58,902 nucleotides of DNA from NCBI GenBank assembly GCA_947385775.1, contig CANDMI010000015.1, positions 1-58,902 of the forward strand. Direction: 5' to 3'. Position 1 is the first letter of the stretch; every line of letters starts with the position of its first letter. Below, piece after piece: positions 1 to 58,902 of the stretch. A program made the position numbers and the translations under genes. This DNA is from an uncultured Eubacterium sp. (lineage in GTDB: Bacteria > Bacillota > Clostridia > Lachnospirales > Lachnospiraceae). The notes under the pieces are model-generated. The model saw only the letters and a list, made by a program, of their open reading frames with translations. It made no database searches and was not told the origin of the DNA.

Positions 1-183
1 ACCTTCAAATTATCCCAAAACCAAACTGCCGGATAACGCTCTATTATTTATCATTTATACGGTAGCCCCTACCTCATGAAAAGTAACGACACTGATGCTA
101 AAAATTCAAAATAATAAAGTAATGATAGTATTCTGCACTGGTAATGTTATAATAAAAGCAGCGGAAAATTTTAAGAATAGGAG

Positions 184-414
184 GTAAGCAAAACGTCAAC
201 TTTAGAAAAAACGATAGACCTGCTTATTCGTAGGGAGATTCGTGATACAGAACAGACATATGTTATCATGGAACAGATATTTAAACTGGTATCTGTTATG
301 CCAGTGACACAAAAAGACGTACAAAGCGCATTTGATCAGAAATGGAAAGATTTTGAGGATTGCGTACTGGCTTGGGGATGCTGGCAGGTCATAAAAAAGA
401 GAAATCGTCTATAA
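184..414 (+). pseudogene. Remnant of a toxin-antitoxin pair (antitoxin start joined to PIN toxin end)
   Basis: An open frame without a usable start codon follows a good ribosome site (AGGAGG at about 180-185). Its first half (TLEKTIDLLIR, then a helical stretch) resembles the start of small antitoxins. Its second half (VTQKDVQSAF, then DFEDCV) resembles the C-terminal third of PIN-domain RNases, where the paired acidic residues normally sit before an IVTRN-type motif. The IVTRN part is lost. I infer that a deletion fused the two ends of a vapBC-like pair. No function is expected. The family assignment rests on a short motif. Confidence 0.45.
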
Positions 415-648
415 ATCAGGATGCAAAAGCCGTAAAAAGCCAACGCATCTTTTTTTCGTCATTTTCTACAAAAAATCCCCCATATCAAGCTAAAAAAATA
501 TAAAATTAAGTAAAAGTCACAAAAAATAAATTAAAATAATCTTAAGCATTGACTAATTAAAAACTAAAATATATAATAAAATTAAGTAAAGATCTATGCA
601 TAGAAAAAATAAATTACTTAATTTCAGTAATCATTATGGAGGGAATTT
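415..648. promoter_or_regulatory. Upstream region of the mannanase gene with repeated AAATTAAGTAA motifs
   Basis: This AT-rich stretch contains the 11-mer AAATTAAGTAA at 503-513 and 579-589 and its exact inverse at 614-624. The 579 and 614 copies form a perfect inverted repeat placed just downstream of the -10 box, a position suited to repression or activation by a regulator of the locus. The same core recurs before the transporter operon (7792-7804) and before the GH130_2 gene (20434-20447). Which regulator binds is inference. Confidence 0.5.
549..577 (+). promoter_or_regulatory. Sigma-A type promoter for the GH26 mannanase
   Basis: TTGACT at 549-554 and TATAAT at 572-577 are separated by 17 bases, close to the vegetative consensus. 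It drives the mannanase gene starting at 649, whose ribosome site is GGAGGG at about 638-643. Confidence 0.75.
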
Positions 649-3468
649 ATGAAAAAAAGCGTAAGTATCAAAAAAAGGGGACTGGCGCTCGCGATGGCGG
701 CGGTTGTTGGCGGTACGTCTGTGGCTCCGGTGACGGGGGTTCTTCCATTACTGCCTGTGTATGCGGCGGATGAAAATGGGGAGTCGGCGAATACAGAGGA
801 ACAGATAAAGGCATTGGCAGGATTTGATTTTAAAGACGGCATCGCCGGATGGAGCTATGGCTCTGGCTGGGAGTACAATTATTCCGCAAAAGATACATCA
901 TCCGTAGAAGCGGACCAGGAGCAGTTAAAATTTAATGTAGATTATACAGCCGATAAAGATAAGGACTGGTCGCAGGCGACGGCGGTGTGGGATGCGCCGG
1001 ATGGAAAGGGGCTTCCTGTAAAGGGCGCGACTGCGGTGACGATGGATTTTAGCTTTGACGCGTCTAAGATGACGACAGGCTCTTTTGCGGTAAAGTTATA
1101 TGGAGAAGGGCTGGACGCGAATGCGGACGTAGACATTTCAGCGGCAAAGGAAGTGTCCGGCGATATAAAAAAGGTTCCGGTTAAAATTACTTTTGACGCA
1201 TTGTCGGTAGCTGAGATGAAGCAGTTTGCGATACAGCTTATCGGAAAAAATACGGATTATAAAGGGGCGGTATGGTTTGACAATGTAAATATTACCGGGG
1301 AGCCGCTGCCGGACGCCTCGGTAAATTCTACCGTGGCGGTAAAATCGGCGGATACGCAGCAGGTAAAGGTTGAAGGCGGCAAGCTTACGACCGCAAAAAA
1401 GGACGGGAGCTTAGAGGAGACAAAGCTTGTATCGAATGTGTCCCTTGTGGATAAAAAAGCGGATACGGCGGCAAAACAGCTTTATACCTATTTAAAAGCG
1501 GTTGGGTCTTCGGAAAGCGTGATTTTCGGGCATCAGAACGATACCTTTAATAAGGCGGGAAACGCGGAGCTTTCAGAGTCCGATACAAAGGACGTGACCG
1601 GCTCGATCGCGGGCATCCTTGGGGTGGATATGCAGGATGTGGCGCAAAAGGGCATGGATACGATGGTGGAAATTTCCAATCAGGCGATTGCCCAGGGCGC
1701 GATCATTACGATGTGCGGGCATATGCCGAATTTTGCGATCTTACCGAAAAACCCGGATTATAAAGAAGGGGACCCGGCATGGGAGAAATATGACTACACG
1801 GATTACACGGCCCCGGTTACAAAGGATACCCCGGTAAACGAGCTTTTGCCAGGAGGAAAATACAATAAAATTTACACCGAATACCTGGATATGGTTGCGG
1901 AGTATGCAAAACAGGTAAAGGGCGCGATTTTATTCCGTCCGTTCCATGAAGGCACCGGAAGCTGGTTTTGGTGGGGCGCGGCATTCTGCGATGCGGAGGT
2001 TGCCAAAAACATCTACCGCTATACGGTGGAATATCTGCGGGATACGAAGGATGTCCATAACATGATCTACGAATACGGCCCGGGCAGTGATGCGCAGTCG
2101 TTAGATGACTACGCAAAGCGGTATCCTGGCGATGCGTACGTAGACCTTGTGGGCTTTGATATGTACGATAGCGAGCCGAAGGACGACGGCGTATGGATGG
2201 GGCAGCTAAAAAAGCAGCTTCAGCTTGTGGAAAAATTTGCAAAAAAACACAACAAGCTGGTTGCGGTTACAGAAACAGGCCCTTCCAACGGCAATCTGGC
2301 GTTTTTGCCGACGGGGAATGGAAATAAAAACTGGTTTAACCAGGTATTGGATATCGTGTCCGAGTCCGAAGCGTCTTATTTCTTAGTATGGGCGGACTGG
2401 GGCAAGGACGGCGCGTTTTATGTGCCGTATGTGGATTCCGTCAATGCGGACGGCACGCTGCATGGGCATGAGCTGTTGGATGAATTTATCCGTTTTTACA
2501 ATGACGATAGGAGCATATTCGCGGCGAACCAAAAAGACGCGCTTACAGGCGGGGATTTTCAAAAAATATCCGCAAAAGCTGCGGTAACAGGCGCGAAAGG
2601 CTATCTGACGGCGCCTGGCGCTGCGAACCGTCTGCTGAAAGCTACGACAATTAAGGCAAAACTGACAAATGCAAGTGCAAAAACAAAGGTAAAATTTGTA
2701 TTAAAGGCAGGGAAAAATAAGGTAAGTCTGAATGCGAAGGCGGGTAAAAAAGGCGTTTACAGCGCAAAATTAACAGCGAAGCAGTTAAAATCCCTCGGCA
2801 AACAGGTGGGGACGCTGGCGCTTTATATCGATGGGAAAAAAGTGCAGCAGTATTCGGAAGTTTTTAATATCAAAGAGCCAAAGGCGGATCCATATTTGAT
2901 CGACAGCTTTGAAAACTATTATGGGCTGGACGACCAGCTGACCGGGGTCTGGACCACAAACGCGGACAGCGGCTGTAAGGTTACGATTTCTTTAGACAAG
3001 GATAAAAAGTCACATGGCGACTATGGTATGAAGTTTGTATACGACGAAACGGCAACCGGATGGGGCGGAGCTACCATCGCAAAAGAGGTGGACTGGTCTG
3101 GCCGCAACGCATTGCAGTTTTACATGATACCGGACGGCAACAACCAAAAGACGGTGATCCAGATTAAAGCGAGCGGGGTTACGTATGAAGCGTATTTGAA
3201 TGAATACGAAGCGTTCCGCAAAAACGGCAATAAGCCGATACTCGTTACGATCCCGTTTGCGGAGTTTTGCGAAAGGGATACCGAGGGCCATCCAAAGGGC
3301 GGGCTGACGGATGCCAGCAAGCAGATTGAGACATTTGGCCTTTGGATCAACGCGATCTCAGATTCCGAAGCGGTGAAAGACGGAAAGGTTTCCGGGACGT
3401 TGTATTATGACAATATTACAGCGGTAAAGAGCGATGTAACGCAGCCGGATTTTCAGGCGGTGAAATAA
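649..3468 (+). CDS. Secreted GH26 endo-beta-1,4-mannanase with two carbohydrate-binding modules
   Basis: This enzyme hydrolyses internal beta-1,4-mannosidic bonds of mannan outside the cell. A Sec signal peptide ends near residue 40 (VYA-AD). A beta-sandwich resembling CBM27 follows at about 55-222, then the GH26 barrel at about 265-640. The acid/base Glu434 lies in RPFHEG and the nucleophile Glu542 in VTETG. An Ig-like linker (about 645-745) and a second module resembling CBM23 (about 748-930) complete it. No LPXTG, SLH or lipobox is visible, so it is probably released or held through its binding modules. The architecture matches the Roseburia intestinalis mannanase that opens the known mannan locus. 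The CBM family numbers are by resemblance only. Confidence 0.93.
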   Translation: MKKSVSIKKRGLALAMAAVVGGTSVAPVTGVLPLLPVYAADENGESANTEEQIKALAGFDFKDGIAGWSYGSGWEYNYSAKDTSSVEADQEQLKFNVDYTADKDKDWSQATAVWDAPDGKGLPVKGATAVTMDFSFDASKMTTGSFAVKLYGEGLDANADVDISAAKEVSGDIKKVPVKITFDALSVAEMKQFAIQLIGKNTDYKGAVWFDNVNITGEPLPDASVNSTVAVKSADTQQVKVEGGKLTTAKKDGSLEETKLVSNVSLVDKKADTAAKQLYTYLKAVGSSESVIFGHQNDTFNKAGNAELSESDTKDVTGSIAGILGVDMQDVAQKGMDTMVEISNQAIAQGAIITMCGHMPNFAILPKNPDYKEGDPAWEKYDYTDYTAPVTKDTPVNELLPGGKYNKIYTEYLDMVAEYAKQVKGAILFRPFHEGTGSWFWWGAAFCDAEVAKNIYRYTVEYLRDTKDVHNMIYEYGPGSDAQSLDDYAKRYPGDAYVDLVGFDMYDSEPKDDGVWMGQLKKQLQLVEKFAKKHNKLVAVTETGPSNGNLAFLPTGNGNKNWFNQVLDIVSESEASYFLVWADWGKDGAFYVPYVDSVNADGTLHGHELLDEFIRFYNDDRSIFAANQKDALTGGDFQKISAKAAVTGAKGYLTAPGAANRLLKATTIKAKLTNASAKTKVKFVLKAGKNKVSLNAKAGKKGVYSAKLTAKQLKSLGKQVGTLALYIDGKKVQQYSEVFNIKEPKADPYLIDSFENYYGLDDQLTGVWTTNADSGCKVTISLDKDKKSHGDYGMKFVYDETATGWGGATIAKEVDWSGRNALQFYMIPDGNNQKTVIQIKASGVTYEAYLNEYEAFRKNGNKPILVTIPFAEFCERDTEGHPKGGLTDASKQIETFGLWINAISDSEAVKDGKVSGTLYYDNITAVKSDVTQPDFQAVK

Positions 3469-3503
3469 AATTAGTATCAACAGGAGTGTAAACAGGAATT
3501 AAG

Positions 3504-5681
3504 ATGATCATATTTGATGAAATAAACAGTGTATTTAAGCTGGACACAAATACGACCAGCTATGTAATGGGCCTTGCCGACGGGAAATACCTGGGGCATA
3601 TTTATTACGGCAAAAAGCTGGAATCCACAGACCTTTCGTATTTGCTGCGCACACAGGAGCATCCGTTTGTGCCGTCGCAAAAGCCGTTTGAGAAGCTGTC
3701 GTTTTTGGATAGCTTCCCGATGGAATATCCGACAGGCGCTATCGGGGATTTCAGGGAAAGCTGTATAGATGTTAGAGACGGCAACGGCCAGACTGGGTTG
3801 GAGCCGGTTTACGCGGGGCACCGGATCTATGAGGGCAAGGACGGGCTGGACGGCCTGCCTGCCCTTTGGGGGGATAACTGCCAGACCTTGGAGATTGCCC
3901 TTTTGGATTCTTGCGTTGGGGTAAAGCTTTTGCTTTCTTACAGCGTGTTTGCGGACTGTGACGCGGTGATACGAAGCGTAAAGGCAGAGAATGCCGGAAA
4001 GGATGCGGTATATTTAGACCGGGTTTTGTCCGCGTGCCTGGAGATGGACGACGAAGAATACGAGATGCTCTCGCTGCCTGGCGCATGGTCAAGGGAGCGG
4101 CATATAACAAGGCAGCCGCTTCATTCGGGCAGCTTTGTGACGGAGTCCGTGCGGGGAGAATCGTCCCACCAGGATCATCCGTTTCTGGCGGCGGTTTCCA
4201 AAAACTGCACCCAGACGGCGGGGGATGTATATGCGATGCATTTTGTATACTCCGGAAATTTTCTTGCCAAGGCGCAGCGCAACCAGTACGGGACGCTTCG
4301 TATGGCATTGGGCATCCATCCGGAACGTTTTTGCTGGAAGCTTGGGCCGGGAGAGGCGTTCCAGGCGCCGGAGGCCGTGCTGGTATATTCGGATGAAGGC
4401 TTAGGCAAAATGACCCGCACGCTCCATGACCTGTACCGGGGGCATTTGATCCGAAGCGGCTATAAGGGAAAGGAACGCCCGGTATTGATCAACAACTGGG
4501 AAGCGACCTACTTTGATTTTGATACGGAAAAGCTGCTTTCCATCGCAAGGGAATCCGCGAAGCTTGGCATCGAAATGCTGGTTATGGACGACGGCTGGTT
4601 TGGGCACAGGGAAAATGAGTACAGCAGCTTAGGAGACTGGGTGGTAAATGAAAACAAGCTCCCGGGTGGGTTAGGCTATCTGGTGGATGAGGTCAATAAA
4701 CTTGGGATGAAATTCGGCATCTGGTTTGAGCCGGAGATGATCTCGCCGGATTCTGATTTGTACCGCAGGCATCCGGACTGGGCGCTTCAGCTAAAGGGCC
4801 GTACGCCGTCCCTTGCAAGAGGTCAGCTTGTGCTGGATTTAAGCAGGCCGGAGGTTGTGGATTATGTGTATGGCTGTATCAGTAAGATCCTGCATTCTGC
4901 AAATATTGAATATGTGAAGTGGGATATGAACCGTGGGGTTTCGGATATTGGCAATACGGTATTGCCGCCGGATCGGCAAGGGGAGATTTCCCATCGATAT
5001 ATGCTTGAGGTGTATGAATTGCAGGAGCGGCTGATTACGGAATTTCCGGATTTATTATTGGAAAACTGCTCCAGCGGCGGCGGGCGGTTTGACCCGGGAA
5101 TGCTTTACTACAGCCCGCAGATTTGGTGCTCCGACGATACGGATGCGATCGAACGGCTGCAAATTCAGGAAGGAACGCAGCTTTTATACCCGATGTCCAC
5201 AATCGGAGCCCATGTATCCGACTGCCCGAACGATACGTTAGGCAGGGTTACGCCGTTTGAAACAAGAGGGGTAGTGGCGCTTGCGGGCACCTTTGGCTAC
5301 GAGCTGGATATTACGAAGATCAGCCAGAAGGAGCGGGACATGGTGCCGTCCCAGATCGCGGCGTACAAAAAATACGCGCCGTTAATACGGGAAGGGGATT
5401 ATTACCGCATCGCGTCGTTTCGGGAAAACCATTTGTATGACTGCTATGAGATTGTGTCAAAGGACAAAACGCAGGCGGCGGTATTTTTCGTACAGGTATT
5501 TAACGAGCCAAGCGTAAGGAGCCGCAGGATCCGGTTACAGGGGTTAAAGGAGAACGCGCGCTACGAAGTGGACGGCAAAACGTATCAGGGAGGCGCGTTA
5601 ATGTATGCGGGGCTTTTGCGTGAGCGGCTGCGGGGGGATTTCCAGGCGGAAGTAATTGAGGTGCGGGAAATTTCCGGGTAA
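3504..5681 (+). CDS. GH36 alpha-galactosidase
   Basis: This cytoplasmic exo-enzyme removes alpha-1,6-galactose from imported galactomanno-oligosaccharides. At 725 residues it has the usual length of large bacterial GH36 enzymes: an N-terminal beta-sandwich, a central barrel and a C-terminal beta domain. The nucleophile is Asp474 in KWDMNR. The acid/base aspartate lies in the SDDTD stretch at 543-547, and the CSSGGGRFD signature is present between them. There is no signal peptide, consistent with intracellular action. It begins 35 bases after the mannanase stop and has no clear promoter of its own, so the two are probably co-transcribed. Confidence 0.93.
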   Translation: MIIFDEINSVFKLDTNTTSYVMGLADGKYLGHIYYGKKLESTDLSYLLRTQEHPFVPSQKPFEKLSFLDSFPMEYPTGAIGDFRESCIDVRDGNGQTGLEPVYAGHRIYEGKDGLDGLPALWGDNCQTLEIALLDSCVGVKLLLSYSVFADCDAVIRSVKAENAGKDAVYLDRVLSACLEMDDEEYEMLSLPGAWSRERHITRQPLHSGSFVTESVRGESSHQDHPFLAAVSKNCTQTAGDVYAMHFVYSGNFLAKAQRNQYGTLRMALGIHPERFCWKLGPGEAFQAPEAVLVYSDEGLGKMTRTLHDLYRGHLIRSGYKGKERPVLINNWEATYFDFDTEKLLSIARESAKLGIEMLVMDDGWFGHRENEYSSLGDWVVNENKLPGGLGYLVDEVNKLGMKFGIWFEPEMISPDSDLYRRHPDWALQLKGRTPSLARGQLVLDLSRPEVVDYVYGCISKILHSANIEYVKWDMNRGVSDIGNTVLPPDRQGEISHRYMLEVYELQERLITEFPDLLLENCSSGGGRFDPGMLYYSPQIWCSDDTDAIERLQIQEGTQLLYPMSTIGAHVSDCPNDTLGRVTPFETRGVVALAGTFGYELDITKISQKERDMVPSQIAAYKKYAPLIREGDYYRIASFRENHLYDCYEIVSKDKTQAAVFFVQVFNEPSVRSRRIRLQGLKENARYEVDGKTYQGGALMYAGLLRERLRGDFQAEVIEVREISG

Positions 5682-5835
5682 ATGATTTGCTGGGAAAGCA
5701 TTTCGCCTATGGATATCATTCACTTCGTTTTATATATGTACGTAACTTAAAATTTAAGCGTTTTTTACGGGTTCTGGAAAGGTCTGGAATCCGTAAAAGG
5801 CGTGGCGGTTTAAAAAGGTGTTACATTTATATAGA
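5682..5835. other. Short intergenic stretch with a weak hairpin
   Basis: TTTACGG and CCGTAAA flank about 20 bases (about 5764-5797) and could form a weak hairpin after the GH36 gene. A terminator role is uncertain because there is no clear T tract. I see no gene here. Confidence 0.3.
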
Positions 5836-6094
5836 ACCGGACGCTTGGAGAGGGGATTTGCCCGGCCTGGCTGGGGCCATTCCAGAATGCAAGAAGTTCT
5901 AAGTATTCTGCGTTTCGTTTTCACTGCCGGACGGACGCGTCGCCCAATCCGCTCTGGCTTACGCCAGAAGCGAAAGGCTCCGCTCACGGCTTCGCCGCCT
6001 GGTTTTCAGACAGAATACTAAGATCTTCTATACATTCTTCCATACGCCCAATCCAGACCGGGCAAATCCCCTCTCCAGGCTGTTTTTCATAAGC
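5836..6094 (-). repeat. Large palindromic element, copy A (inverted orientation)
   Basis: This is one of five copies of a roughly 260-275 bp element with nested inverted repeats. In its own orientation (minus strand) it starts GCTTATGAAAAACAGCC and ends GCGTCCGGTT. The outer arm carrying GGAGAGGGGATTTGCCCGG pairs with its complement at the far end. A middle arm with AAGAATGT and CATTCT pairs next. The GC-rich centre (GGCGGCGAAGCCG, CGTCCGTCCGG) is nearly invariant between copies. Flanking bases 6095-6117 are shared with the flank of copy D. Reading frames across it are artefacts of the palindrome. Confidence 0.8.
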
Positions 6095-6379
6095 GCTGCG
6101 ACAAAATTTTATACGTAAATTCTATTAGGCAGGTAAAATTTTGTTTTTCTCACGGTATATTATACCCGTAAGCGAAATGATTTGTCAGTGGAGTGTCGGC
6201 ATTTCAACAGAAGAAGCAAATCATTTGGCAAATAAGTATGTTCGTGAGTATAAATCCTGCGCACTATTTAAAAGTTATTTCTGGCCAGTGCCTTAGCTGT
6301 ATAAATATTAAAATGATGCACATTAAGCGTGGAAAACCATTTGAATAAAGGAGAAAGGCTGTAGCGTTATTTTGTATAA
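6095..6379. other. Spacer between inverted palindromic copies A and B
   Basis: This is AT-rich DNA without a gene. It holds an AAATGATTTG/CAAATCATTT inverted pair (about 6177-6228) and a lone TTCGTGAGTATA at 6240-6251, which matches one end of the 91-bp repeat family seen at 29845 and 45406. The phrase GTAAGCGAAATGATTTG also occurs in the spacer between copies C and D, so the two spacers may be related. Confidence 0.5.
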
Positions 6380-6650
6380 GCTATGAAAACCAGCCGGGAT
6401 ATGGGGAATTGGCCTGGCTTTTGGTGACGTATGGAAGAATGTTAGAAGCCCTTAGCATCCTGCATGATAACCAGGCGGCGAAGCCGTAAGCGGCGCCTTT
6501 AGCTTCTGGCGTAAGCCAGAGCGGACTGGGCGCCGCGTCCGTCCGGTTGTGAAAATGTAAAAGCAGGATGCTTAGGGCTTCTTGCATTCTGGAGTTGGAA
6601 CCGGAAGCCAGGCCAGTTTCCCATATCCCAGCGTCCGGTTTTGCAAATGT
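6380..6650 (+). repeat. Large palindromic element, copy B
   Basis: This copy runs opposite to copy A. Its outer arm (GGGATATGGGGAATTGGCC) differs from the arms of A, D and E, yet it is still matched by the complementary GGCCAGTTTCCCATATCCC at its far end, with G-T pairs at most. The central GC-rich core is conserved. It lies just upstream of the first lacI-type gene, so its transcript could include the hairpin. Confidence 0.8.
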
Positions 6651-6701
6651 GTTTATAAAAAAGAAATAAACAGGAAAGGATTATAAAAAAGGGGGAAATC
6701 T

Positions 6702-7709
6702 ATGCAAAAAGTAAGGTTAGCGGACATCGCGCAAAAGCTTGGCGTCAGCACGGTGACGGTGCATAACGCGCTCTGCGGCAGGAAAGGCGTAAGCGAAGCC
6801 CTGCGGGAGCGGATACTACAGGCTGCCAGCGAAATGGGCTATGAAGCGCCAGCCGGGGGGGTGAAAAAGAAAGACGCGCAAAACGCCTGGAATATCGGGG
6901 CGCTCATTGCGGAAAACTTTCTGGCCCAGTACGAAACCTATTACTGGAAGCTGTACCAGGAGTTTGCAAAACTGGCTGTGGAAAAAAACTGCAATACGGT
7001 AGTGGACGTGTTGAAAAAAGAGGCGGAGCGCCGTACGCTTGAGATACCACAGGCGTTTTTGGAAACGGAGCCGGATGCCATAGCGGTCATCGGGGAAATT
7101 GATATCCGCTATATCCGTATGCTAAAGAGCCGGATGCAGGTTCCAATGGTGTATATCGACTTTTATAATCATGAAATTGCGGATGACGCGGTCGTTGCGG
7201 ATAATTTTTACGGAATGTGCCAGATGACCGAGCTTTTATTTGAATGCGGGCTGGAGCGGCTTGCGTTTGTGGGTTCTGTGGACGCGTCGGCTTCCATTAT
7301 GGACCGTTATCTTGGGTTTATGCGCGCGATGATCGCACGCCACAGAACCGTGCCGCCGGAATGGGTGATCCGCGACCGGGATGAAATGGGAAAGCTTGGG
7401 GTGGAGCTGCCAAAGCATATGCCCCAGGGGTTTGTCTGCAATTGCGACCTGGCGGCGGAAATGGTCATAGACAAGCTGGAAGCGGCGGGCTATCGGGCGC
7501 CGGAGGATATTTCGGTGGTGGGCTTTGATAATTTTGTGCTCAAAGGATGCAGGGAGCGGGGCATTACGACTTATGAAATAGACCGTAAAGCGATGGTAAA
7601 AACAGCCCTGGACAAGCTTATAAAGCAGCTGCGCACCCCAGGCAGAAAGCAGTCCTGCCAGATCATATCCGGGCAGATTCGATGGAAAAACAGTGTAAGG
7701 AAGATATAA
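6702..7709 (+). CDS. LacI-family transcriptional regulator (first of two paralogues)
   Basis: This DNA-binding regulator probably senses a manno-oligosaccharide or mannose phosphate. The N-terminal helix-turn-helix (residues 3-50, LADIAQKLGVSTVTVHNAL) has HN where most members have SK or SR. Residues about 60-330 form the periplasmic-binding-like effector domain. It is 335 residues, a normal length. It shares unusual phrases with the second LacI at 18246 (for example YYW.LYQ after the hinge, and DNF near the end), so they are paralogues. A GGGGGAAA ribosome site precedes the ATG. Its targets are inferred from context only. Confidence 0.9.
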   Translation: MQKVRLADIAQKLGVSTVTVHNALCGRKGVSEALRERILQAASEMGYEAPAGGVKKKDAQNAWNIGALIAENFLAQYETYYWKLYQEFAKLAVEKNCNTVVDVLKKEAERRTLEIPQAFLETEPDAIAVIGEIDIRYIRMLKSRMQVPMVYIDFYNHEIADDAVVADNFYGMCQMTELLFECGLERLAFVGSVDASASIMDRYLGFMRAMIARHRTVPPEWVIRDRDEMGKLGVELPKHMPQGFVCNCDLAAEMVIDKLEAAGYRAPEDISVVGFDNFVLKGCRERGITTYEIDRKAMVKTALDKLIKQLRTPGRKQSCQIISGQIRWKNSVRKI

Positions 7710-7739
7710 AAACGATGTTGGAAAAGGAAATAGATTAAG

Positions 7740-7820
7740 GCGTTGGATTTTCTTTAAGCTAAAATTAATTCTATTTAATAGATTAATTTTTGAATTAAGT
7801 AAAAATCCAACGCTTTTTTT
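7740..7820 (+). terminator. Long terminator hairpin with an operator-like inner arm
   Basis: GCGTTGGATTTT (7740-7751) pairs with AAAATCCAACGC (7802-7813), followed by seven T. The inner part also pairs (AAAATTAAT with ATTAATTTT) and contains GAATTAAGTAAAA, the motif repeated before other operons of the locus. It ends the lacI transcript and may also serve as an upstream regulatory site for the transporter genes. Confidence 0.75.
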
Positions 7821-7893
7821 GTGGTATATTCACAAAAAATAAATAAAAAAATAATGTAAATAAACGAAATTGCTGGCGAAGTAAAAAAGGGGA

Positions 7894-7921
7894 TTGAAAA
7901 ATAAAGTAAATATGATAAAAT
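7894..7921 (+). promoter_or_regulatory. Probable promoter and operator of the transporter operon
   Basis: TTGAAA (7894-7899) and TAAAAT (7916-7921) are 16 bases apart. The sequence TTTAATTAAGCTTGAAAC (7921-7938) follows immediately, an operator-like variant of the motif seen at the other promoters of the locus. The -10 box is weak, so the exact position is uncertain. Confidence 0.4.
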
Positions 7922-7975
7922 TTAATTAAGCTTGAAACGGGCTAAATAATAAGAAAAAAATAGGAGGAAAAAACT

Positions 7976-9427
7976 ATGAAAAAGAAGTTGCTTAGCTTAG
8001 GGTTAGTAGCAGCGATGACCGTATCTTTAGCAGCCTGCGGCGGCAAGGAAGCGGCAAAAAAAGACGATGGCGGTGATAAGCAGGAAAAAGCGCTGCCAAC
8101 AATTGACGCGATCAACGGGGATGATTACAAGGATCTGAAAGCGGACATTAAAATCCTTACCAACCGGACGGATATTGTGGACGACGTATACAAGGGGTAT
8201 GCAGACGAATTTCATAAACTGTATCCGAATATTACCGTTACATATGAAGGCATTACCGATTACGCGGAATCCGTAACGCTGCGGCTTACAAACGGCGACT
8301 GGGGCGACATCTGCTTTATACCGGATACGGTAGAAAAAAAGGAGTTTCCGAATTACTTCATTCCGCTGGGCGATTATGCGAAGATGAACGAAAAGTACAA
8401 TTTCGTAACCGAAAAGACCTTTGACAATACCGTATATGGGGTTCCAAACGGCGGTACCGCAGGCGGCGTTGCTTACAACAAAAAGGTTTGGAAAGAAGCG
8501 GGCGCGTTAAAGGAGGATTCGGACGGCAATGCGATCCTTCCAAAGACGCCGGATGAGTTTTTAGAGGCGTTGGAGCTGATTAAGAAAAACACAAAAGTGG
8601 AAGCGCCACTGTATACAAACTTTGCGGCAGGCTGGACGATGGGCGCATGGAACGATTATGTAGGGATCGCGTCTACGGCTGACCCGGATTATAAAAATAA
8701 CCGCCTGCTCCATACAAAAGACCCGTTTACAAAGAACGATGAAATGAGCGGCCCGTATGCGGTATACTATACACTGTATGAAGCGGTAGCCAGAAAGCTG
8801 GTGGAAGAAGATCCGGCTTCCAGCGACTGGGAATCCTCCAAGGCAAAGATCAATAACGGAGAGATCGCGACGATGGTGCTTGGTTCCTGGTGCGTACAGC
8901 AGTTTAAGGACGCAGGCGAAAATAAAGACGATATCGGCTATATGCCGTTCCCGATTACCATAGGCGGAAAACAGGCGGCGTCTTCCGGCGGTAACTACGC
9001 ATACGCGATCAACAACCAGTCTTCTGTAGACAACCAGATCGCGTCTATGCTTTATGTAAAATGGCTGATCGAGGATTCTACGATATTCGCGGACGAAGGA
9101 TCGATCCCGGCGTTAAAAGGCGAGCCGCTTCCAGATGCTCTGGCGGAGTTTGAAGGCGTGGAACTGTTATCTGACAATGCGCCGGCGGAGGGCGAAGAAA
9201 ATCTCTATGACGATATCCGTATGAAAGCGGAAGTATTAAGCGGCGATGCGCCGGTAACAACAGTTGTGGAAGCGGCGCTGTACGACTCCCAAAAGCTGGA
9301 AGATTTAATGGGCGAATGGAATGAAAAATGGACATCCGCGCAGGAGAGCGAAGGGGCGGAGATTAAATATAATGCAGACGGCTCTGCTATTGGAGGCGGA
9401 GAAGACGCTGACAGCAGCGCGGAATAA
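7976..9427 (+). CDS. ABC transporter solute-binding lipoprotein for manno-oligosaccharides
   Basis: This is the extracellular binding protein of a family 1 carbohydrate ABC importer. The lipoprotein signal ends in LAAC with Cys21 as the lipidation site, followed by a charged linker and a two-lobed binding domain. It is 483 residues. A strong AGGAGG precedes the ATG. It is followed by two permease genes, and its position in the locus matches the mannan-oligosaccharide binding protein of Roseburia intestinalis. Substrate specificity is inferred from context. A stable hairpin between it and the next gene would allow higher expression of the binding protein than of the permeases. Confidence 0.92.
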   Translation: MKKKLLSLGLVAAMTVSLAACGGKEAAKKDDGGDKQEKALPTIDAINGDDYKDLKADIKILTNRTDIVDDVYKGYADEFHKLYPNITVTYEGITDYAESVTLRLTNGDWGDICFIPDTVEKKEFPNYFIPLGDYAKMNEKYNFVTEKTFDNTVYGVPNGGTAGGVAYNKKVWKEAGALKEDSDGNAILPKTPDEFLEALELIKKNTKVEAPLYTNFAAGWTMGAWNDYVGIASTADPDYKNNRLLHTKDPFTKNDEMSGPYAVYYTLYEAVARKLVEEDPASSDWESSKAKINNGEIATMVLGSWCVQQFKDAGENKDDIGYMPFPITIGGKQAASSGGNYAYAINNQSSVDNQIASMLYVKWLIEDSTIFADEGSIPALKGEPLPDALAEFEGVELLSDNAPAEGEENLYDDIRMKAEVLSGDAPVTTVVEAALYDSQKLEDLMGEWNEKWTSAQESEGAEIKYNADGSAIGGGEDADSSAE

Positions 9428-9463
9428 AAACAGTGGCGGAACAATTCGCCAACGGGCATAAGA

Positions 9464-9499
9464 AATCCCGCAGGCAGGCGTATGCCTGCCCTGCGGATT
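9464..9499 (+). other. Intercistronic hairpin between binding protein and permease
   Basis: AATCCCGCAGGCAGGC pairs nearly perfectly with GCCTGCCCTGCGGATT around a four-base loop. No T tract follows, so it looks like an mRNA-stabilising or processing element rather than a full terminator. A smaller hairpin (GGCGGAACAATTCGCC, about 9436-9451) precedes it. Confidence 0.6.
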
Positions 9500-9516
9500 C
9501 GTAGAAAGGAGAAAAC

Positions 9517-10452
9517 ATGAGTGGGAAAACACAAAAAAAGCTTGTAGTGATCACTTTTATGTTTGTGCCGCTGCTGCTTTTGCTGGTATTTACATACATT
9601 CCTTTTGCAGAAATGGTAGGCTTTAGCTTTTACGATATGAAATACATCGGCGAGCGGGAATTTGTGGGACTTAAAAACTACCAGGAAGTGTTCCAGCGTA
9701 CGGAAATCTTTAAATCGCTTCTGGTCAGCCTTTACTATATGGGCGGCGGCGTAGTGCAGCTTGCGTTAGCTTTGTTTTTTGCAACCATGATGGTATTTAA
9801 GGTAAAAGGGGAATCCTTCTTTAAGGCGTCCTTATTCTTCCCGTATCTGATCTGTGGTATTGCGATCGGTTTTATTTTCAAGTTTTTCTATGCCAGGGGA
9901 TTCGTACTGGATTCCATTTTACAGTTGTTTGGCATGAATCTGGACGATATTCCGTTATGGCTCCAGGATAAAAAGATTAATAATATTTCACTTGCGGCCA
10001 CGTCCGTATGGCGTTATACAGGGCAAAACGTAGTGCTTTTCCTTGGCGCGATGATGTCGGTAGACAAAGATCTTTACGAAGCGGCTTCCTTAGACGGGGC
10101 AAACCGCTGGCACCAGTTCCGTTATATCATCCTGCCAAGCATCAAATCCATTATCGTGCTGAACATTATCCTTTGCGTCAGCGGCTGCTTAAGCGCGTTC
10201 GAGCCGCCATACGTTATCACAAACGGTACGATGGGCACCGGCACCTATTTCGTAATCATGAACCGTATCGCCCATGAAAACCAGCGTGTCGGCCTTGCCT
10301 GCGCGATGGCGGTTGTGCTGCTGATTATCATTATCCTGTTTACCATCGGCCAGCAGCTGTTCTTTAAATACGTATTTAACGATGGGACGGAGGATGAGTC
10401 CAGGGCAGCGGTAAAACAGAAAAAATTACAGGCGAAAGGGGGAAAAGCCTGA
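9517..10452 (+). CDS. Sugar ABC transporter permease, MalF-like
   Basis: This is the first integral membrane subunit of the oligosaccharide importer, 311 residues with about six membrane helices beginning at residue 8. The cytoplasmic EAA loop that docks the ATPase is present (EAASLDGANRWHQF, about residues 188-201). It overlaps the next permease by one base (TGATG), so the two are translationally coupled. No ATP-binding subunit gene is found in the locus, so a shared MsmX-type ATPase encoded elsewhere probably powers it, as is common for Firmicute sugar importers. Confidence 0.92.
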   Translation: MSGKTQKKLVVITFMFVPLLLLLVFTYIPFAEMVGFSFYDMKYIGEREFVGLKNYQEVFQRTEIFKSLLVSLYYMGGGVVQLALALFFATMMVFKVKGESFFKASLFFPYLICGIAIGFIFKFFYARGFVLDSILQLFGMNLDDIPLWLQDKKINNISLAATSVWRYTGQNVVLFLGAMMSVDKDLYEAASLDGANRWHQFRYIILPSIKSIIVLNIILCVSGCLSAFEPPYVITNGTMGTGTYFVIMNRIAHENQRVGLACAMAVVLLIIIILFTIGQQLFFKYVFNDGTEDESRAAVKQKKLQAKGGKA

Positions 10453-11297
10453 TGAAGATGAAAAGAAGTATCGGCGGAATGATATTTGACGTATTCAAAT
10501 ACGTTTCCTTAATTGTAGCTTCGATCATAGCGCTGGTTCCGGTAGTTGTCTGCGTGCTGACCGCGTTTAAGACGAATGAAGAATGGGAAACTACATCGGT
10601 GCTGACCATGCCGAAATCCTTTCTTTATTTTGAGAATTTTAGGATGGCAATGGAAAAAGCCAATATGCTTCGCTGCTTTATGAATACGGCCCTCGTATTG
10701 CTGGTAGTGCTTACCGTTACCGTATTTACCGGCTCCATGTTGGCATACGCGTTAAACCGTTTTAAATTTCCTGGAAGCGGCCTGGTGCAGAGCTTATTCC
10801 TGTTTGCTTCCCTGCTTCCTGGCATCGCTATGCAGGTTACGATTTACCAGATCATGTACAATTTGGGGCTGATCAATCATTTGTATGGATACATGATCGT
10901 GCTGATGGGGACGGATATTATATCGATTTACATTTTCCTCCAGTTTTTTGAGAACCTTCCGACCTCGTTGGACGAATCGGCGATCATTGACGGATGTACG
11001 TATTTTGGCGTGTTTTTTAGGATCTTATTCCCGCTGTTAAAACCGGCCATCATGACAAGCCTTGTATTAAAGGGTGTAAGCGTGTATAATGAATACTATG
11101 CATCCAACCTGTATTTGAATAAGCCGGAATTAAAGACGATTTCTACGGCGCTGTATACATTTACAGGCCCTTATGGAAACCAGTACAATTATATCTGCGC
11201 GGGGGTTTTAATCACCATTATCCCGATTCTGGTATTCTTCCTTGTATTCCAGAAACAGGTATATAGCGGCATGGCTTCCGGCGCGGTTAAGGGGTAA
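10452..11297 (+). CDS. Sugar ABC transporter permease, MalG-like
   Basis: This is the second membrane subunit, 281 residues with about six helices. The EAA-type loop reads ESAIIDGCTYFGVFFRI (about residues 176-192). It is translationally coupled to the first permease. Together with the lipoprotein at 7976 it forms the importer for mannan breakdown products. Confidence 0.92.
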   Translation: MKMKRSIGGMIFDVFKYVSLIVASIIALVPVVVCVLTAFKTNEEWETTSVLTMPKSFLYFENFRMAMEKANMLRCFMNTALVLLVVLTVTVFTGSMLAYALNRFKFPGSGLVQSLFLFASLLPGIAMQVTIYQIMYNLGLINHLYGYMIVLMGTDIISIYIFLQFFENLPTSLDESAIIDGCTYFGVFFRILFPLLKPAIMTSLVLKGVSVYNEYYASNLYLNKPELKTISTALYTFTGPYGNQYNYICAGVLITIIPILVFFLVFQKQVYSGMASGAVKG

Positions 11298-11330
11298 GAA
11301 ACGCGGACAGAATTAAAAATTACGGATTCA

Positions 11331-11376
11331 AAATTAAAATGGCACGGTATACGCGCGCAAGCGGTATGCTGTGCCT
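11331..11376 (+). other. Imperfect hairpin between permease and epimerase genes
   Basis: GGCACGGTATACGC and GCGGTATGCTGTGCC form an imperfect stem around GCGCAA. No strong T tract follows. It may modulate read-through into the phosphorolysis genes, but this is only a possibility. Confidence 0.35.
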
Positions 11377-11413
11377 AGTATACTATATTGTATAGGAAGC
11401 AGGACAAGGAATT

Positions 11414-12589
11414 ATGAGAAAATTTGTGGAAGAGATTAAAACCCATCTGATAAATGAGCTGATCCCGTTTTGGGAGGGGCTTAAGGATGAAGAGTACGGC
11501 GGCTATTATGGCTATATGGGGTATGACTTAAAAGTCGATAAAACGTACGAAAAAGGCTGTATTTTAAATAACCGGATCTTATGGTTTTTCAGCAACGCGT
11601 ATATGCTGCTTAAATATACGCATTTAAAGGAAGCCGCGGATCATGCCTTTCGTTTTTTAAAGGAGCGCTGTATCGACGAAACGTATGGAGGGGTGTACTG
11701 GTCTTTGACTTATGACGGAAAGCCGAAGGATACGACGAAGCATACGTATAATCAGGCGTTTGCGATTTACGCACTTTCTTCCTATTATAACGCGGTGGAA
11801 AACGAAGAAGCGCTGGAGCTTGCGCTCCGTATCCGTGACAGAATCGAAGAAAAATGTACGGACATCGACGGCTATTACTTAGAAGCCTTTGACCGCATGT
11901 TCCAGCCGCAGGAAAATGACAAACTGTCAGAAAACGGCGTGCTGGCGGAAAAGACGATGAATACGCTGCTGCACGTGTTTGAAGCTTATACCGAGCTGTA
12001 CCGAGTAAGCCATGACGCGAAAACCGGAGGGCGGCTGCGGTTTATGCTGGATACGGTTGCAAACAAAGTATACAATAAGGAGCTGGGCAGGCAGGAGGTG
12101 TTTTTTGACAAGGACTGGAACAGCCTAATCGACCTGTATTCTTACGGGCATGACATAGAAGCCGCCTGGCTGATCGACCGGGGGTTAGATGTGCTTGGAG
12201 ATCCGATATATACCGGAAAAATCGCCCCGATAACGGAAACCATTACAAATAATATTTATGAGCGCGCCTATGTGAACCATTCCCTGTTAAACGAAGCGGA
12301 AAACGGCGTGGCGGACACCACAAGGGTCTGGTGGGTGCAGGCGGAAACCATCGTAGGCTTTGTCAATGCCGCGCAAAAACACCCTGGGGAAGAAAAATGG
12401 CTGGACGCGGCGGCGGATGTATGGGATTACATTCAAAAGAATCTGATAGATAAACGGGGTGGCTCGGAATGGTTCTGGTCGGTGGACGAAAACGGCGTGC
12501 CGGATGAAAAGCCGATCGTAGAGCCATGGAAATGCCCGTACCATAACGGCAGGATGTGTATAGAAGTGATCAGGAGGATAGGACAGTGA
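11414..12589 (+). CDS. Mannobiose/cellobiose 2-epimerase (AGE family)
   Basis: This enzyme epimerises the reducing-end sugar of beta-1,4-mannobiose, giving mannosyl-glucose for the adjacent phosphorylase. It has 391 residues of an (alpha/alpha)6 barrel, typical of the N-acylglucosamine/cellobiose 2-epimerase family. Recognisable segments are [15 protein letters not shown] and a C-terminal [10 protein letters not shown], which supply the usual conserved histidines. Its last four bases (GTGA) contain the start of the next gene. The coupling to a GH130_1 gene makes mannobiose the likely natural substrate. An older label would be AGE-family epimerase. Confidence 0.9.
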
Positions 12590-13758
12590 TACATCAAAAA
12601 TATTATGAGGAATTGAAAAAACAGGAAGAGCTGCTTACGAAAAAGAATGTGAAAAGCAGTTTTTACAATGGGATTTATGACCGGTATGAAAACCCGGTTC
12701 TGACCAGGGAACACGCGCCGCTGCACTGGCGTTATGATTTAGACGATGCCACAAACCCTTATTTTATGGAGCGCTTAGGGATAAACGCGGTTATGAACTC
12801 CGGCGCGGTGGAATTGGACGGGAAATTTTACCTGGTGGTGCGTGTGGAAGGCAACGACCGCAAATCCTTTTTCGCGGTAGCGGAAAGTGAAAGCGGCGTG
12901 GACGGCTTCCGTTTCTGGGATTACCCGGTGGTGCTGCCGGACACATGCCCGGAGGAGACAAATGTATATGACATGCGCCTTACAAAGCATGAGGACGGAT
13001 ACATTTACGGCGTATTTTGTTCGGAAAGCAAGGATACGGAAAACCCGGATCTTTCCGCGGCGGTCGCAAAGGCGGGCATCGTGCGCACAAAGGATTTAAA
13101 AAGCTGGGAACGGCTGGATAACCTAAAGACGCTTCGCTCCCCGCAGCAGCGAAACGTCGCGCTGCACCCGGAATTTGTAGACGGCAAATACGCCTTTTAT
13201 ACCCGCCCGATGGACGGCTTTATCGAAACCGGAAGCGGCGGCGGAATCGGGTTCGGGCTTTGTGAGGACATCGAACACGCGGTAATCGACGAGGAAAAGA
13301 TCATCAGCCCAAGGGTTTACCATACGCTGACCGAGTCTAAAAATGGCGCGGGGGCGGTGCCGATCAAAGGCAAAAAATGCTGGATCCACATCGCCCACGG
13401 CGTGCGCAATACAGCGGCGGGGCTTCGGTATGTGCTGTATGTATTCGGCACGGATTTAAACGACCCGTCAAAGGTGATCGCGCAGCCTTCCGGCGTATTT
13501 TTAGTTCCCCTTGGCAAAGAACGGGTTGGGGACGTTTCCAATGTGGTATTTACAAACGGCGCGGTTGCCAGAGAAAACGGGGATGTTTACATTTACTACG
13601 CATCCTGCGACACAAGGATGCATGTAGCGTCAACGACGATCGACAAGCTGGAGGACTACTTATTCCAGACACCGGAAGACCCGCTGCGTTCCCCGGATTG
13701 TGTAAAACAGCGCTGCGGTTTGATCGAAAAAAATCTAAAGCTGCTGGGGCGCGGTTAA
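12586..13758 (+). CDS. GH130_1 mannosylglucose phosphorylase
   Basis: This enzyme phosphorolyses beta-1,4-mannosyl-glucose to mannose-1-phosphate and glucose. A five-bladed propeller of 390 residues is expected. [11 protein letters not shown] and the YDMRLTK stretch carrying the proposed catalytic aspartate are typical of subfamily 1. I chose the GTG at 12586 because GGAGG lies at 12572-12576 and the GTGA overlap with the epimerase stop gives tight coupling; an ATG 30 bases upstream lies inside the epimerase gene and has no better ribosome site. The pairing of epimerase and phosphorylase is the known mannobiose pathway. Confidence 0.92.
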
Positions 13759-13809
13759 AACGCATCCGCCCTTAAGCGAATTTTTTACAGGAATGCAGGG
13801 GGATAAGGC

Positions 13810-14481
13810 ATGGGTTATATCAGGAAATGGGCGGAGGACATTAAAGTAAAAACAAAGGGCATGAACAGGGAAGCCAGGGCAGAGTATGTGATGAACTATT
13901 ATTGGTATCACATCCTGCTGGGCGCCCTGTTTATGGGGCTTTTAGCGCTTAGCGTTTATCATGTGACCTGGGGCAGGAAAAAGGTGGATTTTTCCATGGC
14001 GGCGGTCAATCAGGAGGTAAATTACGAGCGGGATGAAAAAATAAGGGACGGTTTTTCCGCGTTTTCCGGCATTCCCGCAAAAAATATGCAGGTGGACTCC
14101 GACTTCCTGATTTCTTATGGCGATGTACAGCTAGAAGGGGTTAACGAAAGCTCCTATGAAAAGTTTTTCTTCAACTGGTCGGCGGGGACGATGGATGCGG
14201 CTGTGATGCCGGAGAGCTTTTACCGATACTGTAAAAAACAAAGGGGCAGGTTTTTAGAGCTTACAAAGTTGCAGCCGCGAGAGGTTTTGGAGGAGCTTGC
14301 CCGGGGGCGTGGGGATTTGTTTTTTATGGATGGCGGAAAATGTATGGGGGTTTATGTGGATGCGACATGCCTGGGCGGAGAATATCAGGAGAATGAATCA
14401 GACCGGTACGTTTTGGTGTTTCCGGGGACGGGAAAGCATGAAGAGGCGGCGGGACGCTTTTTAGAATATGCGTTGCAGTAA
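13810..14481 (+). CDS. Membrane-anchored protein of unknown function, partner of the YesL-type gene
   Basis: This protein has 223 residues. A basic amphipathic start (KWAEDIKVKTKG) is followed by one membrane helix at about 37-55 and a C-terminal domain predicted to lie outside the cell. I recognise no catalytic motif. It sits between the phosphorylase and a DUF624 gene, with a GGGGATAAGG ribosome site. Similar single-span proteins often accompany YesL genes in Lachnospiraceae sugar loci, which suggests a role linked to uptake or envelope organisation. That role is inference; the function is not known to me. Confidence 0.7.
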   Translation: MGYIRKWAEDIKVKTKGMNREARAEYVMNYYWYHILLGALFMGLLALSVYHVTWGRKKVDFSMAAVNQEVNYERDEKIRDGFSAFSGIPAKNMQVDSDFLISYGDVQLEGVNESSYEKFFFNWSAGTMDAAVMPESFYRYCKKQRGRFLELTKLQPREVLEELARGRGDLFFMDGGKCMGVYVDATCLGGEYQENESDRYVLVFPGTGKHEEAAGRFLEYALQ

Positions 14482-14510
14482 TAAATAATTTAAAGAGGGA
14501 GGAAAATAAT

Positions 14511-15146
14511 ATGAAAGACAGTTTTGACATTGACAATCCTTTTTTCGCATTCATGGGCGGCCTTGCCGACATCGTAATCGTAAATCTTTTATTTTTAGTA
14601 TGTTCCATCCCAGTCGTTACAATAGGCGCGTCCATATCAGCCATGTACCAGACCATAGGCCAGTTGCGGGAAGGGGGCGTATCGTCGGTATGCCGGGCTT
14701 TTATGGGGGCGTTTAAAAGTTCCTTTAAAAAAAGCGTCCCGGCGTGGCTTTTGCAGTTAATTACAGGCATCGTCCTTATTTTTGACCTGTTTTTTGTAGG
14801 CATGATGCCAAAAGCCGCCGCATGGAGCCTGATTGGAATGGTAACAGGCGGGATGGCGCTGCTTTGGCTGTTTTTGACCTGTTACCTGATCCCTGCGGGG
14901 ATATACGACGGCAGAAAGCTAAAGGAAGCGCTGCCAAGGAGCCTGTATCTGGCGGTGCGAAATTTGCCGTATACGGCAGTAATGGCGCTGCTAAACAGCA
15001 TCCCGATTGTGTGTATATTTCTCGGGACGTATTTTATTGGGGTCGTAACGCCGATATATCTTTTGGCGGGCTTTGGGATTACGGCGTATTTTAATACGAT
15101 GCTGCTGGAAAAATGCAGGGATCTGCATATAGCGGTGAGTGAATAA
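14511..15146 (+). CDS. YesL/DUF624-family membrane protein
   Basis: This protein has 211 residues with four to five hydrophobic segments. It begins with the family-typical FFAFMGGLADIVIVNLLF and continues with PVVTIGAS. DUF624 members are common in Firmicute carbohydrate operons; no biochemical function is established. It follows the 223-residue membrane protein by 29 bases and is preceded by GAGGGAGG. It is probably co-transcribed with the phosphorolysis genes. Confidence 0.85.
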   Translation: MKDSFDIDNPFFAFMGGLADIVIVNLLFLVCSIPVVTIGASISAMYQTIGQLREGGVSSVCRAFMGAFKSSFKKSVPAWLLQLITGIVLIFDLFFVGMMPKAAAWSLIGMVTGGMALLWLFLTCYLIPAGIYDGRKLKEALPRSLYLAVRNLPYTAVMALLNSIPIVCIFLGTYFIGVVTPIYLLAGFGITAYFNTMLLEKCRDLHIAVSE

Positions 15147-15224
15147 TAGGCGGGTAAGGGATTTTACTGCTCATCGATTTTGGCATTCCTTATTGATTTA
15201 TATTCTGACTGGAAGGAGCGGGAT

Positions 15225-15470
15225 ATGACTGCGATACAAAAAAGAGCTTATGAAATCATTGAGAGGCTTTCGGACGAAAAGGTTTATTACATTATCAAAA
15301 TATTGGAAGGTATAGAAGGGCTGTCGTCCCAGGACGGGAAAGATGAAAAAACTACGGAACAAAAAGCGTATGAAAGCTTACAGCAGTTCCGTAAATGCAG
15401 CGATACGGATGTGGATTATAAGGCGGAACTTGCGGAGGCGTTAGAGGAAAAGTATGCGGGTGTTGATTGA
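15225..15470 (+). CDS. Antitoxin-like protein of a degraded PIN toxin pair
   Basis: This is a small protein of 81 residues. The helical start (IQKRAYEIIERLSDEKVYYIIKILEG) resembles the dimerising region of small type II antitoxins. The start at 15225 is preceded by AAGGAGCGGG; upstream codons lack a ribosome site. Its 3' end overlaps the start of the PIN-domain toxin frame by 17 bases, the usual antitoxin-toxin arrangement. The toxin is broken, so this gene may be a leftover. Confidence 0.75.
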   Translation: MTAIQKRAYEIIERLSDEKVYYIIKILEGIEGLSSQDGKDEKTTEQKAYESLQQFRKCSDTDVDYKAELAEALEEKYAGVD

Positions 15471-15873
15471 TACGAATGTTTTGCTGGACGTTTTAATGGG
15501 CAGGCAGCCATAATTTGATATTGCGGATAAGATTATCAAATTATGCGCGGATTAAAAGCTGGAAGGTTATATGGCGGCCCATTCTGTGCCAAATATATTT
15601 TATATACTTAGAAAAAGCATGTCTGATCGGGAGCGGAGAGAGGCGTTAAAGCTTTTATGCCAGATTGTAAAAATAGAAGGCATCGACGCTGTTAAAATTA
15701 TTTCAGCGATTGATAATAAGGAATTTTTTGATTTGGAAGATTGCTTGCAGGAGGAATGCGCTATGGCAGTATCAGCCGATTATATAGTGACAAGAAATAT
15801 CAAGGATTTTAAAAATTCTAAAGCGCCAGCGATCTTACCGGATGTATTTTTAGATCGGTTTTTTAAGGAATAA
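15454..15873 (+). pseudogene. PIN-domain toxin (VapC-like RNase) interrupted by two stop codons
   Basis: Translation from the ATG at 15454 gives MRVLIDTNVLLDVLMGRQP, the classical PIN start with its first catalytic aspartate. In-frame TAA codons then stop it at 15511-15513 and 15553-15555. The same frame continues without shift through MAAHSVPNIFYILRK, the DLEDCLQ acidic cluster and DYIVTRNIKDF to 15873. Both stops could be single-base changes from CAA or GAA. The remaining fragment from 15571 lacks the first active-site aspartate and should be inactive. Loss of the toxin in the middle of a metabolic operon is the likely reading. Confidence 0.85.
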
Positions 15874-15888
15874 TGGAGGAAAAAAAGA

Positions 15889-17607
15889 ATGGATTATATG
15901 GAAAGCTATAAACAATGGTGCAGCGACGCTTATTTTGATGAAGATACAAAAAAGGAGCTTGAGGCCATAGCGGACGATAAGGCGGAAATCGAGGACCGGT
16001 TTTACCGCAGGCTGGAGTTTGGGACAGGGGGGCTTCGGGGCGTGATCGGCGCGGGGACGAACCGTATGAATATCTATACTGTACGTCAGGCGACCCAAGG
16101 GCTTGCAAATTATATCATTTCCCAGAACGGGCAGCATAAAGGGGTGGCGATCGCCTACGATTCTAGGCGGATGTCGCCGGAATTTGCGGACGAAGCGGCG
16201 CTTTGCCTGAATGCCAACGGCATCAAAACCTACCGCTTTGAAAGCCTGCGCCCAACGCCGGAGCTGTCCTTTGCGGTGCGGGAGCTTGGGTGTATTTCTG
16301 GGATTGTCATTACGGCAAGCCATAACCCGAGGGAATATAACGGCTATAAAGTATACTGGGAGGACGGCGCGCAGATTACGCCGCCCCATGATAAAAATAT
16401 ACTGGCGCAGGTGGCTAAAGTCACCGAGTTTTCCCAGGTAAAGACGATGGATAAGGATGCGGCCCAAAAAGAGGGGCTTTATGTAACGGTTGGCAAAGAG
16501 CTGGACGACAAATATATGGAGCAGTTAAAAAAGCAGAGCATCCATCCGGAGCTGATAAAAAAGGCGGCGGGAGATATCAAGATCGTATACACGCCGCTGC
16601 ATGGCACGGGCAACCTTCCGGTGCGTCGGGTTTTAAAGGAGCTTGGGTTTGAGCATGTGTATGTGGTAAAGGAGCAGGAATTGCCGGACGGCGCGTTTCC
16701 GACCGTGGCGTATCCAAACCCGGAGGACGAAAAGGCATGGGAGCTTGCGCTTAAGCTTGCAAAGGAAGTGGACGCGGATATTGTGCTTGCAACAGACCCG
16801 GACGCAGACCGGCTGGGAGTTTACGCAAAGGACACAAAGACCGGGGAATATGTAAGCTTTACCGGAAATATGTCCGGTATGCTGATCGCGGAATATATTT
16901 TGCGGGAGCGGGCGGCAACGGGCACGATGCCGGAAAATCCGGCCCTTGTGGAAACGATCGTAACGACGGATATGGCAAAGGCGATCGCGGCGGATTACGG
17001 TACGGCTTTGATCGAGGTGCTTACCGGGTTTAAATATATCGGCGAGCAGATTAAGCTGTTTGAGCAGGAAAATACCTACCATTACGTGTTTGGGCTGGAA
17101 GAAAGCTACGGATGCCTTGCGGGGACGTATGCGAGGGACAAGGACGCATGTGTGGCGGTCATGATGCTTTGTGAGGTCGCGGCATATTATAAGCTGCAAG
17201 GAAAAACTCTTTGGGACGCAATGCTTGCAATGTATGAAAAATACGGTTATTATAAAGAGGGGCTTGCAACGCTTACGTTAAAAGGAATCGACGGCGCGAA
17301 GCAGATTCAGGAAAAAATGAGCGGCCAAAGGAGCAATCCGCCAAAAGAGCTTGGCGGCTTAGAGGTGCTTGCGGTGCGGGATTATAAAGAGGATACAAGA
17401 AAGGATATGATTTCGGGCGAAGTTACGCCAACGGGCCTGCCGCAGTCAAATGTCCTGTATTATGAGCTGGAAAACAACGCATGGTGCTGCGTGCGTCCGT
17501 CCGGGACAGAGCCAAAGATCAAATATTACTTTGGCGTAAAGGGAGCTTCCTTAGACGATGCGCAGGCGAAGCTGGAAGCCCTGAAAAAAGACATGTTACA
17601 GGAGTGA
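15889..17607 (+). CDS. Phosphohexomutase (phosphomannomutase/phosphoglucomutase)
   Basis: This enzyme interconverts hexose-1- and hexose-6-phosphate. Here it most likely turns the mannose-1-phosphate released by the two phosphorylases into mannose-6-phosphate. It has 572 residues, the four-domain alpha-D-phosphohexomutase fold in the long PgcA-like form. The phospho-serine is Ser144 in TASHNPREYNG. The metal loop DPDADRLG lies near 303-310, the sugar-specificity loop GLEESYG follows, and RPSGTEPK binds phosphate near the end. The ribosome site is GGAGG. It corresponds to the phosphomutase of the Roseburia mannan locus. Confidence 0.92.
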   Translation: MDYMESYKQWCSDAYFDEDTKKELEAIADDKAEIEDRFYRRLEFGTGGLRGVIGAGTNRMNIYTVRQATQGLANYIISQNGQHKGVAIAYDSRRMSPEFADEAALCLNANGIKTYRFESLRPTPELSFAVRELGCISGIVITASHNPREYNGYKVYWEDGAQITPPHDKNILAQVAKVTEFSQVKTMDKDAAQKEGLYVTVGKELDDKYMEQLKKQSIHPELIKKAAGDIKIVYTPLHGTGNLPVRRVLKELGFEHVYVVKEQELPDGAFPTVAYPNPEDEKAWELALKLAKEVDADIVLATDPDADRLGVYAKDTKTGEYVSFTGNMSGMLIAEYILRERAATGTMPENPALVETIVTTDMAKAIAADYGTALIEVLTGFKYIGEQIKLFEQENTYHYVFGLEESYGCLAGTYARDKDACVAVMMLCEVAAYYKLQGKTLWDAMLAMYEKYGYYKEGLATLTLKGIDGAKQIQEKMSGQRSNPPKELGGLEVLAVRDYKEDTRKDMISGEVTPTGLPQSNVLYYELENNAWCCVRPSGTEPKIKYYFGVKGASLDDAQAKLEALKKDMLQE

Positions 17608-17613
17608 TTAAAA

Positions 17614-18219
17614 ATGCAAAAAAACCGTGGAGTCAAAAAATTAACCGATAATCGTTTTTTAAACCTTTACCACATCCAGGCGCTGGATACAAAGGGCCGG
17701 GATTTTGATTATTTTTTCGCGTCGCGAAATGACGAGGATGCGATCAAGCTTCGGACAAAATCCATGGAGCCGGAAGGGATTGTCATCTATGCGGTTACGC
17801 AGGAGGAGCATCCAAGGCTGGTGCTCATACGCCAGTACCGTTACCCGCTGGATGATTATATTTATGAACTGCCGGCCGGGCTTATAGACGCAGGAGAGAC
17901 GGCCGGGGAGGCCGCGGCAAGGGAATTAAAAGAGGAGACGGGGTTTGGCTTTACGGAATATACGGGCGGGGAGCAGCTTTACCGCCGCCCGTATTTTATG
18001 GGGCCTGGGTTTACCGATGAAACAAGCGCCGCTGTCTTTGGCACAGCCCGCGGTACAATATCCGGGCAGTTAAATGAGGATACGGAGGAGATACAGGTTA
18101 TTTTGGCGGATAAAGCGGCCGTAAAGCAGATACTTGCGACAGAGCGGGTTTCCCTGCGGGGGGCGTATCTTATGATGCACTTTATCCATTCCGAAAGCCC
18201 GTTTGCATTTTTACATTGA
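17614..18219 (+). CDS. NUDIX hydrolase, ADP-ribose pyrophosphatase type
   Basis: This protein has 201 residues and a full Nudix box (GLIDAGETAGEAAARELKEE) at about 89-108. The preceding IRQYRYPLDDYIYELPAG is typical of ADP-sugar pyrophosphatases. It follows the mutase by six bases, so it is in the same operon. It may clear ADP-ribose or ADP-sugars. A specific role in mannan metabolism is not shown by the sequence. Confidence 0.85.
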   Translation: MQKNRGVKKLTDNRFLNLYHIQALDTKGRDFDYFFASRNDEDAIKLRTKSMEPEGIVIYAVTQEEHPRLVLIRQYRYPLDDYIYELPAGLIDAGETAGEAAARELKEETGFGFTEYTGGEQLYRRPYFMGPGFTDETSAAVFGTARGTISGQLNEDTEEIQVILADKAAVKQILATERVSLRGAYLMMHFIHSESPFAFLH

Positions 18220-18245
18220 TTCCTGTGGATTAGGAGATTACGATT

Positions 18246-19292
18246 ATGCCTAAAACAGTAAAACTAGCGGATATTGCACAAAGATTAGGCGTCAGCGCTG
18301 TAACGGTATCCAAAGCGTTATCCGGCCAAAAGGGCGTCAGTGAAGAAATGCGGGAAAAAATCAAACTGCTTGCGGATGAAATGGGATATGTAAAATCTGT
18401 GGCCCCGGAAAAAGGGAAGGGGCATAAAAGCTATACGATAGGAATTGTAGTTGCCAAGCGGTATTTGGATGAGGTGCAGTCGTTTTATTGGCGGGTTTAC
18501 CAGGATCTGTCACAGTGCGCGGTAAGCAGGAACTGCTTTACGATGCTGGAGGTTGTTTCCTACGAGGATGAGCGCCAGGGGAACCTGCCAAAAATGGTGA
18601 CGGAGGGAAAAGTAGAAGCGGTCATTGTGATGGGGTCGTTTAAGGTAGAATACGCGCGGTTCCTTCGGCAGAACATAAACCTTCCGTTTATCCTGTTAGA
18701 CACGCTTGGGCCGGACGCGGAGTTTGACGCGGTGGTCAGCAATAACATGATGGGAGCGTACCGGGTGGTCAATTACCTGTTCCAGATGGGCCACTCCAAA
18801 ATCGGGTTTGTGGGCACCAGGCTTGCGACGGCAAGCATCGATGACCGCTATTTTGGATATTTAAAATCCGCCATGGAGCACGGGATGGAGGTGCAGCCGC
18901 ACTGGCTGGTTGACGACCGGGACCGGGACACCGGAATGGGGGATTATCAGGCCCATTACCGCCTGCCCGATAAAGACGGGATGCCTACGGCGTTTTTTTG
19001 CAACTGCGATAAGGCGGCGGAGGTTATGGTGCATAAGCTGTCCGACTATGGTTACCGCGTGCCGGAGGATGTATCCTTAGCCGGGTTTGACAATTATCTG
19101 GCGGACCCCCTGTTTCAGGCGGGGATCACGACCTATGCCATTAATACGCGTGAAATGGCGCGCCGGGCGGTGCATATCCTTGTACATAAGCTGCGGGAGC
19201 CGGATTACAGCGCCGGGGTTTATATGATCGACGGCACGTTTATTGAGCGGGAGAGCGTGAGGCGCATTGGCCCTCCGATACCATTTGTTTAA
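18246..19292 (+). CDS. LacI-family transcriptional regulator (second paralogue)
   Basis: This protein has 348 residues. Helix-turn-helix at 4-52 (LADIAQRLGVSAVTVSKALS) with the standard VSKAL recognition helix, followed by an effector-binding domain. It resembles the first LacI at 6702 along its length, including the segment SFYWRVYQDLSQCAV. It closes the operon that starts with the mutase. Its 3' end overlaps the 3' end of the opposite AraC gene by 53 bases. The ligand is unknown; the pair mirrors the two LacI genes of the Roseburia mannan locus. Confidence 0.9.
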   Translation: MPKTVKLADIAQRLGVSAVTVSKALSGQKGVSEEMREKIKLLADEMGYVKSVAPEKGKGHKSYTIGIVVAKRYLDEVQSFYWRVYQDLSQCAVSRNCFTMLEVVSYEDERQGNLPKMVTEGKVEAVIVMGSFKVEYARFLRQNINLPFILLDTLGPDAEFDAVVSNNMMGAYRVVNYLFQMGHSKIGFVGTRLATASIDDRYFGYLKSAMEHGMEVQPHWLVDDRDRDTGMGDYQAHYRLPDKDGMPTAFFCNCDKAAEVMVHKLSDYGYRVPEDVSLAGFDNYLADPLFQAGITTYAINTREMARRAVHILVHKLREPDYSAGVYMIDGTFIERESVRRIGPPIPFV

Positions 19293-20199
19293 ATGCGTTT
19301 GGCGTATTCCCGTATGTTTTTTTAAATAATTTGATAAAATGGTTTACATTTTCAAACCCAACTATGCTGCTGATCTCATGGACGTTTTGTTCCGTTGTCA
19401 GCAGCAGTTCTTTTGCGGCTTCCAGCCGTATCTTATTGCGGTAATGCAGCGGCGGTTCCCCGAAATATCTGGAAAATTCCCGGCATATCCGGTATTTGCT
19501 GATTTTATAATGCTCCTGGCAGGCGTCCAGGGAAAAGGGCTTTTTATAATGGTGGTCAAAATAATCCTTTAATTCAATTAAATACGAAGGCGTGCCTGCC
19601 GCCTGGCTTACCGTGTCCGCCGGGTTTTTGGATAAATACAGCGGGCTTAAAATATCGGTTAAAAGCTGGTTCATCTGCACAAGCTGGCATAGCCCGGCTT
19701 CGGTTTCCATGCCAAGCAGCCTTGTAAGCTGCCCATGTATCGGGGAATAGTCTTCTAAATAAAAGCATGGGGCCTTTTCGGATTTTAGATATTTTCCGTA
19801 AATGGGAAGCTGCCCCCCTGCAAGGAAAAAAATCTTGAACCGCCAGGGCAGGGAATCGCTTTGAATGGAAAAACGCTGGGCGCAGTCAAAAAAAAGAAGC
19901 TGGCGCGCCGTTAAAGGGGTGGTTATGCCCGCGTGGGTTAGCGCCCCGCTGCCGGATTCGGTATACAAAAGCATTTGGCAGTCAATTGAAAGGAAAGAAA
20001 AGGAAAACGGCAGGGAAACGCTATGGAACCCCCCAGCGAGCAAATGTAAAAATGCGCCGCGCTCCGTTTCCGAAAACGGCATACGCCCATAGGTATACTG
20101 GTTTGGGATTAGCTGTATCGGTTTGATGCCTGGCTGGTGCGTCCGCTTCTGGGATACGGAGTCTGAAAATTTTTTCACAAAGTCTGTTTCGAAATCCAT
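19240..20199 (-). CDS. AraC-family transcriptional regulator
   Basis: This protein has 319 residues. The N-terminal half is cupin-like (residues about 30-190), and a double helix-turn-helix occupies about 205-310, with the typical ISSIVGFENVNHFIKLFKKTYG near the end. It is divergent from the GH130_2 gene, with about 285 bases between them. It is convergent with the second lacI and overlaps it by 53 bases. It probably controls the adjacent phosphorylase-esterase operon; the direct repeats at 20236 and 20286 are candidate sites. Confidence 0.88.
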   Translation of the reverse strand: MDFETDFVKKFSDSVSQKRTHQPGIKPIQLIPNQYTYGRMPFSETERGAFLHLLAGGFHSVSLPFSFSFLSIDCQMLLYTESGSGALTHAGITTPLTARQLLFFDCAQRFSIQSDSLPWRFKIFFLAGGQLPIYGKYLKSEKAPCFYLEDYSPIHGQLTRLLGMETEAGLCQLVQMNQLLTDILSPLYLSKNPADTVSQAAGTPSYLIELKDYFDHHYKKPFSLDACQEHYKISKYRICREFSRYFGEPPLHYRNKIRLEAAKELLLTTEQNVHEISSIVGFENVNHFIKLFKKTYGNTPNAFKQMVSEGQCASRSPAQ

Positions 20200-20484
20200 T
20201 TAATTTGTCCCCTAAAGTAATTAATTTCCTAATAAAAGGGAAAAGCGCATTTTTTAACAGTAAATATGTTATTTCATCCTATTCTAAGGGAAAATCGCAG
20301 AATATGCTATATTAATAATGCACAAAATATGGAAAAAAAATTGTGGATAAAGTACAAAAGTATCTGTTTTGCAAGATTATACGATTAATAGCAATAATAA
20401 TTGATGATTAAATTAGCTATTAATATATAATGAAATTAAGCTAAATAAAAGAAAGAAATACAGCAAAGAATAGGAGAAGAAACT
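20200..20484. promoter_or_regulatory. Divergent control region between AraC and GH130_2 genes
   Basis: A 14-base direct repeat AAGGGAAAA[G/T]CGCA occurs at 20236-20249 and 20286-20299, 50 bases apart, a spacing of about five helical turns that suits an AraC dimer. A rightward promoter candidate is TTGATG (20401-20406) with TATAAT (20426-20431), 19 bases apart, so it may need an activator. AAATTAAGCTAAA follows at 20434-20446, a variant of the motif before the mannanase and transporter genes. Confidence 0.5.
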
Positions 20485-21507
20485 ATGGCAAAGTATACAA
20501 TGATTTCTGAAGCGGTACCAAATGTGCCTTGGCAGGATAAGCCGGAAGGGTTAAAAGGCGCGCCGATCTGGCGTTATACCGAAAATCCGATTATTGGGCG
20601 AAACCCGTTAGAGGGCGTGGCCAGGATTTTTAACAGCGCCGTTGTCCCGTACGAAGGGAAATTTATCGGCGTATTCCGGGGCGAGCAGACAAACGGCATC
20701 CCGTACATTTACCTTGGCAGAAGTGAGGACGCGATCCATTGGGAATTTGACGCTGAAAAAATCCCATTTGAAGACGAGGCGGGGAATCCTGCTATGCCGG
20801 TCTATGCCTACGACCCGCGCCTTGTAAAAGTAGAAGATATCTATTACATCATCTGGTGCCAGGATTTTTACGGCGCTTCGATCGGGATGGCAAAGACGGT
20901 GGATTTTAAAAAGTTTGTACGTATCGAAAACCCGTTCCTGCCGTTTAACCGCAACGCGGTTTTATTCCCAAGGAAAGTAAACGGCAACTTTTTAATGCTG
21001 TCCCGCCCATCCGACAGCGGGCATACGCCGTTTGGCGATATTTTCATCAGCGAAAGCCCGGATCTGGTTTACTGGGGCAAGCACCGCCATGTGATGGGCA
21101 AGAACCCGGAATGGTGGGAAGCGTTAAAGATCGGCGGCGGCGCGGCGCCAATTGAAACAAGTGAGGGCTGGCTGTTATTCTACCATGGCGTAACCGGAAC
21201 CTGCAATGGATATGTGTATTCCATCGGCGGCGCGATTTTGGATATTGAGGAGCCGTCCAGGGTGAAATACAGATGTGAAAACTTCCTGCTGACCCCGGAG
21301 GAATGGTATGAGGAACGTGGGTTTGTGCCGAACGTATGCTTCCCATGCGCGACGATACATGATTCGGAGTCCGGAAAGATTGCGGTTTATTATGGAGCGG
21401 CGGACAGTTATGTGGGGCTGGCGTTTACGACGTTGGATGAGATTGTGGATTATATTAAGGAGCATAGCGTGGTTCGGGAAATTGATACGGAGCTGGGAGT
21501 GCGGTAA
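20485..21507 (+). CDS. GH130_2 beta-1,4-manno-oligosaccharide phosphorylase
   Basis: This enzyme removes mannose from the non-reducing end of manno-oligosaccharides by phosphorolysis, giving mannose-1-phosphate. It has 340 residues, shorter than GH130_1, as expected for subfamily 2. The catalytic aspartate lies in the YDPRLVKVED stretch. Other family segments are FNSAVVPYEGKFIGVFR and YYGAADSYVG near the end. The ribosome site is TAGGAGAAG. It opens an operon with two acetylesterases and the isomerase. Subfamily assignment is by length and motif resemblance. Confidence 0.92.
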   Translation: MAKYTMISEAVPNVPWQDKPEGLKGAPIWRYTENPIIGRNPLEGVARIFNSAVVPYEGKFIGVFRGEQTNGIPYIYLGRSEDAIHWEFDAEKIPFEDEAGNPAMPVYAYDPRLVKVEDIYYIIWCQDFYGASIGMAKTVDFKKFVRIENPFLPFNRNAVLFPRKVNGNFLMLSRPSDSGHTPFGDIFISESPDLVYWGKHRHVMGKNPEWWEALKIGGGAAPIETSEGWLLFYHGVTGTCNGYVYSIGGAILDIEEPSRVKYRCENFLLTPEEWYEERGFVPNVCFPCATIHDSESGKIAVYYGAADSYVGLAFTTLDEIVDYIKEHSVVREIDTELGVR

Positions 21508-21519
21508 ATACCAGACAAC

Positions 21520-21550
21520 GCCCCTCTCCAAGCGTCCGGTTAGCGAAAAC
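21520..21550 (+). repeat. Fragment of the large palindromic element
   Basis: CCCCTCTCCAAGCGTCCGGT matches the right end of copies D and A. The rest of the element is absent, so this is a truncated copy between the phosphorylase and the CE2 gene. Confidence 0.65.
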
Positions 21551-21604
21551 GTATATTATATACAAAATAATAACAGCACATACATTCATTAAAAGGAGGC
21601 CCCC

Positions 21605-22657
21605 ATGTTCATAACCCCAGATTCCTCCGCGCTCCAATATTGCGGCAGGCTGGACGACACAGATAAAACCGCGCCTGTTATGATTTTTCCATGCAGCTAT
21701 GTGAAAATCCGATTTACCGGCTCTAAGCTTGCGGTTGTGCTGGAAAACCGAAGCGCATATTGGGATAACTATATGGGCTATCTGCTGGATGGGGAGCAGG
21801 ACAAGATCTTGCTTGCAAAAAGCGGAAAGAGGAAGTATGAGATTAAAATAAATCAGGACAACACATTCAAAGAGCATGAGTTCATGCTGTTTAAACGAAT
21901 GGACGCGTGTCACCATGTGACGTTTTATGGATTTGAGCTTGCAAAGGAAGGCCGGATATTGGACTTGCCAAAGCCGTTGCAGCGCAGGATTGAAGTATAT
22001 GGGGACAGCGTATCGGCGGGGGAAGTGTCGGAAGCGGTGGACTATGTGGGAAAAGAAGACCCGACGCATAACGGGGAATATTCCAACAGCTGGTATTCCT
22101 ATGCGTGGCTGACGGCAAGGCGGCTGGACGCGCAGATACATGACATTGCCCAGGGAGGGATTGCGCTGTTAGATCAAACGGGCTGGTTTTGTGAGCCCCG
22201 GGCGTTGGGCATGGAGTCAGTCTGGGATAAGGCGCGCTACAATCCGGCGCTTGGAAGTGCGTTAAAATGGGACTTTCGCCGTTACACGCCGCATGTGGTT
22301 ATCGTTGCGATCGGGCAAAATGACAGTCATCCGTATGATTATATGGCGAAGGATTTAGGCAGCGCCCAGTCCCACAACTGGCGGCGGCATTATCTTTCGT
22401 TTTTAAAAAGCCTGCGGGCGGTCTATCCCGATGCATGGATTATTTGCTGTACGACCCTTTTATGCCATGAAAAAGCATGGGATGACGCGATTGACCTCAC
22501 GTGCCGTGACATGGGGGATGAAAAGGTTACGCATTTTATCTTCCAGCGGGGCGGGGCCGCAACGCCGGGGCATTTGCGTATCCCGGAGGCAGAGGAGATG
22601 GCAGAGGAGCTGTCGGCTTATATAGAAAGGCTGGGAATTTTTCATGACACGGAATGA
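21605..22657 (+). CDS. CE2-family acetylesterase
   Basis: This esterase removes acetyl groups from mannose residues of imported oligosaccharides. It has 350 residues, with an N-terminal jelly-roll domain (about 1-120) and an SGNH domain with nucleophile Ser135 in YGDSVSAGE. The GQNDSHP block and His323 in TPGHLRIP complete the site. There is no signal peptide, so it acts in the cytoplasm. The ribosome site is AAAGGAGG. It corresponds in size and position to RiCE2, which works together with the CE17 enzyme encoded next. Confidence 0.9.
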   Translation: MFITPDSSALQYCGRLDDTDKTAPVMIFPCSYVKIRFTGSKLAVVLENRSAYWDNYMGYLLDGEQDKILLAKSGKRKYEIKINQDNTFKEHEFMLFKRMDACHHVTFYGFELAKEGRILDLPKPLQRRIEVYGDSVSAGEVSEAVDYVGKEDPTHNGEYSNSWYSYAWLTARRLDAQIHDIAQGGIALLDQTGWFCEPRALGMESVWDKARYNPALGSALKWDFRRYTPHVVIVAIGQNDSHPYDYMAKDLGSAQSHNWRRHYLSFLKSLRAVYPDAWIICCTTLLCHEKAWDDAIDLTCRDMGDEKVTHFIFQRGGAATPGHLRIPEAEEMAEELSAYIERLGIFHDTE

Positions 22658-23762
22658 TGCACACATGTATAAAGCGGATTATACACGTCTGATAAATTGT
22701 ATGCAAAAAGCAATGCGCGGGGAGGAACTGACTCTTGGATTTTTCGGCGGCTCGATCACCCAGGGAAGCCTTGCCAGCGCGCCGGAAAATACCTATGCGT
22801 ACCTTGTGTTTTGTTGGTGGAAGCAAAACTTTCCAAAGGCAAAGCTTCATTATATAAATGGTGGAATTGGCGGCACGACTTCCCACTATGGGGTGGCCCG
22901 GGTTGTGACGGATATGCTGATGTACCAGCCGGATTTTATTGTAGTGGATTTTAGCGTCAACGATATACCAAATGCGTTTTTTCAGGAAACCTATGAGGGG
23001 CTGGTTCGAAAAATGCTTTCCTGGCATTCTGGCCCTGCGATTTTGCTTTTAAATAATGTCTATTACGATACCGGCATCAACGCGCAGGAATATCATAATG
23101 CAGTAGGGGAGCATTATCGTCTGCCCTATGTCAGCATCCGCGACACGGTTTACCAGGAAATAAAAGCGGGCGCATACAAACGACAGGAGCTTACGCCGGA
23201 CGGCCTGCATCCAAACGATGCCGGGCATCGGCTTGTGGCAAATGAGATAATAAAGCTCTTAAACCAAGTAAAGGAAATGGCTGGCGGCGCCCATACAGCA
23301 GAAAGGTCTGGCGAATCGTTTCTTCCAAATCACATGACCGCAAACGCTTACGAGCGCGCAAAGCGGCTGACGATCCGTGAAATCTCACCGTATTTGCAGG
23401 GGTTTTATACAGACACGGACGAAAAAATGGGGCGCTTAGACCATTTTAAAAACGGCTGGCTTGGCGCCCACCCCGGCGACCGCATCCGGTTTGAAGTGGA
23501 AGCCGCAAATATTGCCGTACAATACCGCAAGAGCATAAAACGACCTGCAATGCGGGCGCAGCTTATTTTAGATGAAGACATGGAGCGTCCGATATTACTG
23601 GATGGAAATTTTGACGAGGACTGGGGCGACTGCCTGTATCTGGAACCTGTGCTGCACCATGGGGAAAACAAACAGCATACAGTCGAGGTGATCGTGCTGG
23701 ACATAGATGTGCAAAATACACAGACGCAGCCTTTTTATCTAATGTCGTTGATCATAGCGTAG
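22644..23762 (+). CDS. CE17-family mannan acetylesterase with C-terminal CBM35-like domain
   Basis: This SGNH esterase has 372 residues. The nucleophile is Ser37 in FFGGSITQGS, the GGIGGTTS block supplies the glycine, DFSVND the asparagine, and Asp186/His189 lie in DGLHPND. Residues about 230-372 form a beta-rich module resembling the CBM35 domain of RiCEX. CE17 enzymes remove 2-O-acetyl groups from mannose, complementing CE2. The gene overlaps the CE2 end by 14 bases. The ATG at 22644 is chosen for coupling; ATG 22665 is a possible alternative. Confidence 0.9.
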   Translation: MTRNDAHMYKADYTRLINCMQKAMRGEELTLGFFGGSITQGSLASAPENTYAYLVFCWWKQNFPKAKLHYINGGIGGTTSHYGVARVVTDMLMYQPDFIVVDFSVNDIPNAFFQETYEGLVRKMLSWHSGPAILLLNNVYYDTGINAQEYHNAVGEHYRLPYVSIRDTVYQEIKAGAYKRQELTPDGLHPNDAGHRLVANEIIKLLNQVKEMAGGAHTAERSGESFLPNHMTANAYERAKRLTIREISPYLQGFYTDTDEKMGRLDHFKNGWLGAHPGDRIRFEVEAANIAVQYRKSIKRPAMRAQLILDEDMERPILLDGNFDEDWGDCLYLEPVLHHGENKQHTVEVIVLDIDVQNTQTQPFYLMSLIIA

Positions 23763-23780
23763 CATTTAAAAGGAGAATTT

Positions 23781-25130
23781 ATGAGCATATTAAAATTAAA
23801 ACCAAGCTGCAAAGACTACCTCTGGGGCGGCCGAAGGTTGATAGAGGAATATGGCAAAGCGTACGAAGGCGAAATTTTGGCGGAAACCTGGGAGCTTTCC
23901 TGCCACCCGGACGGCCCGTCTATGATCGCAAACGGCGCCCATGCCGGAAAGACTCTGCCGCAGTTTATCGCCGAACAGGGGAAACAGGCGCTTGGGACGA
24001 ATTGCAGGCGTTTTCGGGACTTCCCGATACTGATTAAATTTATCGACGCAAAGGACAACCTCTCTATCCAGGTGCACCCGGACAACCGTTACGCGCTGAA
24101 AAATGAAGGGCAGTATGGAAAAACCGAGATGTGGTATGTTATGGATGCGGGAAAAGACGCATTTTTATATTATGGGTTTGAAAAGGAGATCAGCAAGGAG
24201 GAATTTGAAAAGCGGATCCTGGAGGATAATTTATTAGAAGCGTTACATGCTGTGCCGGTGAAAAAAGGCGATGTTTTGTTTATTGAATCCGGCACTATCC
24301 ACGCCATTGGAAAAGATATTTTGATCGCGGAAATCCAGCAAAATTCAAATGTGACCTACCGGGTTTATGATTATGGCAGGGTCGGAGCCGACGGCAAAAA
24401 GCGTGAGCTGCATGTCGATAAGGCGGTTGCGGTGACAAAGCGCGCCCCGGCTGTGGGAAATGCAGGCGCGTATCCGCATATTGCGGACTGCGATTATTTT
24501 ACCGTTGATAAGCTGGAGCTGGATGGGGCTGTAAAAAAGAAGCTGGCAGGGGAGGTCGGCCCAGAGTCCTTTGTAAGCATCCTGATTTTGGACGGCGAAG
24601 GCACGGTTACAAACAATGGGGAATCGGTATCGTATCAAAAAGGGGACAGCCTGTTTCTTCCGGCGGGAAGCGGCGCGTATGAAATCGAGGGCGTATGCGA
24701 CGCGCTGGTTACGACTATCCGCGAAAAAAAGGATGGCTTGCGCATCGGCATCGATATTGGCGTCACAGACACGAAGATTGGCATTGTGGATGAGACGGAC
24801 AGCCTGATAGCCAAAACCGTCATATCTGCCGGGGCGGCGCGGCCTGCGGACGAGGTGATCGCGGATATTGGAAACGCGGCTGTAAACCTGCTGGAAAAAG
24901 AAGGCGTCGCGTTAGACCGCTGCATTGGCGCGGGAATCGGGATACCGGGAACGGTTGACCGTGAAAACGGCGTGGCGCGTTGTTCCGACGACCTCCAATG
25001 GAAGGATGTGGAGCTTGCAAAGGAAATCGAAAAATACCTTCCGGTCCCGGTTCAATTGGCAAACAATGCGGACTGGACTGCGCTTGGAAATGACGCCGGC
25101 ATGATCGGGGCGGCTGGGTTGATGGTTTAG
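23781..25130 (+). CDS. manA: Mannose-6-phosphate isomerase fused to a shortened ROK-kinase domain
   Basis: Residues 1-315 are a class I (type I) mannose-6-phosphate isomerase: WGG start, IQVHPDN and SGTIHAIG metal-site motifs. It converts mannose-6-phosphate to fructose-6-phosphate. From residue 319 a ROK sugar kinase begins (GLRIGIDIGVTDTKIG, then GAGIGIPGTVD) and runs to NNADWTALG at 428-436. The next residues, NDAGMIGAAG, are what ROK proteins normally have at their very end. About 170 residues, including the Cys-rich zinc motif and most of the second lobe, are missing, with the reading frame kept. The isomerase should work; the kinase part should not. The ribosome site is AAAGGAG. Confidence 0.88.
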   Translation: MSILKLKPSCKDYLWGGRRLIEEYGKAYEGEILAETWELSCHPDGPSMIANGAHAGKTLPQFIAEQGKQALGTNCRRFRDFPILIKFIDAKDNLSIQVHPDNRYALKNEGQYGKTEMWYVMDAGKDAFLYYGFEKEISKEEFEKRILEDNLLEALHAVPVKKGDVLFIESGTIHAIGKDILIAEIQQNSNVTYRVYDYGRVGADGKKRELHVDKAVAVTKRAPAVGNAGAYPHIADCDYFTVDKLELDGAVKKKLAGEVGPESFVSILILDGEGTVTNNGESVSYQKGDSLFLPAGSGAYEIEGVCDALVTTIREKKDGLRIGIDIGVTDTKIGIVDETDSLIAKTVISAGAARPADEVIADIGNAAVNLLEKEGVALDRCIGAGIGIPGTVDRENGVARCSDDLQWKDVELAKEIEKYLPVPVQLANNADWTALGNDAGMIGAAGLMV

Positions 25131-25150
25131 GTGTTTACACCTAAACCATC
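25121..25150 (+). terminator. Perfect 14-bp hairpin ending the isomerase operon
   Basis: GATGGTTTAGGTGT (25121-25134) pairs perfectly with ACACCTAAACCATC (25137-25150) around TT. The stem includes the last codons and stop codon of the isomerase-ROK gene. Only a weak T-rich tail (AATCTTTATTT) follows, so termination strength is uncertain. Confidence 0.6.
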
Positions 25151-25232
25151 AATCTTTATTTCCAGCGCGATGTCTGTCTGCACGTCTTTCATTTCGATTA
25201 AAATGTCGCTGTATCCGTCGCCTGATTCCTCT
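25128..25232 (-). pseudogene. Fragment of an AAA-ATPase-like/DUF1703 PD-(D/E)XK protein
   Basis: On the minus strand the frame reads EESGDGYSDILIEMKD and then ALEIKI. This matches the nuclease core of the AAA-ATPase-like plus DUF1703 family (ESGDGYSDI...IEVK). A stop lies directly upstream in frame and the fragment ends in the hairpin at the isomerase end. It is a short leftover, probably of the event that also reshaped the preceding gene's end. The identification rests on about 30 residues. Confidence 0.5.
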
Positions 25233-25591
25233 TAGTCATTTATCAAAAGAAAATCTGAACAGAGTCTATAAAAAGGTGATAGTCAAAAGAGTATATATTC
25301 CAAAAATAATGAAAAATAACGTCCGTAGAGATACCCACAGCGCTTCAACCATCCGCAGCTAAAACGGCGGAGGATTATTTGTTGCGCCCCGTTTTATTTG
25401 CATTGCCGTTGCGGCAACGCTAAAGCGCGCCATGTTATTCCTGGTTGCTTGCCGGATTTCTGTGTTTGTAGGATAATATACCCGTAGGCAAAAAGTTTTC
25501 AGATTCATTTACTCCCGTGGACATATCTGGGCGATAACCCTGGAGTCTTAGCGCCTTGCGGGTATAAATGGAAAATAAATGGAGGTGTAAA
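25233..25591. other. Gene-free stretch before the XRE regulator
   Basis: I see no convincing gene here. A small hairpin GCCGTTGCGGCAACGC lies at about 25403-25418. A GGAGG at 25580-25584 belongs to the next gene. Confidence 0.4.
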
Positions 25592-26263
25592 ATGCTGGGT
25601 GATAACATATCGAAAATAAGGAAAGAAAGAGGACTGACGCAAGAGGCTTTGGCAGTCAAGCTGCATGTGGTCAGGCAGACGGTATCCAAGTGGGAAAAAG
25701 GAAAATCGGTTCCAGACGCGGAAACGCTGCTTAAAATTGCAGAGGCGTTAGAAGCGCCGCCAGCAGATCTGCTGGGAGAACCATTTGCCAGAGGAAAACA
25801 GGAAGATGATTCTCATGTATCTGGCGCAGCCGGTGACAGTGAAACGAATGCGTCGAATGCTTCCATTGTAAAAACACTTGCCGAAATCAATGAGCAGCTT
25901 GCCATAAAAAACAGACGCGCCCGTAGGGTGTGGAAGGCGGTGGGCTTTACGGTATTAGGGGCAGTTATACTGAATATATTGCTTATTGTTCTGAGCATAG
26001 CTACTTTTCATTCTTACAAAGAGGATGGCGCTGTGGTTGTAGTGGATGGAAACGGGCTTCCGTCGTATGACAGCTTAAATGGAATGTCAGATTATGATAT
26101 TACACAAGCGCTTCTGGCAGCGGAAAAACAACAGCTGCATGAAGCGTGGGGAGAACCTGCATCTACAAAAGACCATGCCGATGTCTGGGAAATCAGCAGG
26201 GGCGTGCTTTTGAAAGTTCAATATGATGAAAATGGGCTTGTTACAGACTGTGGGAGGGAATGA
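25592..26263 (+). CDS. XRE-family regulator with a membrane segment
   Basis: This protein has 223 residues. A Cro/CI helix-turn-helix occupies 1-62 (ISKIRKERGLTQEALAVKL, RQTVSKWEKG). A polar linker leads to one membrane helix at about 112-138 and an external C-terminal domain of about 80 residues. The start at 25592 is set by GGAGG eight bases upstream; an ATG 24 bases earlier lacks such a site. A membrane-tethered XRE regulator may sense an envelope signal, but the ligand is unknown. Confidence 0.85.
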   Translation: MLGDNISKIRKERGLTQEALAVKLHVVRQTVSKWEKGKSVPDAETLLKIAEALEAPPADLLGEPFARGKQEDDSHVSGAAGDSETNASNASIVKTLAEINEQLAIKNRRARRVWKAVGFTVLGAVILNILLIVLSIATFHSYKEDGAVVVVDGNGLPSYDSLNGMSDYDITQALLAAEKQQLHEAWGEPASTKDHADVWEISRGVLLKVQYDENGLVTDCGRE

Positions 26264-26598
26264 CAGCCGCGCAGCATTCAAACCATAAAAAAATACCACA
26301 ATTTAACTCTTGCCATATCCCATTCCAAACGATATAGTTGACCTTGTAATATTTCCCACATATCCATGTGCAAATGCTCATGGGCGGGCTGGACGGCGAT
26401 ACGGTGGGTCGGAAATCTGGTAGAAGGCGCGACAATCAGGCAGGATTGAAAATGCCGCATTTCACAGCAACAGATAAGCATTTCACGGCAATTGAATTGT
26501 TTCAGAATTTTGTACCGGTTATACTCAAAAGAACGTATTTGTCAAATGATCTGCGGCTTTATAGCTTGTAATTTTTGCGGACAAAGGGAGGTGGCGCA
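26264..26598. other. Intergenic region with an unexplained minus-strand reading frame
   Basis: A minus-strand frame (about 26278-26481, possibly starting further upstream) reads through segments such as HEHLHMDMWEILQGQLYRL and YRLEWDMARVKLWYF, a composition like a real protein rather than a shadow. It has no good ribosome site and I cannot assign it to a family. It may be the tail of a degraded gene. No terminator is clear. Confidence 0.3.
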
Positions 26599-27303
26599 TT
26601 GATCCATATTGCGATCTGTGACGATGAAAAATATATGTCCGATCAAATAAGGGCGTATGTTTCCGATTTTTTTCATAAAAAGAACAGGGAAATCAGCATA
26701 AAAGTGTATACCTGCGGCGAAGAGCTGTTAAACTGCGGCGGGCAGGCGGATATCCTGTTTTTGGACATTCAGATGAAGGGCATGGACGGTATGGAAACGG
26801 CAAGGAGGCTGCGGGCGGATAATTTTCAGGGGATTTTGATTTTTATTACGGTGCTAAAAGAGATGGTGTTCCAGTCCTTTGAGTTGCAGCCCTTCGATTA
26901 CCTGGTCAAGCCGGTTGACAGGGCAAAGTTTGAAAAAACAATGGAGCGCCTTTACGCTTCCATGCAAAACGCCAGCGAAGACAGCCTGCTGGTGCAAAAA
27001 GGGCATGAGGGACGCATTGTCAGAAAAGATGAGATCGTCTTTTGCGAGATCATTGACCGAAAAATATACTTAAACCTAGCTTCCGGAGAGGTAGTGGATT
27101 ACTATGAGCGGATTGAAAATCTGGAAACGAAGCTGGGGGGACGTTTTTTCCGCTGCCACAGGAGCTATATCATTAATCTGAAGCATTTAAAGGGCTATAA
27201 AAATGGGACTGCGTATATGGATAACGGCAGGGAGATTCCGGTATCCAGGCTGCGCAGCAGGGAGTTTTCCGGCGTTATATTGCAGTATATGAAAAATATA
27301 TAA
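26599..27303 (+). CDS. LytTR-type response regulator
   Basis: This protein has 234 residues. The receiver domain occupies 1-115 with phospho-acceptor Asp56 in LFLDIQMKG, and the LytTR DNA-binding domain occupies about 135-232 (KIYLNLASGEV, then RFFRCHRSYIINL). The start is the TTG at 26599, preceded by GGGAGGTGG; the frame is open 24 bases further upstream but without a ribosome site. It directly abuts the sensor kinase gene. Such AgrA-like regulators often control peptide- or envelope-related genes. Confidence 0.88.
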   Translation: MIHIAICDDEKYMSDQIRAYVSDFFHKKNREISIKVYTCGEELLNCGGQADILFLDIQMKGMDGMETARRLRADNFQGILIFITVLKEMVFQSFELQPFDYLVKPVDRAKFEKTMERLYASMQNASEDSLLVQKGHEGRIVRKDEIVFCEIIDRKIYLNLASGEVVDYYERIENLETKLGGRFFRCHRSYIINLKHLKGYKNGTAYMDNGREIPVSRLRSREFSGVILQYMKNI

Positions 27304-28638
27304 ATGGGTTTATGTATGGGGGCAGGCGGGATGGATGCATATTTAGATTTATTTAATATTTATATTATGGGTGTGGTTGAAACGGTTATCCAGTTATATT
27401 TCCTGGCAAAAATATTAAAAAAGAAGGTATGGCCTCCGGTTTATTTCCTGTTTGCGGTATGTGCGGTGATCCTGAATGAGTTTATGCCAGTCAACACGAT
27501 CATTGGTTTTGTGGCGCTTGTTTTGATGATCACGGCGTTTGGGAAATTTGCCTGCCATTCGGATTTTAAGTCCTCCTTTTTGTATGCGGCCCTGTCGATT
27601 GAATTTATGCTGCTTTGTTATGGGCTTTTAAACTCCCTGATCAGCCTGTTTCATCCGTGGCTGCCGGAGGTTTTTTATACGAACGGCATCGCGGTTATGT
27701 TGATCAGCGAGATCGCGTCGCTGGCGCTGTCCGGGCTTTGTTATTATGTGGTATACCGTTATTTTTCCTGCTATACCAAAGATCAGATGCAGCAAATGTT
27801 TCTGGTGATCATCCCGGTTTTGATGATATTTATTATGAGTGAATACATTTCCGTTGTGGAGTTTCAGTATGAGATTTATATGGATGATGGCCCTTCCGGG
27901 TACCTGTTAAACCGTGGGCAGATGATTGTCATGTATTTTTTGGGGCTTGCCAGCCTGTTTTGCATCCTGTTTTCTTATAAGAAAATTCAGCAGAATTTTT
28001 TCCTTCGCACGAAATTATCCCTGCTGGAACAAGAGGAGCATTCCTTGAATCTTTATGTGGAGGAAGCAAAGGCCCGGTACGACGAGACAAGGGCGTTTCG
28101 CCATGATATCAAAAACCACATCACGGTGGTAAAAGAGCTTTTACAGGGCGGGAAGCTGGAGGAGGCGGCAGGCTATATCGAGGATATGGACGATATGGCG
28201 GAGAGGATGTCATTTCCATGCAGCACCAATAACCCGGTAGTGGATATCCTTTTGGGAAACAAGCTTGGGATTGCCAAAAGCATGGGGGTTCATGTGGACT
28301 GTTCCCTGCTTTTGCCGTATCCATGCGGCCTTAGGGATATTGATATCTGCATTGTGCTGTCGAATGCTTTGGACAATGCGATCCACGCGTGTAAAAATAT
28401 GGATGCCGGTATGGAAAAATATATCCGGGTTTCCGGGCGCATCCAGGGGGATTTTCTGATGGTGGAGGTGCGTAACAGCTTTCGTGGAAAAGGGGCGTTT
28501 AAAAAAGGGACGGGGTTGTCTAATATTAAAGCGGTGGCTGAAAAATATGGCGGCGCTATGAGCATTGAAACGGGAGAGGGGGAGTTTGTGCTACAGGCGC
28601 TTTTGATCATTCCACAGCAGCATGGGGGCGTAAAATGA
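27304..28638 (+). CDS. GHKL-type sensor histidine kinase (AgrC/ComD-like)
   Basis: This protein has up to 444 residues. About six membrane helices lie within residues 15-225, followed by a dimerisation helix with His267 in FRHDIKNH and a GHKL ATPase domain with NALDNAIHA and GTGLSNIKA. This is the architecture of quorum-peptide sensors such as AgrC. It starts right after the response regulator stop; the ATGs at 27304, 27313 and 27331 are all possible. Its last four bases (ATGA) contain the start of a 42-codon gene. Confidence 0.88.
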   Translation: MGLCMGAGGMDAYLDLFNIYIMGVVETVIQLYFLAKILKKKVWPPVYFLFAVCAVILNEFMPVNTIIGFVALVLMITAFGKFACHSDFKSSFLYAALSIEFMLLCYGLLNSLISLFHPWLPEVFYTNGIAVMLISEIASLALSGLCYYVVYRYFSCYTKDQMQQMFLVIIPVLMIFIMSEYISVVEFQYEIYMDDGPSGYLLNRGQMIVMYFLGLASLFCILFSYKKIQQNFFLRTKLSLLEQEEHSLNLYVEEAKARYDETRAFRHDIKNHITVVKELLQGGKLEEAAGYIEDMDDMAERMSFPCSTNNPVVDILLGNKLGIAKSMGVHVDCSLLLPYPCGLRDIDICIVLSNALDNAIHACKNMDAGMEKYIRVSGRIQGDFLMVEVRNSFRGKGAFKKGTGLSNIKAVAEKYGGAMSIETGEGEFVLQALLIIPQQHGGVK

Positions 28639-28763
28639 ACGATTTAAAAGAATTAGGAAAAATGATGAAAGAACATCCGGTGATGATCGTCGTAACGTTG
28701 GCGGCGATGATGGCAGGCGCGGCATTAGGTGCGATAGCGTATTATCAGGGATGGTTAGGATAA
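28635..28763 (+). CDS. Small single-span membrane peptide coupled to the sensor kinase
   Basis: This is a 42-residue protein. A charged start (MNDLKELGKMMKEHP) is followed by a hydrophobic helix (VMIVVTLAAMMAGAALGAIAYY) and a short tail. The ATG shares its last bases with the kinase stop (ATGA), so it should be translated by coupling. There is no cysteine and no AgrB-like gene nearby, so a cyclic signalling peptide is unlikely. It could be a regulator of the kinase or an envelope microprotein. The function is unknown. Confidence 0.6.
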   Translation: MNDLKELGKMMKEHPVMIVVTLAAMMAGAALGAIAYYQGWLG

Positions 28764-28820
28764 TTAACTTAGGATGATTAACATAAGGAAGCGATTGGAT
28801 AAAATGATAGGAGGCGGATC

Positions 28821-29573
28821 ATGGAGCTTGTAAAACTGACCCATGAAAATATAGAAAAGGAGCACATCTGCTGTGCGATCTCAAGCAAAGATATGCAGGC
28901 CATATCCAAAAAGAATTGGTTAAAAGGCAGGTTAGACGAGGGGCTTGTGTTTTTAAAGGGCAATGTCCGGGGGAAATGTTTTATTGAATATATCCCTGCG
29001 GAATACGCTTGGGCGCCGATTCAGGCGGAGGGCTATATGTACATAGACTGCTTGTGGGTGTCCGGGCAGTTCAAAGGGCATGGATACGCAAACCTCCTGC
29101 TGGACGCGTGTATCCGGGACAGTAAAACGAAAGGAAAAAAGGGGCTTGTGATTTTATCCTCCAAAAAGAAAATGGGGTTCCTTTCAGACCCCAAATTTAT
29201 GAGCTACAAGGGATTTCAGATTGCGGATACGGCAGAGCCTTATTTTGAGCTGATGTTTTTGCCCTTTGCAGAAAACGTCCCGCGTCCCCGCTTTCGGGAC
29301 AGTGTGCGCGGCCAGGAAACTATGCCTGGGGGATTTGTGCTGTATTACACGAACCAATGCCCTTTTACGGCGAAGTATGTGCCGATGCTTGAGGATATGG
29401 CAAAAGACAGGAAGGTGGAATTTCGGGCGGTGCATATAAAGGACAGGGAGGATGCGCAGAATGCGCCCTCGCCTTTTACGACATTTTCACTTTTTTATGA
29501 CGGGCAGTTTGTGACGCATGAAATTTTGTCGGAGAAGAAGTTTGAGAAAATTTTAGTGGGGAAGGGGAAATAA
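28821..29573 (+). CDS. GNAT acetyltransferase with C-terminal YoaP-like domain
   Basis: This protein has 250 residues. The GNAT fold covers residues about 1-150, with the coenzyme A loop region around QFKGHGYANLLL. From about 170 a thioredoxin-like YoaP domain follows, with the CPFTAKYVPMLED helix and PSPFTTFSLFYDG. The substrate of this family is not established. The ribosome site is AGGAGGCGG at 28810-28818. It appears to be a single-gene unit bounded on the right by repeats. Confidence 0.82.
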   Translation: MELVKLTHENIEKEHICCAISSKDMQAISKKNWLKGRLDEGLVFLKGNVRGKCFIEYIPAEYAWAPIQAEGYMYIDCLWVSGQFKGHGYANLLLDACIRDSKTKGKKGLVILSSKKKMGFLSDPKFMSYKGFQIADTAEPYFELMFLPFAENVPRPRFRDSVRGQETMPGGFVLYYTNQCPFTAKYVPMLEDMAKDRKVEFRAVHIKDREDAQNAPSPFTTFSLFYDGQFVTHEILSEKKFEKILVGKGK

Positions 29574-29585
29574 GTTTATTGATAA

Positions 29586-29844
29586 TCGGACGCTGGGAGA
29601 TGGGGAACTGGTCTGGCCCCCGGCTCCAATTCCAGAATGTAAGAAGCGCTAAGCATTCTGCATTTACATTTTTACAGCCGGACGGACGCGGCGCCTAGTC
29701 CGCTCAGGCTGCGCCGGGAGCTAAAGGCGCCGCTTACGGCTTCGCCGCCTGGTTATCAAGCAGAATGCTAAGCGCTTCTAACATTCTTCCATACGTCGCC
29801 GGAAGCCAGGCCAGTTCCCCATCTCCCGGCTGGTTTTCATAAGC
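29586..29844 (-). repeat. Large palindromic element, copy C (inverted orientation)
   Basis: In its own orientation (minus strand) it starts GCTTATGAAAACCAGCC and ends AGCGTCCG. The outer arm (GGGAGATGGGGAACTGG on one side) has a sequence different from A, D and E but is complementary to its own far arm (CCAGTTCCCCATCTCCC). The middle arm with AAGCGCT and AGCGCTT is also specific to this copy and paired. The GC-rich core is conserved. Confidence 0.8.
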
Positions 29845-29935
29845 TATACTCACGATCACTAAAATTTGCCAATAACGCGACTCACGAGCGTTGTTATCTT
29901 GAGTCATATGGTAAACTTTATCGCTCGTGAGTATA
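29845..29935. repeat. 91-bp inverted-repeat element, copy 1
   Basis: Terminal inverted repeats TATACTCACGA and TCGTGAGTATA are perfect over 11 bases. The left half (CACTAAAATTTGCCAATAAC) matches, in inverse orientation, the element at 45406-45496, which has the same 91-bp length. It looks like a small non-autonomous mobile or structured repeat and abuts palindromic copy C directly. Confidence 0.65.
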
Positions 29936-30114
29936 AAATATAAAATCATATCCATTACTTTACAGTTTTTTTACCTGTAAGCGAAATGATTTGCGATAAC
30001 TACACATTAAGATTTGCGGGTATTTATGATCGCGGACGAAAAAGGTTTTCGCTTGTGGGAGAAAAACATAATATCACCTGCTGATAGAAATAACGTATAA
30101 AAATTTGTCGTAAC
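29936..30114. other. Spacer between palindromic copies C and D
   Basis: This is AT-rich and gene-free. It contains GTAAGCGAAATGATTTG, as in the A-B spacer. The stretch just left of copy D (about 30094-30114, CGTATAAAAATTTGTCG) matches the inverse of the stretch right of copy A. Confidence 0.45.
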
Positions 30115-30384
30115 GCTTGTGAAAACCAGCCTGGAGAGGGGATTTGCCCGGCCTGGCTGGGGCGTATGTAAGAATGCTTAGAGGTTCTTAGTATTCTGAG
30201 TGAAAACCAGGCGGCGAAGCCGTAAGCGGCGCCTTTAGCTTTGGCGCAGCCGGGGCGGACTAGGCGCCGCGTCCGTCCGGCAGTGAAAACATAAAAGCAG
30301 AATATTTAGAACCTCTTACATTCTGGAGTGGCCCCAGTCAGGCCGGGCAAATCCCCTCTCCAAGCGTCCGGCTAGTTCCAAATG
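30115..30384 (+). repeat. Large palindromic element, copy D
   Basis: It starts GCTTGTGAAAACCAGCC and ends GCGTCCGGCTAGTTCCAAATG. The outer arms GAGAGGGGATTTGCCCGGCC and GGCCGGGCAAATCCCCTCTC are perfectly complementary over 20 bases. A middle arm (TTAGAGGTTCTTA with TTTAGAACCTCTT) pairs next. The central core is shared with the other copies. Confidence 0.8.
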
Positions 30385-30429
30385 TATACCTTATATCAAG
30401 AAAAAAGAACAGAAACAAGGAGGAAAAAA

Positions 30430-30600
30430 ATGCATCATATCTACATTCGCGCAATCATTGGCATAATCTGGCTTGCCGCCGCGATCGTCTGCGGCATAAC
30501 AGACAACTTTTCCATGATGGGCCTTTATATCGTTTTATCAGCCGTTTTTTTATATTCCGCATACGCACAGTGGAAAAAAGGCGGCAAAGGGGGAAAGTAA
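30430..30600 (+). CDS. Small two-span membrane protein
   Basis: This protein has 56 residues. Two hydrophobic helices (about 6-22 and 28-45) are followed by a lysine/glycine tail. The start at 30430 is set by AAGGAGG nine bases upstream. It lies one base before an ABC ATPase gene and so is co-transcribed with the transporter. I do not recognise the family; a small accessory subunit is possible. Confidence 0.7.
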   Translation: MHHIYIRAIIGIIWLAAAIVCGITDNFSMMGLYIVLSAVFLYSAYAQWKKGGKGGK

Positions 30601-30601
30601 T

Positions 30602-31315
30602 ATGAAAGAAGCGCTGCTTACCGCCATCAATCTAAGCGCATGGTATCAGGACAGGAACGATAAAAAAATACTTTCCGATTTTTCCTTTGAGCTGGCAGAC
30701 CATGAAGCGGCGGGCCTGATCGGCCTAAACGGGGCCGGGAAAACGACGTTTTTAAAGACGCTTTCCGGCCTGCTTGACACTTTCCTTGCAGAGCGCGTCT
30801 GCTTTTGCGGCGTGCCTGTGGATTTTCAAAATCAGGATTTTAAACGCTGCCGCTATACGGTGTTCGCCGAGGACGATTCCTTTTCGTATTTTACCTTCCG
30901 GGAGTATCTTTCTTACGTATGCGCCGCCTATGGAAAAGAAACGCCGGATGTGTCGGAGCTGGTGCGGGGCTTTCATTTTGAAGCATATGCGGATGCTTTG
31001 CTAAAGGAGCTGTCCACCGGAAACCGGAAAAAAGCGTTTCTGATTACGGCATTTGCCCTAAAGCCCAGGCTGCTGCTTTTGGATGAACCGGTGAACGGGC
31101 TGGATTTTCAGAGTACGGAATATCTGTACCGGCAGATTTCGGGATATAAGGAGTATGGAACCGTGCTGTTTTCTTCCCATATTTTAGAGAGCGTCACACT
31201 GACCTCTGACCGGGTATTCGTTTTAGAGGGCGGAAAGATCAGCCGGACATTCGAGCGCGGGCAGATAAACGCTGCGGTTATCAGGGAGGCTTTGCATGAT
31301 GAAAATGACAGCTAA
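30602..31315 (+). CDS. ABC transporter ATP-binding protein
   Basis: This protein has 237 residues with Walker A GLNGAGKTT, a signature LSTGNRKK that departs from the usual LSGGQ, and Walker B LLLLDEPVNG. It is the ATPase of an ABC-2 type exporter whose membrane subunit follows with a 20-base overlap. The substrate is unknown. The downstream two-component system may regulate it. Confidence 0.88.
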   Translation: MKEALLTAINLSAWYQDRNDKKILSDFSFELADHEAAGLIGLNGAGKTTFLKTLSGLLDTFLAERVCFCGVPVDFQNQDFKRCRYTVFAEDDSFSYFTFREYLSYVCAAYGKETPDVSELVRGFHFEAYADALLKELSTGNRKKAFLITAFALKPRLLLLDEPVNGLDFQSTEYLYRQISGYKEYGTVLFSSHILESVTLTSDRVFVLEGGKISRTFERGQINAAVIREALHDENDS

Positions 31316-32528
31316 AGCCTTTGCGAAAAAGCTGTTTGGGACAAAATACGAGAGGCTGACAAGGGCTTTTTTAATCGATATCGTTGTATTTTGGGGGCTG
31401 TATATAGCGGGTTACCGGGTGCGGGTGGCGTCTTCTGTGGGATATTTCATGGTCAGCGCATTTACCGCCGGTGTAATGTGGCAGGCCCTTTCTTCTAAGG
31501 ATAATGCCGTAGAGCTGCGGCATATGCTGATGCTGCCGTATCAGCGTATGGAGTTTGTTTTTTCCTATGTCGCTGTGCTTTTGGCATACGCAGTTGTTAC
31601 AAAGGCGGGGCTGCTTTTGGCGGCGCTATTTGCGGTTTCGGATTGGAATCCGGTGTGGAACCCGATAAAAGCCATCGGAATGGTGGTTTGTATGGTTCAT
31701 GCGGCGCTTATGGCTGCCGCGGTTTTTTCTTTGAGAAAATACTGGTATGCGGGCATTGTCTGGGCGGCTTTTTTGGCGGGGGCCATATTTCTTTTGGGAG
31801 ACAGATTGTTTCTTTTGGTATTGCTGCTGATTTTTAGCGGCATGTCTGCCGTCCTGGTTTTATGTAGAGCAGACGCATATGTTTTTTATGAACGGGAGGG
31901 GAAGAGGGGGAGTAGGAAAAATTATGCCCTTAGGCAGCGGAAAAAGGTTTCCATCTGGCGGTATTTTTTCCGGTATTTTGTTTGCCATAAAAATTATATG
32001 TTTAATACGGTCGTAATGTGGTGCATAGCCCTCGTACTGCCGTATTTTTTAAAAGAATTAGCCGGACTTTCCGTTATGCCGATGGGATTTGCGCTTTTAT
32101 CTTTAAACACGCCGATTTGCATCCTGCTGTCCTGTGACCGCGCGCTGGAGCAGGCGGTGCGCTTCCTGCCCGGGCAAAAAAATGCGTTCTGTATTCCTTA
32201 CTGCCTGTTTATATTCCTTTGCAATATGGCTGCGGATGTGATATTCTGTTGCAGCTGGCAGATACAAAACGGCGGCGTAACGGCGTTTGCGATTGCAGGG
32301 GCGGTTTTCTTTGCCTTACAGAGCGCGGTATGGTCGGTATTGCTGGAATGGCATTTTCCCATCCGGGGCTGGAAGATTGAAAGCGACCTGTGGCATCATC
32401 CGCGCAAATATGCGGTTCCTTGCGGAATGCTTCTGATTGCCGGGGCTGTGGCGGCCTTTCCGGCGTTACTGCCTGTGCTGCTGGCAATACTGGCGGCGGA
32501 AATCGCGGTTATATTGTTTATACGTTAA
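31296..32528 (+). CDS. ABC-2 type membrane subunit
   Basis: This protein has 410 residues with ten to twelve hydrophobic segments and a basic cytoplasmic loop (EREGKRGSRKNYALRQRKK) near the middle. It overlaps the ATPase gene by 20 bases, so it is its partner. No closer family could be named. The two could export a lipid, peptide or antibiotic. Confidence 0.78.
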   Translation: MMKMTAKAFAKKLFGTKYERLTRAFLIDIVVFWGLYIAGYRVRVASSVGYFMVSAFTAGVMWQALSSKDNAVELRHMLMLPYQRMEFVFSYVAVLLAYAVVTKAGLLLAALFAVSDWNPVWNPIKAIGMVVCMVHAALMAAAVFSLRKYWYAGIVWAAFLAGAIFLLGDRLFLLVLLLIFSGMSAVLVLCRADAYVFYEREGKRGSRKNYALRQRKKVSIWRYFFRYFVCHKNYMFNTVVMWCIALVLPYFLKELAGLSVMPMGFALLSLNTPICILLSCDRALEQAVRFLPGQKNAFCIPYCLFIFLCNMAADVIFCCSWQIQNGGVTAFAIAGAVFFALQSAVWSVLLEWHFPIRGWKIESDLWHHPRKYAVPCGMLLIAGAVAAFPALLPVLLAILAAEIAVILFIR

Positions 32529-32579
32529 AGGGCATTATGCCTGTTCTGCGGCCAAGGTACAGGAGGGGGACAGTTTGAT

Positions 32580-33269
32580 ATGAAAATTTTATTGGTGGAA
32601 GACGATCTGGAAATCAGCGCTATGTTAAAAAACTTTCTAATGACGGAAAATTATGAAGTCGTTACCGCGTCTGACGGGGAAAGCGCCTGTGGGAAATTTT
32701 TTTCCGATACATTCGATCTGGTATTGCTGGACTTGATGATACCGAAAAAAAACGGCATGGAGGTTATGGGCCGGATTCGGGAAGCAAGTACGGTTCCCAT
32801 AATCATCCTGTCGGCAAAAGACACGGATTCCGACAAAACCCTGGGACTTGGGCTGGGGGCGGATGATTATATTACCAAACCGTTTTCCGTTACGGAAGTG
32901 TTAGCGCGTATCAAAGCCAATATCAGAAGGACGACCCAATATGACGGAAACGCCTCCACGCGGCGGGAGGTTATAACAAAAGGCGCCCTGACTATGGATC
33001 TGAATGATTATTCCGTAAAAAAGCAGGGGAAAGAAATCGAGCTTACGGCAAAAGAGTTTGATATTTTAAAATTGCTGCTGCAAAATCCAAGGAAGGTATA
33101 TACAAAGGAACAGATCTATTCCCTTGTATGGAACGACGCGTACCTCGGGGATGAAAACGCGGTCAATGTCCATATCAGCAGGCTTAGGACGAAAATAGAG
33201 GACAACCCCCGTGAACCGAAATATATCCTCACCGTCTGGGGCATCGGGTATAAGGCGGGGGATTTTTAA
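32580..33269 (+). CDS. OmpR/PhoB-family response regulator
   Basis: This protein has 229 residues. The receiver domain has Asp51 in VLLDLMIPKK and the conserved Lys in DDYITKPFS. The C-terminal winged helix occupies about 130-228 (LTAKEFDILKLLLQNP, then NVHISRLRTKI). It is followed after one base by its sensor kinase. Its place between two ABC transporters suggests it controls one or both, as in bacteriocin- and antibiotic-response modules. Confidence 0.92.
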   Translation: MKILLVEDDLEISAMLKNFLMTENYEVVTASDGESACGKFFSDTFDLVLLDLMIPKKNGMEVMGRIREASTVPIIILSAKDTDSDKTLGLGLGADDYITKPFSVTEVLARIKANIRRTTQYDGNASTRREVITKGALTMDLNDYSVKKQGKEIELTAKEFDILKLLLQNPRKVYTKEQIYSLVWNDAYLGDENAVNVHISRLRTKIEDNPREPKYILTVWGIGYKAGDF

Positions 33270-33270
33270 T

Positions 33271-34206
33271 ATGGGCGGCGAGGCACAGGCCGTTATCTTT
33301 CTCCTTTTGGTTGTAATCGCAGCGCTGGTTTTCGTTATCCTGTACCAGCGGTTTTCATTTGGAAGGGGGATTCAGGCGAATTTAAAGCAGGTCAGCCGCA
33401 AATTAGAAGAGATTTCCGGGTCTGACAGCGATGAAAAGGTCATGGTATTTACCGACAGCCCGGCCCTGATGGAGCTAGAGGGGGAGATCAATGGGCTGCT
33501 GCTTGACCGCCAGAAAGTAAAGGCAGATTTTAAACGGGGCGAGCTGGCTTTGAAAAAAATGCTGGCAAACGTTTCCCATGACATCAAAACGCCTCTGACG
33601 GTGATTCTGGGCTATCTGGAGATCATGCGCCTTGCCGATTCGGATAACGAAATGCTCTTAAAGGTAGAGGCGAAAGCAAAACAGTTGATGGAGCTGACCG
33701 GGCAGTTTTTCACGCTGGCAAAGCTTGAGGCGGGGGATGCGGACATCACCATTGCCAAAATCGATGTAAGCGAGATATGCAGGGAAAGCGCCCTTGGTTT
33801 TTATGAAATTTTATTGCAGAAGGATTTTGAGGTGGAAATATCCATACCAGACGGGGCGGTATACGCCCGGGGCGATCAAAACGCGTTGCAGCGGATTTTA
33901 TACAATCTGCTGTCAAACGCAGTCCGGTACGGCGGCGACGGAAAGTATATCGGGATATTTTTGAGGGAGGATAAAGGAGGCGTATGGATTGACATAACGG
34001 ATAAGGGCAAAGGGATTGAAAAGGAATTTACGGACTGCATATTCGAGCGGCTCTATACAATGGAGGATTCCAGAAATCGGGAAGTCCAGGGCAACGGCCT
34101 GGGGCTTACGATCGCAAAAAGCCTGGCTGTTTCCATGGGGGGCGGGATTTCCGTGGACAGCGTGCCGGGGGTTCAGACCACATTTACGGTTAGGCTGAAA
34201 AAATAA
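33271..34206 (+). CDS. Sensor histidine kinase (HisKA type)
   Basis: This protein has 311 residues. One N-terminal membrane helix (about 5-24) lacks an obvious external sensor domain. The phospho-acceptor is His103 in VSHDIKTPLT, with the N box NLLSNAVRYG, DKGKGI and GNGLGLTIA. Such intramembrane-sensing kinases commonly partner ABC transporters. The start at 33271, one base after the regulator stop, is preferred over an earlier ATG inside the regulator gene. Confidence 0.9.
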   Translation: MGGEAQAVIFLLLVVIAALVFVILYQRFSFGRGIQANLKQVSRKLEEISGSDSDEKVMVFTDSPALMELEGEINGLLLDRQKVKADFKRGELALKKMLANVSHDIKTPLTVILGYLEIMRLADSDNEMLLKVEAKAKQLMELTGQFFTLAKLEAGDADITIAKIDVSEICRESALGFYEILLQKDFEVEISIPDGAVYARGDQNALQRILYNLLSNAVRYGGDGKYIGIFLREDKGGVWIDITDKGKGIEKEFTDCIFERLYTMEDSRNREVQGNGLGLTIAKSLAVSMGGGISVDSVPGVQTTFTVRLKK

Positions 34207-34220
34207 CTTTTTCATACATG

Positions 34221-34258
34221 CTAACCGAACGCCGGGAGATGGGAAACTGGCCTGGCCA
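34221..34258 (-). repeat. Fragment of the large palindromic element
   Basis: CCGGGAGATGGGAAACTGGC resembles the left arm of copy C and ends abruptly before copy E. It is a truncated, inverted copy. Confidence 0.6.
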
Positions 34259-34287
34259 AAAGGAAAAGCGTACAAATAGGACATAAT

Positions 34288-34560
34288 GCTTGCGATAACC
34301 AGCCTGGGGAAGGGATTGGTCCGGCCTGGCTGGGGCGTTTGGAAGAATGTTTAGAAGTTCTTAGTATTCTGCCTAAAAACCAGGCGGCGAAGCCGTAAGC
34401 GGCCCCTTTAGCTGCTGGCGGCAGCCAGAGCGGATTGGGCGCCGCGCCCGTCCGGTTGTGCAAACATAAATGCAGAATACGTAGAACTTCTTACATTCTG
34501 GAATGGCCCCAACCAGGCCGGACCAATCCCTTCCCCAAGCGTCCGGTTATTTCCAAATGT
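34288..34560 (+). repeat. Large palindromic element, copy E
   Basis: It starts GCTTGCGATAACCAGCC and ends GCGTCCGGTTATTTCCAAAT. The outer arms GGGGAAGGGATTGGTCCGG and CCGGACCAATCCCTTCCCC are perfectly complementary although the sequence differs from copies A-D at several positions. The core hairpin CTGGCGGCAGCCAG is present. Confidence 0.8.
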
Positions 34561-34727
34561 CCCTCTATCTGAACTGCTACGAAAGAAATTCGTAAGAATT
34601 GGTCAAGGGTTTTGAAAAACAGCGCCGTTATAATGGTTACAGTTTCGCCTGGGGCTTTGCATTTACTGCTACAGGAAAGCCCAAGGCGGAATAGAATATC
34701 CAGAAACGGAGAAAGGAAGGCTTACAT

Positions 34728-35648
34728 ATGTCTTATATTTTACAGACAGACCATCTTACGAAACAGATCGATGGCAAAGAACTGGTACGGGATGTCAATA
34801 TCCATGTAAAAAAAGGGGAAATCTATGGATTTTTAGGGCCAAACGGGGCCGGAAAAACGACGGTCATGAAAATGATAACCAACCTGTGGAAGCCGGCAGG
34901 GGGGAGCGTAAAGCTTTTTGGGCAGGTTTTAGAGAATACCTCTTATGACGTGTTTAAGCGCATGGGAAGCATTATTGAATTTCCCACATTTTATGATCAT
35001 ATGAGCGGGAGGGACAATCTGTGGCTCCATTGTGAATATATGGGGTATTACCACAAAGACAGCCTGGAGGAAGCGTTAAATCTGCTGGGGCTTTCCGAAG
35101 CGGCGGATAAGCCGGTGAAAAGCTATTCCCTTGGAATGAAGCAGCGGCTTGGAATCGCCCGCGCTGTTTTGTGCAGGCCGGAGCTGGTCGTGCTGGACGA
35201 ACCAACGAACGGGTTAGACCCTGCGGGGATGAAGCAGGTCAGGGAGCTGTTTCGAAAGCTTAGGGCGGAATATGGCATGACATTTTTCATATCCAGCCAT
35301 CTGCTTTCCGAAATAGAAAGCATAGCGGACACCATCGGCATTATCAGTCATGGAAAATTGCTGCGGGAAATTTCCATGCAGGAAATTTCGGAAATGAATA
35401 CGGCATATATAGAGATTTTGGTGGAAGATGCGCAAAAGGCCGCTTATATACTTTCGGATAAGCTGTGCCTGAATAACTTTAAAGTTATGGACAGCTCTAA
35501 GATCCGTATTTACGAGGATTGCGCTTCGTCGCAGAAAATTTCAAAGGAGCTGCTTTTAAACGGGGTGGAAATTGTGTCTATGACGAAGCATACGCAGTCA
35601 TTAGAGGAATATTTTTTGAAACTGACAGGGGAGGGGAAAGCATGTTAA
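34728..35648 (+). CDS. ABC transporter ATP-binding protein, BcrA-like
   Basis: This protein has 306 residues. Walker A is GPNGAGKTT, the signature YSLGMKQRLG and Walker B LVVLDEPTNGLDP, followed by a C-terminal extension of about 80 residues typical of bacitracin/lantibiotic-type exporter ATPases. It precedes and overlaps its permease by seven bases. Its position next to the kinase-regulator pair suggests a resistance or peptide-export module. The substrate is unknown. Confidence 0.9.
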   Translation: MSYILQTDHLTKQIDGKELVRDVNIHVKKGEIYGFLGPNGAGKTTVMKMITNLWKPAGGSVKLFGQVLENTSYDVFKRMGSIIEFPTFYDHMSGRDNLWLHCEYMGYYHKDSLEEALNLLGLSEAADKPVKSYSLGMKQRLGIARAVLCRPELVVLDEPTNGLDPAGMKQVRELFRKLRAEYGMTFFISSHLLSEIESIADTIGIISHGKLLREISMQEISEMNTAYIEILVEDAQKAAYILSDKLCLNNFKVMDSSKIRIYEDCASSQKISKELLLNGVEIVSMTKHTQSLEEYFLKLTGEGKAC

Positions 35649-36346
35649 AGCTGATGAAATTGGAATGGAAGAAAAACAATATCGCAAAGTATATCCGCAT
35701 CGCGGTTGTTTTAACGGCCTGCCTTTGCCTGTTTACGTTCGCCCTCGCTTTTTTGGAAATCGCAAATGACCCGGACGGGACGTTAGACGCGGCGCCTGGG
35801 ATGGATGCGATTTCCGCCCCGATAGAGCTGTTTACAGGCATGGCGTACCTTATTTTTACAAGCGTCATGCTGGCGTCCTTTATCGTGAGCGCTTATAAAA
35901 ATAAAACGATGAACCTGATGTTTACCTATCCGGTGAAACGCCAGAAAATTCTGGCGTCCCAAATGCTGGCGGTGTGGATTTTTAACTTCGCCGCATTGGT
36001 CGCAGCAAAGCTGGCGGTCTATTTATGCATATTTGCAGGCTCAAAGTATATGCAGCCCTCCTTTGCGATTGACTTTGACATGGGCAGCGCGGCCTTTTAT
36101 ATCCAGTTGTTTTTAAAATCTTTTGTAACTGTCAGCATGGGTTTTATAGCTTTATTTGTGGGAATGGCGTTTAAATCTTCCAAAGCGGCGATCATCACTT
36201 CGTTTTTACTGATTTTTTTGACACAGGCAAATGTAGGCGATCTTACACTAGCGGATAACGCGGTGTTTCCGCTTGCGCTTACGGGGGCGTCCTTTGGATT
36301 TGCGGCGTTGTCGGTTTATAATGTGGAAAATAAAGATCTGTTATAA
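35642..36346 (+). CDS. ABC-2 type permease, BcrB-like
   Basis: This protein has 234 residues with six hydrophobic segments. It begins MLKLMKLEWKKNNIAKY, the typical start of lantibiotic-immunity permeases. The start at 35642 overlaps the ATPase stop by seven bases and has GGGGAGGGG upstream; earlier in-frame starts lie inside the ATPase gene. It is the membrane partner of the preceding ATPase. Confidence 0.86.
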   Translation: MLKLMKLEWKKNNIAKYIRIAVVLTACLCLFTFALAFLEIANDPDGTLDAAPGMDAISAPIELFTGMAYLIFTSVMLASFIVSAYKNKTMNLMFTYPVKRQKILASQMLAVWIFNFAALVAAKLAVYLCIFAGSKYMQPSFAIDFDMGSAAFYIQLFLKSFVTVSMGFIALFVGMAFKSSKAAIITSFLLIFLTQANVGDLTLADNAVFPLALTGASFGFAALSVYNVENKDLL

Positions 36347-36445
36347 TTTTTGCGAAACGGGCATCCGGCTCATCGAAAAGCGGTTTTCAATGGCCGGATG
36401 CGTAACCGTTAAAAGATTATTACACGTAAATCGCTGTGCTTTAAT

Positions 36446-36970
36446 TTATATCTCGATTTTATAAATATCCGCAGTCTCATTTTCAAAACGGAAACTGCGC
36501 TCATACACACCGCCGTTTTTCTGTATGACTTTGATCGAGGCGGTATTTTCCTTTTCAACGGATATATGGAGCGCATTCATTCCCGCTTCTTTCGCAACCT
36601 GTAAAAGTTGATGTAACATTTGGGTTGCATATCCCTTTTTTCGCTCCGATGGGCGGACGCTGTAACCGCAATTTCCAAGGTCTTTTAAAAATTCATTCAG
36701 AGTATGCCTTAAATCAATGATTCCGATGATTTTATCGTCGCTTTTTCGGATTGCAAAGAAAGTATCTGTCACCACCCAGTTTTCATTTACCGTTTTTGGA
36801 TCGGTGTTTTTTGTTACGGCAGACAGCCATTCTTCATAGCTTTCCGTCTTGTCAAAAAGCTCGCTTCCGTAGATAGTCCTTTCTCCATGCTGGAAATGCT
36901 CCTTTCGGTAGCAAAGCGCTTCTTCTTTTTGTTTTAAAGTGGGCCGTATTAAAACGATATCATTTTTCAT
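36446..36970 (-). CDS. GNAT-family N-acetyltransferase
   Basis: This protein has 174 residues. The coenzyme A binding segment is SVRPSERKKGYATQML, followed by LHISVEKENTASIKVIQKNGG. It resembles RimJ/RimL-like and antibiotic-type acetyltransferases. It is read leftward and overlaps the end of the upstream TetR gene by 11 bases, so the two form one operon. The substrate is unknown. Confidence 0.87.
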   Translation of the reverse strand: MKNDIVLIRPTLKQKEEALCYRKEHFQHGERTIYGSELFDKTESYEEWLSAVTKNTDPKTVNENWVVTDTFFAIRKSDDKIIGIIDLRHTLNEFLKDLGNCGYSVRPSERKKGYATQMLHQLLQVAKEAGMNALHISVEKENTASIKVIQKNGGVYERSFRFENETADIYKIEI

Positions 36971-37559
36971 GAGAATCCTCCTTTGGCAATAAAAGCCTTT
37001 TTATTTCCTGTACAATCTGGGCGGGAATGTCAGGCCCGATCTTCATCAGCCTGCTGTACATCCGCACTCCCTGGTATGCAAATACGATTACGTTGAAAAC
37101 AGCCTCCGGATTTACGGGGCTAAATTCTTTCGTGCGGATTCCATAGTTGATCAGCGCTTCCCATGTGGATTTTGAAATTTCATACTGATTTTTCACACAA
37201 TTCTCTTCTTTGGAAATCCCGGGATTGCTGTAAAATTCGTAAATGGCAAGGCTGATGGAATTTTCGCGGTCTGTCATTTCGCTTTCGTATCTGGAAAGAA
37301 TTTCATCCAAGATCACAGCAGCCGGAACGCGCTGGTTGATTTTTGCCAATACTTCATTTTTTTGTGTATCGGAAAAAGCGTTTACGATTTCCAAAAAAAT
37401 CTGCTCCACGCTTTCGTAATGCCGATACAGCCCACCGCGGCTTAGCCCGGTACGTTCGCAGAGATCTTTCATCGTGACTTCTTTAAATCCTTTTTCCGCA
37501 AACAGTTGATATGCTTTTTCACGGATGTCCTGTTTTGTCTTTTCTCCTTTCAAACTCAT
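36960..37559 (-). CDS. TetR-family repressor
   Basis: This protein has 199 residues. The helix-turn-helix lies at about 8-52 (AYQLFAEKGFKEVTMKDLCERTGLSRGGLYRHY), followed by an all-helical ligand domain. It is transcribed with the acetyltransferase. Two operator-like palindromes lie just upstream of its start, which points to autoregulation. Confidence 0.9.
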   Translation of the reverse strand: MSLKGEKTKQDIREKAYQLFAEKGFKEVTMKDLCERTGLSRGGLYRHYESVEQIFLEIVNAFSDTQKNEVLAKINQRVPAAVILDEILSRYESEMTDRENSISLAIYEFYSNPGISKEENCVKNQYEISKSTWEALINYGIRTKEFSPVNPEAVFNVIVFAYQGVRMYSRLMKIGPDIPAQIVQEIKRLLLPKEDSHEK

Positions 37560-37577
37560 ATGGTCACCTCTTTCTTT

Positions 37578-37618
37578 GCGACAATTGTGTCACTTTTATT
37601 ATGCGACATTTCTGTCGC
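37578..37618. promoter_or_regulatory. Two operator palindromes upstream of the TetR gene
   Basis: GCGACATTTCTGTCGC at 37603-37618 is a perfect six-base inverted repeat with a four-base centre. GCGACAATTGTGTCAC at 37578-37593 is a close second copy 25 bases away. The pair lies where the tetR promoter should be and is a likely self-repression site. Confidence 0.7.
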
Positions 37619-37706
37619 TTTGTCAAGGGTGGATGGAAGATCGATTGAATTTCATGCAAAAAGATGGTATGATAAATATGACGAAATGAGGAAAGGGGCA
37701 GCCAAT

Positions 37707-38729
37707 ATGGGAAATATTTATGACGGTGTATTTCGGACGATCTTAAATGACTGTCGGAAGCTGGTGATTCCCGTGATTAACGAGGTTTTCGGGGAAACGT
37801 ATACAGGGGAGGAAGAAATCCGTTTTTTTCCCAACGAACATTTTTTAGATCAGCAGGACGGGGCGGATAAGGAACGGATAACGGACACAAATTTTACGGT
37901 TTTTGGAAAGGAGCCAAAGAAATACCATGTTGAATGCGAGAGCAGTCTGCCGGACGGGAAGATCATGGTAAGGCTTTTTGAATATGACGCACAGATTGCG
38001 CTTGACGAGGGGGAAGTAACAGAGGAAACACTGACGGTAACATTTCCCAATACGGCGGTCTTATATCTTAGGAATTACAATAAGACGCCAGATAAAATGA
38101 AGTACGTTATCGTTACGCCGGGCGGGAAGGTCCAGTATGATGTGCCGGTTATGAAAGTGCAGAAATATTCGCTGGATGATATCTTTGAAAAACGCCTGCT
38201 GATGCTTATTCCGTTTTATATTTTTTCACATGAGAAAAGTTTTCCGGAGTATAACAGCGATGAAGAGAAGCTGGAAGGTTTAAAGGCGGAGTATCAGAAA
38301 ATTTTAGAAAAGCTGGACGAACTGGAAAGGCGGGGTGTGATCGGGGCGTTTGACAAGAGGACGATCGTGGAGCTTTCCGGCGACGTGGTGGAAGAGCTTG
38401 CAAAAAAGTATGAAAATGTACAGAAAGGCGTAGGTGGTTTGATGAGAGGAGAATTGATAGAAACAAGCGCAAGAACGATTTTAAATCAGGGAATAAGCCG
38501 GGGAAGAAGCTTGGGGATAAGGCAAGGGATAAGGCAAGGAATAAGTCAGGGAATAAGTCAGGGAATAAGTCAGGGAATAAGTCAGGGGATTACTCAGAAT
38601 CAACAGGAAACGGCGCTTAGAATGTTGAAAAGAGGAAAAATGACGATGGAAGAAATTGCGGAAGACACGGGCCTTAGCGCTGCGGAAGTAAGACAGCTTG
38701 CGGATGATTCAGGCGTCATCCTAAAATAA
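37707..38729 (+). CDS. Rpn-like PD-(D/E)XK nuclease/transposase-related protein with tandem-repeat linker
   Basis: This protein has 340 residues. It starts MGNIYDGVFRTI, carries a nuclease-like core around residues 40-75 (TDTNFTVFG, YHVECESS), and ends in a helix-turn-helix-like tail (TMEEIAEDTGLSAAEVRQL). A linker encodes GIRQ/GISQ repeated about seven times from 12-base DNA units at about 38513-38596. Rpn proteins promote recombination. The start at 37707 has GGAAAGGGG upstream; an ATG 21 bases earlier is possible. Confidence 0.75.
   Translation: MGNIYDGVFRTILNDCRKLVIPVINEVFGETYTGEEEIRFFPNEHFLDQQDGADKERITDTNFTVFGKEPKKYHVECESSLPDGKIMVRLFEYDAQIALDEGEVTEETLTVTFPNTAVLYLRNYNKTPDKMKYVIVTPGGKVQYDVPVMKVQKYSLDDIFEKRLLMLIPFYIFSHEKSFPEYNSDEEKLEGLKAEYQKILEKLDELERRGVIGAFDKRTIVELSGDVVEELAKKYENVQKGVGGLMRGELIETSARTILNQGISRGRSLGIRQGIRQGISQGISQGISQGISQGITQNQQETALRMLKRGKMTMEEIAEDTGLSAAEVRQLADDSGVILK
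38513..38596 (+). repeat. 12-bp tandem repeat inside the Rpn-like gene
   Basis: About seven units of GGAATAAGTCAG and GGGATAAGGCAA occur in a row. The four central units are almost identical. Unit number should vary by slippage without a frameshift because the unit is 12 bases. Confidence 0.8.
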
Positions 38730-39060
38730 TAACGTAAAGGCATCTGAATGTTTACAAAATGTAATCTTTTTAGCTCCACAAGGAAAATGATTTGGAATGA
38801 ATTGTTTTTATTCGCAAAGGCGCCTGCGGCGCTTTCCCGCTGCTGACGCAGCTAACTTTGCTCATAATCGGGAGCTCTCTTAGCCGATATAATCAGCCGA
38901 AAATTCGTGCGAGCACGATTTTTGGCTGTTCACATCGGCTGGCTGAACGGTTACGATTTTTCAATATTGTATTTAAATTATGGTGGACTTTAAAGCTTGG
39001 ATGTATTATAATAACAAATGGTTTTTTGGCGGATTTTGGCAGGAGAGACAGGGAGAGGGT
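38730..39060. promoter_or_regulatory. Region before the surface-modification operon with a long imperfect palindrome
   Basis: At 38882-38940, CAGCCGAAAATTCGTGC pairs with GCACGATTTTTGGCTG, and the outer AGCCGAT pairs with ATCGGCT, giving a long stem with a two-base loop. No classic T tract follows. It may end the upstream transcript or control the next operon. A promoter could not be placed with confidence. Confidence 0.45.
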
Positions 39061-40155
39061 ATGAAAAAAATAAGGATCGGCGGGTATATTTTGCTGCTGG
39101 TTGCGGTGGTTATTGGGGCGGTTGGATTTTCGAAAAATGAGTGCCAGGCCAAGCCGCGGCATCAGTTCGTGGAAACGGATGCGCCGTTTGAAGAACAGGA
39201 AAAAGAGCCAAACTTAAAGCTGAACCGGGAAAGTTTAAGATTAAAAGTCGGCAAAGAAAAAAAGCTTAAAGCATACAACGCTTTTCGGAAAGTGAAATGG
39301 GAATCCTCCAATACGGAAATTGCCACAGTCTCGCAAACAGGAAAAGTAACGGGCAAAAAATATGGAACCGTCACAGTGCGGGCGATATCTGGAAATCAAA
39401 AGGCAGAGTGTAAAGTAACGGTTTACGTTTCGAAAAAACGGGTAAACCAATGGTTAGAGAAAAACGGGCGTTGTTATTATTATGGGAAATATGGACAAAA
39501 AGTAACGGGAAGGAAAGAGCTTGGCGGAAAAACCTATTATTTTGACAAGGAAGGGCGGCAGCGCACGGGCTGGCTGAATATCGGGGAAGATTATTTTTTT
39601 TACAATATTGCAAAAGGGGCGGATGGTTATCTGGTCACAAATGAGATCATAAACCAGATAGAGATTGACGCGTCTGGAAAAGCGAAAGTGGAAGGAAGCG
39701 GTCAGACAAGGGCGTATATTTTGGCGCGCTGCAACCATATCCTGTTTGAAAACACGGATTGGACGATGACAAGGAGCGAGGCTTTGAAAAAATTGTTTGT
39801 TGGCTTTGCCCAGGGAAAAAGCATTGTTTATAAAAATATCGGCGGCTTTAAAAATCAGGACGGCTGGCCGGAAGCGTATGCGATGGTCTATTTAAAGCAC
39901 GGGTATGGCGACTGTTATACGGTGGGATGCGTTTATGCGTATCTTGCGGCGGCTTTAGGCTGTAAGGAGGTTTACACCCAGTCGTCAGGCGGACATGGCT
40001 GGTGCAGCATTGAGGGAAAATATTATGATCCAAACTGGGCGTTTTGGGGGACTGAAAATATAGATGATGGGTTTGCGGCGCCAGAGGAGTTAAGCGGCAG
40101 GGGCGGCAGGCCGAACTGGAAAAGCGCGGCGGCGTATTCCGCTAAAATAAGCTAA
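39061..40155 (+). CDS. Secreted wall-associated protein with Ig-like and transglutaminase-like domains
   Basis: This protein has 364 residues. An N-terminal hydrophobic signal (about 7-24) is followed by a BIG2-type Ig fold (about 55-135, LKVGKEKKLKA, then GTVTVRAISG). Wall-binding-like repeats come next (about 145-195, RCYYYGKYGQK, KTYYFDKEGRQRTGW). A papain/transglutaminase-like domain closes it, with Cys285 in YGDCYT, His312 in GGHGW and Asp323 in YYDPN. All three catalytic positions are present. It starts the operon that continues with the Dlt-like genes after 30 bases. It may crosslink or cut cell-surface peptide. Confidence 0.85.
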   Translation: MKKIRIGGYILLLVAVVIGAVGFSKNECQAKPRHQFVETDAPFEEQEKEPNLKLNRESLRLKVGKEKKLKAYNAFRKVKWESSNTEIATVSQTGKVTGKKYGTVTVRAISGNQKAECKVTVYVSKKRVNQWLEKNGRCYYYGKYGQKVTGRKELGGKTYYFDKEGRQRTGWLNIGEDYFFYNIAKGADGYLVTNEIINQIEIDASGKAKVEGSGQTRAYILARCNHILFENTDWTMTRSEALKKLFVGFAQGKSIVYKNIGGFKNQDGWPEAYAMVYLKHGYGDCYTVGCVYAYLAAALGCKEVYTQSSGGHGWCSIEGKYYDPNWAFWGTENIDDGFAAPEELSGRGGRPNWKSAAAYSAKIS

Positions 40156-40185
40156 ATTTGCGGATGTTTGATCTGGAGACACACT

Positions 40186-41718
40186 ATGAAAAAGAATGTA
40201 CTGGAATATCTTGAGGAAGCGGTAAAGCGTTTTCCTGATAAAAAAGCGTTTTGCGATGAAAAAGAGCAGCTAAGCTTTTTCGAACTGTACCATCAGGCAA
40301 GAAGCGTCGGGAGCGCGCTGATAAACCGGGGGATTACAAAAAAGCCTGTGCTTATTTTTATGGAAAAAAGCCCGAGCGCGATCATGGCTTTTTTGGGGGC
40401 GGCATACGCGGGGTGCTTTTATGTGCCCATAGATGAAGAGATGCCGTATAAAAGAATCCGACTTATTATGGAAAACACAAAGGCGGAGATTTTAATCTGC
40501 GATGAGCGTACGATAGAGAATGTCGAAAAATTTGCGTTTGAAAAAGAGGTATGTCTTTGCTCGAAACTCATACAGGAGGCAGAAGATGATAAGGCGCTGC
40601 GCGCGGTGCGAAACGCGCAGCTTGACACAGACCTTTTGTATGTGCTTTTCACATCCGGTTCCACGGGCGTGCCAAAGGGGGTCGCCGGGCATCACAGGGG
40701 CGTGCTGGATTATATTGACCAGTTGTCGGATGTGATGGGATTTGATGAAAATACTGTGTTTGGAAACCAGACGCCGTTTTATTTTGACGCGTCTATGAAG
40801 GAAATTTATGGGACGCTAAAATGCGCCGCGACTGCTTGGATCATTCCAAGAAAGCATTTTTTGCTGATCGCTGGAATGGTGGAGTATCTGAACGCGCATC
40901 GGATCAATACGATCTGCTGGGTGGTGTCCGCGCTGACGATGCTGTCGTCCTTTGGGGCGTTTGAAGAAGAAAAGCCAGAGTATCTTCATACGATCGGCTT
41001 TGGCGGGGAAGTGTTTCCGGTCAGCCAGTTTGAAATCTGGAGACAAACGTTTCCGGAAGCGAAATTTGTAAACCTGTACGGGCCTACGGAAGCGACTGGA
41101 GTCAGCGCCTATTATATAGTGAAGCGAAGTTTTTGCGAGGGGGAGTCGATCCCGATCGGGCGGACGTTTGACAATACAGAGATTTTTTTGCGAAAGGAAG
41201 ATGGGACGTTAGCGGGCAGGGGCGAATGCGGGGAAATATACATACGCGGCACAGGCGTAACGTACGGATATTACAACGACCCGGAAAGGACAAGGGAAGC
41301 CTTTGTGCAAAACCCGTTACAGGACGCTTATCCGGAAACCGTCTATAAAACCGGAGATATCGCAAAATATAATGAGGATGGCGAGCTTGTGTTTGTCTCA
41401 AGAAAGGATCACCAGATCAAACATATGGGACACCGGGTAGAGCTTGGGGAGATCGAGGCAAACGCTGCGCTGGTTGAGGGAGTTTTAACCTGCGGCTGCG
41501 TCTATGCGAAGGATGACGGAAAGATCGTTCTTTTTTATGCGGGCAGCATAGACAAACGGGCGTTTACGATCGCGTTAAAAAAAGCGCTTCCAAAATATAT
41601 GGTTCCAAACTTCATGCAAAAGCTGGACCGGCTGCCTGTGACCGCCACAGGAAAGCTGGATCGTCTCGCGATGCTTGAAATATACAAAAGAGAAAGGGAA
41701 AGGAATAAAAAAGCTTAG
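40186..41718 (+). CDS. DltA-like adenylate-forming ligase
   Basis: This protein has 510 residues. The AMP-binding motif is LFTSGSTGVPKGV, with YGPTEAT and TGDIAKY further on and the late catalytic lysine in TATGKLDR. The length and start resemble D-alanine-carrier protein ligase (DltA), which activates D-alanine and loads it on a carrier protein. The partner carrier lies ten bases downstream. The substrate could also be another amino or hydroxy acid. Confidence 0.85.
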   Translation: MKKNVLEYLEEAVKRFPDKKAFCDEKEQLSFFELYHQARSVGSALINRGITKKPVLIFMEKSPSAIMAFLGAAYAGCFYVPIDEEMPYKRIRLIMENTKAEILICDERTIENVEKFAFEKEVCLCSKLIQEAEDDKALRAVRNAQLDTDLLYVLFTSGSTGVPKGVAGHHRGVLDYIDQLSDVMGFDENTVFGNQTPFYFDASMKEIYGTLKCAATAWIIPRKHFLLIAGMVEYLNAHRINTICWVVSALTMLSSFGAFEEEKPEYLHTIGFGGEVFPVSQFEIWRQTFPEAKFVNLYGPTEATGVSAYYIVKRSFCEGESIPIGRTFDNTEIFLRKEDGTLAGRGECGEIYIRGTGVTYGYYNDPERTREAFVQNPLQDAYPETVYKTGDIAKYNEDGELVFVSRKDHQIKHMGHRVELGEIEANAALVEGVLTCGCVYAKDDGKIVLFYAGSIDKRAFTIALKKALPKYMVPNFMQKLDRLPVTATGKLDRLAMLEIYKRERERNKKA

Positions 41719-41728
41719 GAGAAAAAAG

Positions 41729-41965
41729 ATGGAAATACGGGATACGATCTTAAACATTTTAAAAGAGATGCATGCGGATATAGACTTTGAAACGGAAACG
41801 TCGTTAGTGGGCGACCAGCTTTTAGATTCGTTTGACCTTGTGTCGCTGGTGACGGAGCTTTCCGATGCGTTTGACGTAAAAATTACGGCAAAGGATTTCA
41901 TACAGGAAAATTTTGATTCTCTTGAGAGGCTTACGAAGCTCATAGAGCGTTTGTTGGAGGACTAG
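41729..41965 (+). CDS. DltC-like carrier protein
   Basis: This protein has 78 residues of four-helix acyl carrier type. Ser34 in LLDSFDLVSLV is the phosphopantetheine site. The start at 41729 follows the ligase by ten bases and has TAGGAG upstream. It receives the activated acid from the ligase and hands it to the membrane acyltransferase encoded next. Confidence 0.87.
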   Translation: MEIRDTILNILKEMHADIDFETETSLVGDQLLDSFDLVSLVTELSDAFDVKITAKDFIQENFDSLERLTKLIERLLED

Positions 41966-41971
41966 GCGGCT

Positions 41972-43567
41972 TTGTATTTTACATCCTATGAGTTTTTGCT
42001 GTTTTTATCCGTATGCATCATCTTGTATTATACGATTCCCAAAAAGCTGCAATGGGGATTTTTGCTGGTCGCAAGCTACGTCTTTTATTTTCGGAATGGG
42101 AGCTTTTATCCGCTGTTTTTAATTGCCGCGTCCGTCGTTACGTATGTGGCGGCGATCGCGGTGGAGGATAAAAGAAACGCGGATTCATTATGGCTTAAGG
42201 AGCATAAAGAGGAGCTGGATTTAAATGATAAAAAAGTGTTTAAAGAAAAGTCCCGCAGAGTGGTAAAGCGCCGTATGCTTGCGGGGATGCTTATCTGTCT
42301 TGCGATATTGGGCGTTTTTAAATACAGCAACTTTGTCATCGATAATGTAAACGGCTTGATGCAGGCTGTTTCCAGTGGAAAGAGGATCGCGGCTTTGGAT
42401 CTGATGCTGCCCCTTGGGATATCCTTTTATACGTTTCAGTCTCTTGGCTATCTGTTTGACGTTTATTTTGAAAAGATCCAGGCGGAAAGAAATCTATGGA
42501 AACATATGCTGTTTGTCTCATTTTTCCCGCAGCTGATACAGGGGCCGATCAGCAGGCATTCGGATGTTGCAGGCAGTATGTTTGCGGAGCATGCGTTTGA
42601 CGCAAAAAAGCTTTCGTTTGGCTTAGAGCGGATGCTGTGGGGCTTTTTTAAAAAACTTGTCGTGGCGGATACGCTTGCGCCCGCGGTCGTTAGCATTTCC
42701 GGCGATCCGGATTATTATTTTGGGGCGTGGGTGTTTGTGGGCATCGTGCTTTACGCCATACAGCTTTATGCGGATTTTTCGGGCGGGATCGACATTACGA
42801 TAGGCATTGCGGAAGTCTTTGGCATTCATTTGCCGGAAAATTTCATGCGCCCGTTTTTTTCCACGAATATCGCGGAATTTTGGAGACGATGGCATATCAC
42901 CATGGGAACCTGGTTTCGGGATTACATATTTTATCCACTGAGCATTTCGGGTTTTCTAAACCGCGTTACCAAAAAGTGTGTGAAACGTTTTGGAAAGAAT
43001 ATCGGCAGGCGGATCCCGGTTTATATCGCCACGATGGTCACCTGGCTTGCAACGGGCATATGGCATGGGGCAAGCTGGAATTTTGTCCTGTGGGGCGCGT
43101 TAAACGGCGTTGTGATCTTGCTGTCTCAGGAGTGCAGGCCGCTTTATGAAAGGTTTCACAAAAGATTTCCGAGACTGGGAAAGACGAAAGGCTATCTGGC
43201 GTTTCAGATGATAAGGACTTTTTTCCTGCTTGGCGCGCTTCGGATGCTGGACTGCTACAGGGACGCGGCCGCAACGTTTCGGATGTTTGTAAGCATGTTC
43301 CGGGATTTTAAACTTAGCGCGCTGACAGCGGAGGAATGGACCGGGCTTGGCATGACGGCGGCCCAGTATGTCTTTGTTTTTGCCGGATGCGCCGTAATGT
43401 TTATAGTCAGCCTGCTTGGAACGAAAGGCAGCGTGCGCGGCCAGATCGATCGATTGCCTTATGTGGCGAAAGCTGTGATTTATACCGGGCTTTTTGTCGC
43501 GGTCCTTTTATTCGGCGCTTATGGCTATGGATTTGACGCGGCGCAGTTTATTTATAATCAGTTTTAA
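41972..43567 (+). CDS. DltB-like MBOAT O-acyltransferase
   Basis: This protein has 531 residues and is strongly hydrophobic with about eleven membrane segments. The MBOAT catalytic histidine is His365 in TGIWHGASWN. The conserved FFPQLIQGPISR and WRRWHITMGTWFRDY blocks are present. MBOAT proteins of the DltB/AlgI type pass acyl groups from a carrier protein to the outside of the membrane. The start is a TTG with GGAGG upstream, overlapping the carrier protein spacing of six bases. Confidence 0.87.
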   Translation: MYFTSYEFLLFLSVCIILYYTIPKKLQWGFLLVASYVFYFRNGSFYPLFLIAASVVTYVAAIAVEDKRNADSLWLKEHKEELDLNDKKVFKEKSRRVVKRRMLAGMLICLAILGVFKYSNFVIDNVNGLMQAVSSGKRIAALDLMLPLGISFYTFQSLGYLFDVYFEKIQAERNLWKHMLFVSFFPQLIQGPISRHSDVAGSMFAEHAFDAKKLSFGLERMLWGFFKKLVVADTLAPAVVSISGDPDYYFGAWVFVGIVLYAIQLYADFSGGIDITIGIAEVFGIHLPENFMRPFFSTNIAEFWRRWHITMGTWFRDYIFYPLSISGFLNRVTKKCVKRFGKNIGRRIPVYIATMVTWLATGIWHGASWNFVLWGALNGVVILLSQECRPLYERFHKRFPRLGKTKGYLAFQMIRTFFLLGALRMLDCYRDAAATFRMFVSMFRDFKLSALTAEEWTGLGMTAAQYVFVFAGCAVMFIVSLLGTKGSVRGQIDRLPYVAKAVIYTGLFVAVLLFGAYGYGFDAAQFIYNQF

Positions 43568-43577
43568 GGAGTGGGTC

Positions 43578-44864
43578 ATGAAGTGGAAGGCATGCGTACA
43601 AAAAGCGGCAACCGCCGTACTTGTTGTTGGCCTGCTTGCCGGGCTGCAAAGGCTTGTGGCGCCAAAATATGTGGAAGACCTTATGGAAGGAGGCTTTACG
43701 GACGCATATTACCGTGAGGCGGGTGGGCATCAGGTATTGATGGTGGGCGACTGTGAGTTATATGAAAATTTTGATCCGGTGACCTTATGGGAGAAATATG
43801 GGATCGACTCTTACATCCGCGGAAATGCGCAGCAGCTTGCCTGGCAGTCTTATTACCTTTTGAAAGAAGCGCTCCGGTATGAAACGCCTAAGGCAGTGGT
43901 TTTCAATGTGCTGGAGCTTAAGTACAACGAGCCGCAGAAAGAAGAATACAACAGGCTGACAATCGACGGCATGAAATGGTCTTTTGACAAATGGAATCTC
44001 ATACGCGCGTCCATGACCAAAGGCGAAAGCATGATGGAATATATTTTTCCGATACTGCGGTACCATGCGCGCATCACGCAGCTTACAAAGGAGGATTTAA
44101 AATACTACTGGGGAAGCGATGTAAAAAATACCGTTGCCGGATATTATATGAGGACCGATGTAAGCCCTTATGAGATTGGCCAGTGGGGGGAGGAAAATTA
44201 CGTTGGAACGTATTCCGACGAACATGCGCCCCAAAAGCTTGATTTGGAAAACAAAGGACAGGCGGCGGACGGTGGTTGGTCGGCGGAAGCGGATGGAGAT
44301 GATTTGGGTGAAAATGAGTCCGAGGAAGGCTGGTCGGCGGAAGCGGATGGAGCTGCGTTGGACGAAACGGCATCGGACGCAAGCATCACCGATTTGAATG
44401 CGGGAGAGGAAAGCGGGGATAGAAAAGAAGTCGAGCCGCTTGGAGAACATGCGATGCACTACCTTGATCTGATCCGGGAATTGTGTGAAGAAAAAGGCAT
44501 CCGGCTTCTTTTGGTAAAAGCGCCCAGCGTGTCGCCTGTTTGGTATGCGAAATGGGAGGAGCAGATTACAGCATACGCAAAGCGATATAGTTTGGATTAT
44601 ATCAACTATTTAGAGCTGGTGGATGAGATCGGCATTGATTTTTCGAAAGACACTTATGACGAGGGATTGCATATGAATTACAGCGGGGCGGTTAAATGCG
44701 CGGATTATCTGGGCAGATATCTGTCAGAGCATTATAAGCTGGAAGATAAAAGAACCGATCCGCTTGCGTCAGAAAAGTGGCAAAAGAGGAAGGAAACCCA
44801 AAGCGCGATTTATAAGATTCAGCAAAGGGAACTGGAGGAAAATGGTAAGGTAATAAGTTTTTAA
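43578..44864 (+). CDS. DltD-like extracellular SGNH-fold protein with Cys in the nucleophile position
   Basis: This protein has 428 residues. An N-terminal membrane anchor (about 8-26) is followed by an SGNH-like domain. The usual GDS block reads VGDCEL, with Cys59 where serine is expected. The Asp361/His365 pair lies in YDEGLHMNYSG. A low-complexity acidic insert at about 230-285 contains a repeated WSAEADG unit. It is the last member of a ligase-carrier-MBOAT-DltD set and probably completes transfer of the acyl group at the cell surface. The ribosome site is AAGGAG. Confidence 0.8.
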   Translation: MKWKACVQKAATAVLVVGLLAGLQRLVAPKYVEDLMEGGFTDAYYREAGGHQVLMVGDCELYENFDPVTLWEKYGIDSYIRGNAQQLAWQSYYLLKEALRYETPKAVVFNVLELKYNEPQKEEYNRLTIDGMKWSFDKWNLIRASMTKGESMMEYIFPILRYHARITQLTKEDLKYYWGSDVKNTVAGYYMRTDVSPYEIGQWGEENYVGTYSDEHAPQKLDLENKGQAADGGWSAEADGDDLGENESEEGWSAEADGAALDETASDASITDLNAGEESGDRKEVEPLGEHAMHYLDLIRELCEEKGIRLLLVKAPSVSPVWYAKWEEQITAYAKRYSLDYINYLELVDEIGIDFSKDTYDEGLHMNYSGAVKCADYLGRYLSEHYKLEDKRTDPLASEKWQKRKETQSAIYKIQQRELEENGKVISF

Positions 44865-44884
44865 AAAGGAAAAGAGGAAGAAAA

Positions 44885-45397
44885 ATGAACACAAGAAGAA
44901 TGAACATAGGAAAAAAATTTAGGATGATCGCGATCCTTGCGGTTATGATCTGCTGCATGATGCCGGCAGCGTATGTGAATGGGGCAAGCGGGTATGGATT
45001 CCGTTCACAGGGAGTAACCGTTAAGCCTGGCGGGAAAGCGGCGAAATTTATTGACGCGAACCGCAAATATTTAAGCAAGACGACAAACGCAAAATCATGC
45101 ATCGCAAAAAGCGGGTATGATGTGACGCGAGAGTATACTTATTTTACGATCGTAACCTATGCGTCGAAAAAGAACGGCAAGGGAAAGCTGGAGTCCATTA
45201 CGATCACAAATCCGCAGGTAGTTACGCCGGAGGGCTTAAGCTGCGGTATGGATGAAAGCGAGATAAAAAAATGCTACGATAAGGCAAAATCAAACGAGGG
45301 CGTTTATATCGCTTCAAAAGGAAAAACAAAACTTTATATCGAAACAGCGAATGGCAAAGTGAAGTCCATTGAGTATCTGTATTCGGGGAAATATTAA
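44885..45397 (+). CDS. Small secreted protein of unknown function
   Basis: This protein has 170 residues. The signal peptide covers about 1-35 (MIAILAVMICCMMPAAYVNGAS). The mature part is basic and beta-rich. The GLSCGMDESEIKKCYDKA segment resembles GLKVGMKETEAKKILKKLG of the secreted protein at 49114, so the two may share a fold. It follows the DltD-like gene by 20 bases and is probably in that operon. Confidence 0.78.
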   Translation: MNTRRMNIGKKFRMIAILAVMICCMMPAAYVNGASGYGFRSQGVTVKPGGKAAKFIDANRKYLSKTTNAKSCIAKSGYDVTREYTYFTIVTYASKKNGKGKLESITITNPQVVTPEGLSCGMDESEIKKCYDKAKSNEGVYIASKGKTKLYIETANGKVKSIEYLYSGKY

Positions 45398-45405
45398 AGC
45401 GGTTT

Positions 45406-45496
45406 TATACTCACGAGCGATAAAGCTGTCCTATAGCTTGGGGCGGCAGCGCTCGTGAGTTGGCGTTATTGGCAAAATTTAGTGATCGAGAGTATA
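45406..45496. repeat. 91-bp inverted-repeat element, copy 2
   Basis: It has the same length and ends as the element at 29845 but inverse orientation: TATACTCACGAGCG on the left, TGATCGAGAGTATA on the right, and TTGGCGTTATTGGCAAAATT inside. It lies just upstream of the next gene's start, so it could influence its expression. Confidence 0.65.
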
Positions 45497-45517
45497 AGTT
45501 ATGGAGAAAGTACGGGA

Positions 45518-46504
45518 ATGAGACAGAAAAGCAAACGTCTTTTGTGGATGATTTTTTTATCTGGCATGATTGTTTTTACAAACGTTTTTTTGGTTCAAAT
45601 TCGCGCCGCTGCCAAGGGAGCGGATGACGGATTGAAAGACGCTGGGATTGAAAATGCCAGATCGAAAGACGCTGGGATCGAAGATGATGGAGTTACAGAT
45701 AATGGAGTTACAGATGATGGAGTCGAAGATTCTGAATTGGAAAAAGAAGAGGAAAAGCAGGATGGCGAGACGGACCGTAAGGACGCGGATTCCTCTGGCA
45801 AAAAGCAGGGTAAGCCTGTGCAGGTGATTCGCAGGAGCGGAAATTATTATGCGGCATATAAAGATAAAACCATTTATACGCCGCAGAAAGCGGAAATCCG
45901 AAAAATCGGAAAATACAAGTATTATATCCGAAAAAATGGAGAGCTTGCATGCGGCGCTATGAAAATGAATGGGAAGCGATATTATTTTAATGACAAGGGA
46001 AGGCTGCAGGGCAACATAAGGCCGATTGAGATAAATCATATATATTACAACGTAAATGAAAAGGGCGTTTTAAAAAAGATATCCAAAAGACATGCGCAAT
46101 CAGAGATTGCCGCCCAAAATTTTATTAAAGCGCATACGCGCCCGTCTTCTTCCAACAGTGAGAAATTTAAGACATGCTTTTATTATATGGTAGGCAATAT
46201 GTGCTATTCGCCGGGCTATTATAATATGCGGGAAGATTATAAGGTTATGGAGAAAAAGGACGGCGGTTACGCCCTTGCCTTGCAGATGTTTCAATCCCCT
46301 GTGCTTAGGGGGAACTGCCATCGGTTTGCAAACTGCGTGGCGGCGGTTGCAAAGGAGCTGGGCTATCAGCCAACGGTCATTGTCACGACGGGCGACCATA
46401 GCTTTGTCCAGATAGACGGGAAATATTATGACAATATGGGAGCTCTTTTTGGGGCGAAATCCAGGGATGCTTATACTGTTTATAAAAAGTTTTTGTATAC
46501 GTAA
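45518..46504 (+). CDS. Second secreted transglutaminase-like protein
   Basis: This protein has 328 residues. The signal is at about 8-32, followed by an acidic repeat region (DAGIEN, DAGIEDDGVTDNGV) at about 40-80, wall-binding-like repeats (about 115-190, KYYIRKNG, KRYYFNDKGRL), and a transglutaminase-like domain with Cys267 in GNCHRF, His294 in GDHSF and Asp305 in YYDNM. The start at 45518 is preceded by GGAGA; an in-frame GTG upstream falls inside the 91-bp repeat. It parallels the protein at 39061 and brackets the Dlt-like genes with it. Confidence 0.83.
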   Translation: MRQKSKRLLWMIFLSGMIVFTNVFLVQIRAAAKGADDGLKDAGIENARSKDAGIEDDGVTDNGVTDDGVEDSELEKEEEKQDGETDRKDADSSGKKQGKPVQVIRRSGNYYAAYKDKTIYTPQKAEIRKIGKYKYYIRKNGELACGAMKMNGKRYYFNDKGRLQGNIRPIEINHIYYNVNEKGVLKKISKRHAQSEIAAQNFIKAHTRPSSSNSEKFKTCFYYMVGNMCYSPGYYNMREDYKVMEKKDGGYALALQMFQSPVLRGNCHRFANCVAAVAKELGYQPTVIVTTGDHSFVQIDGKYYDNMGALFGAKSRDAYTVYKKFLYT

Positions 46505-46640
46505 ACGGAACGGCAGTTCATTGAAAAACCATGCCCCAAATATGCATAACAGGTATTGCAATAGCCTTTCATGGATGATAAAGTATAAGCATACAGATGT
46601 ATGCAAAACACATTCATAAGGATACTAGGAGGTATTAAGA

Positions 46641-48287
46641 ATGCAAAGAAAGAAATCATTATTGGGGGGCAATATTTGCGCTGACGGCGATTGCGGGCGT
46701 GGTTGCCGCTCCTGACAGGGTAAAGGCTGAAATTCCCAGAAGCATCACGGTAGACGGCGAGAAAGCATTGATGAAGGTGCAGCCATTCGACAATGAGGAT
46801 GTTGGCGTTTATAAGGCGAAGGTGAAAAAAATGGCGTGATTGTGCCTTATGGCCAGCTCGCATGTTATGATTCACAGACATCGGGAGGGACGGTTACAGT
46901 TGATTTGTCCAGCTTAAACAGCGCGATAGACAATTATCTGATTGTTGGTGATATCACCGGTTACAGCAGCAAAACTAGATACCATGGAACGATTGTAAAG
47001 ATTCCGGCGAATGCGGCGACCAAAGCCAAATATAATGGAGAAACAGGGAAGATGCAGTTAGCCAGCGGAAAGAACCTGACGAAAAATGACCTAAAGGACG
47101 TGGACGCGGCTACGGCGGCCGATTACCAATATCGGACGGCATACACTGAATGGACAGATATGGCGCAAGGCTCGTCTGGAAGCGGAAAGGTTGCGGATTG
47201 GAGCGTTTATCAGGGATTTGGGGCAAAATTGTTTATCCGTAAAAAAGTGGAAACAAACGGCACGGCAAATGCCAGCGGACAGTTTCAGGAATTAACAGAG
47301 AACAATAAAAGCGCGACAGAAAGCTATTATTTATATAGTAAGTTTATAAAAAAATATGAGAATAGAGAAAAAGGGGAAGTTTATGTAGCATCATCTCTTC
47401 CGGGCAGAGAAGCGAAAGTGACAATCCCAGCCAAGGCAAAGGCTCCGAACGTTGTGTGTAATGTCGTAAAGAATACGATCAAATTCCCGAAAAACAGTGA
47501 GTTTCGTTTATGTTTTTATCCTCTGAATTCAGCGAAAAAGATCTATTGTAAGGAGCCTGCGACAGCAAGCGCGCCGGCAAAAATGTATGAAGCTCCGACC
47601 GAAGCGATGCCTGTTGCAAAATTAATAGAGCTTATGAAAGGCGATGTGAAAAATCCGGTTGATAATTTTTACTTGGAAGTCCGGATAAAAGCCCAAAATG
47701 GGAAAGCGGCTTCAGCATGGTTTTCCGAACAAGTTTTTCCAGTCGTTGATTTAAGCGAAGTGATAGGAGACGACAAGAAAAGGAAGCAATTTTCCGGAAG
47801 CGGAAGAGAGGGGGCTGTCGATGAAAATTCCCTGTCAGATATGGCGACGTTGAAACAGCCGGGAGACAAGGAGTATAAAGGCTATGGCACAGCCGGCATC
47901 CAGGCTGTAGAATGGAAGGATTTACCTGGATGTTATCTGGATGGAAGAAAACCGTTTAAGATAGAATACATTGGCAAAGGCGGCAAGAATCAATATTTTG
48001 AGGCCAACGCAATCAAATTTACAGATAATGGGTGTTGTTTGGCGTTTGAGGTAATTGTAAATTCCAGCGCTACTGCCCCTAACGAGAATCAAAAAGGGAT
48101 TAAATTTGGAGGATGGTGGGAACCAGTGCCTTATTTATACAGAAGAGAGGTTATGATTAAGAATGTAAAGGATGGTCAGCATGTATGGATTCGTTGCATA
48201 GGATCTAAGAAATATTCCTAGATGTGGACGAGTCCGTACGTGGAGCTTGGCGTTGTTGATTTCCCGTATACGATCCCGGCGAAATAG
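46641..48287 (+). pseudogene. Broken gene for a secreted protein (two frameshifts and a stop)
   Basis: An AGGAGG site and ATG at 46641 begin MQRKKSLLGG. After a six-G run (46664-46669) the signal peptide continues one frame over (AIFALTAIAGVVAAPDRVKA). At a seven-A run (about 46827-46833) the frame shifts back into GVIVPYGQLACYDSQTSGG. That frame runs to a TAG at 48219-48221 but continues sensibly (MWTSPYVELGVVDFPYTIP) to 48287. Three lesions make it a pseudogene as written. Homopolymer slippage or sequencing error could explain the first two. The protein family is unknown to me. Confidence 0.75.
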
Positions 48288-48636
48288 AGGGGAATAGAGA
48301 GGAAAATAGAAAATAAAATAGATAGTAAAATATATAGGAAAATAGAAGAAAAGCCAATTTCGTTCTTTGACAGTCAGTAGATAAAAAATCGCTGTGTCCC
48401 GAATATTTTTTGGGTTACAGCGATTTTTGTAGTTGTCACCAGGCTCGTGATTTATGTTTTCCAGTTGCTTTTTAGCGAAACGAAACTTGAAATTGTTGCG
48501 GCGCTTGGTATAATGTAGAATATAGATATACCAGAAATTATAAATATACAGCCTAAAGGAAATAACGCAAAAGGGTATGAAGTAAAACAAGTACGCTTAT
48601 TATTCAAACAGTACGGTATATAAGGAGGGTTTTCGT
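48288..48636. other. Gene-free stretch with a bidirectional terminator
   Basis: It begins with GAAAATAGA-like short repeats (48301-48353). It contains the terminator hairpin at 48384-48428. The rest is AT-rich and includes the promoter region of the HicB gene. I see no HicA toxin gene. Confidence 0.55.
48384..48428. terminator. Bidirectional terminator hairpin
   Basis: AAAAATCGCTGTGTCCC pairs with GGGTTACAGCGATTTTT. A-rich and T-rich sides allow termination in both directions. It ends the pseudogene unit. Confidence 0.8.
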
Positions 48637-48861
48637 ATGGGAAAGTATTCTATGATTGTTTCATGGTCTGAAGATGATCATTGTTATCTTGTTTCCGTTC
48701 CTGATCTTCCTGGCTGTATGGCGGATGGAGAGACACCGCAAAAAGCGGTAGAAAATGCACAAGAAATCATTGCTGAATGGATAGAAACGGCACAAATGTT
48801 AGGAAGGGAAATTCCAAAACCTTCATTTTCCGCTATGTCGTTTTCGATAAGGGGACGATAG
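48637..48861 (+). CDS. HicB-type protein without a partner toxin
   Basis: This protein has 74 residues and the HicB fold: SWSEDDHCYLVSVPDLPGC, then ETPQKAVENAQEIIAEWIE. HicB proteins usually neutralise a HicA RNase encoded next to them; none is found on either side. The ribosome site is AAGGAGGG. It may be an orphan antitoxin or act on a toxin elsewhere. Confidence 0.85.
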   Translation: MGKYSMIVSWSEDDHCYLVSVPDLPGCMADGETPQKAVENAQEIIAEWIETAQMLGREIPKPSFSAMSFSIRGR

Positions 48862-49113
48862 GCATTACGATTCGTTTTACCGATTGAATAAGCAAAACGG
48901 CTGGAAAACGGCTGGAAAAAAGACCGAAAAGTCTTGCATATTTAAGCCCGCCGCAGTAAAATAAACCTATATAGACAAGTCAAATGATCTACCAATTGGT
49001 TGCAGAAATTTCAAAACGATAGATCATCTGATTTGATCCATGCGCTTGTCCATATATGTGGGGACAGGCAGCCAAGTGAAATACAAAATTTTACCAAAGA
49101 AAGGGGATACATC
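48862..49113. other. Intergenic stretch with short repeats
   Basis: AAAACGGCTGG occurs twice in tandem near 48895-48916. A long interrupted inverted repeat spans about 48969-49056 (GACAAG, TCAAATGATCTA on the left; TAGATCATCTGATTTGA, CTTGTC on the right). I see no gene. Its role is unknown. Confidence 0.4.
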
Positions 49114-49722
49114 ATGAAAAAGAAACAAACAACGATCCTTGCAATGTTCTTATGCGTTCTCATGGCGATTGTTGCAGTCAATGCAGACACAGCCTATGCC
49201 GCCCGGGAAAAGATCCCGTTAAAGGTCACGTTCAAGGGTAAAACCGTTACGCTGATGAAAGACATCAATAAGGATCCAGTAAAACCAAATGTCAAGACAT
49301 TAAAATCAAAGTGGGGAAAGCCAGAGCTGTCCGTAGACCATGGGGAATCTTCAGAATTAGAAAACAAACCGGATGTGTTTTCCAAAACCTACGAGTGGAA
49401 AAAAGGAAACACAACAGTCCGCTACAATAATCAATATTACATAGAACCGATGTGGTTCAGCTCACGTACCTACATCGAAATCCGGACCAGCGACAAAAAT
49501 GTGAAAGCAGGCGGACTCAAGGTCGGGATGAAGGAAACAGAAGCAAAAAAAATACTGAAGAAACTCGGCGCTAAACAGGAAGACTATGGCAACTGGTACG
49601 TAAGAGAATATGATTCACACAGCAGTCTTATGATCTCTATCATCTGCGACAAGGGAAAAGTCACCGATCTTATCTTTTCGATTGAAAATATACAGCCAGA
49701 AACTGTAAAAATACTACAATAA
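49114..49722 (+). CDS. Secreted protein of unknown function
   Basis: This protein has 202 residues. The signal peptide covers 1-30 (ILAMFLCVLMAIVAVNADTAYA). The mature part is lysine-rich. GLKVGMKETEAKKILKKLG at about 133-151 resembles a segment of the protein at 44885. The start at 49114 is set by AAAGGGG. Codon use here is less GCG-biased than in the flanking operons, a hint of different origin. Confidence 0.72.
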   Translation: MKKKQTTILAMFLCVLMAIVAVNADTAYAAREKIPLKVTFKGKTVTLMKDINKDPVKPNVKTLKSKWGKPELSVDHGESSELENKPDVFSKTYEWKKGNTTVRYNNQYYIEPMWFSSRTYIEIRTSDKNVKAGGLKVGMKETEAKKILKKLGAKQEDYGNWYVREYDSHSSLMISIICDKGKVTDLIFSIENIQPETVKILQ

Positions 49723-49769
49723 CAAGCTTGCGTCCACGATAAAACAGTATAAAAAAGGAGTAAAAGCAG

Positions 49770-50222
49770 ATGAAAAAATTATTAAGCCTCGTACTGATTT
49801 TCGTTCTTGTATTTTCAACGCCCACACAGGCTGCGGTAAAGAAAATTACGGCGGCTGAATGTAAAGGCGAAGCCCCGGCAGATTACCCAAAGATTACAAC
49901 CGGTAAAACCCGTGTCACATTAAAATGTAAAACATGGAATACAGCCGGAAGCCTTATATTTACAGCTCCGAAAGCCGGCACATACAAATTTACGGTTAAA
50001 AATTACACAACCAGCTCAACGTGGGTCTCATCCTCTGCCGGATCGCCTATGAACGAAGTGATCTTTGGTATCGGAAAAAATAATCGATGGAATGGACCGT
50101 ATTCAGCAAAAATGAAATTTAAAAAAGGCGAATCCATATATTTATCCTTGTTCCAGTCAGATCTGAAAACAGACAAATATGAAAACGGTAAATTAACGCT
50201 TGTTATTAAAAAGGTAAAATAA
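49770..50222 (+). CDS. Small secreted protein of unknown function
   Basis: This protein has 150 residues. The signal peptide covers 1-22 (LSLVLIFVLVFSTPTQA), followed by a beta-rich domain with AGTYKFTVKN and KKGESIYLSLFQ segments, like the small pre-peptidase-type beta domains of secreted proteins. It follows the previous gene by 47 bases with AAAGGAG upstream. No catalytic residues are evident. Confidence 0.72.
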   Translation: MKKLLSLVLIFVLVFSTPTQAAVKKITAAECKGEAPADYPKITTGKTRVTLKCKTWNTAGSLIFTAPKAGTYKFTVKNYTTSSTWVSSSAGSPMNEVIFGIGKNNRWNGPYSAKMKFKKGESIYLSLFQSDLKTDKYENGKLTLVIKKVK

Positions 50223-50277
50223 ATGCCGGGGACGGAAGGCAAAGAGCCGGATTCCCACAACCTCTGCTATATCATAC

Positions 50278-50302
50278 GGACTTTGCAGTAAATGCAAAGT
50301 CC
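50278..50302 (+). terminator. Hairpin after the small secreted protein gene
   Basis: GGACTTTGCA and TGCAAAGTCC pair perfectly around GTAAA. There is no T tract, so it may be a weak terminator or a stabilising hairpin. Confidence 0.5.
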
Positions 50303-50347
50303 TGGGCTGGACTGTAACCAAATTACATTTAAATATTCACACCAGGC

Positions 50348-50376
50348 TTGCAAAATTCCTCATTTTCTCATATAAT
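50348..50376 (+). promoter_or_regulatory. Promoter of the phosphoglycerate mutase gene
   Basis: TTGCAA (50348-50353) and TATAAT (50371-50376) are separated by 17 bases. The gene starts at 50450 after a ribosome site AGAGGAAAAG. Confidence 0.7.
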
Positions 50377-50449
50377 AAAATCTATCGGAGCTTCCCGGGG
50401 GCTTTTTCGGGAAAAGCGTCAGAAAGAAAAAGAAAAGAGGAAAAGCAAA

Positions 50450-51991
50450 ATGAGCAAAACACCTACGGTATTGATGATTCTGGATGGGTTTGGCCTGAAT
50501 GAGAAAAAAGAGGGCAACGCGGTAGCCATGGCGAAAACGCCTGTCATAGACAAGCTGATGAAGGATTATCCGTTTGTAGAGGGTTATGCAAGCGGCCTTG
50601 CGGTCGGGCTTCCGGACGGGCAGATGGGTAATTCCGAGGTCGGGCATTTGAATATGGGCGCGGGGCGTATCGTGTACCAGGAATTGACCAGGATCACAAA
50701 AGAAATCGAGGACGGCACATTCTTTCAGAATGAAGCATTGTTAAACGCGGTTGCAAATTGCAAAGAACATAATTCAGATTTACATTTATATGGACTTTTG
50801 TCAGACGGCGGCGTGCACAGCCATAATACGCATCTGTATGGGCTGTTGGAGCTGGCGAAGCGGGAAGGGTTAAAAAACGTATACGTACATTGCTTTATGG
50901 ACGGGCGCGACACGCCGCCGGCTTCCGGGAAAGAATATGTGCAGCAGCTGGTAGATAAGATGGCGGAGCTTGGGATCGGTGAGATCGCTACGATCTCCGG
51001 GCGTTATTACGCAATGGACCGTGACAACCGCTGGGAAAGGGAAGAGATTGCGTACGCGGCGCTGACAAAAGGGGAGGGCGTAAAGGCCACAGACCCGGTG
51101 GCGGCGATGCAGGCTTCCTATGACGACGGAAAGACCGATGAATTTGTGCTTCCGACGGTGATCGAAAAAGACGGTAAGCCGGTGGCTACGATCAAAGATA
51201 AAGATTCGATCATATTCTTTAATTTCCGCCCGGACCGCGCAAGGGAGATCACAAGGCTGTTTTGTTGCGACGACTTTGACGGGTTTGACCGCGGGCCGAG
51301 GAAGCAGGTAAAATACGTATGCTTTACGGAATACGACGTTACGATCCCAAATAAAGAGATTGCGTTTAAAAAGGTCGAGCTGCAAAATACATTTGGGGAA
51401 TATCTTGCGGCCCGTGGCAAGACCCAGGCCAGAATCGCGGAGACGGAAAAATATGCGCACGTTACCTTTTTCTTCAACGGCGGCGTAGAAGAGCCAAACG
51501 AAGGGGAGGATCGGGTTTTGGTAAAATCCCCGAAGGTTGCGACCTACGACTTACAGCCGGAAATGTCCGCGCCGCAGGTGTGCGAGAAGCTGTGCGAAGC
51601 GATTCGTTCGAAAAAATACGATGTGATCATCATTAACTTTGCAAACCCGGATATGGTTGGACATACAGGGGTTTTGGACGCGGCGATCAAGGCGGTGGAA
51701 GCGGTCGACGAATGCGTAGGGAAAGCGGTCGACGCGTTATTAGAAGTAGACGGTCAGATGTTCCTTTGCGCGGACCACGGCAACGCGGAGCAGCTTGTGG
51801 ATTATGAAACGGGCGTGCCGTTTACCGCCCATACCACAAACCCGGTTCCGTTTATCATGGTAAATTACGATCCGGCTTATACGTTAAAGGAAGGCGGACG
51901 GCTTGCGGATATCGTGCCTACTTTAATCGAAATGATGGGGATGGAAAAACCGGCGGAAATGACAGGCGAATCCCTGCTGGTGAAAAAATAA
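50450..51991 (+). CDS. gpmI: 2,3-bisphosphoglycerate-independent phosphoglycerate mutase
   Basis: This glycolytic enzyme interconverts 3- and 2-phosphoglycerate. It has 513 residues, the normal length. The alkaline-phosphatase-like metal site begins VLMILDGFG; the phospho-serine is Ser62 in MGNSEVGH. The inserted phosphotransferase domain contains HCFMDGRDTPP and FNFRPDRAR, and CADHGNAEQ lies near the end. It is cytoplasmic. It starts the core-metabolism block and has its own promoter. Confidence 0.97.
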   Translation: MSKTPTVLMILDGFGLNEKKEGNAVAMAKTPVIDKLMKDYPFVEGYASGLAVGLPDGQMGNSEVGHLNMGAGRIVYQELTRITKEIEDGTFFQNEALLNAVANCKEHNSDLHLYGLLSDGGVHSHNTHLYGLLELAKREGLKNVYVHCFMDGRDTPPASGKEYVQQLVDKMAELGIGEIATISGRYYAMDRDNRWEREEIAYAALTKGEGVKATDPVAAMQASYDDGKTDEFVLPTVIEKDGKPVATIKDKDSIIFFNFRPDRAREITRLFCCDDFDGFDRGPRKQVKYVCFTEYDVTIPNKEIAFKKVELQNTFGEYLAARGKTQARIAETEKYAHVTFFFNGGVEEPNEGEDRVLVKSPKVATYDLQPEMSAPQVCEKLCEAIRSKKYDVIIINFANPDMVGHTGVLDAAIKAVEAVDECVGKAVDALLEVDGQMFLCADHGNAEQLVDYETGVPFTAHTTNPVPFIMVNYDPAYTLKEGGRLADIVPTLIEMMGMEKPAEMTGESLLVKK

Positions 51992-51995
51992 ATTT

Positions 51996-52040
51996 CCGTA
52001 AAGAAAGATACCGTAAACAAAGATACCGTAAACAAAGATA
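51996..52040 (+). repeat. Three tandem 15-bp units after gpmI
   Basis: CCGTAAA[G/C]AAAGATA occurs three times in direct succession (51996, 52011, 52026). The first copy has one difference. It lies between the stop codon and the terminator. Confidence 0.85.
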
Positions 52041-52045
52041 GAGAC

Positions 52046-52087
52046 AATGGGCTGTCGTAGGAGGATATTTTACGGCAGCCATTTTTT
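52046..52087 (+). terminator. Rho-independent terminator between gpmI and dnaE
   Basis: ATGGGCTGTCGTA pairs with TACGGCAGCCAT and is followed by six T. Confidence 0.8.
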
Positions 52088-52133
52088 ACACAGGCAAAAA
52101 GGAAGTAAGCCGCATGGCAAGGAGGGAGATCCG

Positions 52134-55100
52134 ATGTCATTTGTCCATTTGCACGTCCACACGGAATACAGCCTGTTAGACGGCTCGAATAAGATCAGCG
52201 AATACGTATCCAGAGTCAAAGAGCTTGAGATGGACGCGGCCGCCATTACAGACCATGGCGCGATGTATGGCGTGGTGGATTTTTATAAGGCCGCGACAGC
52301 CGCTGGGATCAAGCCGATCTTGGGCTGCGAGGTTTACGTCGCCCCAAATTCACGCTTTGACAGGGAGCATGTAAACGGGGAGGACCGCTATTACCATCTT
52401 GTGCTGCTTGCGGAAAATAACGAGGGCTACGGCAATCTGATCAAGATCGTTTCCAGAGGGTTTGTAGACGGTTATTATTATAAACCAAGGGTGGATATGG
52501 AGGTGTTGCGCGACTACCATGCCGGCATCATCGCGTCCAGCGCCTGCCTTGGGGGAGAAGTCCAGCGCGAGCTTTTGCGCGGGGAATATTACAAAGCGAA
52601 GGAAGCCGCGCTCAAGTATGAGGAATGCTTTGGGAAAGGCAATTTTTTCTTAGAGCTTCAGGATCACGGGATGCAGCAGCAGCAAATGGTAAACCCGCAG
52701 CTTTTGCATTTAAGCAAAGAAACGGGCATTGAGCTGATCGCCACAAACGACGTGCATTACACTTATGCGCAGGACGCGGAGGCGCATGACATTTTGCTCT
52801 GCATCCAGACTGGGAAAAAATTGCAGGACGAGGACCGGATGCGCTATGAAGGCGGGCAGTATTATGTAAAATCGGAAGAAGAGATGCGCGCGCTGTTTCC
52901 ATACGCGTTAAACGCGCTGGAAAATACAAAAAAGATTGCGGATCGATGCAATGTGACGATTGAATTTGGAAATACAAAGCTTCCAAAATACGATGTGCCG
53001 GATGGCTATACGGCATGGGAATATCTGAACAAGCTTTGCTTTGACGGGTTAAAACAGCGCTACCCGGAGAATCAGGATGAGCTAAAGCCACGCCTTAAAT
53101 ATGAGCTTGGCGTGATCCAGGATATGGGGTATGTGGATTATTTTCTGATCGTATGGGACTATATTCATTTCGCAAAGGAGCACGGCATCAGCGTAGGGCC
53201 GGGCCGGGGCAGCGCGGCGGGTTCGCTTGTTTCCTATACCACCGGGATCACGGATATTGACCCGATGAAATACAGCCTGATTTTTGAACGGTTTTTAAAC
53301 CCGGAGCGTGTGTCCATGCCGGATATCGACGTGGACTTTTGCTACGAAAGAAGGCAGGAAGTCATTGATTATGTCATTGAAAAATACGGCAAGGACTGCG
53401 TGACCCAGATCGTAACCTTTGGTACGTTAGCGGCCCGGGGCGTGATCCGGGACGTGGGGCGGGTTATGGATCTGCCTTACTCCTTTGCGGAAAACATTTC
53501 CAAAATGATCCCCCAGGAGCTTGGCATTACGATCGAAAAGGCGCTGCGCATGAACCCCCAGCTTCGAAAGCTATACGAAGAAGACGGGCAGGTAAAGACT
53601 TTGATTGATATGTCCAAACGATTGGAAGGGCTGCCAAGGCATACGTCCACCCACGCGGCGGGGGTCGTGATCAGCCAAAAGCCGATGGATGAATACGTGC
53701 CCCTTGGCAGAGGCACAGACGGCATGGTCACAACCCAGTTTACGATGACCACGTTAGAAGAGCTTGGGCTTTTGAAAATGGATTTTTTAGGGCTTCGGAC
53801 GCTGACGGTCATTGCGGACGCCGTGCGGTTGGTGGAACAAGATTACGGCATTAAAATCGACGTAGGGCAGATTGACTACAATGACAAAAAGGTTTTGGAT
53901 TCCATAGGAACCGGCAGGACCGACGGCGTGTTCCAGCTGGAAAGTCCGGGCATGAAAAACTTTATGAAGGAGCTAAAGCCCCAAAGCTTAGAGGATATCA
54001 TAGCCGGAATCTCGCTCTACCGCCCGGGGCCGATGGAATTTATCCCGGCTTATATCCGTGGGAAAAATAACCATTCCGCGATTGTTTATGACTGCCCGCA
54101 GCTTGAGCCTATTTTATCCCCGACCTACGGCTGCATCGTCTACCAGGAGCAGGTCATGCAGATCGTGCGCGATCTTGCGGGCTATACCTGGGGGCGCAGC
54201 GACTTAGTGCGGCGCGCCATGTCCAAAAAAAAGGGCAAGGTCATGGAAGAGGAGCGAAAAAACTTTGTCTATGGCAATAAGGAGCAGGGAGTAAAGGGCT
54301 GTATCGCAAATGGCATATCAGAGCAGGTAGCCAATAAAATATTTGATGAAATGATCGATTTTGCTAAGTACGCCTTTAATAAATCCCATGCGGCGGCTTA
54401 TGCCGTCGTGTCGTATCAGACGGCGTATTTAAAATATTATTACCCGGTGGAATTTATGGCGGCGCTTTTAACCTCGGTCATGCATAATACGGAAAAAGCG
54501 GCGGAATATATCCAGACCTGCCGCAGTATGGGCATAAAAATACTGCCGCCGGACATAAACGAAGGAGAAGGCGGCTTTTCGGTATCCGATGGCAGTATCC
54601 GCTATGGAATGTCGGCAGTTAAAGGCACAGGCGTGCCTTTTATCAAAGCGCTTGTGGAAGAAAGGCGGCTGCATGGCAGATACACGAATCTGGAAAACTT
54701 TATAAGCAGGCTCTCCAGCAGGGATTTAAACAAACGGGTCGTGGAAAACCTGATCAAGGCAGGGGCGATGGACGGGCTTTCCGGGAACAGACGACAAAAG
54801 GTAATTGTGTATCCGAGGATCATGGACCAAAAGTCTCATGAAAAGAAAAGCGTATTAAACGGGCAGATGTCCTTATTTGACCTGGTGTCGGAAGAGGATA
54901 AAAAGGATTTTGAGATCCGTATGCCGGATGTGGAAGATTATGATTCCCAGCAGGCTCTTTCCTTTGAAAAGGAAGTGCTTGGCGTATACATCAGCGGGCA
55001 CCCGCTGCAAAAATATCAAGAAAAGCTTGCAAAAAACATTACGAAAAAAACGTCGGATTTTCTGCTGGACGATGAGACCGGGCAGACAAAGGTGGTAGAC

Positions 55101-55616
55101 GGAAGCCGGGAGACGATCGGCGGGATGCTTTCAGACTGCAAGATCAAATATACAAAGACCAATCAGGTCATGGCGTTTTTGACCTTAGAAGACCTTGTGG
55201 GGACGATCGAGGTTATCGTGTTTCCAAGGGATTATGAAAAATACAGGCGCTATTTTGAAAAGGACGCGCGGCTTTTTATACAAGGAAGGGTCAGCGCGGA
55301 GGATGAAAAAAACAGCAAGCTCATTTTGGAGCGCGCCTATTCCTTTGACGAGACCAAAAAGGAGCTGTGGCTGCAATTTGCGGATATGGAAAGCTACCAG
55401 GCAAACGAGGGGCGTATGCTAAAAGAGCTTCGTGGCTCGGACGGGCAGGACGATGTCGTTGTGTACTTAAAAGCGCAAAAGGCCATAAAGCGCCTTGGGC
55501 CGAATCTTAGAGTCTGCGCGGGGGAAGAGCTTATGGAGTCGTTTTGTTCGATGTTTGGACAAAATAATGTGAAAGTTGTTGAAAAGAATCTTGCAAACAG
55601 AGACAAAAGATATTAG
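52134..55616 (+). CDS. dnaE: DNA polymerase III alpha subunit
   Basis: This replicative polymerase has 1160 residues. The PHP domain begins FVHLHVHTEYSLLDG at residue 3. The polymerase active site includes GPGRGSAAGS and PDIDVDFCYERR near 390-405. A helix-hairpin-helix region and an OB-fold (GTIEVIVFPRDYEKY) follow near the end. DnaE3/DnaE1-type alpha subunits coexist with PolC in Firmicutes. The start at 52134 has AAGGAGGGAG upstream; upstream in-frame codons lie in the terminator hairpin. Confidence 0.96.
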   Translation: MSFVHLHVHTEYSLLDGSNKISEYVSRVKELEMDAAAITDHGAMYGVVDFYKAATAAGIKPILGCEVYVAPNSRFDREHVNGEDRYYHLVLLAENNEGYGNLIKIVSRGFVDGYYYKPRVDMEVLRDYHAGIIASSACLGGEVQRELLRGEYYKAKEAALKYEECFGKGNFFLELQDHGMQQQQMVNPQLLHLSKETGIELIATNDVHYTYAQDAEAHDILLCIQTGKKLQDEDRMRYEGGQYYVKSEEEMRALFPYALNALENTKKIADRCNVTIEFGNTKLPKYDVPDGYTAWEYLNKLCFDGLKQRYPENQDELKPRLKYELGVIQDMGYVDYFLIVWDYIHFAKEHGISVGPGRGSAAGSLVSYTTGITDIDPMKYSLIFERFLNPERVSMPDIDVDFCYERRQEVIDYVIEKYGKDCVTQIVTFGTLAARGVIRDVGRVMDLPYSFAENISKMIPQELGITIEKALRMNPQLRKLYEEDGQVKTLIDMSKRLEGLPRHTSTHAAGVVISQKPMDEYVPLGRGTDGMVTTQFTMTTLEELGLLKMDFLGLRTLTVIADAVRLVEQDYGIKIDVGQIDYNDKKVLDSIGTGRTDGVFQLESPGMKNFMKELKPQSLEDIIAGISLYRPGPMEFIPAYIRGKNNHSAIVYDCPQLEPILSPTYGCIVYQEQVMQIVRDLAGYTWGRSDLVRRAMSKKKGKVMEEERKNFVYGNKEQGVKGCIANGISEQVANKIFDEMIDFAKYAFNKSHAAAYAVVSYQTAYLKYYYPVEFMAALLTSVMHNTEKAAEYIQTCRSMGIKILPPDINEGEGGFSVSDGSIRYGMSAVKGTGVPFIKALVEERRLHGRYTNLENFISRLSSRDLNKRVVENLIKAGAMDGLSGNRRQKVIVYPRIMDQKSHEKKSVLNGQMSLFDLVSEEDKKDFEIRMPDVEDYDSQQALSFEKEVLGVYISGHPLQKYQEKLAKNITKKTSDFLLDDETGQTKVVDGSRETIGGMLSDCKIKYTKTNQVMAFLTLEDLVGTIEVIVFPRDYEKYRRYFEKDARLFIQGRVSAEDEKNSKLILERAYSFDETKKELWLQFADMESYQANEGRMLKELRGSDGQDDVVVYLKAQKAIKRLGPNLRVCAGEELMESFCSMFGQNNVKVVEKNLANRDKRY

Positions 55617-55681
55617 AATAAGTATAGAAACGTAATAGTGTAGGGATTTGCTGTTACACATAAACAGGAGGATATGAGGCC

Positions 55682-56656
55682 ATGGCAAACGAGATTAATA
55701 CGATAGGTGTACTGACAAGCGGCGGCGACGCTCCGGGCATGAATGCCGCGATCCGTGCGGTTGTGCGTGAGAGCATTATAAAAGGAAAAAAGGTTTTCGG
55801 CATTAAGCGGGGCTATGCGGGACTGTTGCAGGAAGAGATTTTTGAGATGCAAACGACCGATGTATCAGACATCATCCAGCGCGGCGGCACGATCTTGCAG
55901 ACGGCGCGCTGTACAGAGTTTACGACTGCGGCGGGACAGCAAAAGGGCGCGGAAATATGCAAACGGCACGGGATTGACGGGATCATCGTAATCGGCGGCG
56001 ACGGATCGTTTCGGGGCGCGCAAAAGCTGGCGGGGCTTGGGATCAATACGGTAGGCATCCCGGGGACGATCGACTTGGACATTGCCTGCACCGATTATTC
56101 CATCGGCTTTGACACGGCGGTGAATACGGCGATGGAAGCCATTGACAAGGTGCGTGACACATCCACTTCCCATGAGAGATGCTCGATTATCGAGGTTATG
56201 GGCCGCGGCGCGGGCTTTATCGCGTTGTGGTGCGGCATTGCAAACGGCGCGGAAAACGTGCTTTTGCCGGAAAAATACGACTATAACGAGCAGGCGCTTG
56301 TAAACAACATAATTGAAAACCGCAAAAAAGGCAAACAGCACCATATCATCATAAACGCCGAAGGCATCGGCCATTCCACGAGTATGGCAAAGCGCATCGA
56401 AGCCGCTACCGGCGTGGAAACCAGGGCTACGATCTTAGGCTACATGCAGCGCGGCGGATGTCCGACGGCAAGGGATCGTATGCAGGCTTCTTTGATGGGG
56501 GCATATGCGGTGGATATTTTATGTGAAGGAAAGAGCAACCGGGTAGTAGGGGAACGCAACGGGAAATTAATGGATATGGACATTGACGAGGCGCTCGCGA
56601 TGCAAAAATCTGTGGACGCTTATGAGTATAAGATTTGCTATAACCTGTCGAAATAA
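55682..56656 (+). CDS. pfkA: ATP-dependent 6-phosphofructokinase
   Basis: This enzyme phosphorylates fructose-6-phosphate to fructose-1,6-bisphosphate. It has 324 residues, the typical bacterial PfkA size. GGDAPGMNAAIRA and GGDGSFRGA bind ATP; the catalytic loop reads GTIDLDI, in a family normally TIDND, so the central Asn is replaced by Leu. GFDTAVN and MGRGAGFIAL follow. The ribosome site is AGGAGGATATGAGG. Mannose carbon entering as fructose-6-phosphate would pass through it. Confidence 0.95.
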   Translation: MANEINTIGVLTSGGDAPGMNAAIRAVVRESIIKGKKVFGIKRGYAGLLQEEIFEMQTTDVSDIIQRGGTILQTARCTEFTTAAGQQKGAEICKRHGIDGIIVIGGDGSFRGAQKLAGLGINTVGIPGTIDLDIACTDYSIGFDTAVNTAMEAIDKVRDTSTSHERCSIIEVMGRGAGFIALWCGIANGAENVLLPEKYDYNEQALVNNIIENRKKGKQHHIIINAEGIGHSTSMAKRIEAATGVETRATILGYMQRGGCPTARDRMQASLMGAYAVDILCEGKSNRVVGERNGKLMDMDIDEALAMQKSVDAYEYKICYNLSK

Positions 56657-56697
56657 AGCGGACGCGAATCGCTTTCGTTTCGCTTTAAAGTAGGCCG

Positions 56698-56726
56698 GGC
56701 AGGCTGTCGTAGCGCGTCAGCCTGCC
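56698..56726 (+). other. Hairpin downstream of pfkA
   Basis: GGCAGGCTG pairs with CAGCCTGCC around an 11-base loop. No T tract follows, so termination is uncertain. Confidence 0.45.
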
Positions 56727-56804
56727 TGTATGCTTGGAAAATAATGTGCCCGCGCAGGAAACAGGAATATGGACGGGGCATTTCTAATAAATATACGAGG
56801 TACG

Positions 56805-57602
56805 ATGATTACAAGTGCGGCAAACCAGCGGATAAAAAATGTGGCGCAGCTTTTAAAAAGCGCGAAAGAACGTAAAAAACAGGGCGTTTTTGTGGCGGAA
56901 GGCGTTCATATGTTTTTGGAAACGCCGGGGGAGCTTTTATCCGAGGTCTATGTATCGGAAGCTTTTTTGCGCAGAGCGGATGCGAAACAGCTTTTGGACG
57001 GTAAGCGGGCGGTTTTTGAAGTCGTGTCGGAGGAAGCGTTTTTCCGGCTGTCGGATACGGTTACGCCCCAGGGAATACTATGCGTTGTAAAAAAGCCGGA
57101 ATATGAGCTTTTAAAGCTTTTGGAGAAAGACGACGCGCTGCTTTTGATACTGGAAAATATCCAGGACCCGGGAAATTTGGGGACGATGCTTCGCACTGCG
57201 GAAGGGGCGGGCGTAAGCGGCGTGATCTTAAATAAAGGCTGCGTGGATCTGTTTTCGCCAAAGGTCGTTCGTTCCACAATGGGAAGCGTTTACCGCGTGC
57301 CGTATTTTATTACGGGAAACCTTTCGGAGACGCTGCGTGAGTTAAAGCGGCGAAAGGTTACGGTCTATGCGGCCCATGGCAGGGCAAGGGCGTTTTACGA
57401 TGCGTTTGATTTTTGTAAAAGCTGCGCGTTTATCATAGGAAACGAGGGCGGCGGCATTACGAAAGAGACGTTGGGTTTTGCGGATGAATGCTTAAAAATT
57501 CCAATGGGGGGACAGTTAGAATCGTTAAACGCGGCAATGGCGGCGGGGATTTTTATGTATGAGGCAAACAGGCAGAGACGCACAGGCTGTTTTAGTCCGT
57601 AA
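56805..57602 (+). CDS. SpoU/TrmH-family RNA 2'-O-methyltransferase
   Basis: This protein has 265 residues. An N-terminal substrate-binding domain (MITSAANQRIKN) is followed by a SPOUT knot domain with LENIQDPGNLGTMLRTAE, GNEGGGI and PMGGQLESLNAAMAAGI, the three SpoU motifs. It probably methylates a ribose in 23S rRNA (RlmB-like); the exact base is not predictable. The start is uncertain: ATG 56769, 12 codons earlier, also has a ribosome-like AGGAAACAGGA. Confidence 0.9.
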   Translation: MITSAANQRIKNVAQLLKSAKERKKQGVFVAEGVHMFLETPGELLSEVYVSEAFLRRADAKQLLDGKRAVFEVVSEEAFFRLSDTVTPQGILCVVKKPEYELLKLLEKDDALLLILENIQDPGNLGTMLRTAEGAGVSGVILNKGCVDLFSPKVVRSTMGSVYRVPYFITGNLSETLRELKRRKVTVYAAHGRARAFYDAFDFCKSCAFIIGNEGGGITKETLGFADECLKIPMGGQLESLNAAMAAGIFMYEANRQRRTGCFSP

Positions 57603-57657
57603 ATGACAGGGATCGTTTTTATTAGGATAACGATAAAAATGACAGGAGAATGAAAGG

Positions 57658-57918
57658 TTGCGAATTTGGTTTAAAGTATGGAAGGATAACCGCATGCTGC
57701 GAGATTTGGTGGTATGTGAAGAAGAGCTTGACACTAGGACACACAGGATATTCCATGCACTGGAGCAGGCATGCTATGAATTTGACTTGAGCAAACCGAT
57801 CTGGCTGGACGCCAATATTGCGGAATTTAAAAAACATGCAAAAACAAGGTTCCACAGCGATAATTTCGTAGATGGGATTGATTTTGACTATCTGGAAATG
57901 CATGTGATCGAAGAATAA
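57658..57918 (+). CDS. Conserved small protein of unknown function
   Basis: This protein has 86 residues, probably from a TTG at 57658 with AGGAGAATGAAAGG upstream. It is acidic and cytoplasmic, beginning RIWFKVWKDNRML. ATG 57694 is an alternative start. I know of no assigned function. It lies between the methyltransferase and the alarmone synthetase genes. Confidence 0.65.
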   Translation: MRIWFKVWKDNRMLRDLVVCEEELDTRTHRIFHALEQACYEFDLSKPIWLDANIAEFKKHAKTRFHSDNFVDGIDFDYLEMHVIEE

Positions 57919-57999
57919 AGAAAAGATTCCGTTACAGAAAGTGAAAGTATAAACTGTAACGAGGGTATATGCTTGGGGCATGTTTAGGAGGTTTTGGGT

Positions 58000-58659
58000 A
58001 TGGATGCACCACAAAGGCTGAATGAAGACATCGAAAGCTGGGAGACGATGATGTTTTTATACAATTCGGCGATTAAGGAAGTCGGCACGAAGCTGGAGAT
58101 TTTAAATGATGAGTTTCAGCATGTTCATCAGTATAATCCGATCGAATATATCAAATCCAGGGTGAAGTCGCCGGAAAGTATTTGTAAGAAACTAAAGCGC
58201 TATGGAAGGGAAGCTACGATCGAAAATATGGTGCATTATGTCAACGACATTGCGGGCATCCGTATTGTGTGCTCGTTTACGTCGGACATTTACCGCGTTG
58301 CGGATATGATCGGCAGTCAGAATGACCTTACGGTCGTGTCTTTGAAAGATTACATCAAGCATCCGAAGGAAAGCGGCTACAAAAGCTACCATATGCTTGT
58401 GACGGTGCCGGTTTTTTTATCAGACCGCGTGGTCAATACAAGGGTGGAGATACAGATCCGTACGATGGCGATGGATTTTTGGGCGAGTTTGGAGCATAAG
58501 ATCTATTATAAGTTTGAGGGCAATGCGCCGGAATATATCAGCAAGGAGCTTCGGGCGTGCTCAGATATCGTATCCAGGCTGGATGAAAAAATGCTTTCGC
58601 TTAACCATGCGATCTTAGCGGCGAAAGAAGAGCAGGAGCAAAAGATCTATACTGCGTGA
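58000..58659 (+). CDS. Small alarmone synthetase, RelQ-like GTP pyrophosphokinase
   Basis: This protein has 219 residues and makes (p)ppGpp from ATP and GTP or GDP. The RelA/SpoT synthetase domain contains IKSRVKSPESICKKL, DIAGIRIVCSF, GYKSYHMLV and VEIQIRTMAMDFWASLEHK. There is no HD hydrolase domain or TGS domain, so it is a stand-alone synthetase. The start is the ATG at 58000 after GGAGGTTTTGGG. Confidence 0.93.
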   Translation: MDAPQRLNEDIESWETMMFLYNSAIKEVGTKLEILNDEFQHVHQYNPIEYIKSRVKSPESICKKLKRYGREATIENMVHYVNDIAGIRIVCSFTSDIYRVADMIGSQNDLTVVSLKDYIKHPKESGYKSYHMLVTVPVFLSDRVVNTRVEIQIRTMAMDFWASLEHKIYYKFEGNAPEYISKELRACSDIVSRLDEKMLSLNHAILAAKEEQEQKIYTA

Positions 58660-58688
58660 ACAGGTCGTAAAACAGAATATAAAAAAAT

Positions 58689-58722
58689 AACCGTAAATCT
58701 TTTTTAGATTTACGGTTAAAAA
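58689..58722. terminator. Bidirectional terminator between alarmone synthetase and tRNA genes
   Basis: AACCGTAAATCT (58689-58700) pairs with AGATTTACGGTT (58706-58717) around five T. An A run follows on the right and an A run lies on the left, so it can end transcripts from both sides. Confidence 0.85.
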
Positions 58723-58723
58723 A

Positions 58724-58796
58724 AGCGATAGACGGGGCTCGAACCCGCGGTCTCGACCTTGGCAAGGTCGCGCGTTACCAACTACGCCACTATCGC
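58724..58796 (-). tRNA. tRNA-Gly (anticodon GCC)
   Basis: Read on the minus strand, GCGATAG/CTATCGC form the acceptor stem, the anticodon arm reads CGACC-TTGCCAA-GGTCG with anticodon GCC, and the T arm reads GCGGGTTCGAGCCCCG. CCA is not encoded. Confidence 0.95.
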
Positions 58797-58853
58797 ATAA
58801 ATGATTGCCAGCCTTACAACAGATCCGGCAATTACAAAATATTGAAAATCCAG

Positions 58854-58902
58854 AGCGATAGACGGGGCTCGAACCCGCGGTCTCGACCTTGGCAAGGTCG
58901 CG
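58854..58902 (-). tRNA. tRNA-Gly (anticodon GCC), cut by the window end
   Basis: The 3' part is identical to the tRNA-Gly at 58724-58796, up to the anticodon arm. The 5' part lies beyond the window. The two are in tandem, about 57 bases apart. Confidence 0.9.

Follow-up and report, generated by a model that had tools for sequence, protein, structure and literature searches.

The window, a 58,902-nucleotide stretch of DNA from an uncultured Eubacterium sp., holds five large palindromes that make up two whole elements and one damaged element. In each whole element, two unlike palindromes, D and B, face each other head to head (convergently) across about 280 bp. In element 1, a D-type palindrome (5837-6092, minus strand; 88% identity to the D copy at 30117) is separated by an interior (6093-6380) from a B-type palindrome (6381-6645, plus strand), the latter characterized by folding and pairwise comparison. 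A decayed outer terminal repeat lies to the left of this element at 5804-5826 (GGCGGTTTAAAAAGGTGTTACAT, recognized by eye against GTAACGGTTTAGATAAGGTGTTAT of copy L003), and a CGTCC tag can be read at the outer base of its B palindrome (6632-6636, plus strand). Element 2 runs from a B-type palindrome (29584-29841, minus strand; 89% identity to the B copy at 6381) through an interior (29842-30116), part of which is a second short repeat (29838-29938), to the D-type palindrome used as the D reference copy (30117-30380, plus strand). Neither whole element contains an open reading frame (ORF) of at least 80 aa. Element 3 retains a D-type palindrome (34290-34555, plus strand; 86% identity to the D copy at 30117) and a remnant of B (34223-34256, minus strand; 91% identity over 34 nt). 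A vestige of a D end, from its outer portion, is found at 21521-21576 (plus strand; 21/21 nt and 47/60 columns).

All five copies listed in the original prediction are present, and the complementary arm pairs that it quoted read as claimed. The convergent pairing of D with B, the 34-nt B remnant and the end remnant had been missed.

Two of the five window copies were folded, D at 30117 and B at 6381. The D copy gave z scores of -10.6 as DNA and -12.6 as RNA, and the B copy gave -10.0 as DNA; in each case, none of 200 shuffles folded as well. Among 267 hairpins of the genus, 256 have a CGTYC motif around the 3' border; fifteen duplicate loci were removed from this count, in which a few doubles from genome G009 remain. 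CGTC-tagged REP elements are 20-40 bp long with 8-9 bp stems and form head-head dimers (PMC3733652). They resemble the present palindromes in having CGTC at the palindrome base, pairs with outward tags, heterodimers and no known dedicated transposase. The present palindromes differ in their 59 stem pairs within ~260 bp and in their association with terminal inverted repeats and target duplications, and their size (~260 bp versus 20-40 bp) places them outside the REP class.

Relation to the TwoAYGGAY RNA motif

The window copies match the 168-position model of the TwoAYGGAY RNA (RF01731) from end to end, including the inner stem, internal loops and fold. Matches were obtained in all five copies (39.6-52.5 bits) by searching short stretches with laxer filters, and three exceed the curated cut-off of 43 bits. 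In element 1, the match within D (5878-6044, minus strand) scores 40.9 bits, below the cut-off, and that within B (6430-6596, plus strand) scores 46.4 bits, above it. The corresponding values in element 2 are 52.5 bits for B (29628-29793, minus strand; above) and 39.6 bits for D (30165-30331, plus strand; below), and the D palindrome of element 3 (34338-34505, plus strand) scores 44.9 bits, again above. The Rfam search that had been proposed as a check was informative at these relaxed settings; at the gathering score, the whole window returned tRNAs only. Four palindromes of a sister subfamily in the same genome score 105-116 bits.

Homology to RF01731 covers the inner stem and core. Both AYGGAY terminal loops are gone in the window copies, with GAA-like and GTAA-like loops instead, and the sister copies carry ATGGAT and AGGGAT. 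Because the AYGGAY loops are absent, we regard the window palindromes as a homologous variant rather than as typical members. In a joint search of eight loci from relatives and the own genome at the relaxed setting, only L046 matched, so the model does not capture the palindromes of some relatives there.

PMC4333381 places TwoAYGGAY in Clostridiales, calls its outer stem poorly conserved, and raises the idea of a link to CsrA; the window variant has no GGA loops. The known RNA and the window palindromes have in common the inner stem, internal loops, fold and occurrence in Clostridiales. They differ in that the motif is here one end module of a paired repeat bounded by terminal inverted repeats, continues into a variable yet complementary outer stem, and lacks both AYGGAY loops in the window. 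The Rfam type is a further point of difference: Rfam classes RF01731 as cis-regulatory, and the Weinberg 2010 table as not cis-regulatory. In G157, a genome of another genus and the one in which placement was scored, 16 of 29 copies have their downstream ORF on the RNA strand and 13 have it on the opposite strand, as by chance, and a cis-regulatory placement was rejected there. Among the literature matches listed (PMC2864571, PMC4333381, PMC7657543, PMC11701678 and PMC11661157), none links TwoAYGGAY to mobile elements, and a search for that combination listed nothing.

One explanation for the paired arms would be that the TwoAYGGAY palindrome acts in place as a transcribed, structured RNA, with stem mutations compensated under selection. 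The homology to RF01731 speaks for this explanation, and the chance orientation of downstream ORFs in G157 and the lost AYGGAY loops speak against it; together with the pairing data below, they leave it possible but doubtful. The structured RNA of the original prediction is half supported, by the homologous core; an RNA made or used from it is putative.

Terminal repeats, target duplications and distribution

Terminal inverted repeats of 24 bp are found in copies of the own genome and of relatives, and are decayed in the window copies. Both 24-bp ends are present in 14 elements. Three of these (L184, L027 and L205) have exact 8-bp target duplications and a fourth (L015) has one if its left end is taken 4 bp longer; the duplication is absent in the other 10, and the window copies showed none. 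The five two-palindrome elements in which both ends are present measure 621-713 bp, and elements with cargo are longer. The end sequences vary among relatives (GTAACAGTTCAGATAGGG, CTAGAGCGAACAAA, GATGTTGGGGTCAAAAGG), and one unit sits inserted within another palindrome. Neighboring palindromes are convergent in 110 cases versus 33 in other arrangements, with duplicates retained in the pair and interior counts; 102 convergent pairs remain after removal of duplicate loci, and 101 interiors are distinct.

Matches occur in 8 of 12 other genomes of the same genus and in 0 of 48 outside it, which answers the suggestion that related genomes be searched, and the relatives carry many copies. The terminal motif with at most 3 mismatches is present in 5 of 13 same-genus genomes; with at most 1 mismatch, it was found among 299 family genomes in the own genome of the window only. 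The plasmids and phages searched gave no match. The RF01731 copies of G157 likewise have terminal repeats and duplications, the latter of at least 7 bp in 6 of 10 copies having both end boxes, compared to a mean of 0.83 and a maximum of 3 when right flanks were swapped. The terminal repeats, the 8-bp and 7-bp target duplications, the nested insertion and the many copies in relatives support the hairpin DNA mobile element of the original prediction, and give a catalogued RNA motif of unassigned function a new setting as part of a mobile element.

Like MITEs, these elements have terminal inverted repeats, target duplications and many copies; those of the window have no transposase gene, and the cases read are intergenic. 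Unlike MITEs, they contain two large, unlike palindromes inside their ends, reach 621-713 bp or more with cargo, and have ends that differ between relatives. No transposase for the family was found in searches for IS66, IS256 and ISL3. IS66 transposases gave no match in G000, G003, G007, G009 and G010 and are present in G004, G005, G006 and G008; IS256 and ISL3 gave no match in G000, G007, G009 and G010. IS66 ends begin with GTAA, and an IS66-type MITE was rejected on the lack of an IS66 transposase in the host. A 575-aa ORF at L200 resembles an IS1634-type transposase; it sits within an insertion adjoining a relic and was set aside as a candidate autonomous partner. The transposase gene sought would be flanked by GTAACAGTTCAGATAGGGTGTTAC or GATGTTGGGGTCAAAAGG.

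Integron attC sites combine a conserved fold with variable complementary arms and form tandem arrays next to an integrase gene. The present palindromes share the conserved fold, the variable complementary arms and the adjoining varied cargo; integron-like cassettes were ruled out because the pairs here are convergent rather than tandem.

Arm covariation and its possible causes

The arms covary. Of 82 pairs scored in 15 of the 17 own-genome D copies, 23 show changes in both partners, compared to 7.7 ± 1.8 after shuffling and 2-6 with slid structures. In 43 D copies from relatives, 33 of 77 pairs are altered on both sides, compared to 13.5 ± 2.0 and 6-9. The scored structures derive from these same alignments, so the slid control favors them. 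The 43-copy set (D10, the best match to the query) comprises 40 copies from G010 (CANDJC01), two from G009 and one from G007; pairing holds in 99.2% of its cells, and both sides are altered at 26 of the 33 outer pairs. The original prediction, which was to fall if arm changes in more copies proved uncompensated, came through that examination. Chance or an assembly artifact is scarcely credible as the source: many-copy carriers are fragmented assemblies with palindromes at many contig ends, yet several independent assemblies, and other genera too, show the same build, and the shuffled and slid controls are far lower.

Outer arms are less well paired in the own genome (D, 93.1%; B, 89.4%), with 7-11% mismatches compared to 1-2.4% in G010 (a count in which 83 of the 208 hairpins went unparsed). 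Between nearest neighbors, uncompensated and compensated changes stand at 22:15 for D and 22:9 for B in the own genome, and at 10:40 (D10), 26:36 (B10), 12:28 (D5) and 1:25 (B8) in relatives. Ten duplicate loci were removed from the pairing, nearest-neighbor, D-B identity, end-correlation and core-conservation analyses. In a search for orthologous copies that would reveal change in place, L027/L038, L126/L145, L149/window and L006/L202 have one or both flanks in common, and none of these gave two whole palindromes whose shared ancestry is certain.

Complementarity might be renewed only at transposition, through a hairpin or single-strand intermediate (cf. rolling-hairpin or HUH elements), with inserted copies merely decaying. 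The two unlike end palindromes built head to head, the CGTYC tag around the outer borders, and the higher mismatch level of the own genome relative to G010 would fit such a route. Pairing is nevertheless equal with or without recognizable terminal repeats: 24 of 1878 outer pairs are mismatched (1.28%) in 60 copies without one, 2 of 312 in 10 intermediate copies, and 8 of 486 (1.65%) in 15 copies with one. Across these 85 copies, 82 of them from G010, end recognizability and mismatch are unrelated (rho -0.06, p 0.62). Within the own genome, end state and pairing are also uncorrelated, both for D (p 0.96) and for B (p 0.60), though B10 leans in the direction that renewal at transposition predicts (rho -0.26, p 0.10). 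We consider this route improbable.

The pairing of copies without recognizable ends would also be expected of selection on an RNA, as would the conserved core and mismatches. The inner stem retains two T.T mismatches in 43/43, 43/43, 42/42 and 41/42 copies, which counts against blind copying because blind copying would erase them. On the other hand, a single mismatch among 59 stem pairs should hardly matter to an RNA, and yet mismatches affect just 34 of 2676 outer pairs over all 85 copies. Nor does selection for pairing predict the resemblance between the two cores, D and B, within an element. In 19 elements of G010, D-B core identity is 0.914 within and 0.864 between elements (D-D, 0.858; B-B, 0.872), an excess reached in 0 of 5000 permutations. 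The own genome gives 0.826 within elements compared to 0.775 (10 elements), and two core sub-regions there show no within-element likeness (p 0.64 and 0.10). Of the 110 pairs, 32 entered this comparison, having both palindromes whole and of opposite kinds.

The original prediction framed the matter well in asking for one of two causes, selection that maintains pairing or a mechanism of copying. Copying accounts for more of the data, and we favor copying between inverted repeats in place over selection on an RNA; the inner stem and core are likely under selection too. On balance, we lean toward a family of gene-less, MITE-like transposons whose arms are rewritten by copying and whose inner stem and core are retained by selection. 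The basic unit would read outer terminal repeat, palindrome B, short spacer, inverted palindrome D and outer terminal repeat, with longer versions enclosing unrelated DNA, and would be moved in trans by a putative transposase leaving the 8-bp duplication seen in some copies. Each palindrome would consist of a divergent TwoAYGGAY (RF01731) stem and core plus 27-33 outer pairs. In well-populated relatives, the outer arms would drift in step as a change in one arm is copied into the other, presumably in place, and core changes would be copied between both palindromes of an element. The route is most likely template switching during replication, or gene conversion, between the inverted repeats, with selection probably maintaining the inner stem and core sequence, including the two T.T mismatches. 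Any RNA or single-strand role is conjectural.

Quasipalindrome correction offers a precedent (PMC8794818, PMC7202029): template switching copies one arm from the other and so makes and maintains perfect stems. The cases described there concern RNA-gene stems and single reporter sites, unlike the dozens of dispersed copies and the D-B likeness found here.

Covariation is the usual proof of RNA structure, and dozens of copies per genome provide a natural test of whether DNA copying can produce it. A broader proposal, which we advance as speculative and rather unlikely, is that TwoAYGGAY "RNAs" form the ends of a widespread class of transposons, as palindromes that are CGTCC-tagged in paired forms and handled as single-stranded DNA hairpins with arms rewritten by strand-switching synthesis, giving covariation without RNA selection.

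The mutation spectrum provides weak evidence. Double changes between nearest neighbors in six sets include 73 transitions and 80 transversions, and such frequent transversions speak against selection on an RNA. This ratio is close to that of rare changes at unpaired sites (40:40) and unlike that of unrepaired single stem changes (40:7); the route therefore does not appear to run mainly via G.T. Saturated variable sites could likewise yield many transversions. The preference for G.T over A.C is equally weak as evidence: G010 stems show 35:7, as selection on one strand predicts, the excess relative to unpaired sites is not significant (26:14 to 21:19, p 0.36), and the own genome shows 13:13.

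Head-to-head palindrome pairs in the window and its relatives

All five palindromes lie where the original prediction placed them, as re-reading the sequence confirmed, and both of those folded (two of the five window copies) fold far better than shuffled sequence. They fall into two unlike kinds, D (5837-6092 on the minus strand, 30117-30380 and 34290-34555 on the plus strand; outer arm GGAGAGGGGATTTGCCCGG or a variant) and B (6381-6645 on the plus strand, 29584-29841 on the minus strand; outer arm GGGATATGGGGAATTGGCC or a variant), with three and two window copies. The elements run head to head, as D-/B+ and then B-/D+ (element 2), and the sole B neighbour of the third D is a 34-nt B remnant.

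A D query against the genome that contains the window (3.98 Mb in 152 contigs) gave at least 81 matches, many of them the second arm of a palindrome (40 of 84 first-look candidates scored). With up to 12 candidates scored per genome, matches occurred in 8 of the 12 other same-genus genomes and in none of 48 outside the genus. A B query against the relative G003 returned 682 first-look candidates, 40 of which were scored, and two queries from the relative G010 gave 141 whole or partial matches in the loci collected. A search with an exact pattern matched at least 120 stretches, all in named contigs from assemblies of uncultured Eubacterium and Eubacteriaceae.

Among adjacent palindromes separated by under 4 kb in 172 sequences, 110 cases were convergent (minus, then plus) versus 33 other arrangements, mostly fragments or distant neighbours. 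Removal of duplicate loci left 102 convergent pairs. Those of this genome comprise 14 D+B pairs and none of one kind, together with one D beside a sister-subfamily palindrome and one beside a B-type match; G010-type pairs are D/B in 45 cases and B/B in one. The 14 pairs of the relative G005 are D/D by best match, in a query set that held no B from G005. Among 53 interiors of at least 260 bp, 36 match no other and 17 resemble others over some stretches only. Interior genes include transglutaminase-like and GNAT examples; a third interior ORF had no Pfam match. On the inner side of each palindrome, the adjoining 30-50 bp appear conserved by eye.

Element ends, target duplications and other repeats

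Outside the palindromes we found a recurrent 24-bp end, GTAACAGTTCAGATAGGGTGTTAC; six of its seven matches in this genome (up to three mismatches) are ends of these elements. Among 14 elements with both ends (two sets, 8 and 6), exact 8-bp duplications flank three (TCAAAACG, AATCATTG and CTTAAGAG), and target duplications are absent from ten. A fourth, GCCAAAAG, flanks an element of this genome provided that the left end is extended by 4 bp. In G005, a lone palindrome with AGCTAACAAA-like ends is inserted in another palindrome, with (A)CTAG on its flanks. Window positions 14240-14501 lack an element that a relative carries between the same genes (locus L149). No transposase was found in the three families searched (IS66, IS256 and ISL3).

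In a 320-bp derivative (L184, 1501-1820), the outer halves of the two palindromes are fused and the outer arms can therefore no longer pair; the ends and 8-bp duplication are still intact. Elements of two species lie about 90 bp from a tRNA-Glu gene (L006, 850-1400; L202, 6535-6815) and are possibly one inherited insertion; at L202, all that is left of the element is two half palindromes fused together. At L009, L040 and L161, the palindrome border motif is tandemly repeated at the inner or outer edge.

A second dispersed repeat of about 100 bp, CTCACGAGCG...CGCTCGTGAG, occurs inverted and 80% identical at 29838-29938, within element 2, and 45403-45503, just upstream of an ORF that begins at 45455; another copy (L016, 3090-3185) splits a B palindrome. 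Inverted-repeat elements of 158-159 bp lie within palindrome cores at L156 (4169-4326), L082 (882-1039) and L140 (2944-3102), two flanked by CTAG and one by the 8-bp duplication GCGCCTTT. Adjoining tRNA genes at 58724-58796 and 58854-58902 share 49 identical nt, the second being cut by the window end.

Likeness to the TwoAYGGAY RNA

With short stretches and permissive filters, the Rfam model RF01731 (TwoAYGGAY RNA; cut-off 43 bits) matches all five window palindromes on the outward-running strand, three above the cut-off (52.5, 46.4 and 44.9 bits) and two below (40.9 and 39.6), although the AYGGAY loops of RF01731 are lost from these copies. Four palindromes scanned from a sister subfamily in the same genome, also head to head, scored 105-116 bits. 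Across the family, 45 of 299 genomes match, including this one, 43 above the cut-off (up to nine candidates scored per genome). In a table published in 2010 the motif appears as a probable RNA that is not cis-regulatory (PMC2864571), and a CsrA role has been proposed (PMC4333381); in the TwoAYGGAY papers found, we saw no link between RF01731 and elements bounded by terminal inverted repeats and target-site duplications.

Of the loci from other genera, 29 in all, a convergent pair lies within reach in four (L243, L254, L256 and L259), a tandem pair in one (L260) and only one copy in each of the other 24. In 33 other-genus palindromes, the arms past the Rfam model seem complementary within each copy, a few poorly, and are unlike in sequence between genera. 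The other-genus genome G157 has 32 copies, all single (86 of 86 candidates scored), with arms in two groups of similar sequence and not unique per copy. Both end boxes occur in 10 of 30 loci there, and six of these ten have duplications of at least 7 bp, whereas 500 swaps of the right flanks averaged 0.83 and never gave more than 3; flanking ORFs show no strand preference. In the window's genus, 256 of 267 palindromes have a CGTYC tag around their outer border; of 34 from other genera, 10 have CGTY at a distance of up to 60 nt, including six of the eight in the four convergent pairs.

Arm covariation and its possible causes

In 43 D copies (40 from G010), 99.2% of cells are paired and both sides have changed in 33 of 77 pairs, 26 of these among the 33 outer pairs; shuffles averaged 92.7% and 13.5 both-side pairs, and slid structures gave 38-46% and 6-9. 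The 15 D copies analysed from this genome give 96.8% and 23 of 82 pairs. Pairing is complete even at some columns where every base occurs, as in one column pair of 42 B copies (AT 17, TA 4, GC 5, CG 16; no mismatches).

Outer pairs are mismatched at 1.28% in 60 copies without a recognisable terminal repeat versus 1.65% in 15 with one, indicating that pairing is independent of intact ends; ten intermediate copies show 0.6% (82 of these 85 copies are from G010). Pairing and intact ends are likewise uncorrelated in this genome. In 19 G010 elements, core identity between D and B is 0.914 within an element versus 0.864 between elements (D-D 0.858, B-B 0.872), and in ten elements of this genome it is 0.826 versus 0.775; two core sub-regions in this genome show no such likeness. 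The likeness within elements implies copying from one palindrome of an element to the other. Template switching has been described as a process that creates and maintains stems (PMC8794818). We lean slightly toward a MITE-like family that carries divergent TwoAYGGAY palindromes, evolving in concert, as its end modules.

Across six sets, the double changes that separate nearest neighbours comprise 73 transitions versus 80 transversions. This is close to the even ratio seen for rare changes at unpaired sites (40:40), versus 40:7 for unrepaired single stem changes. G.T outnumbers A.C by 35:7 in G010, an excess that is not significant relative to unpaired sites. Two results count against copying alone. 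Nearest neighbours in this genome, D and B together, show 44 uncompensated versus 24 compensated changes, indicating that the arm-matching force is weak or has stopped here. Moreover, two T.T mismatches are conserved in almost all copies, pointing to probable selection on the inner stem.
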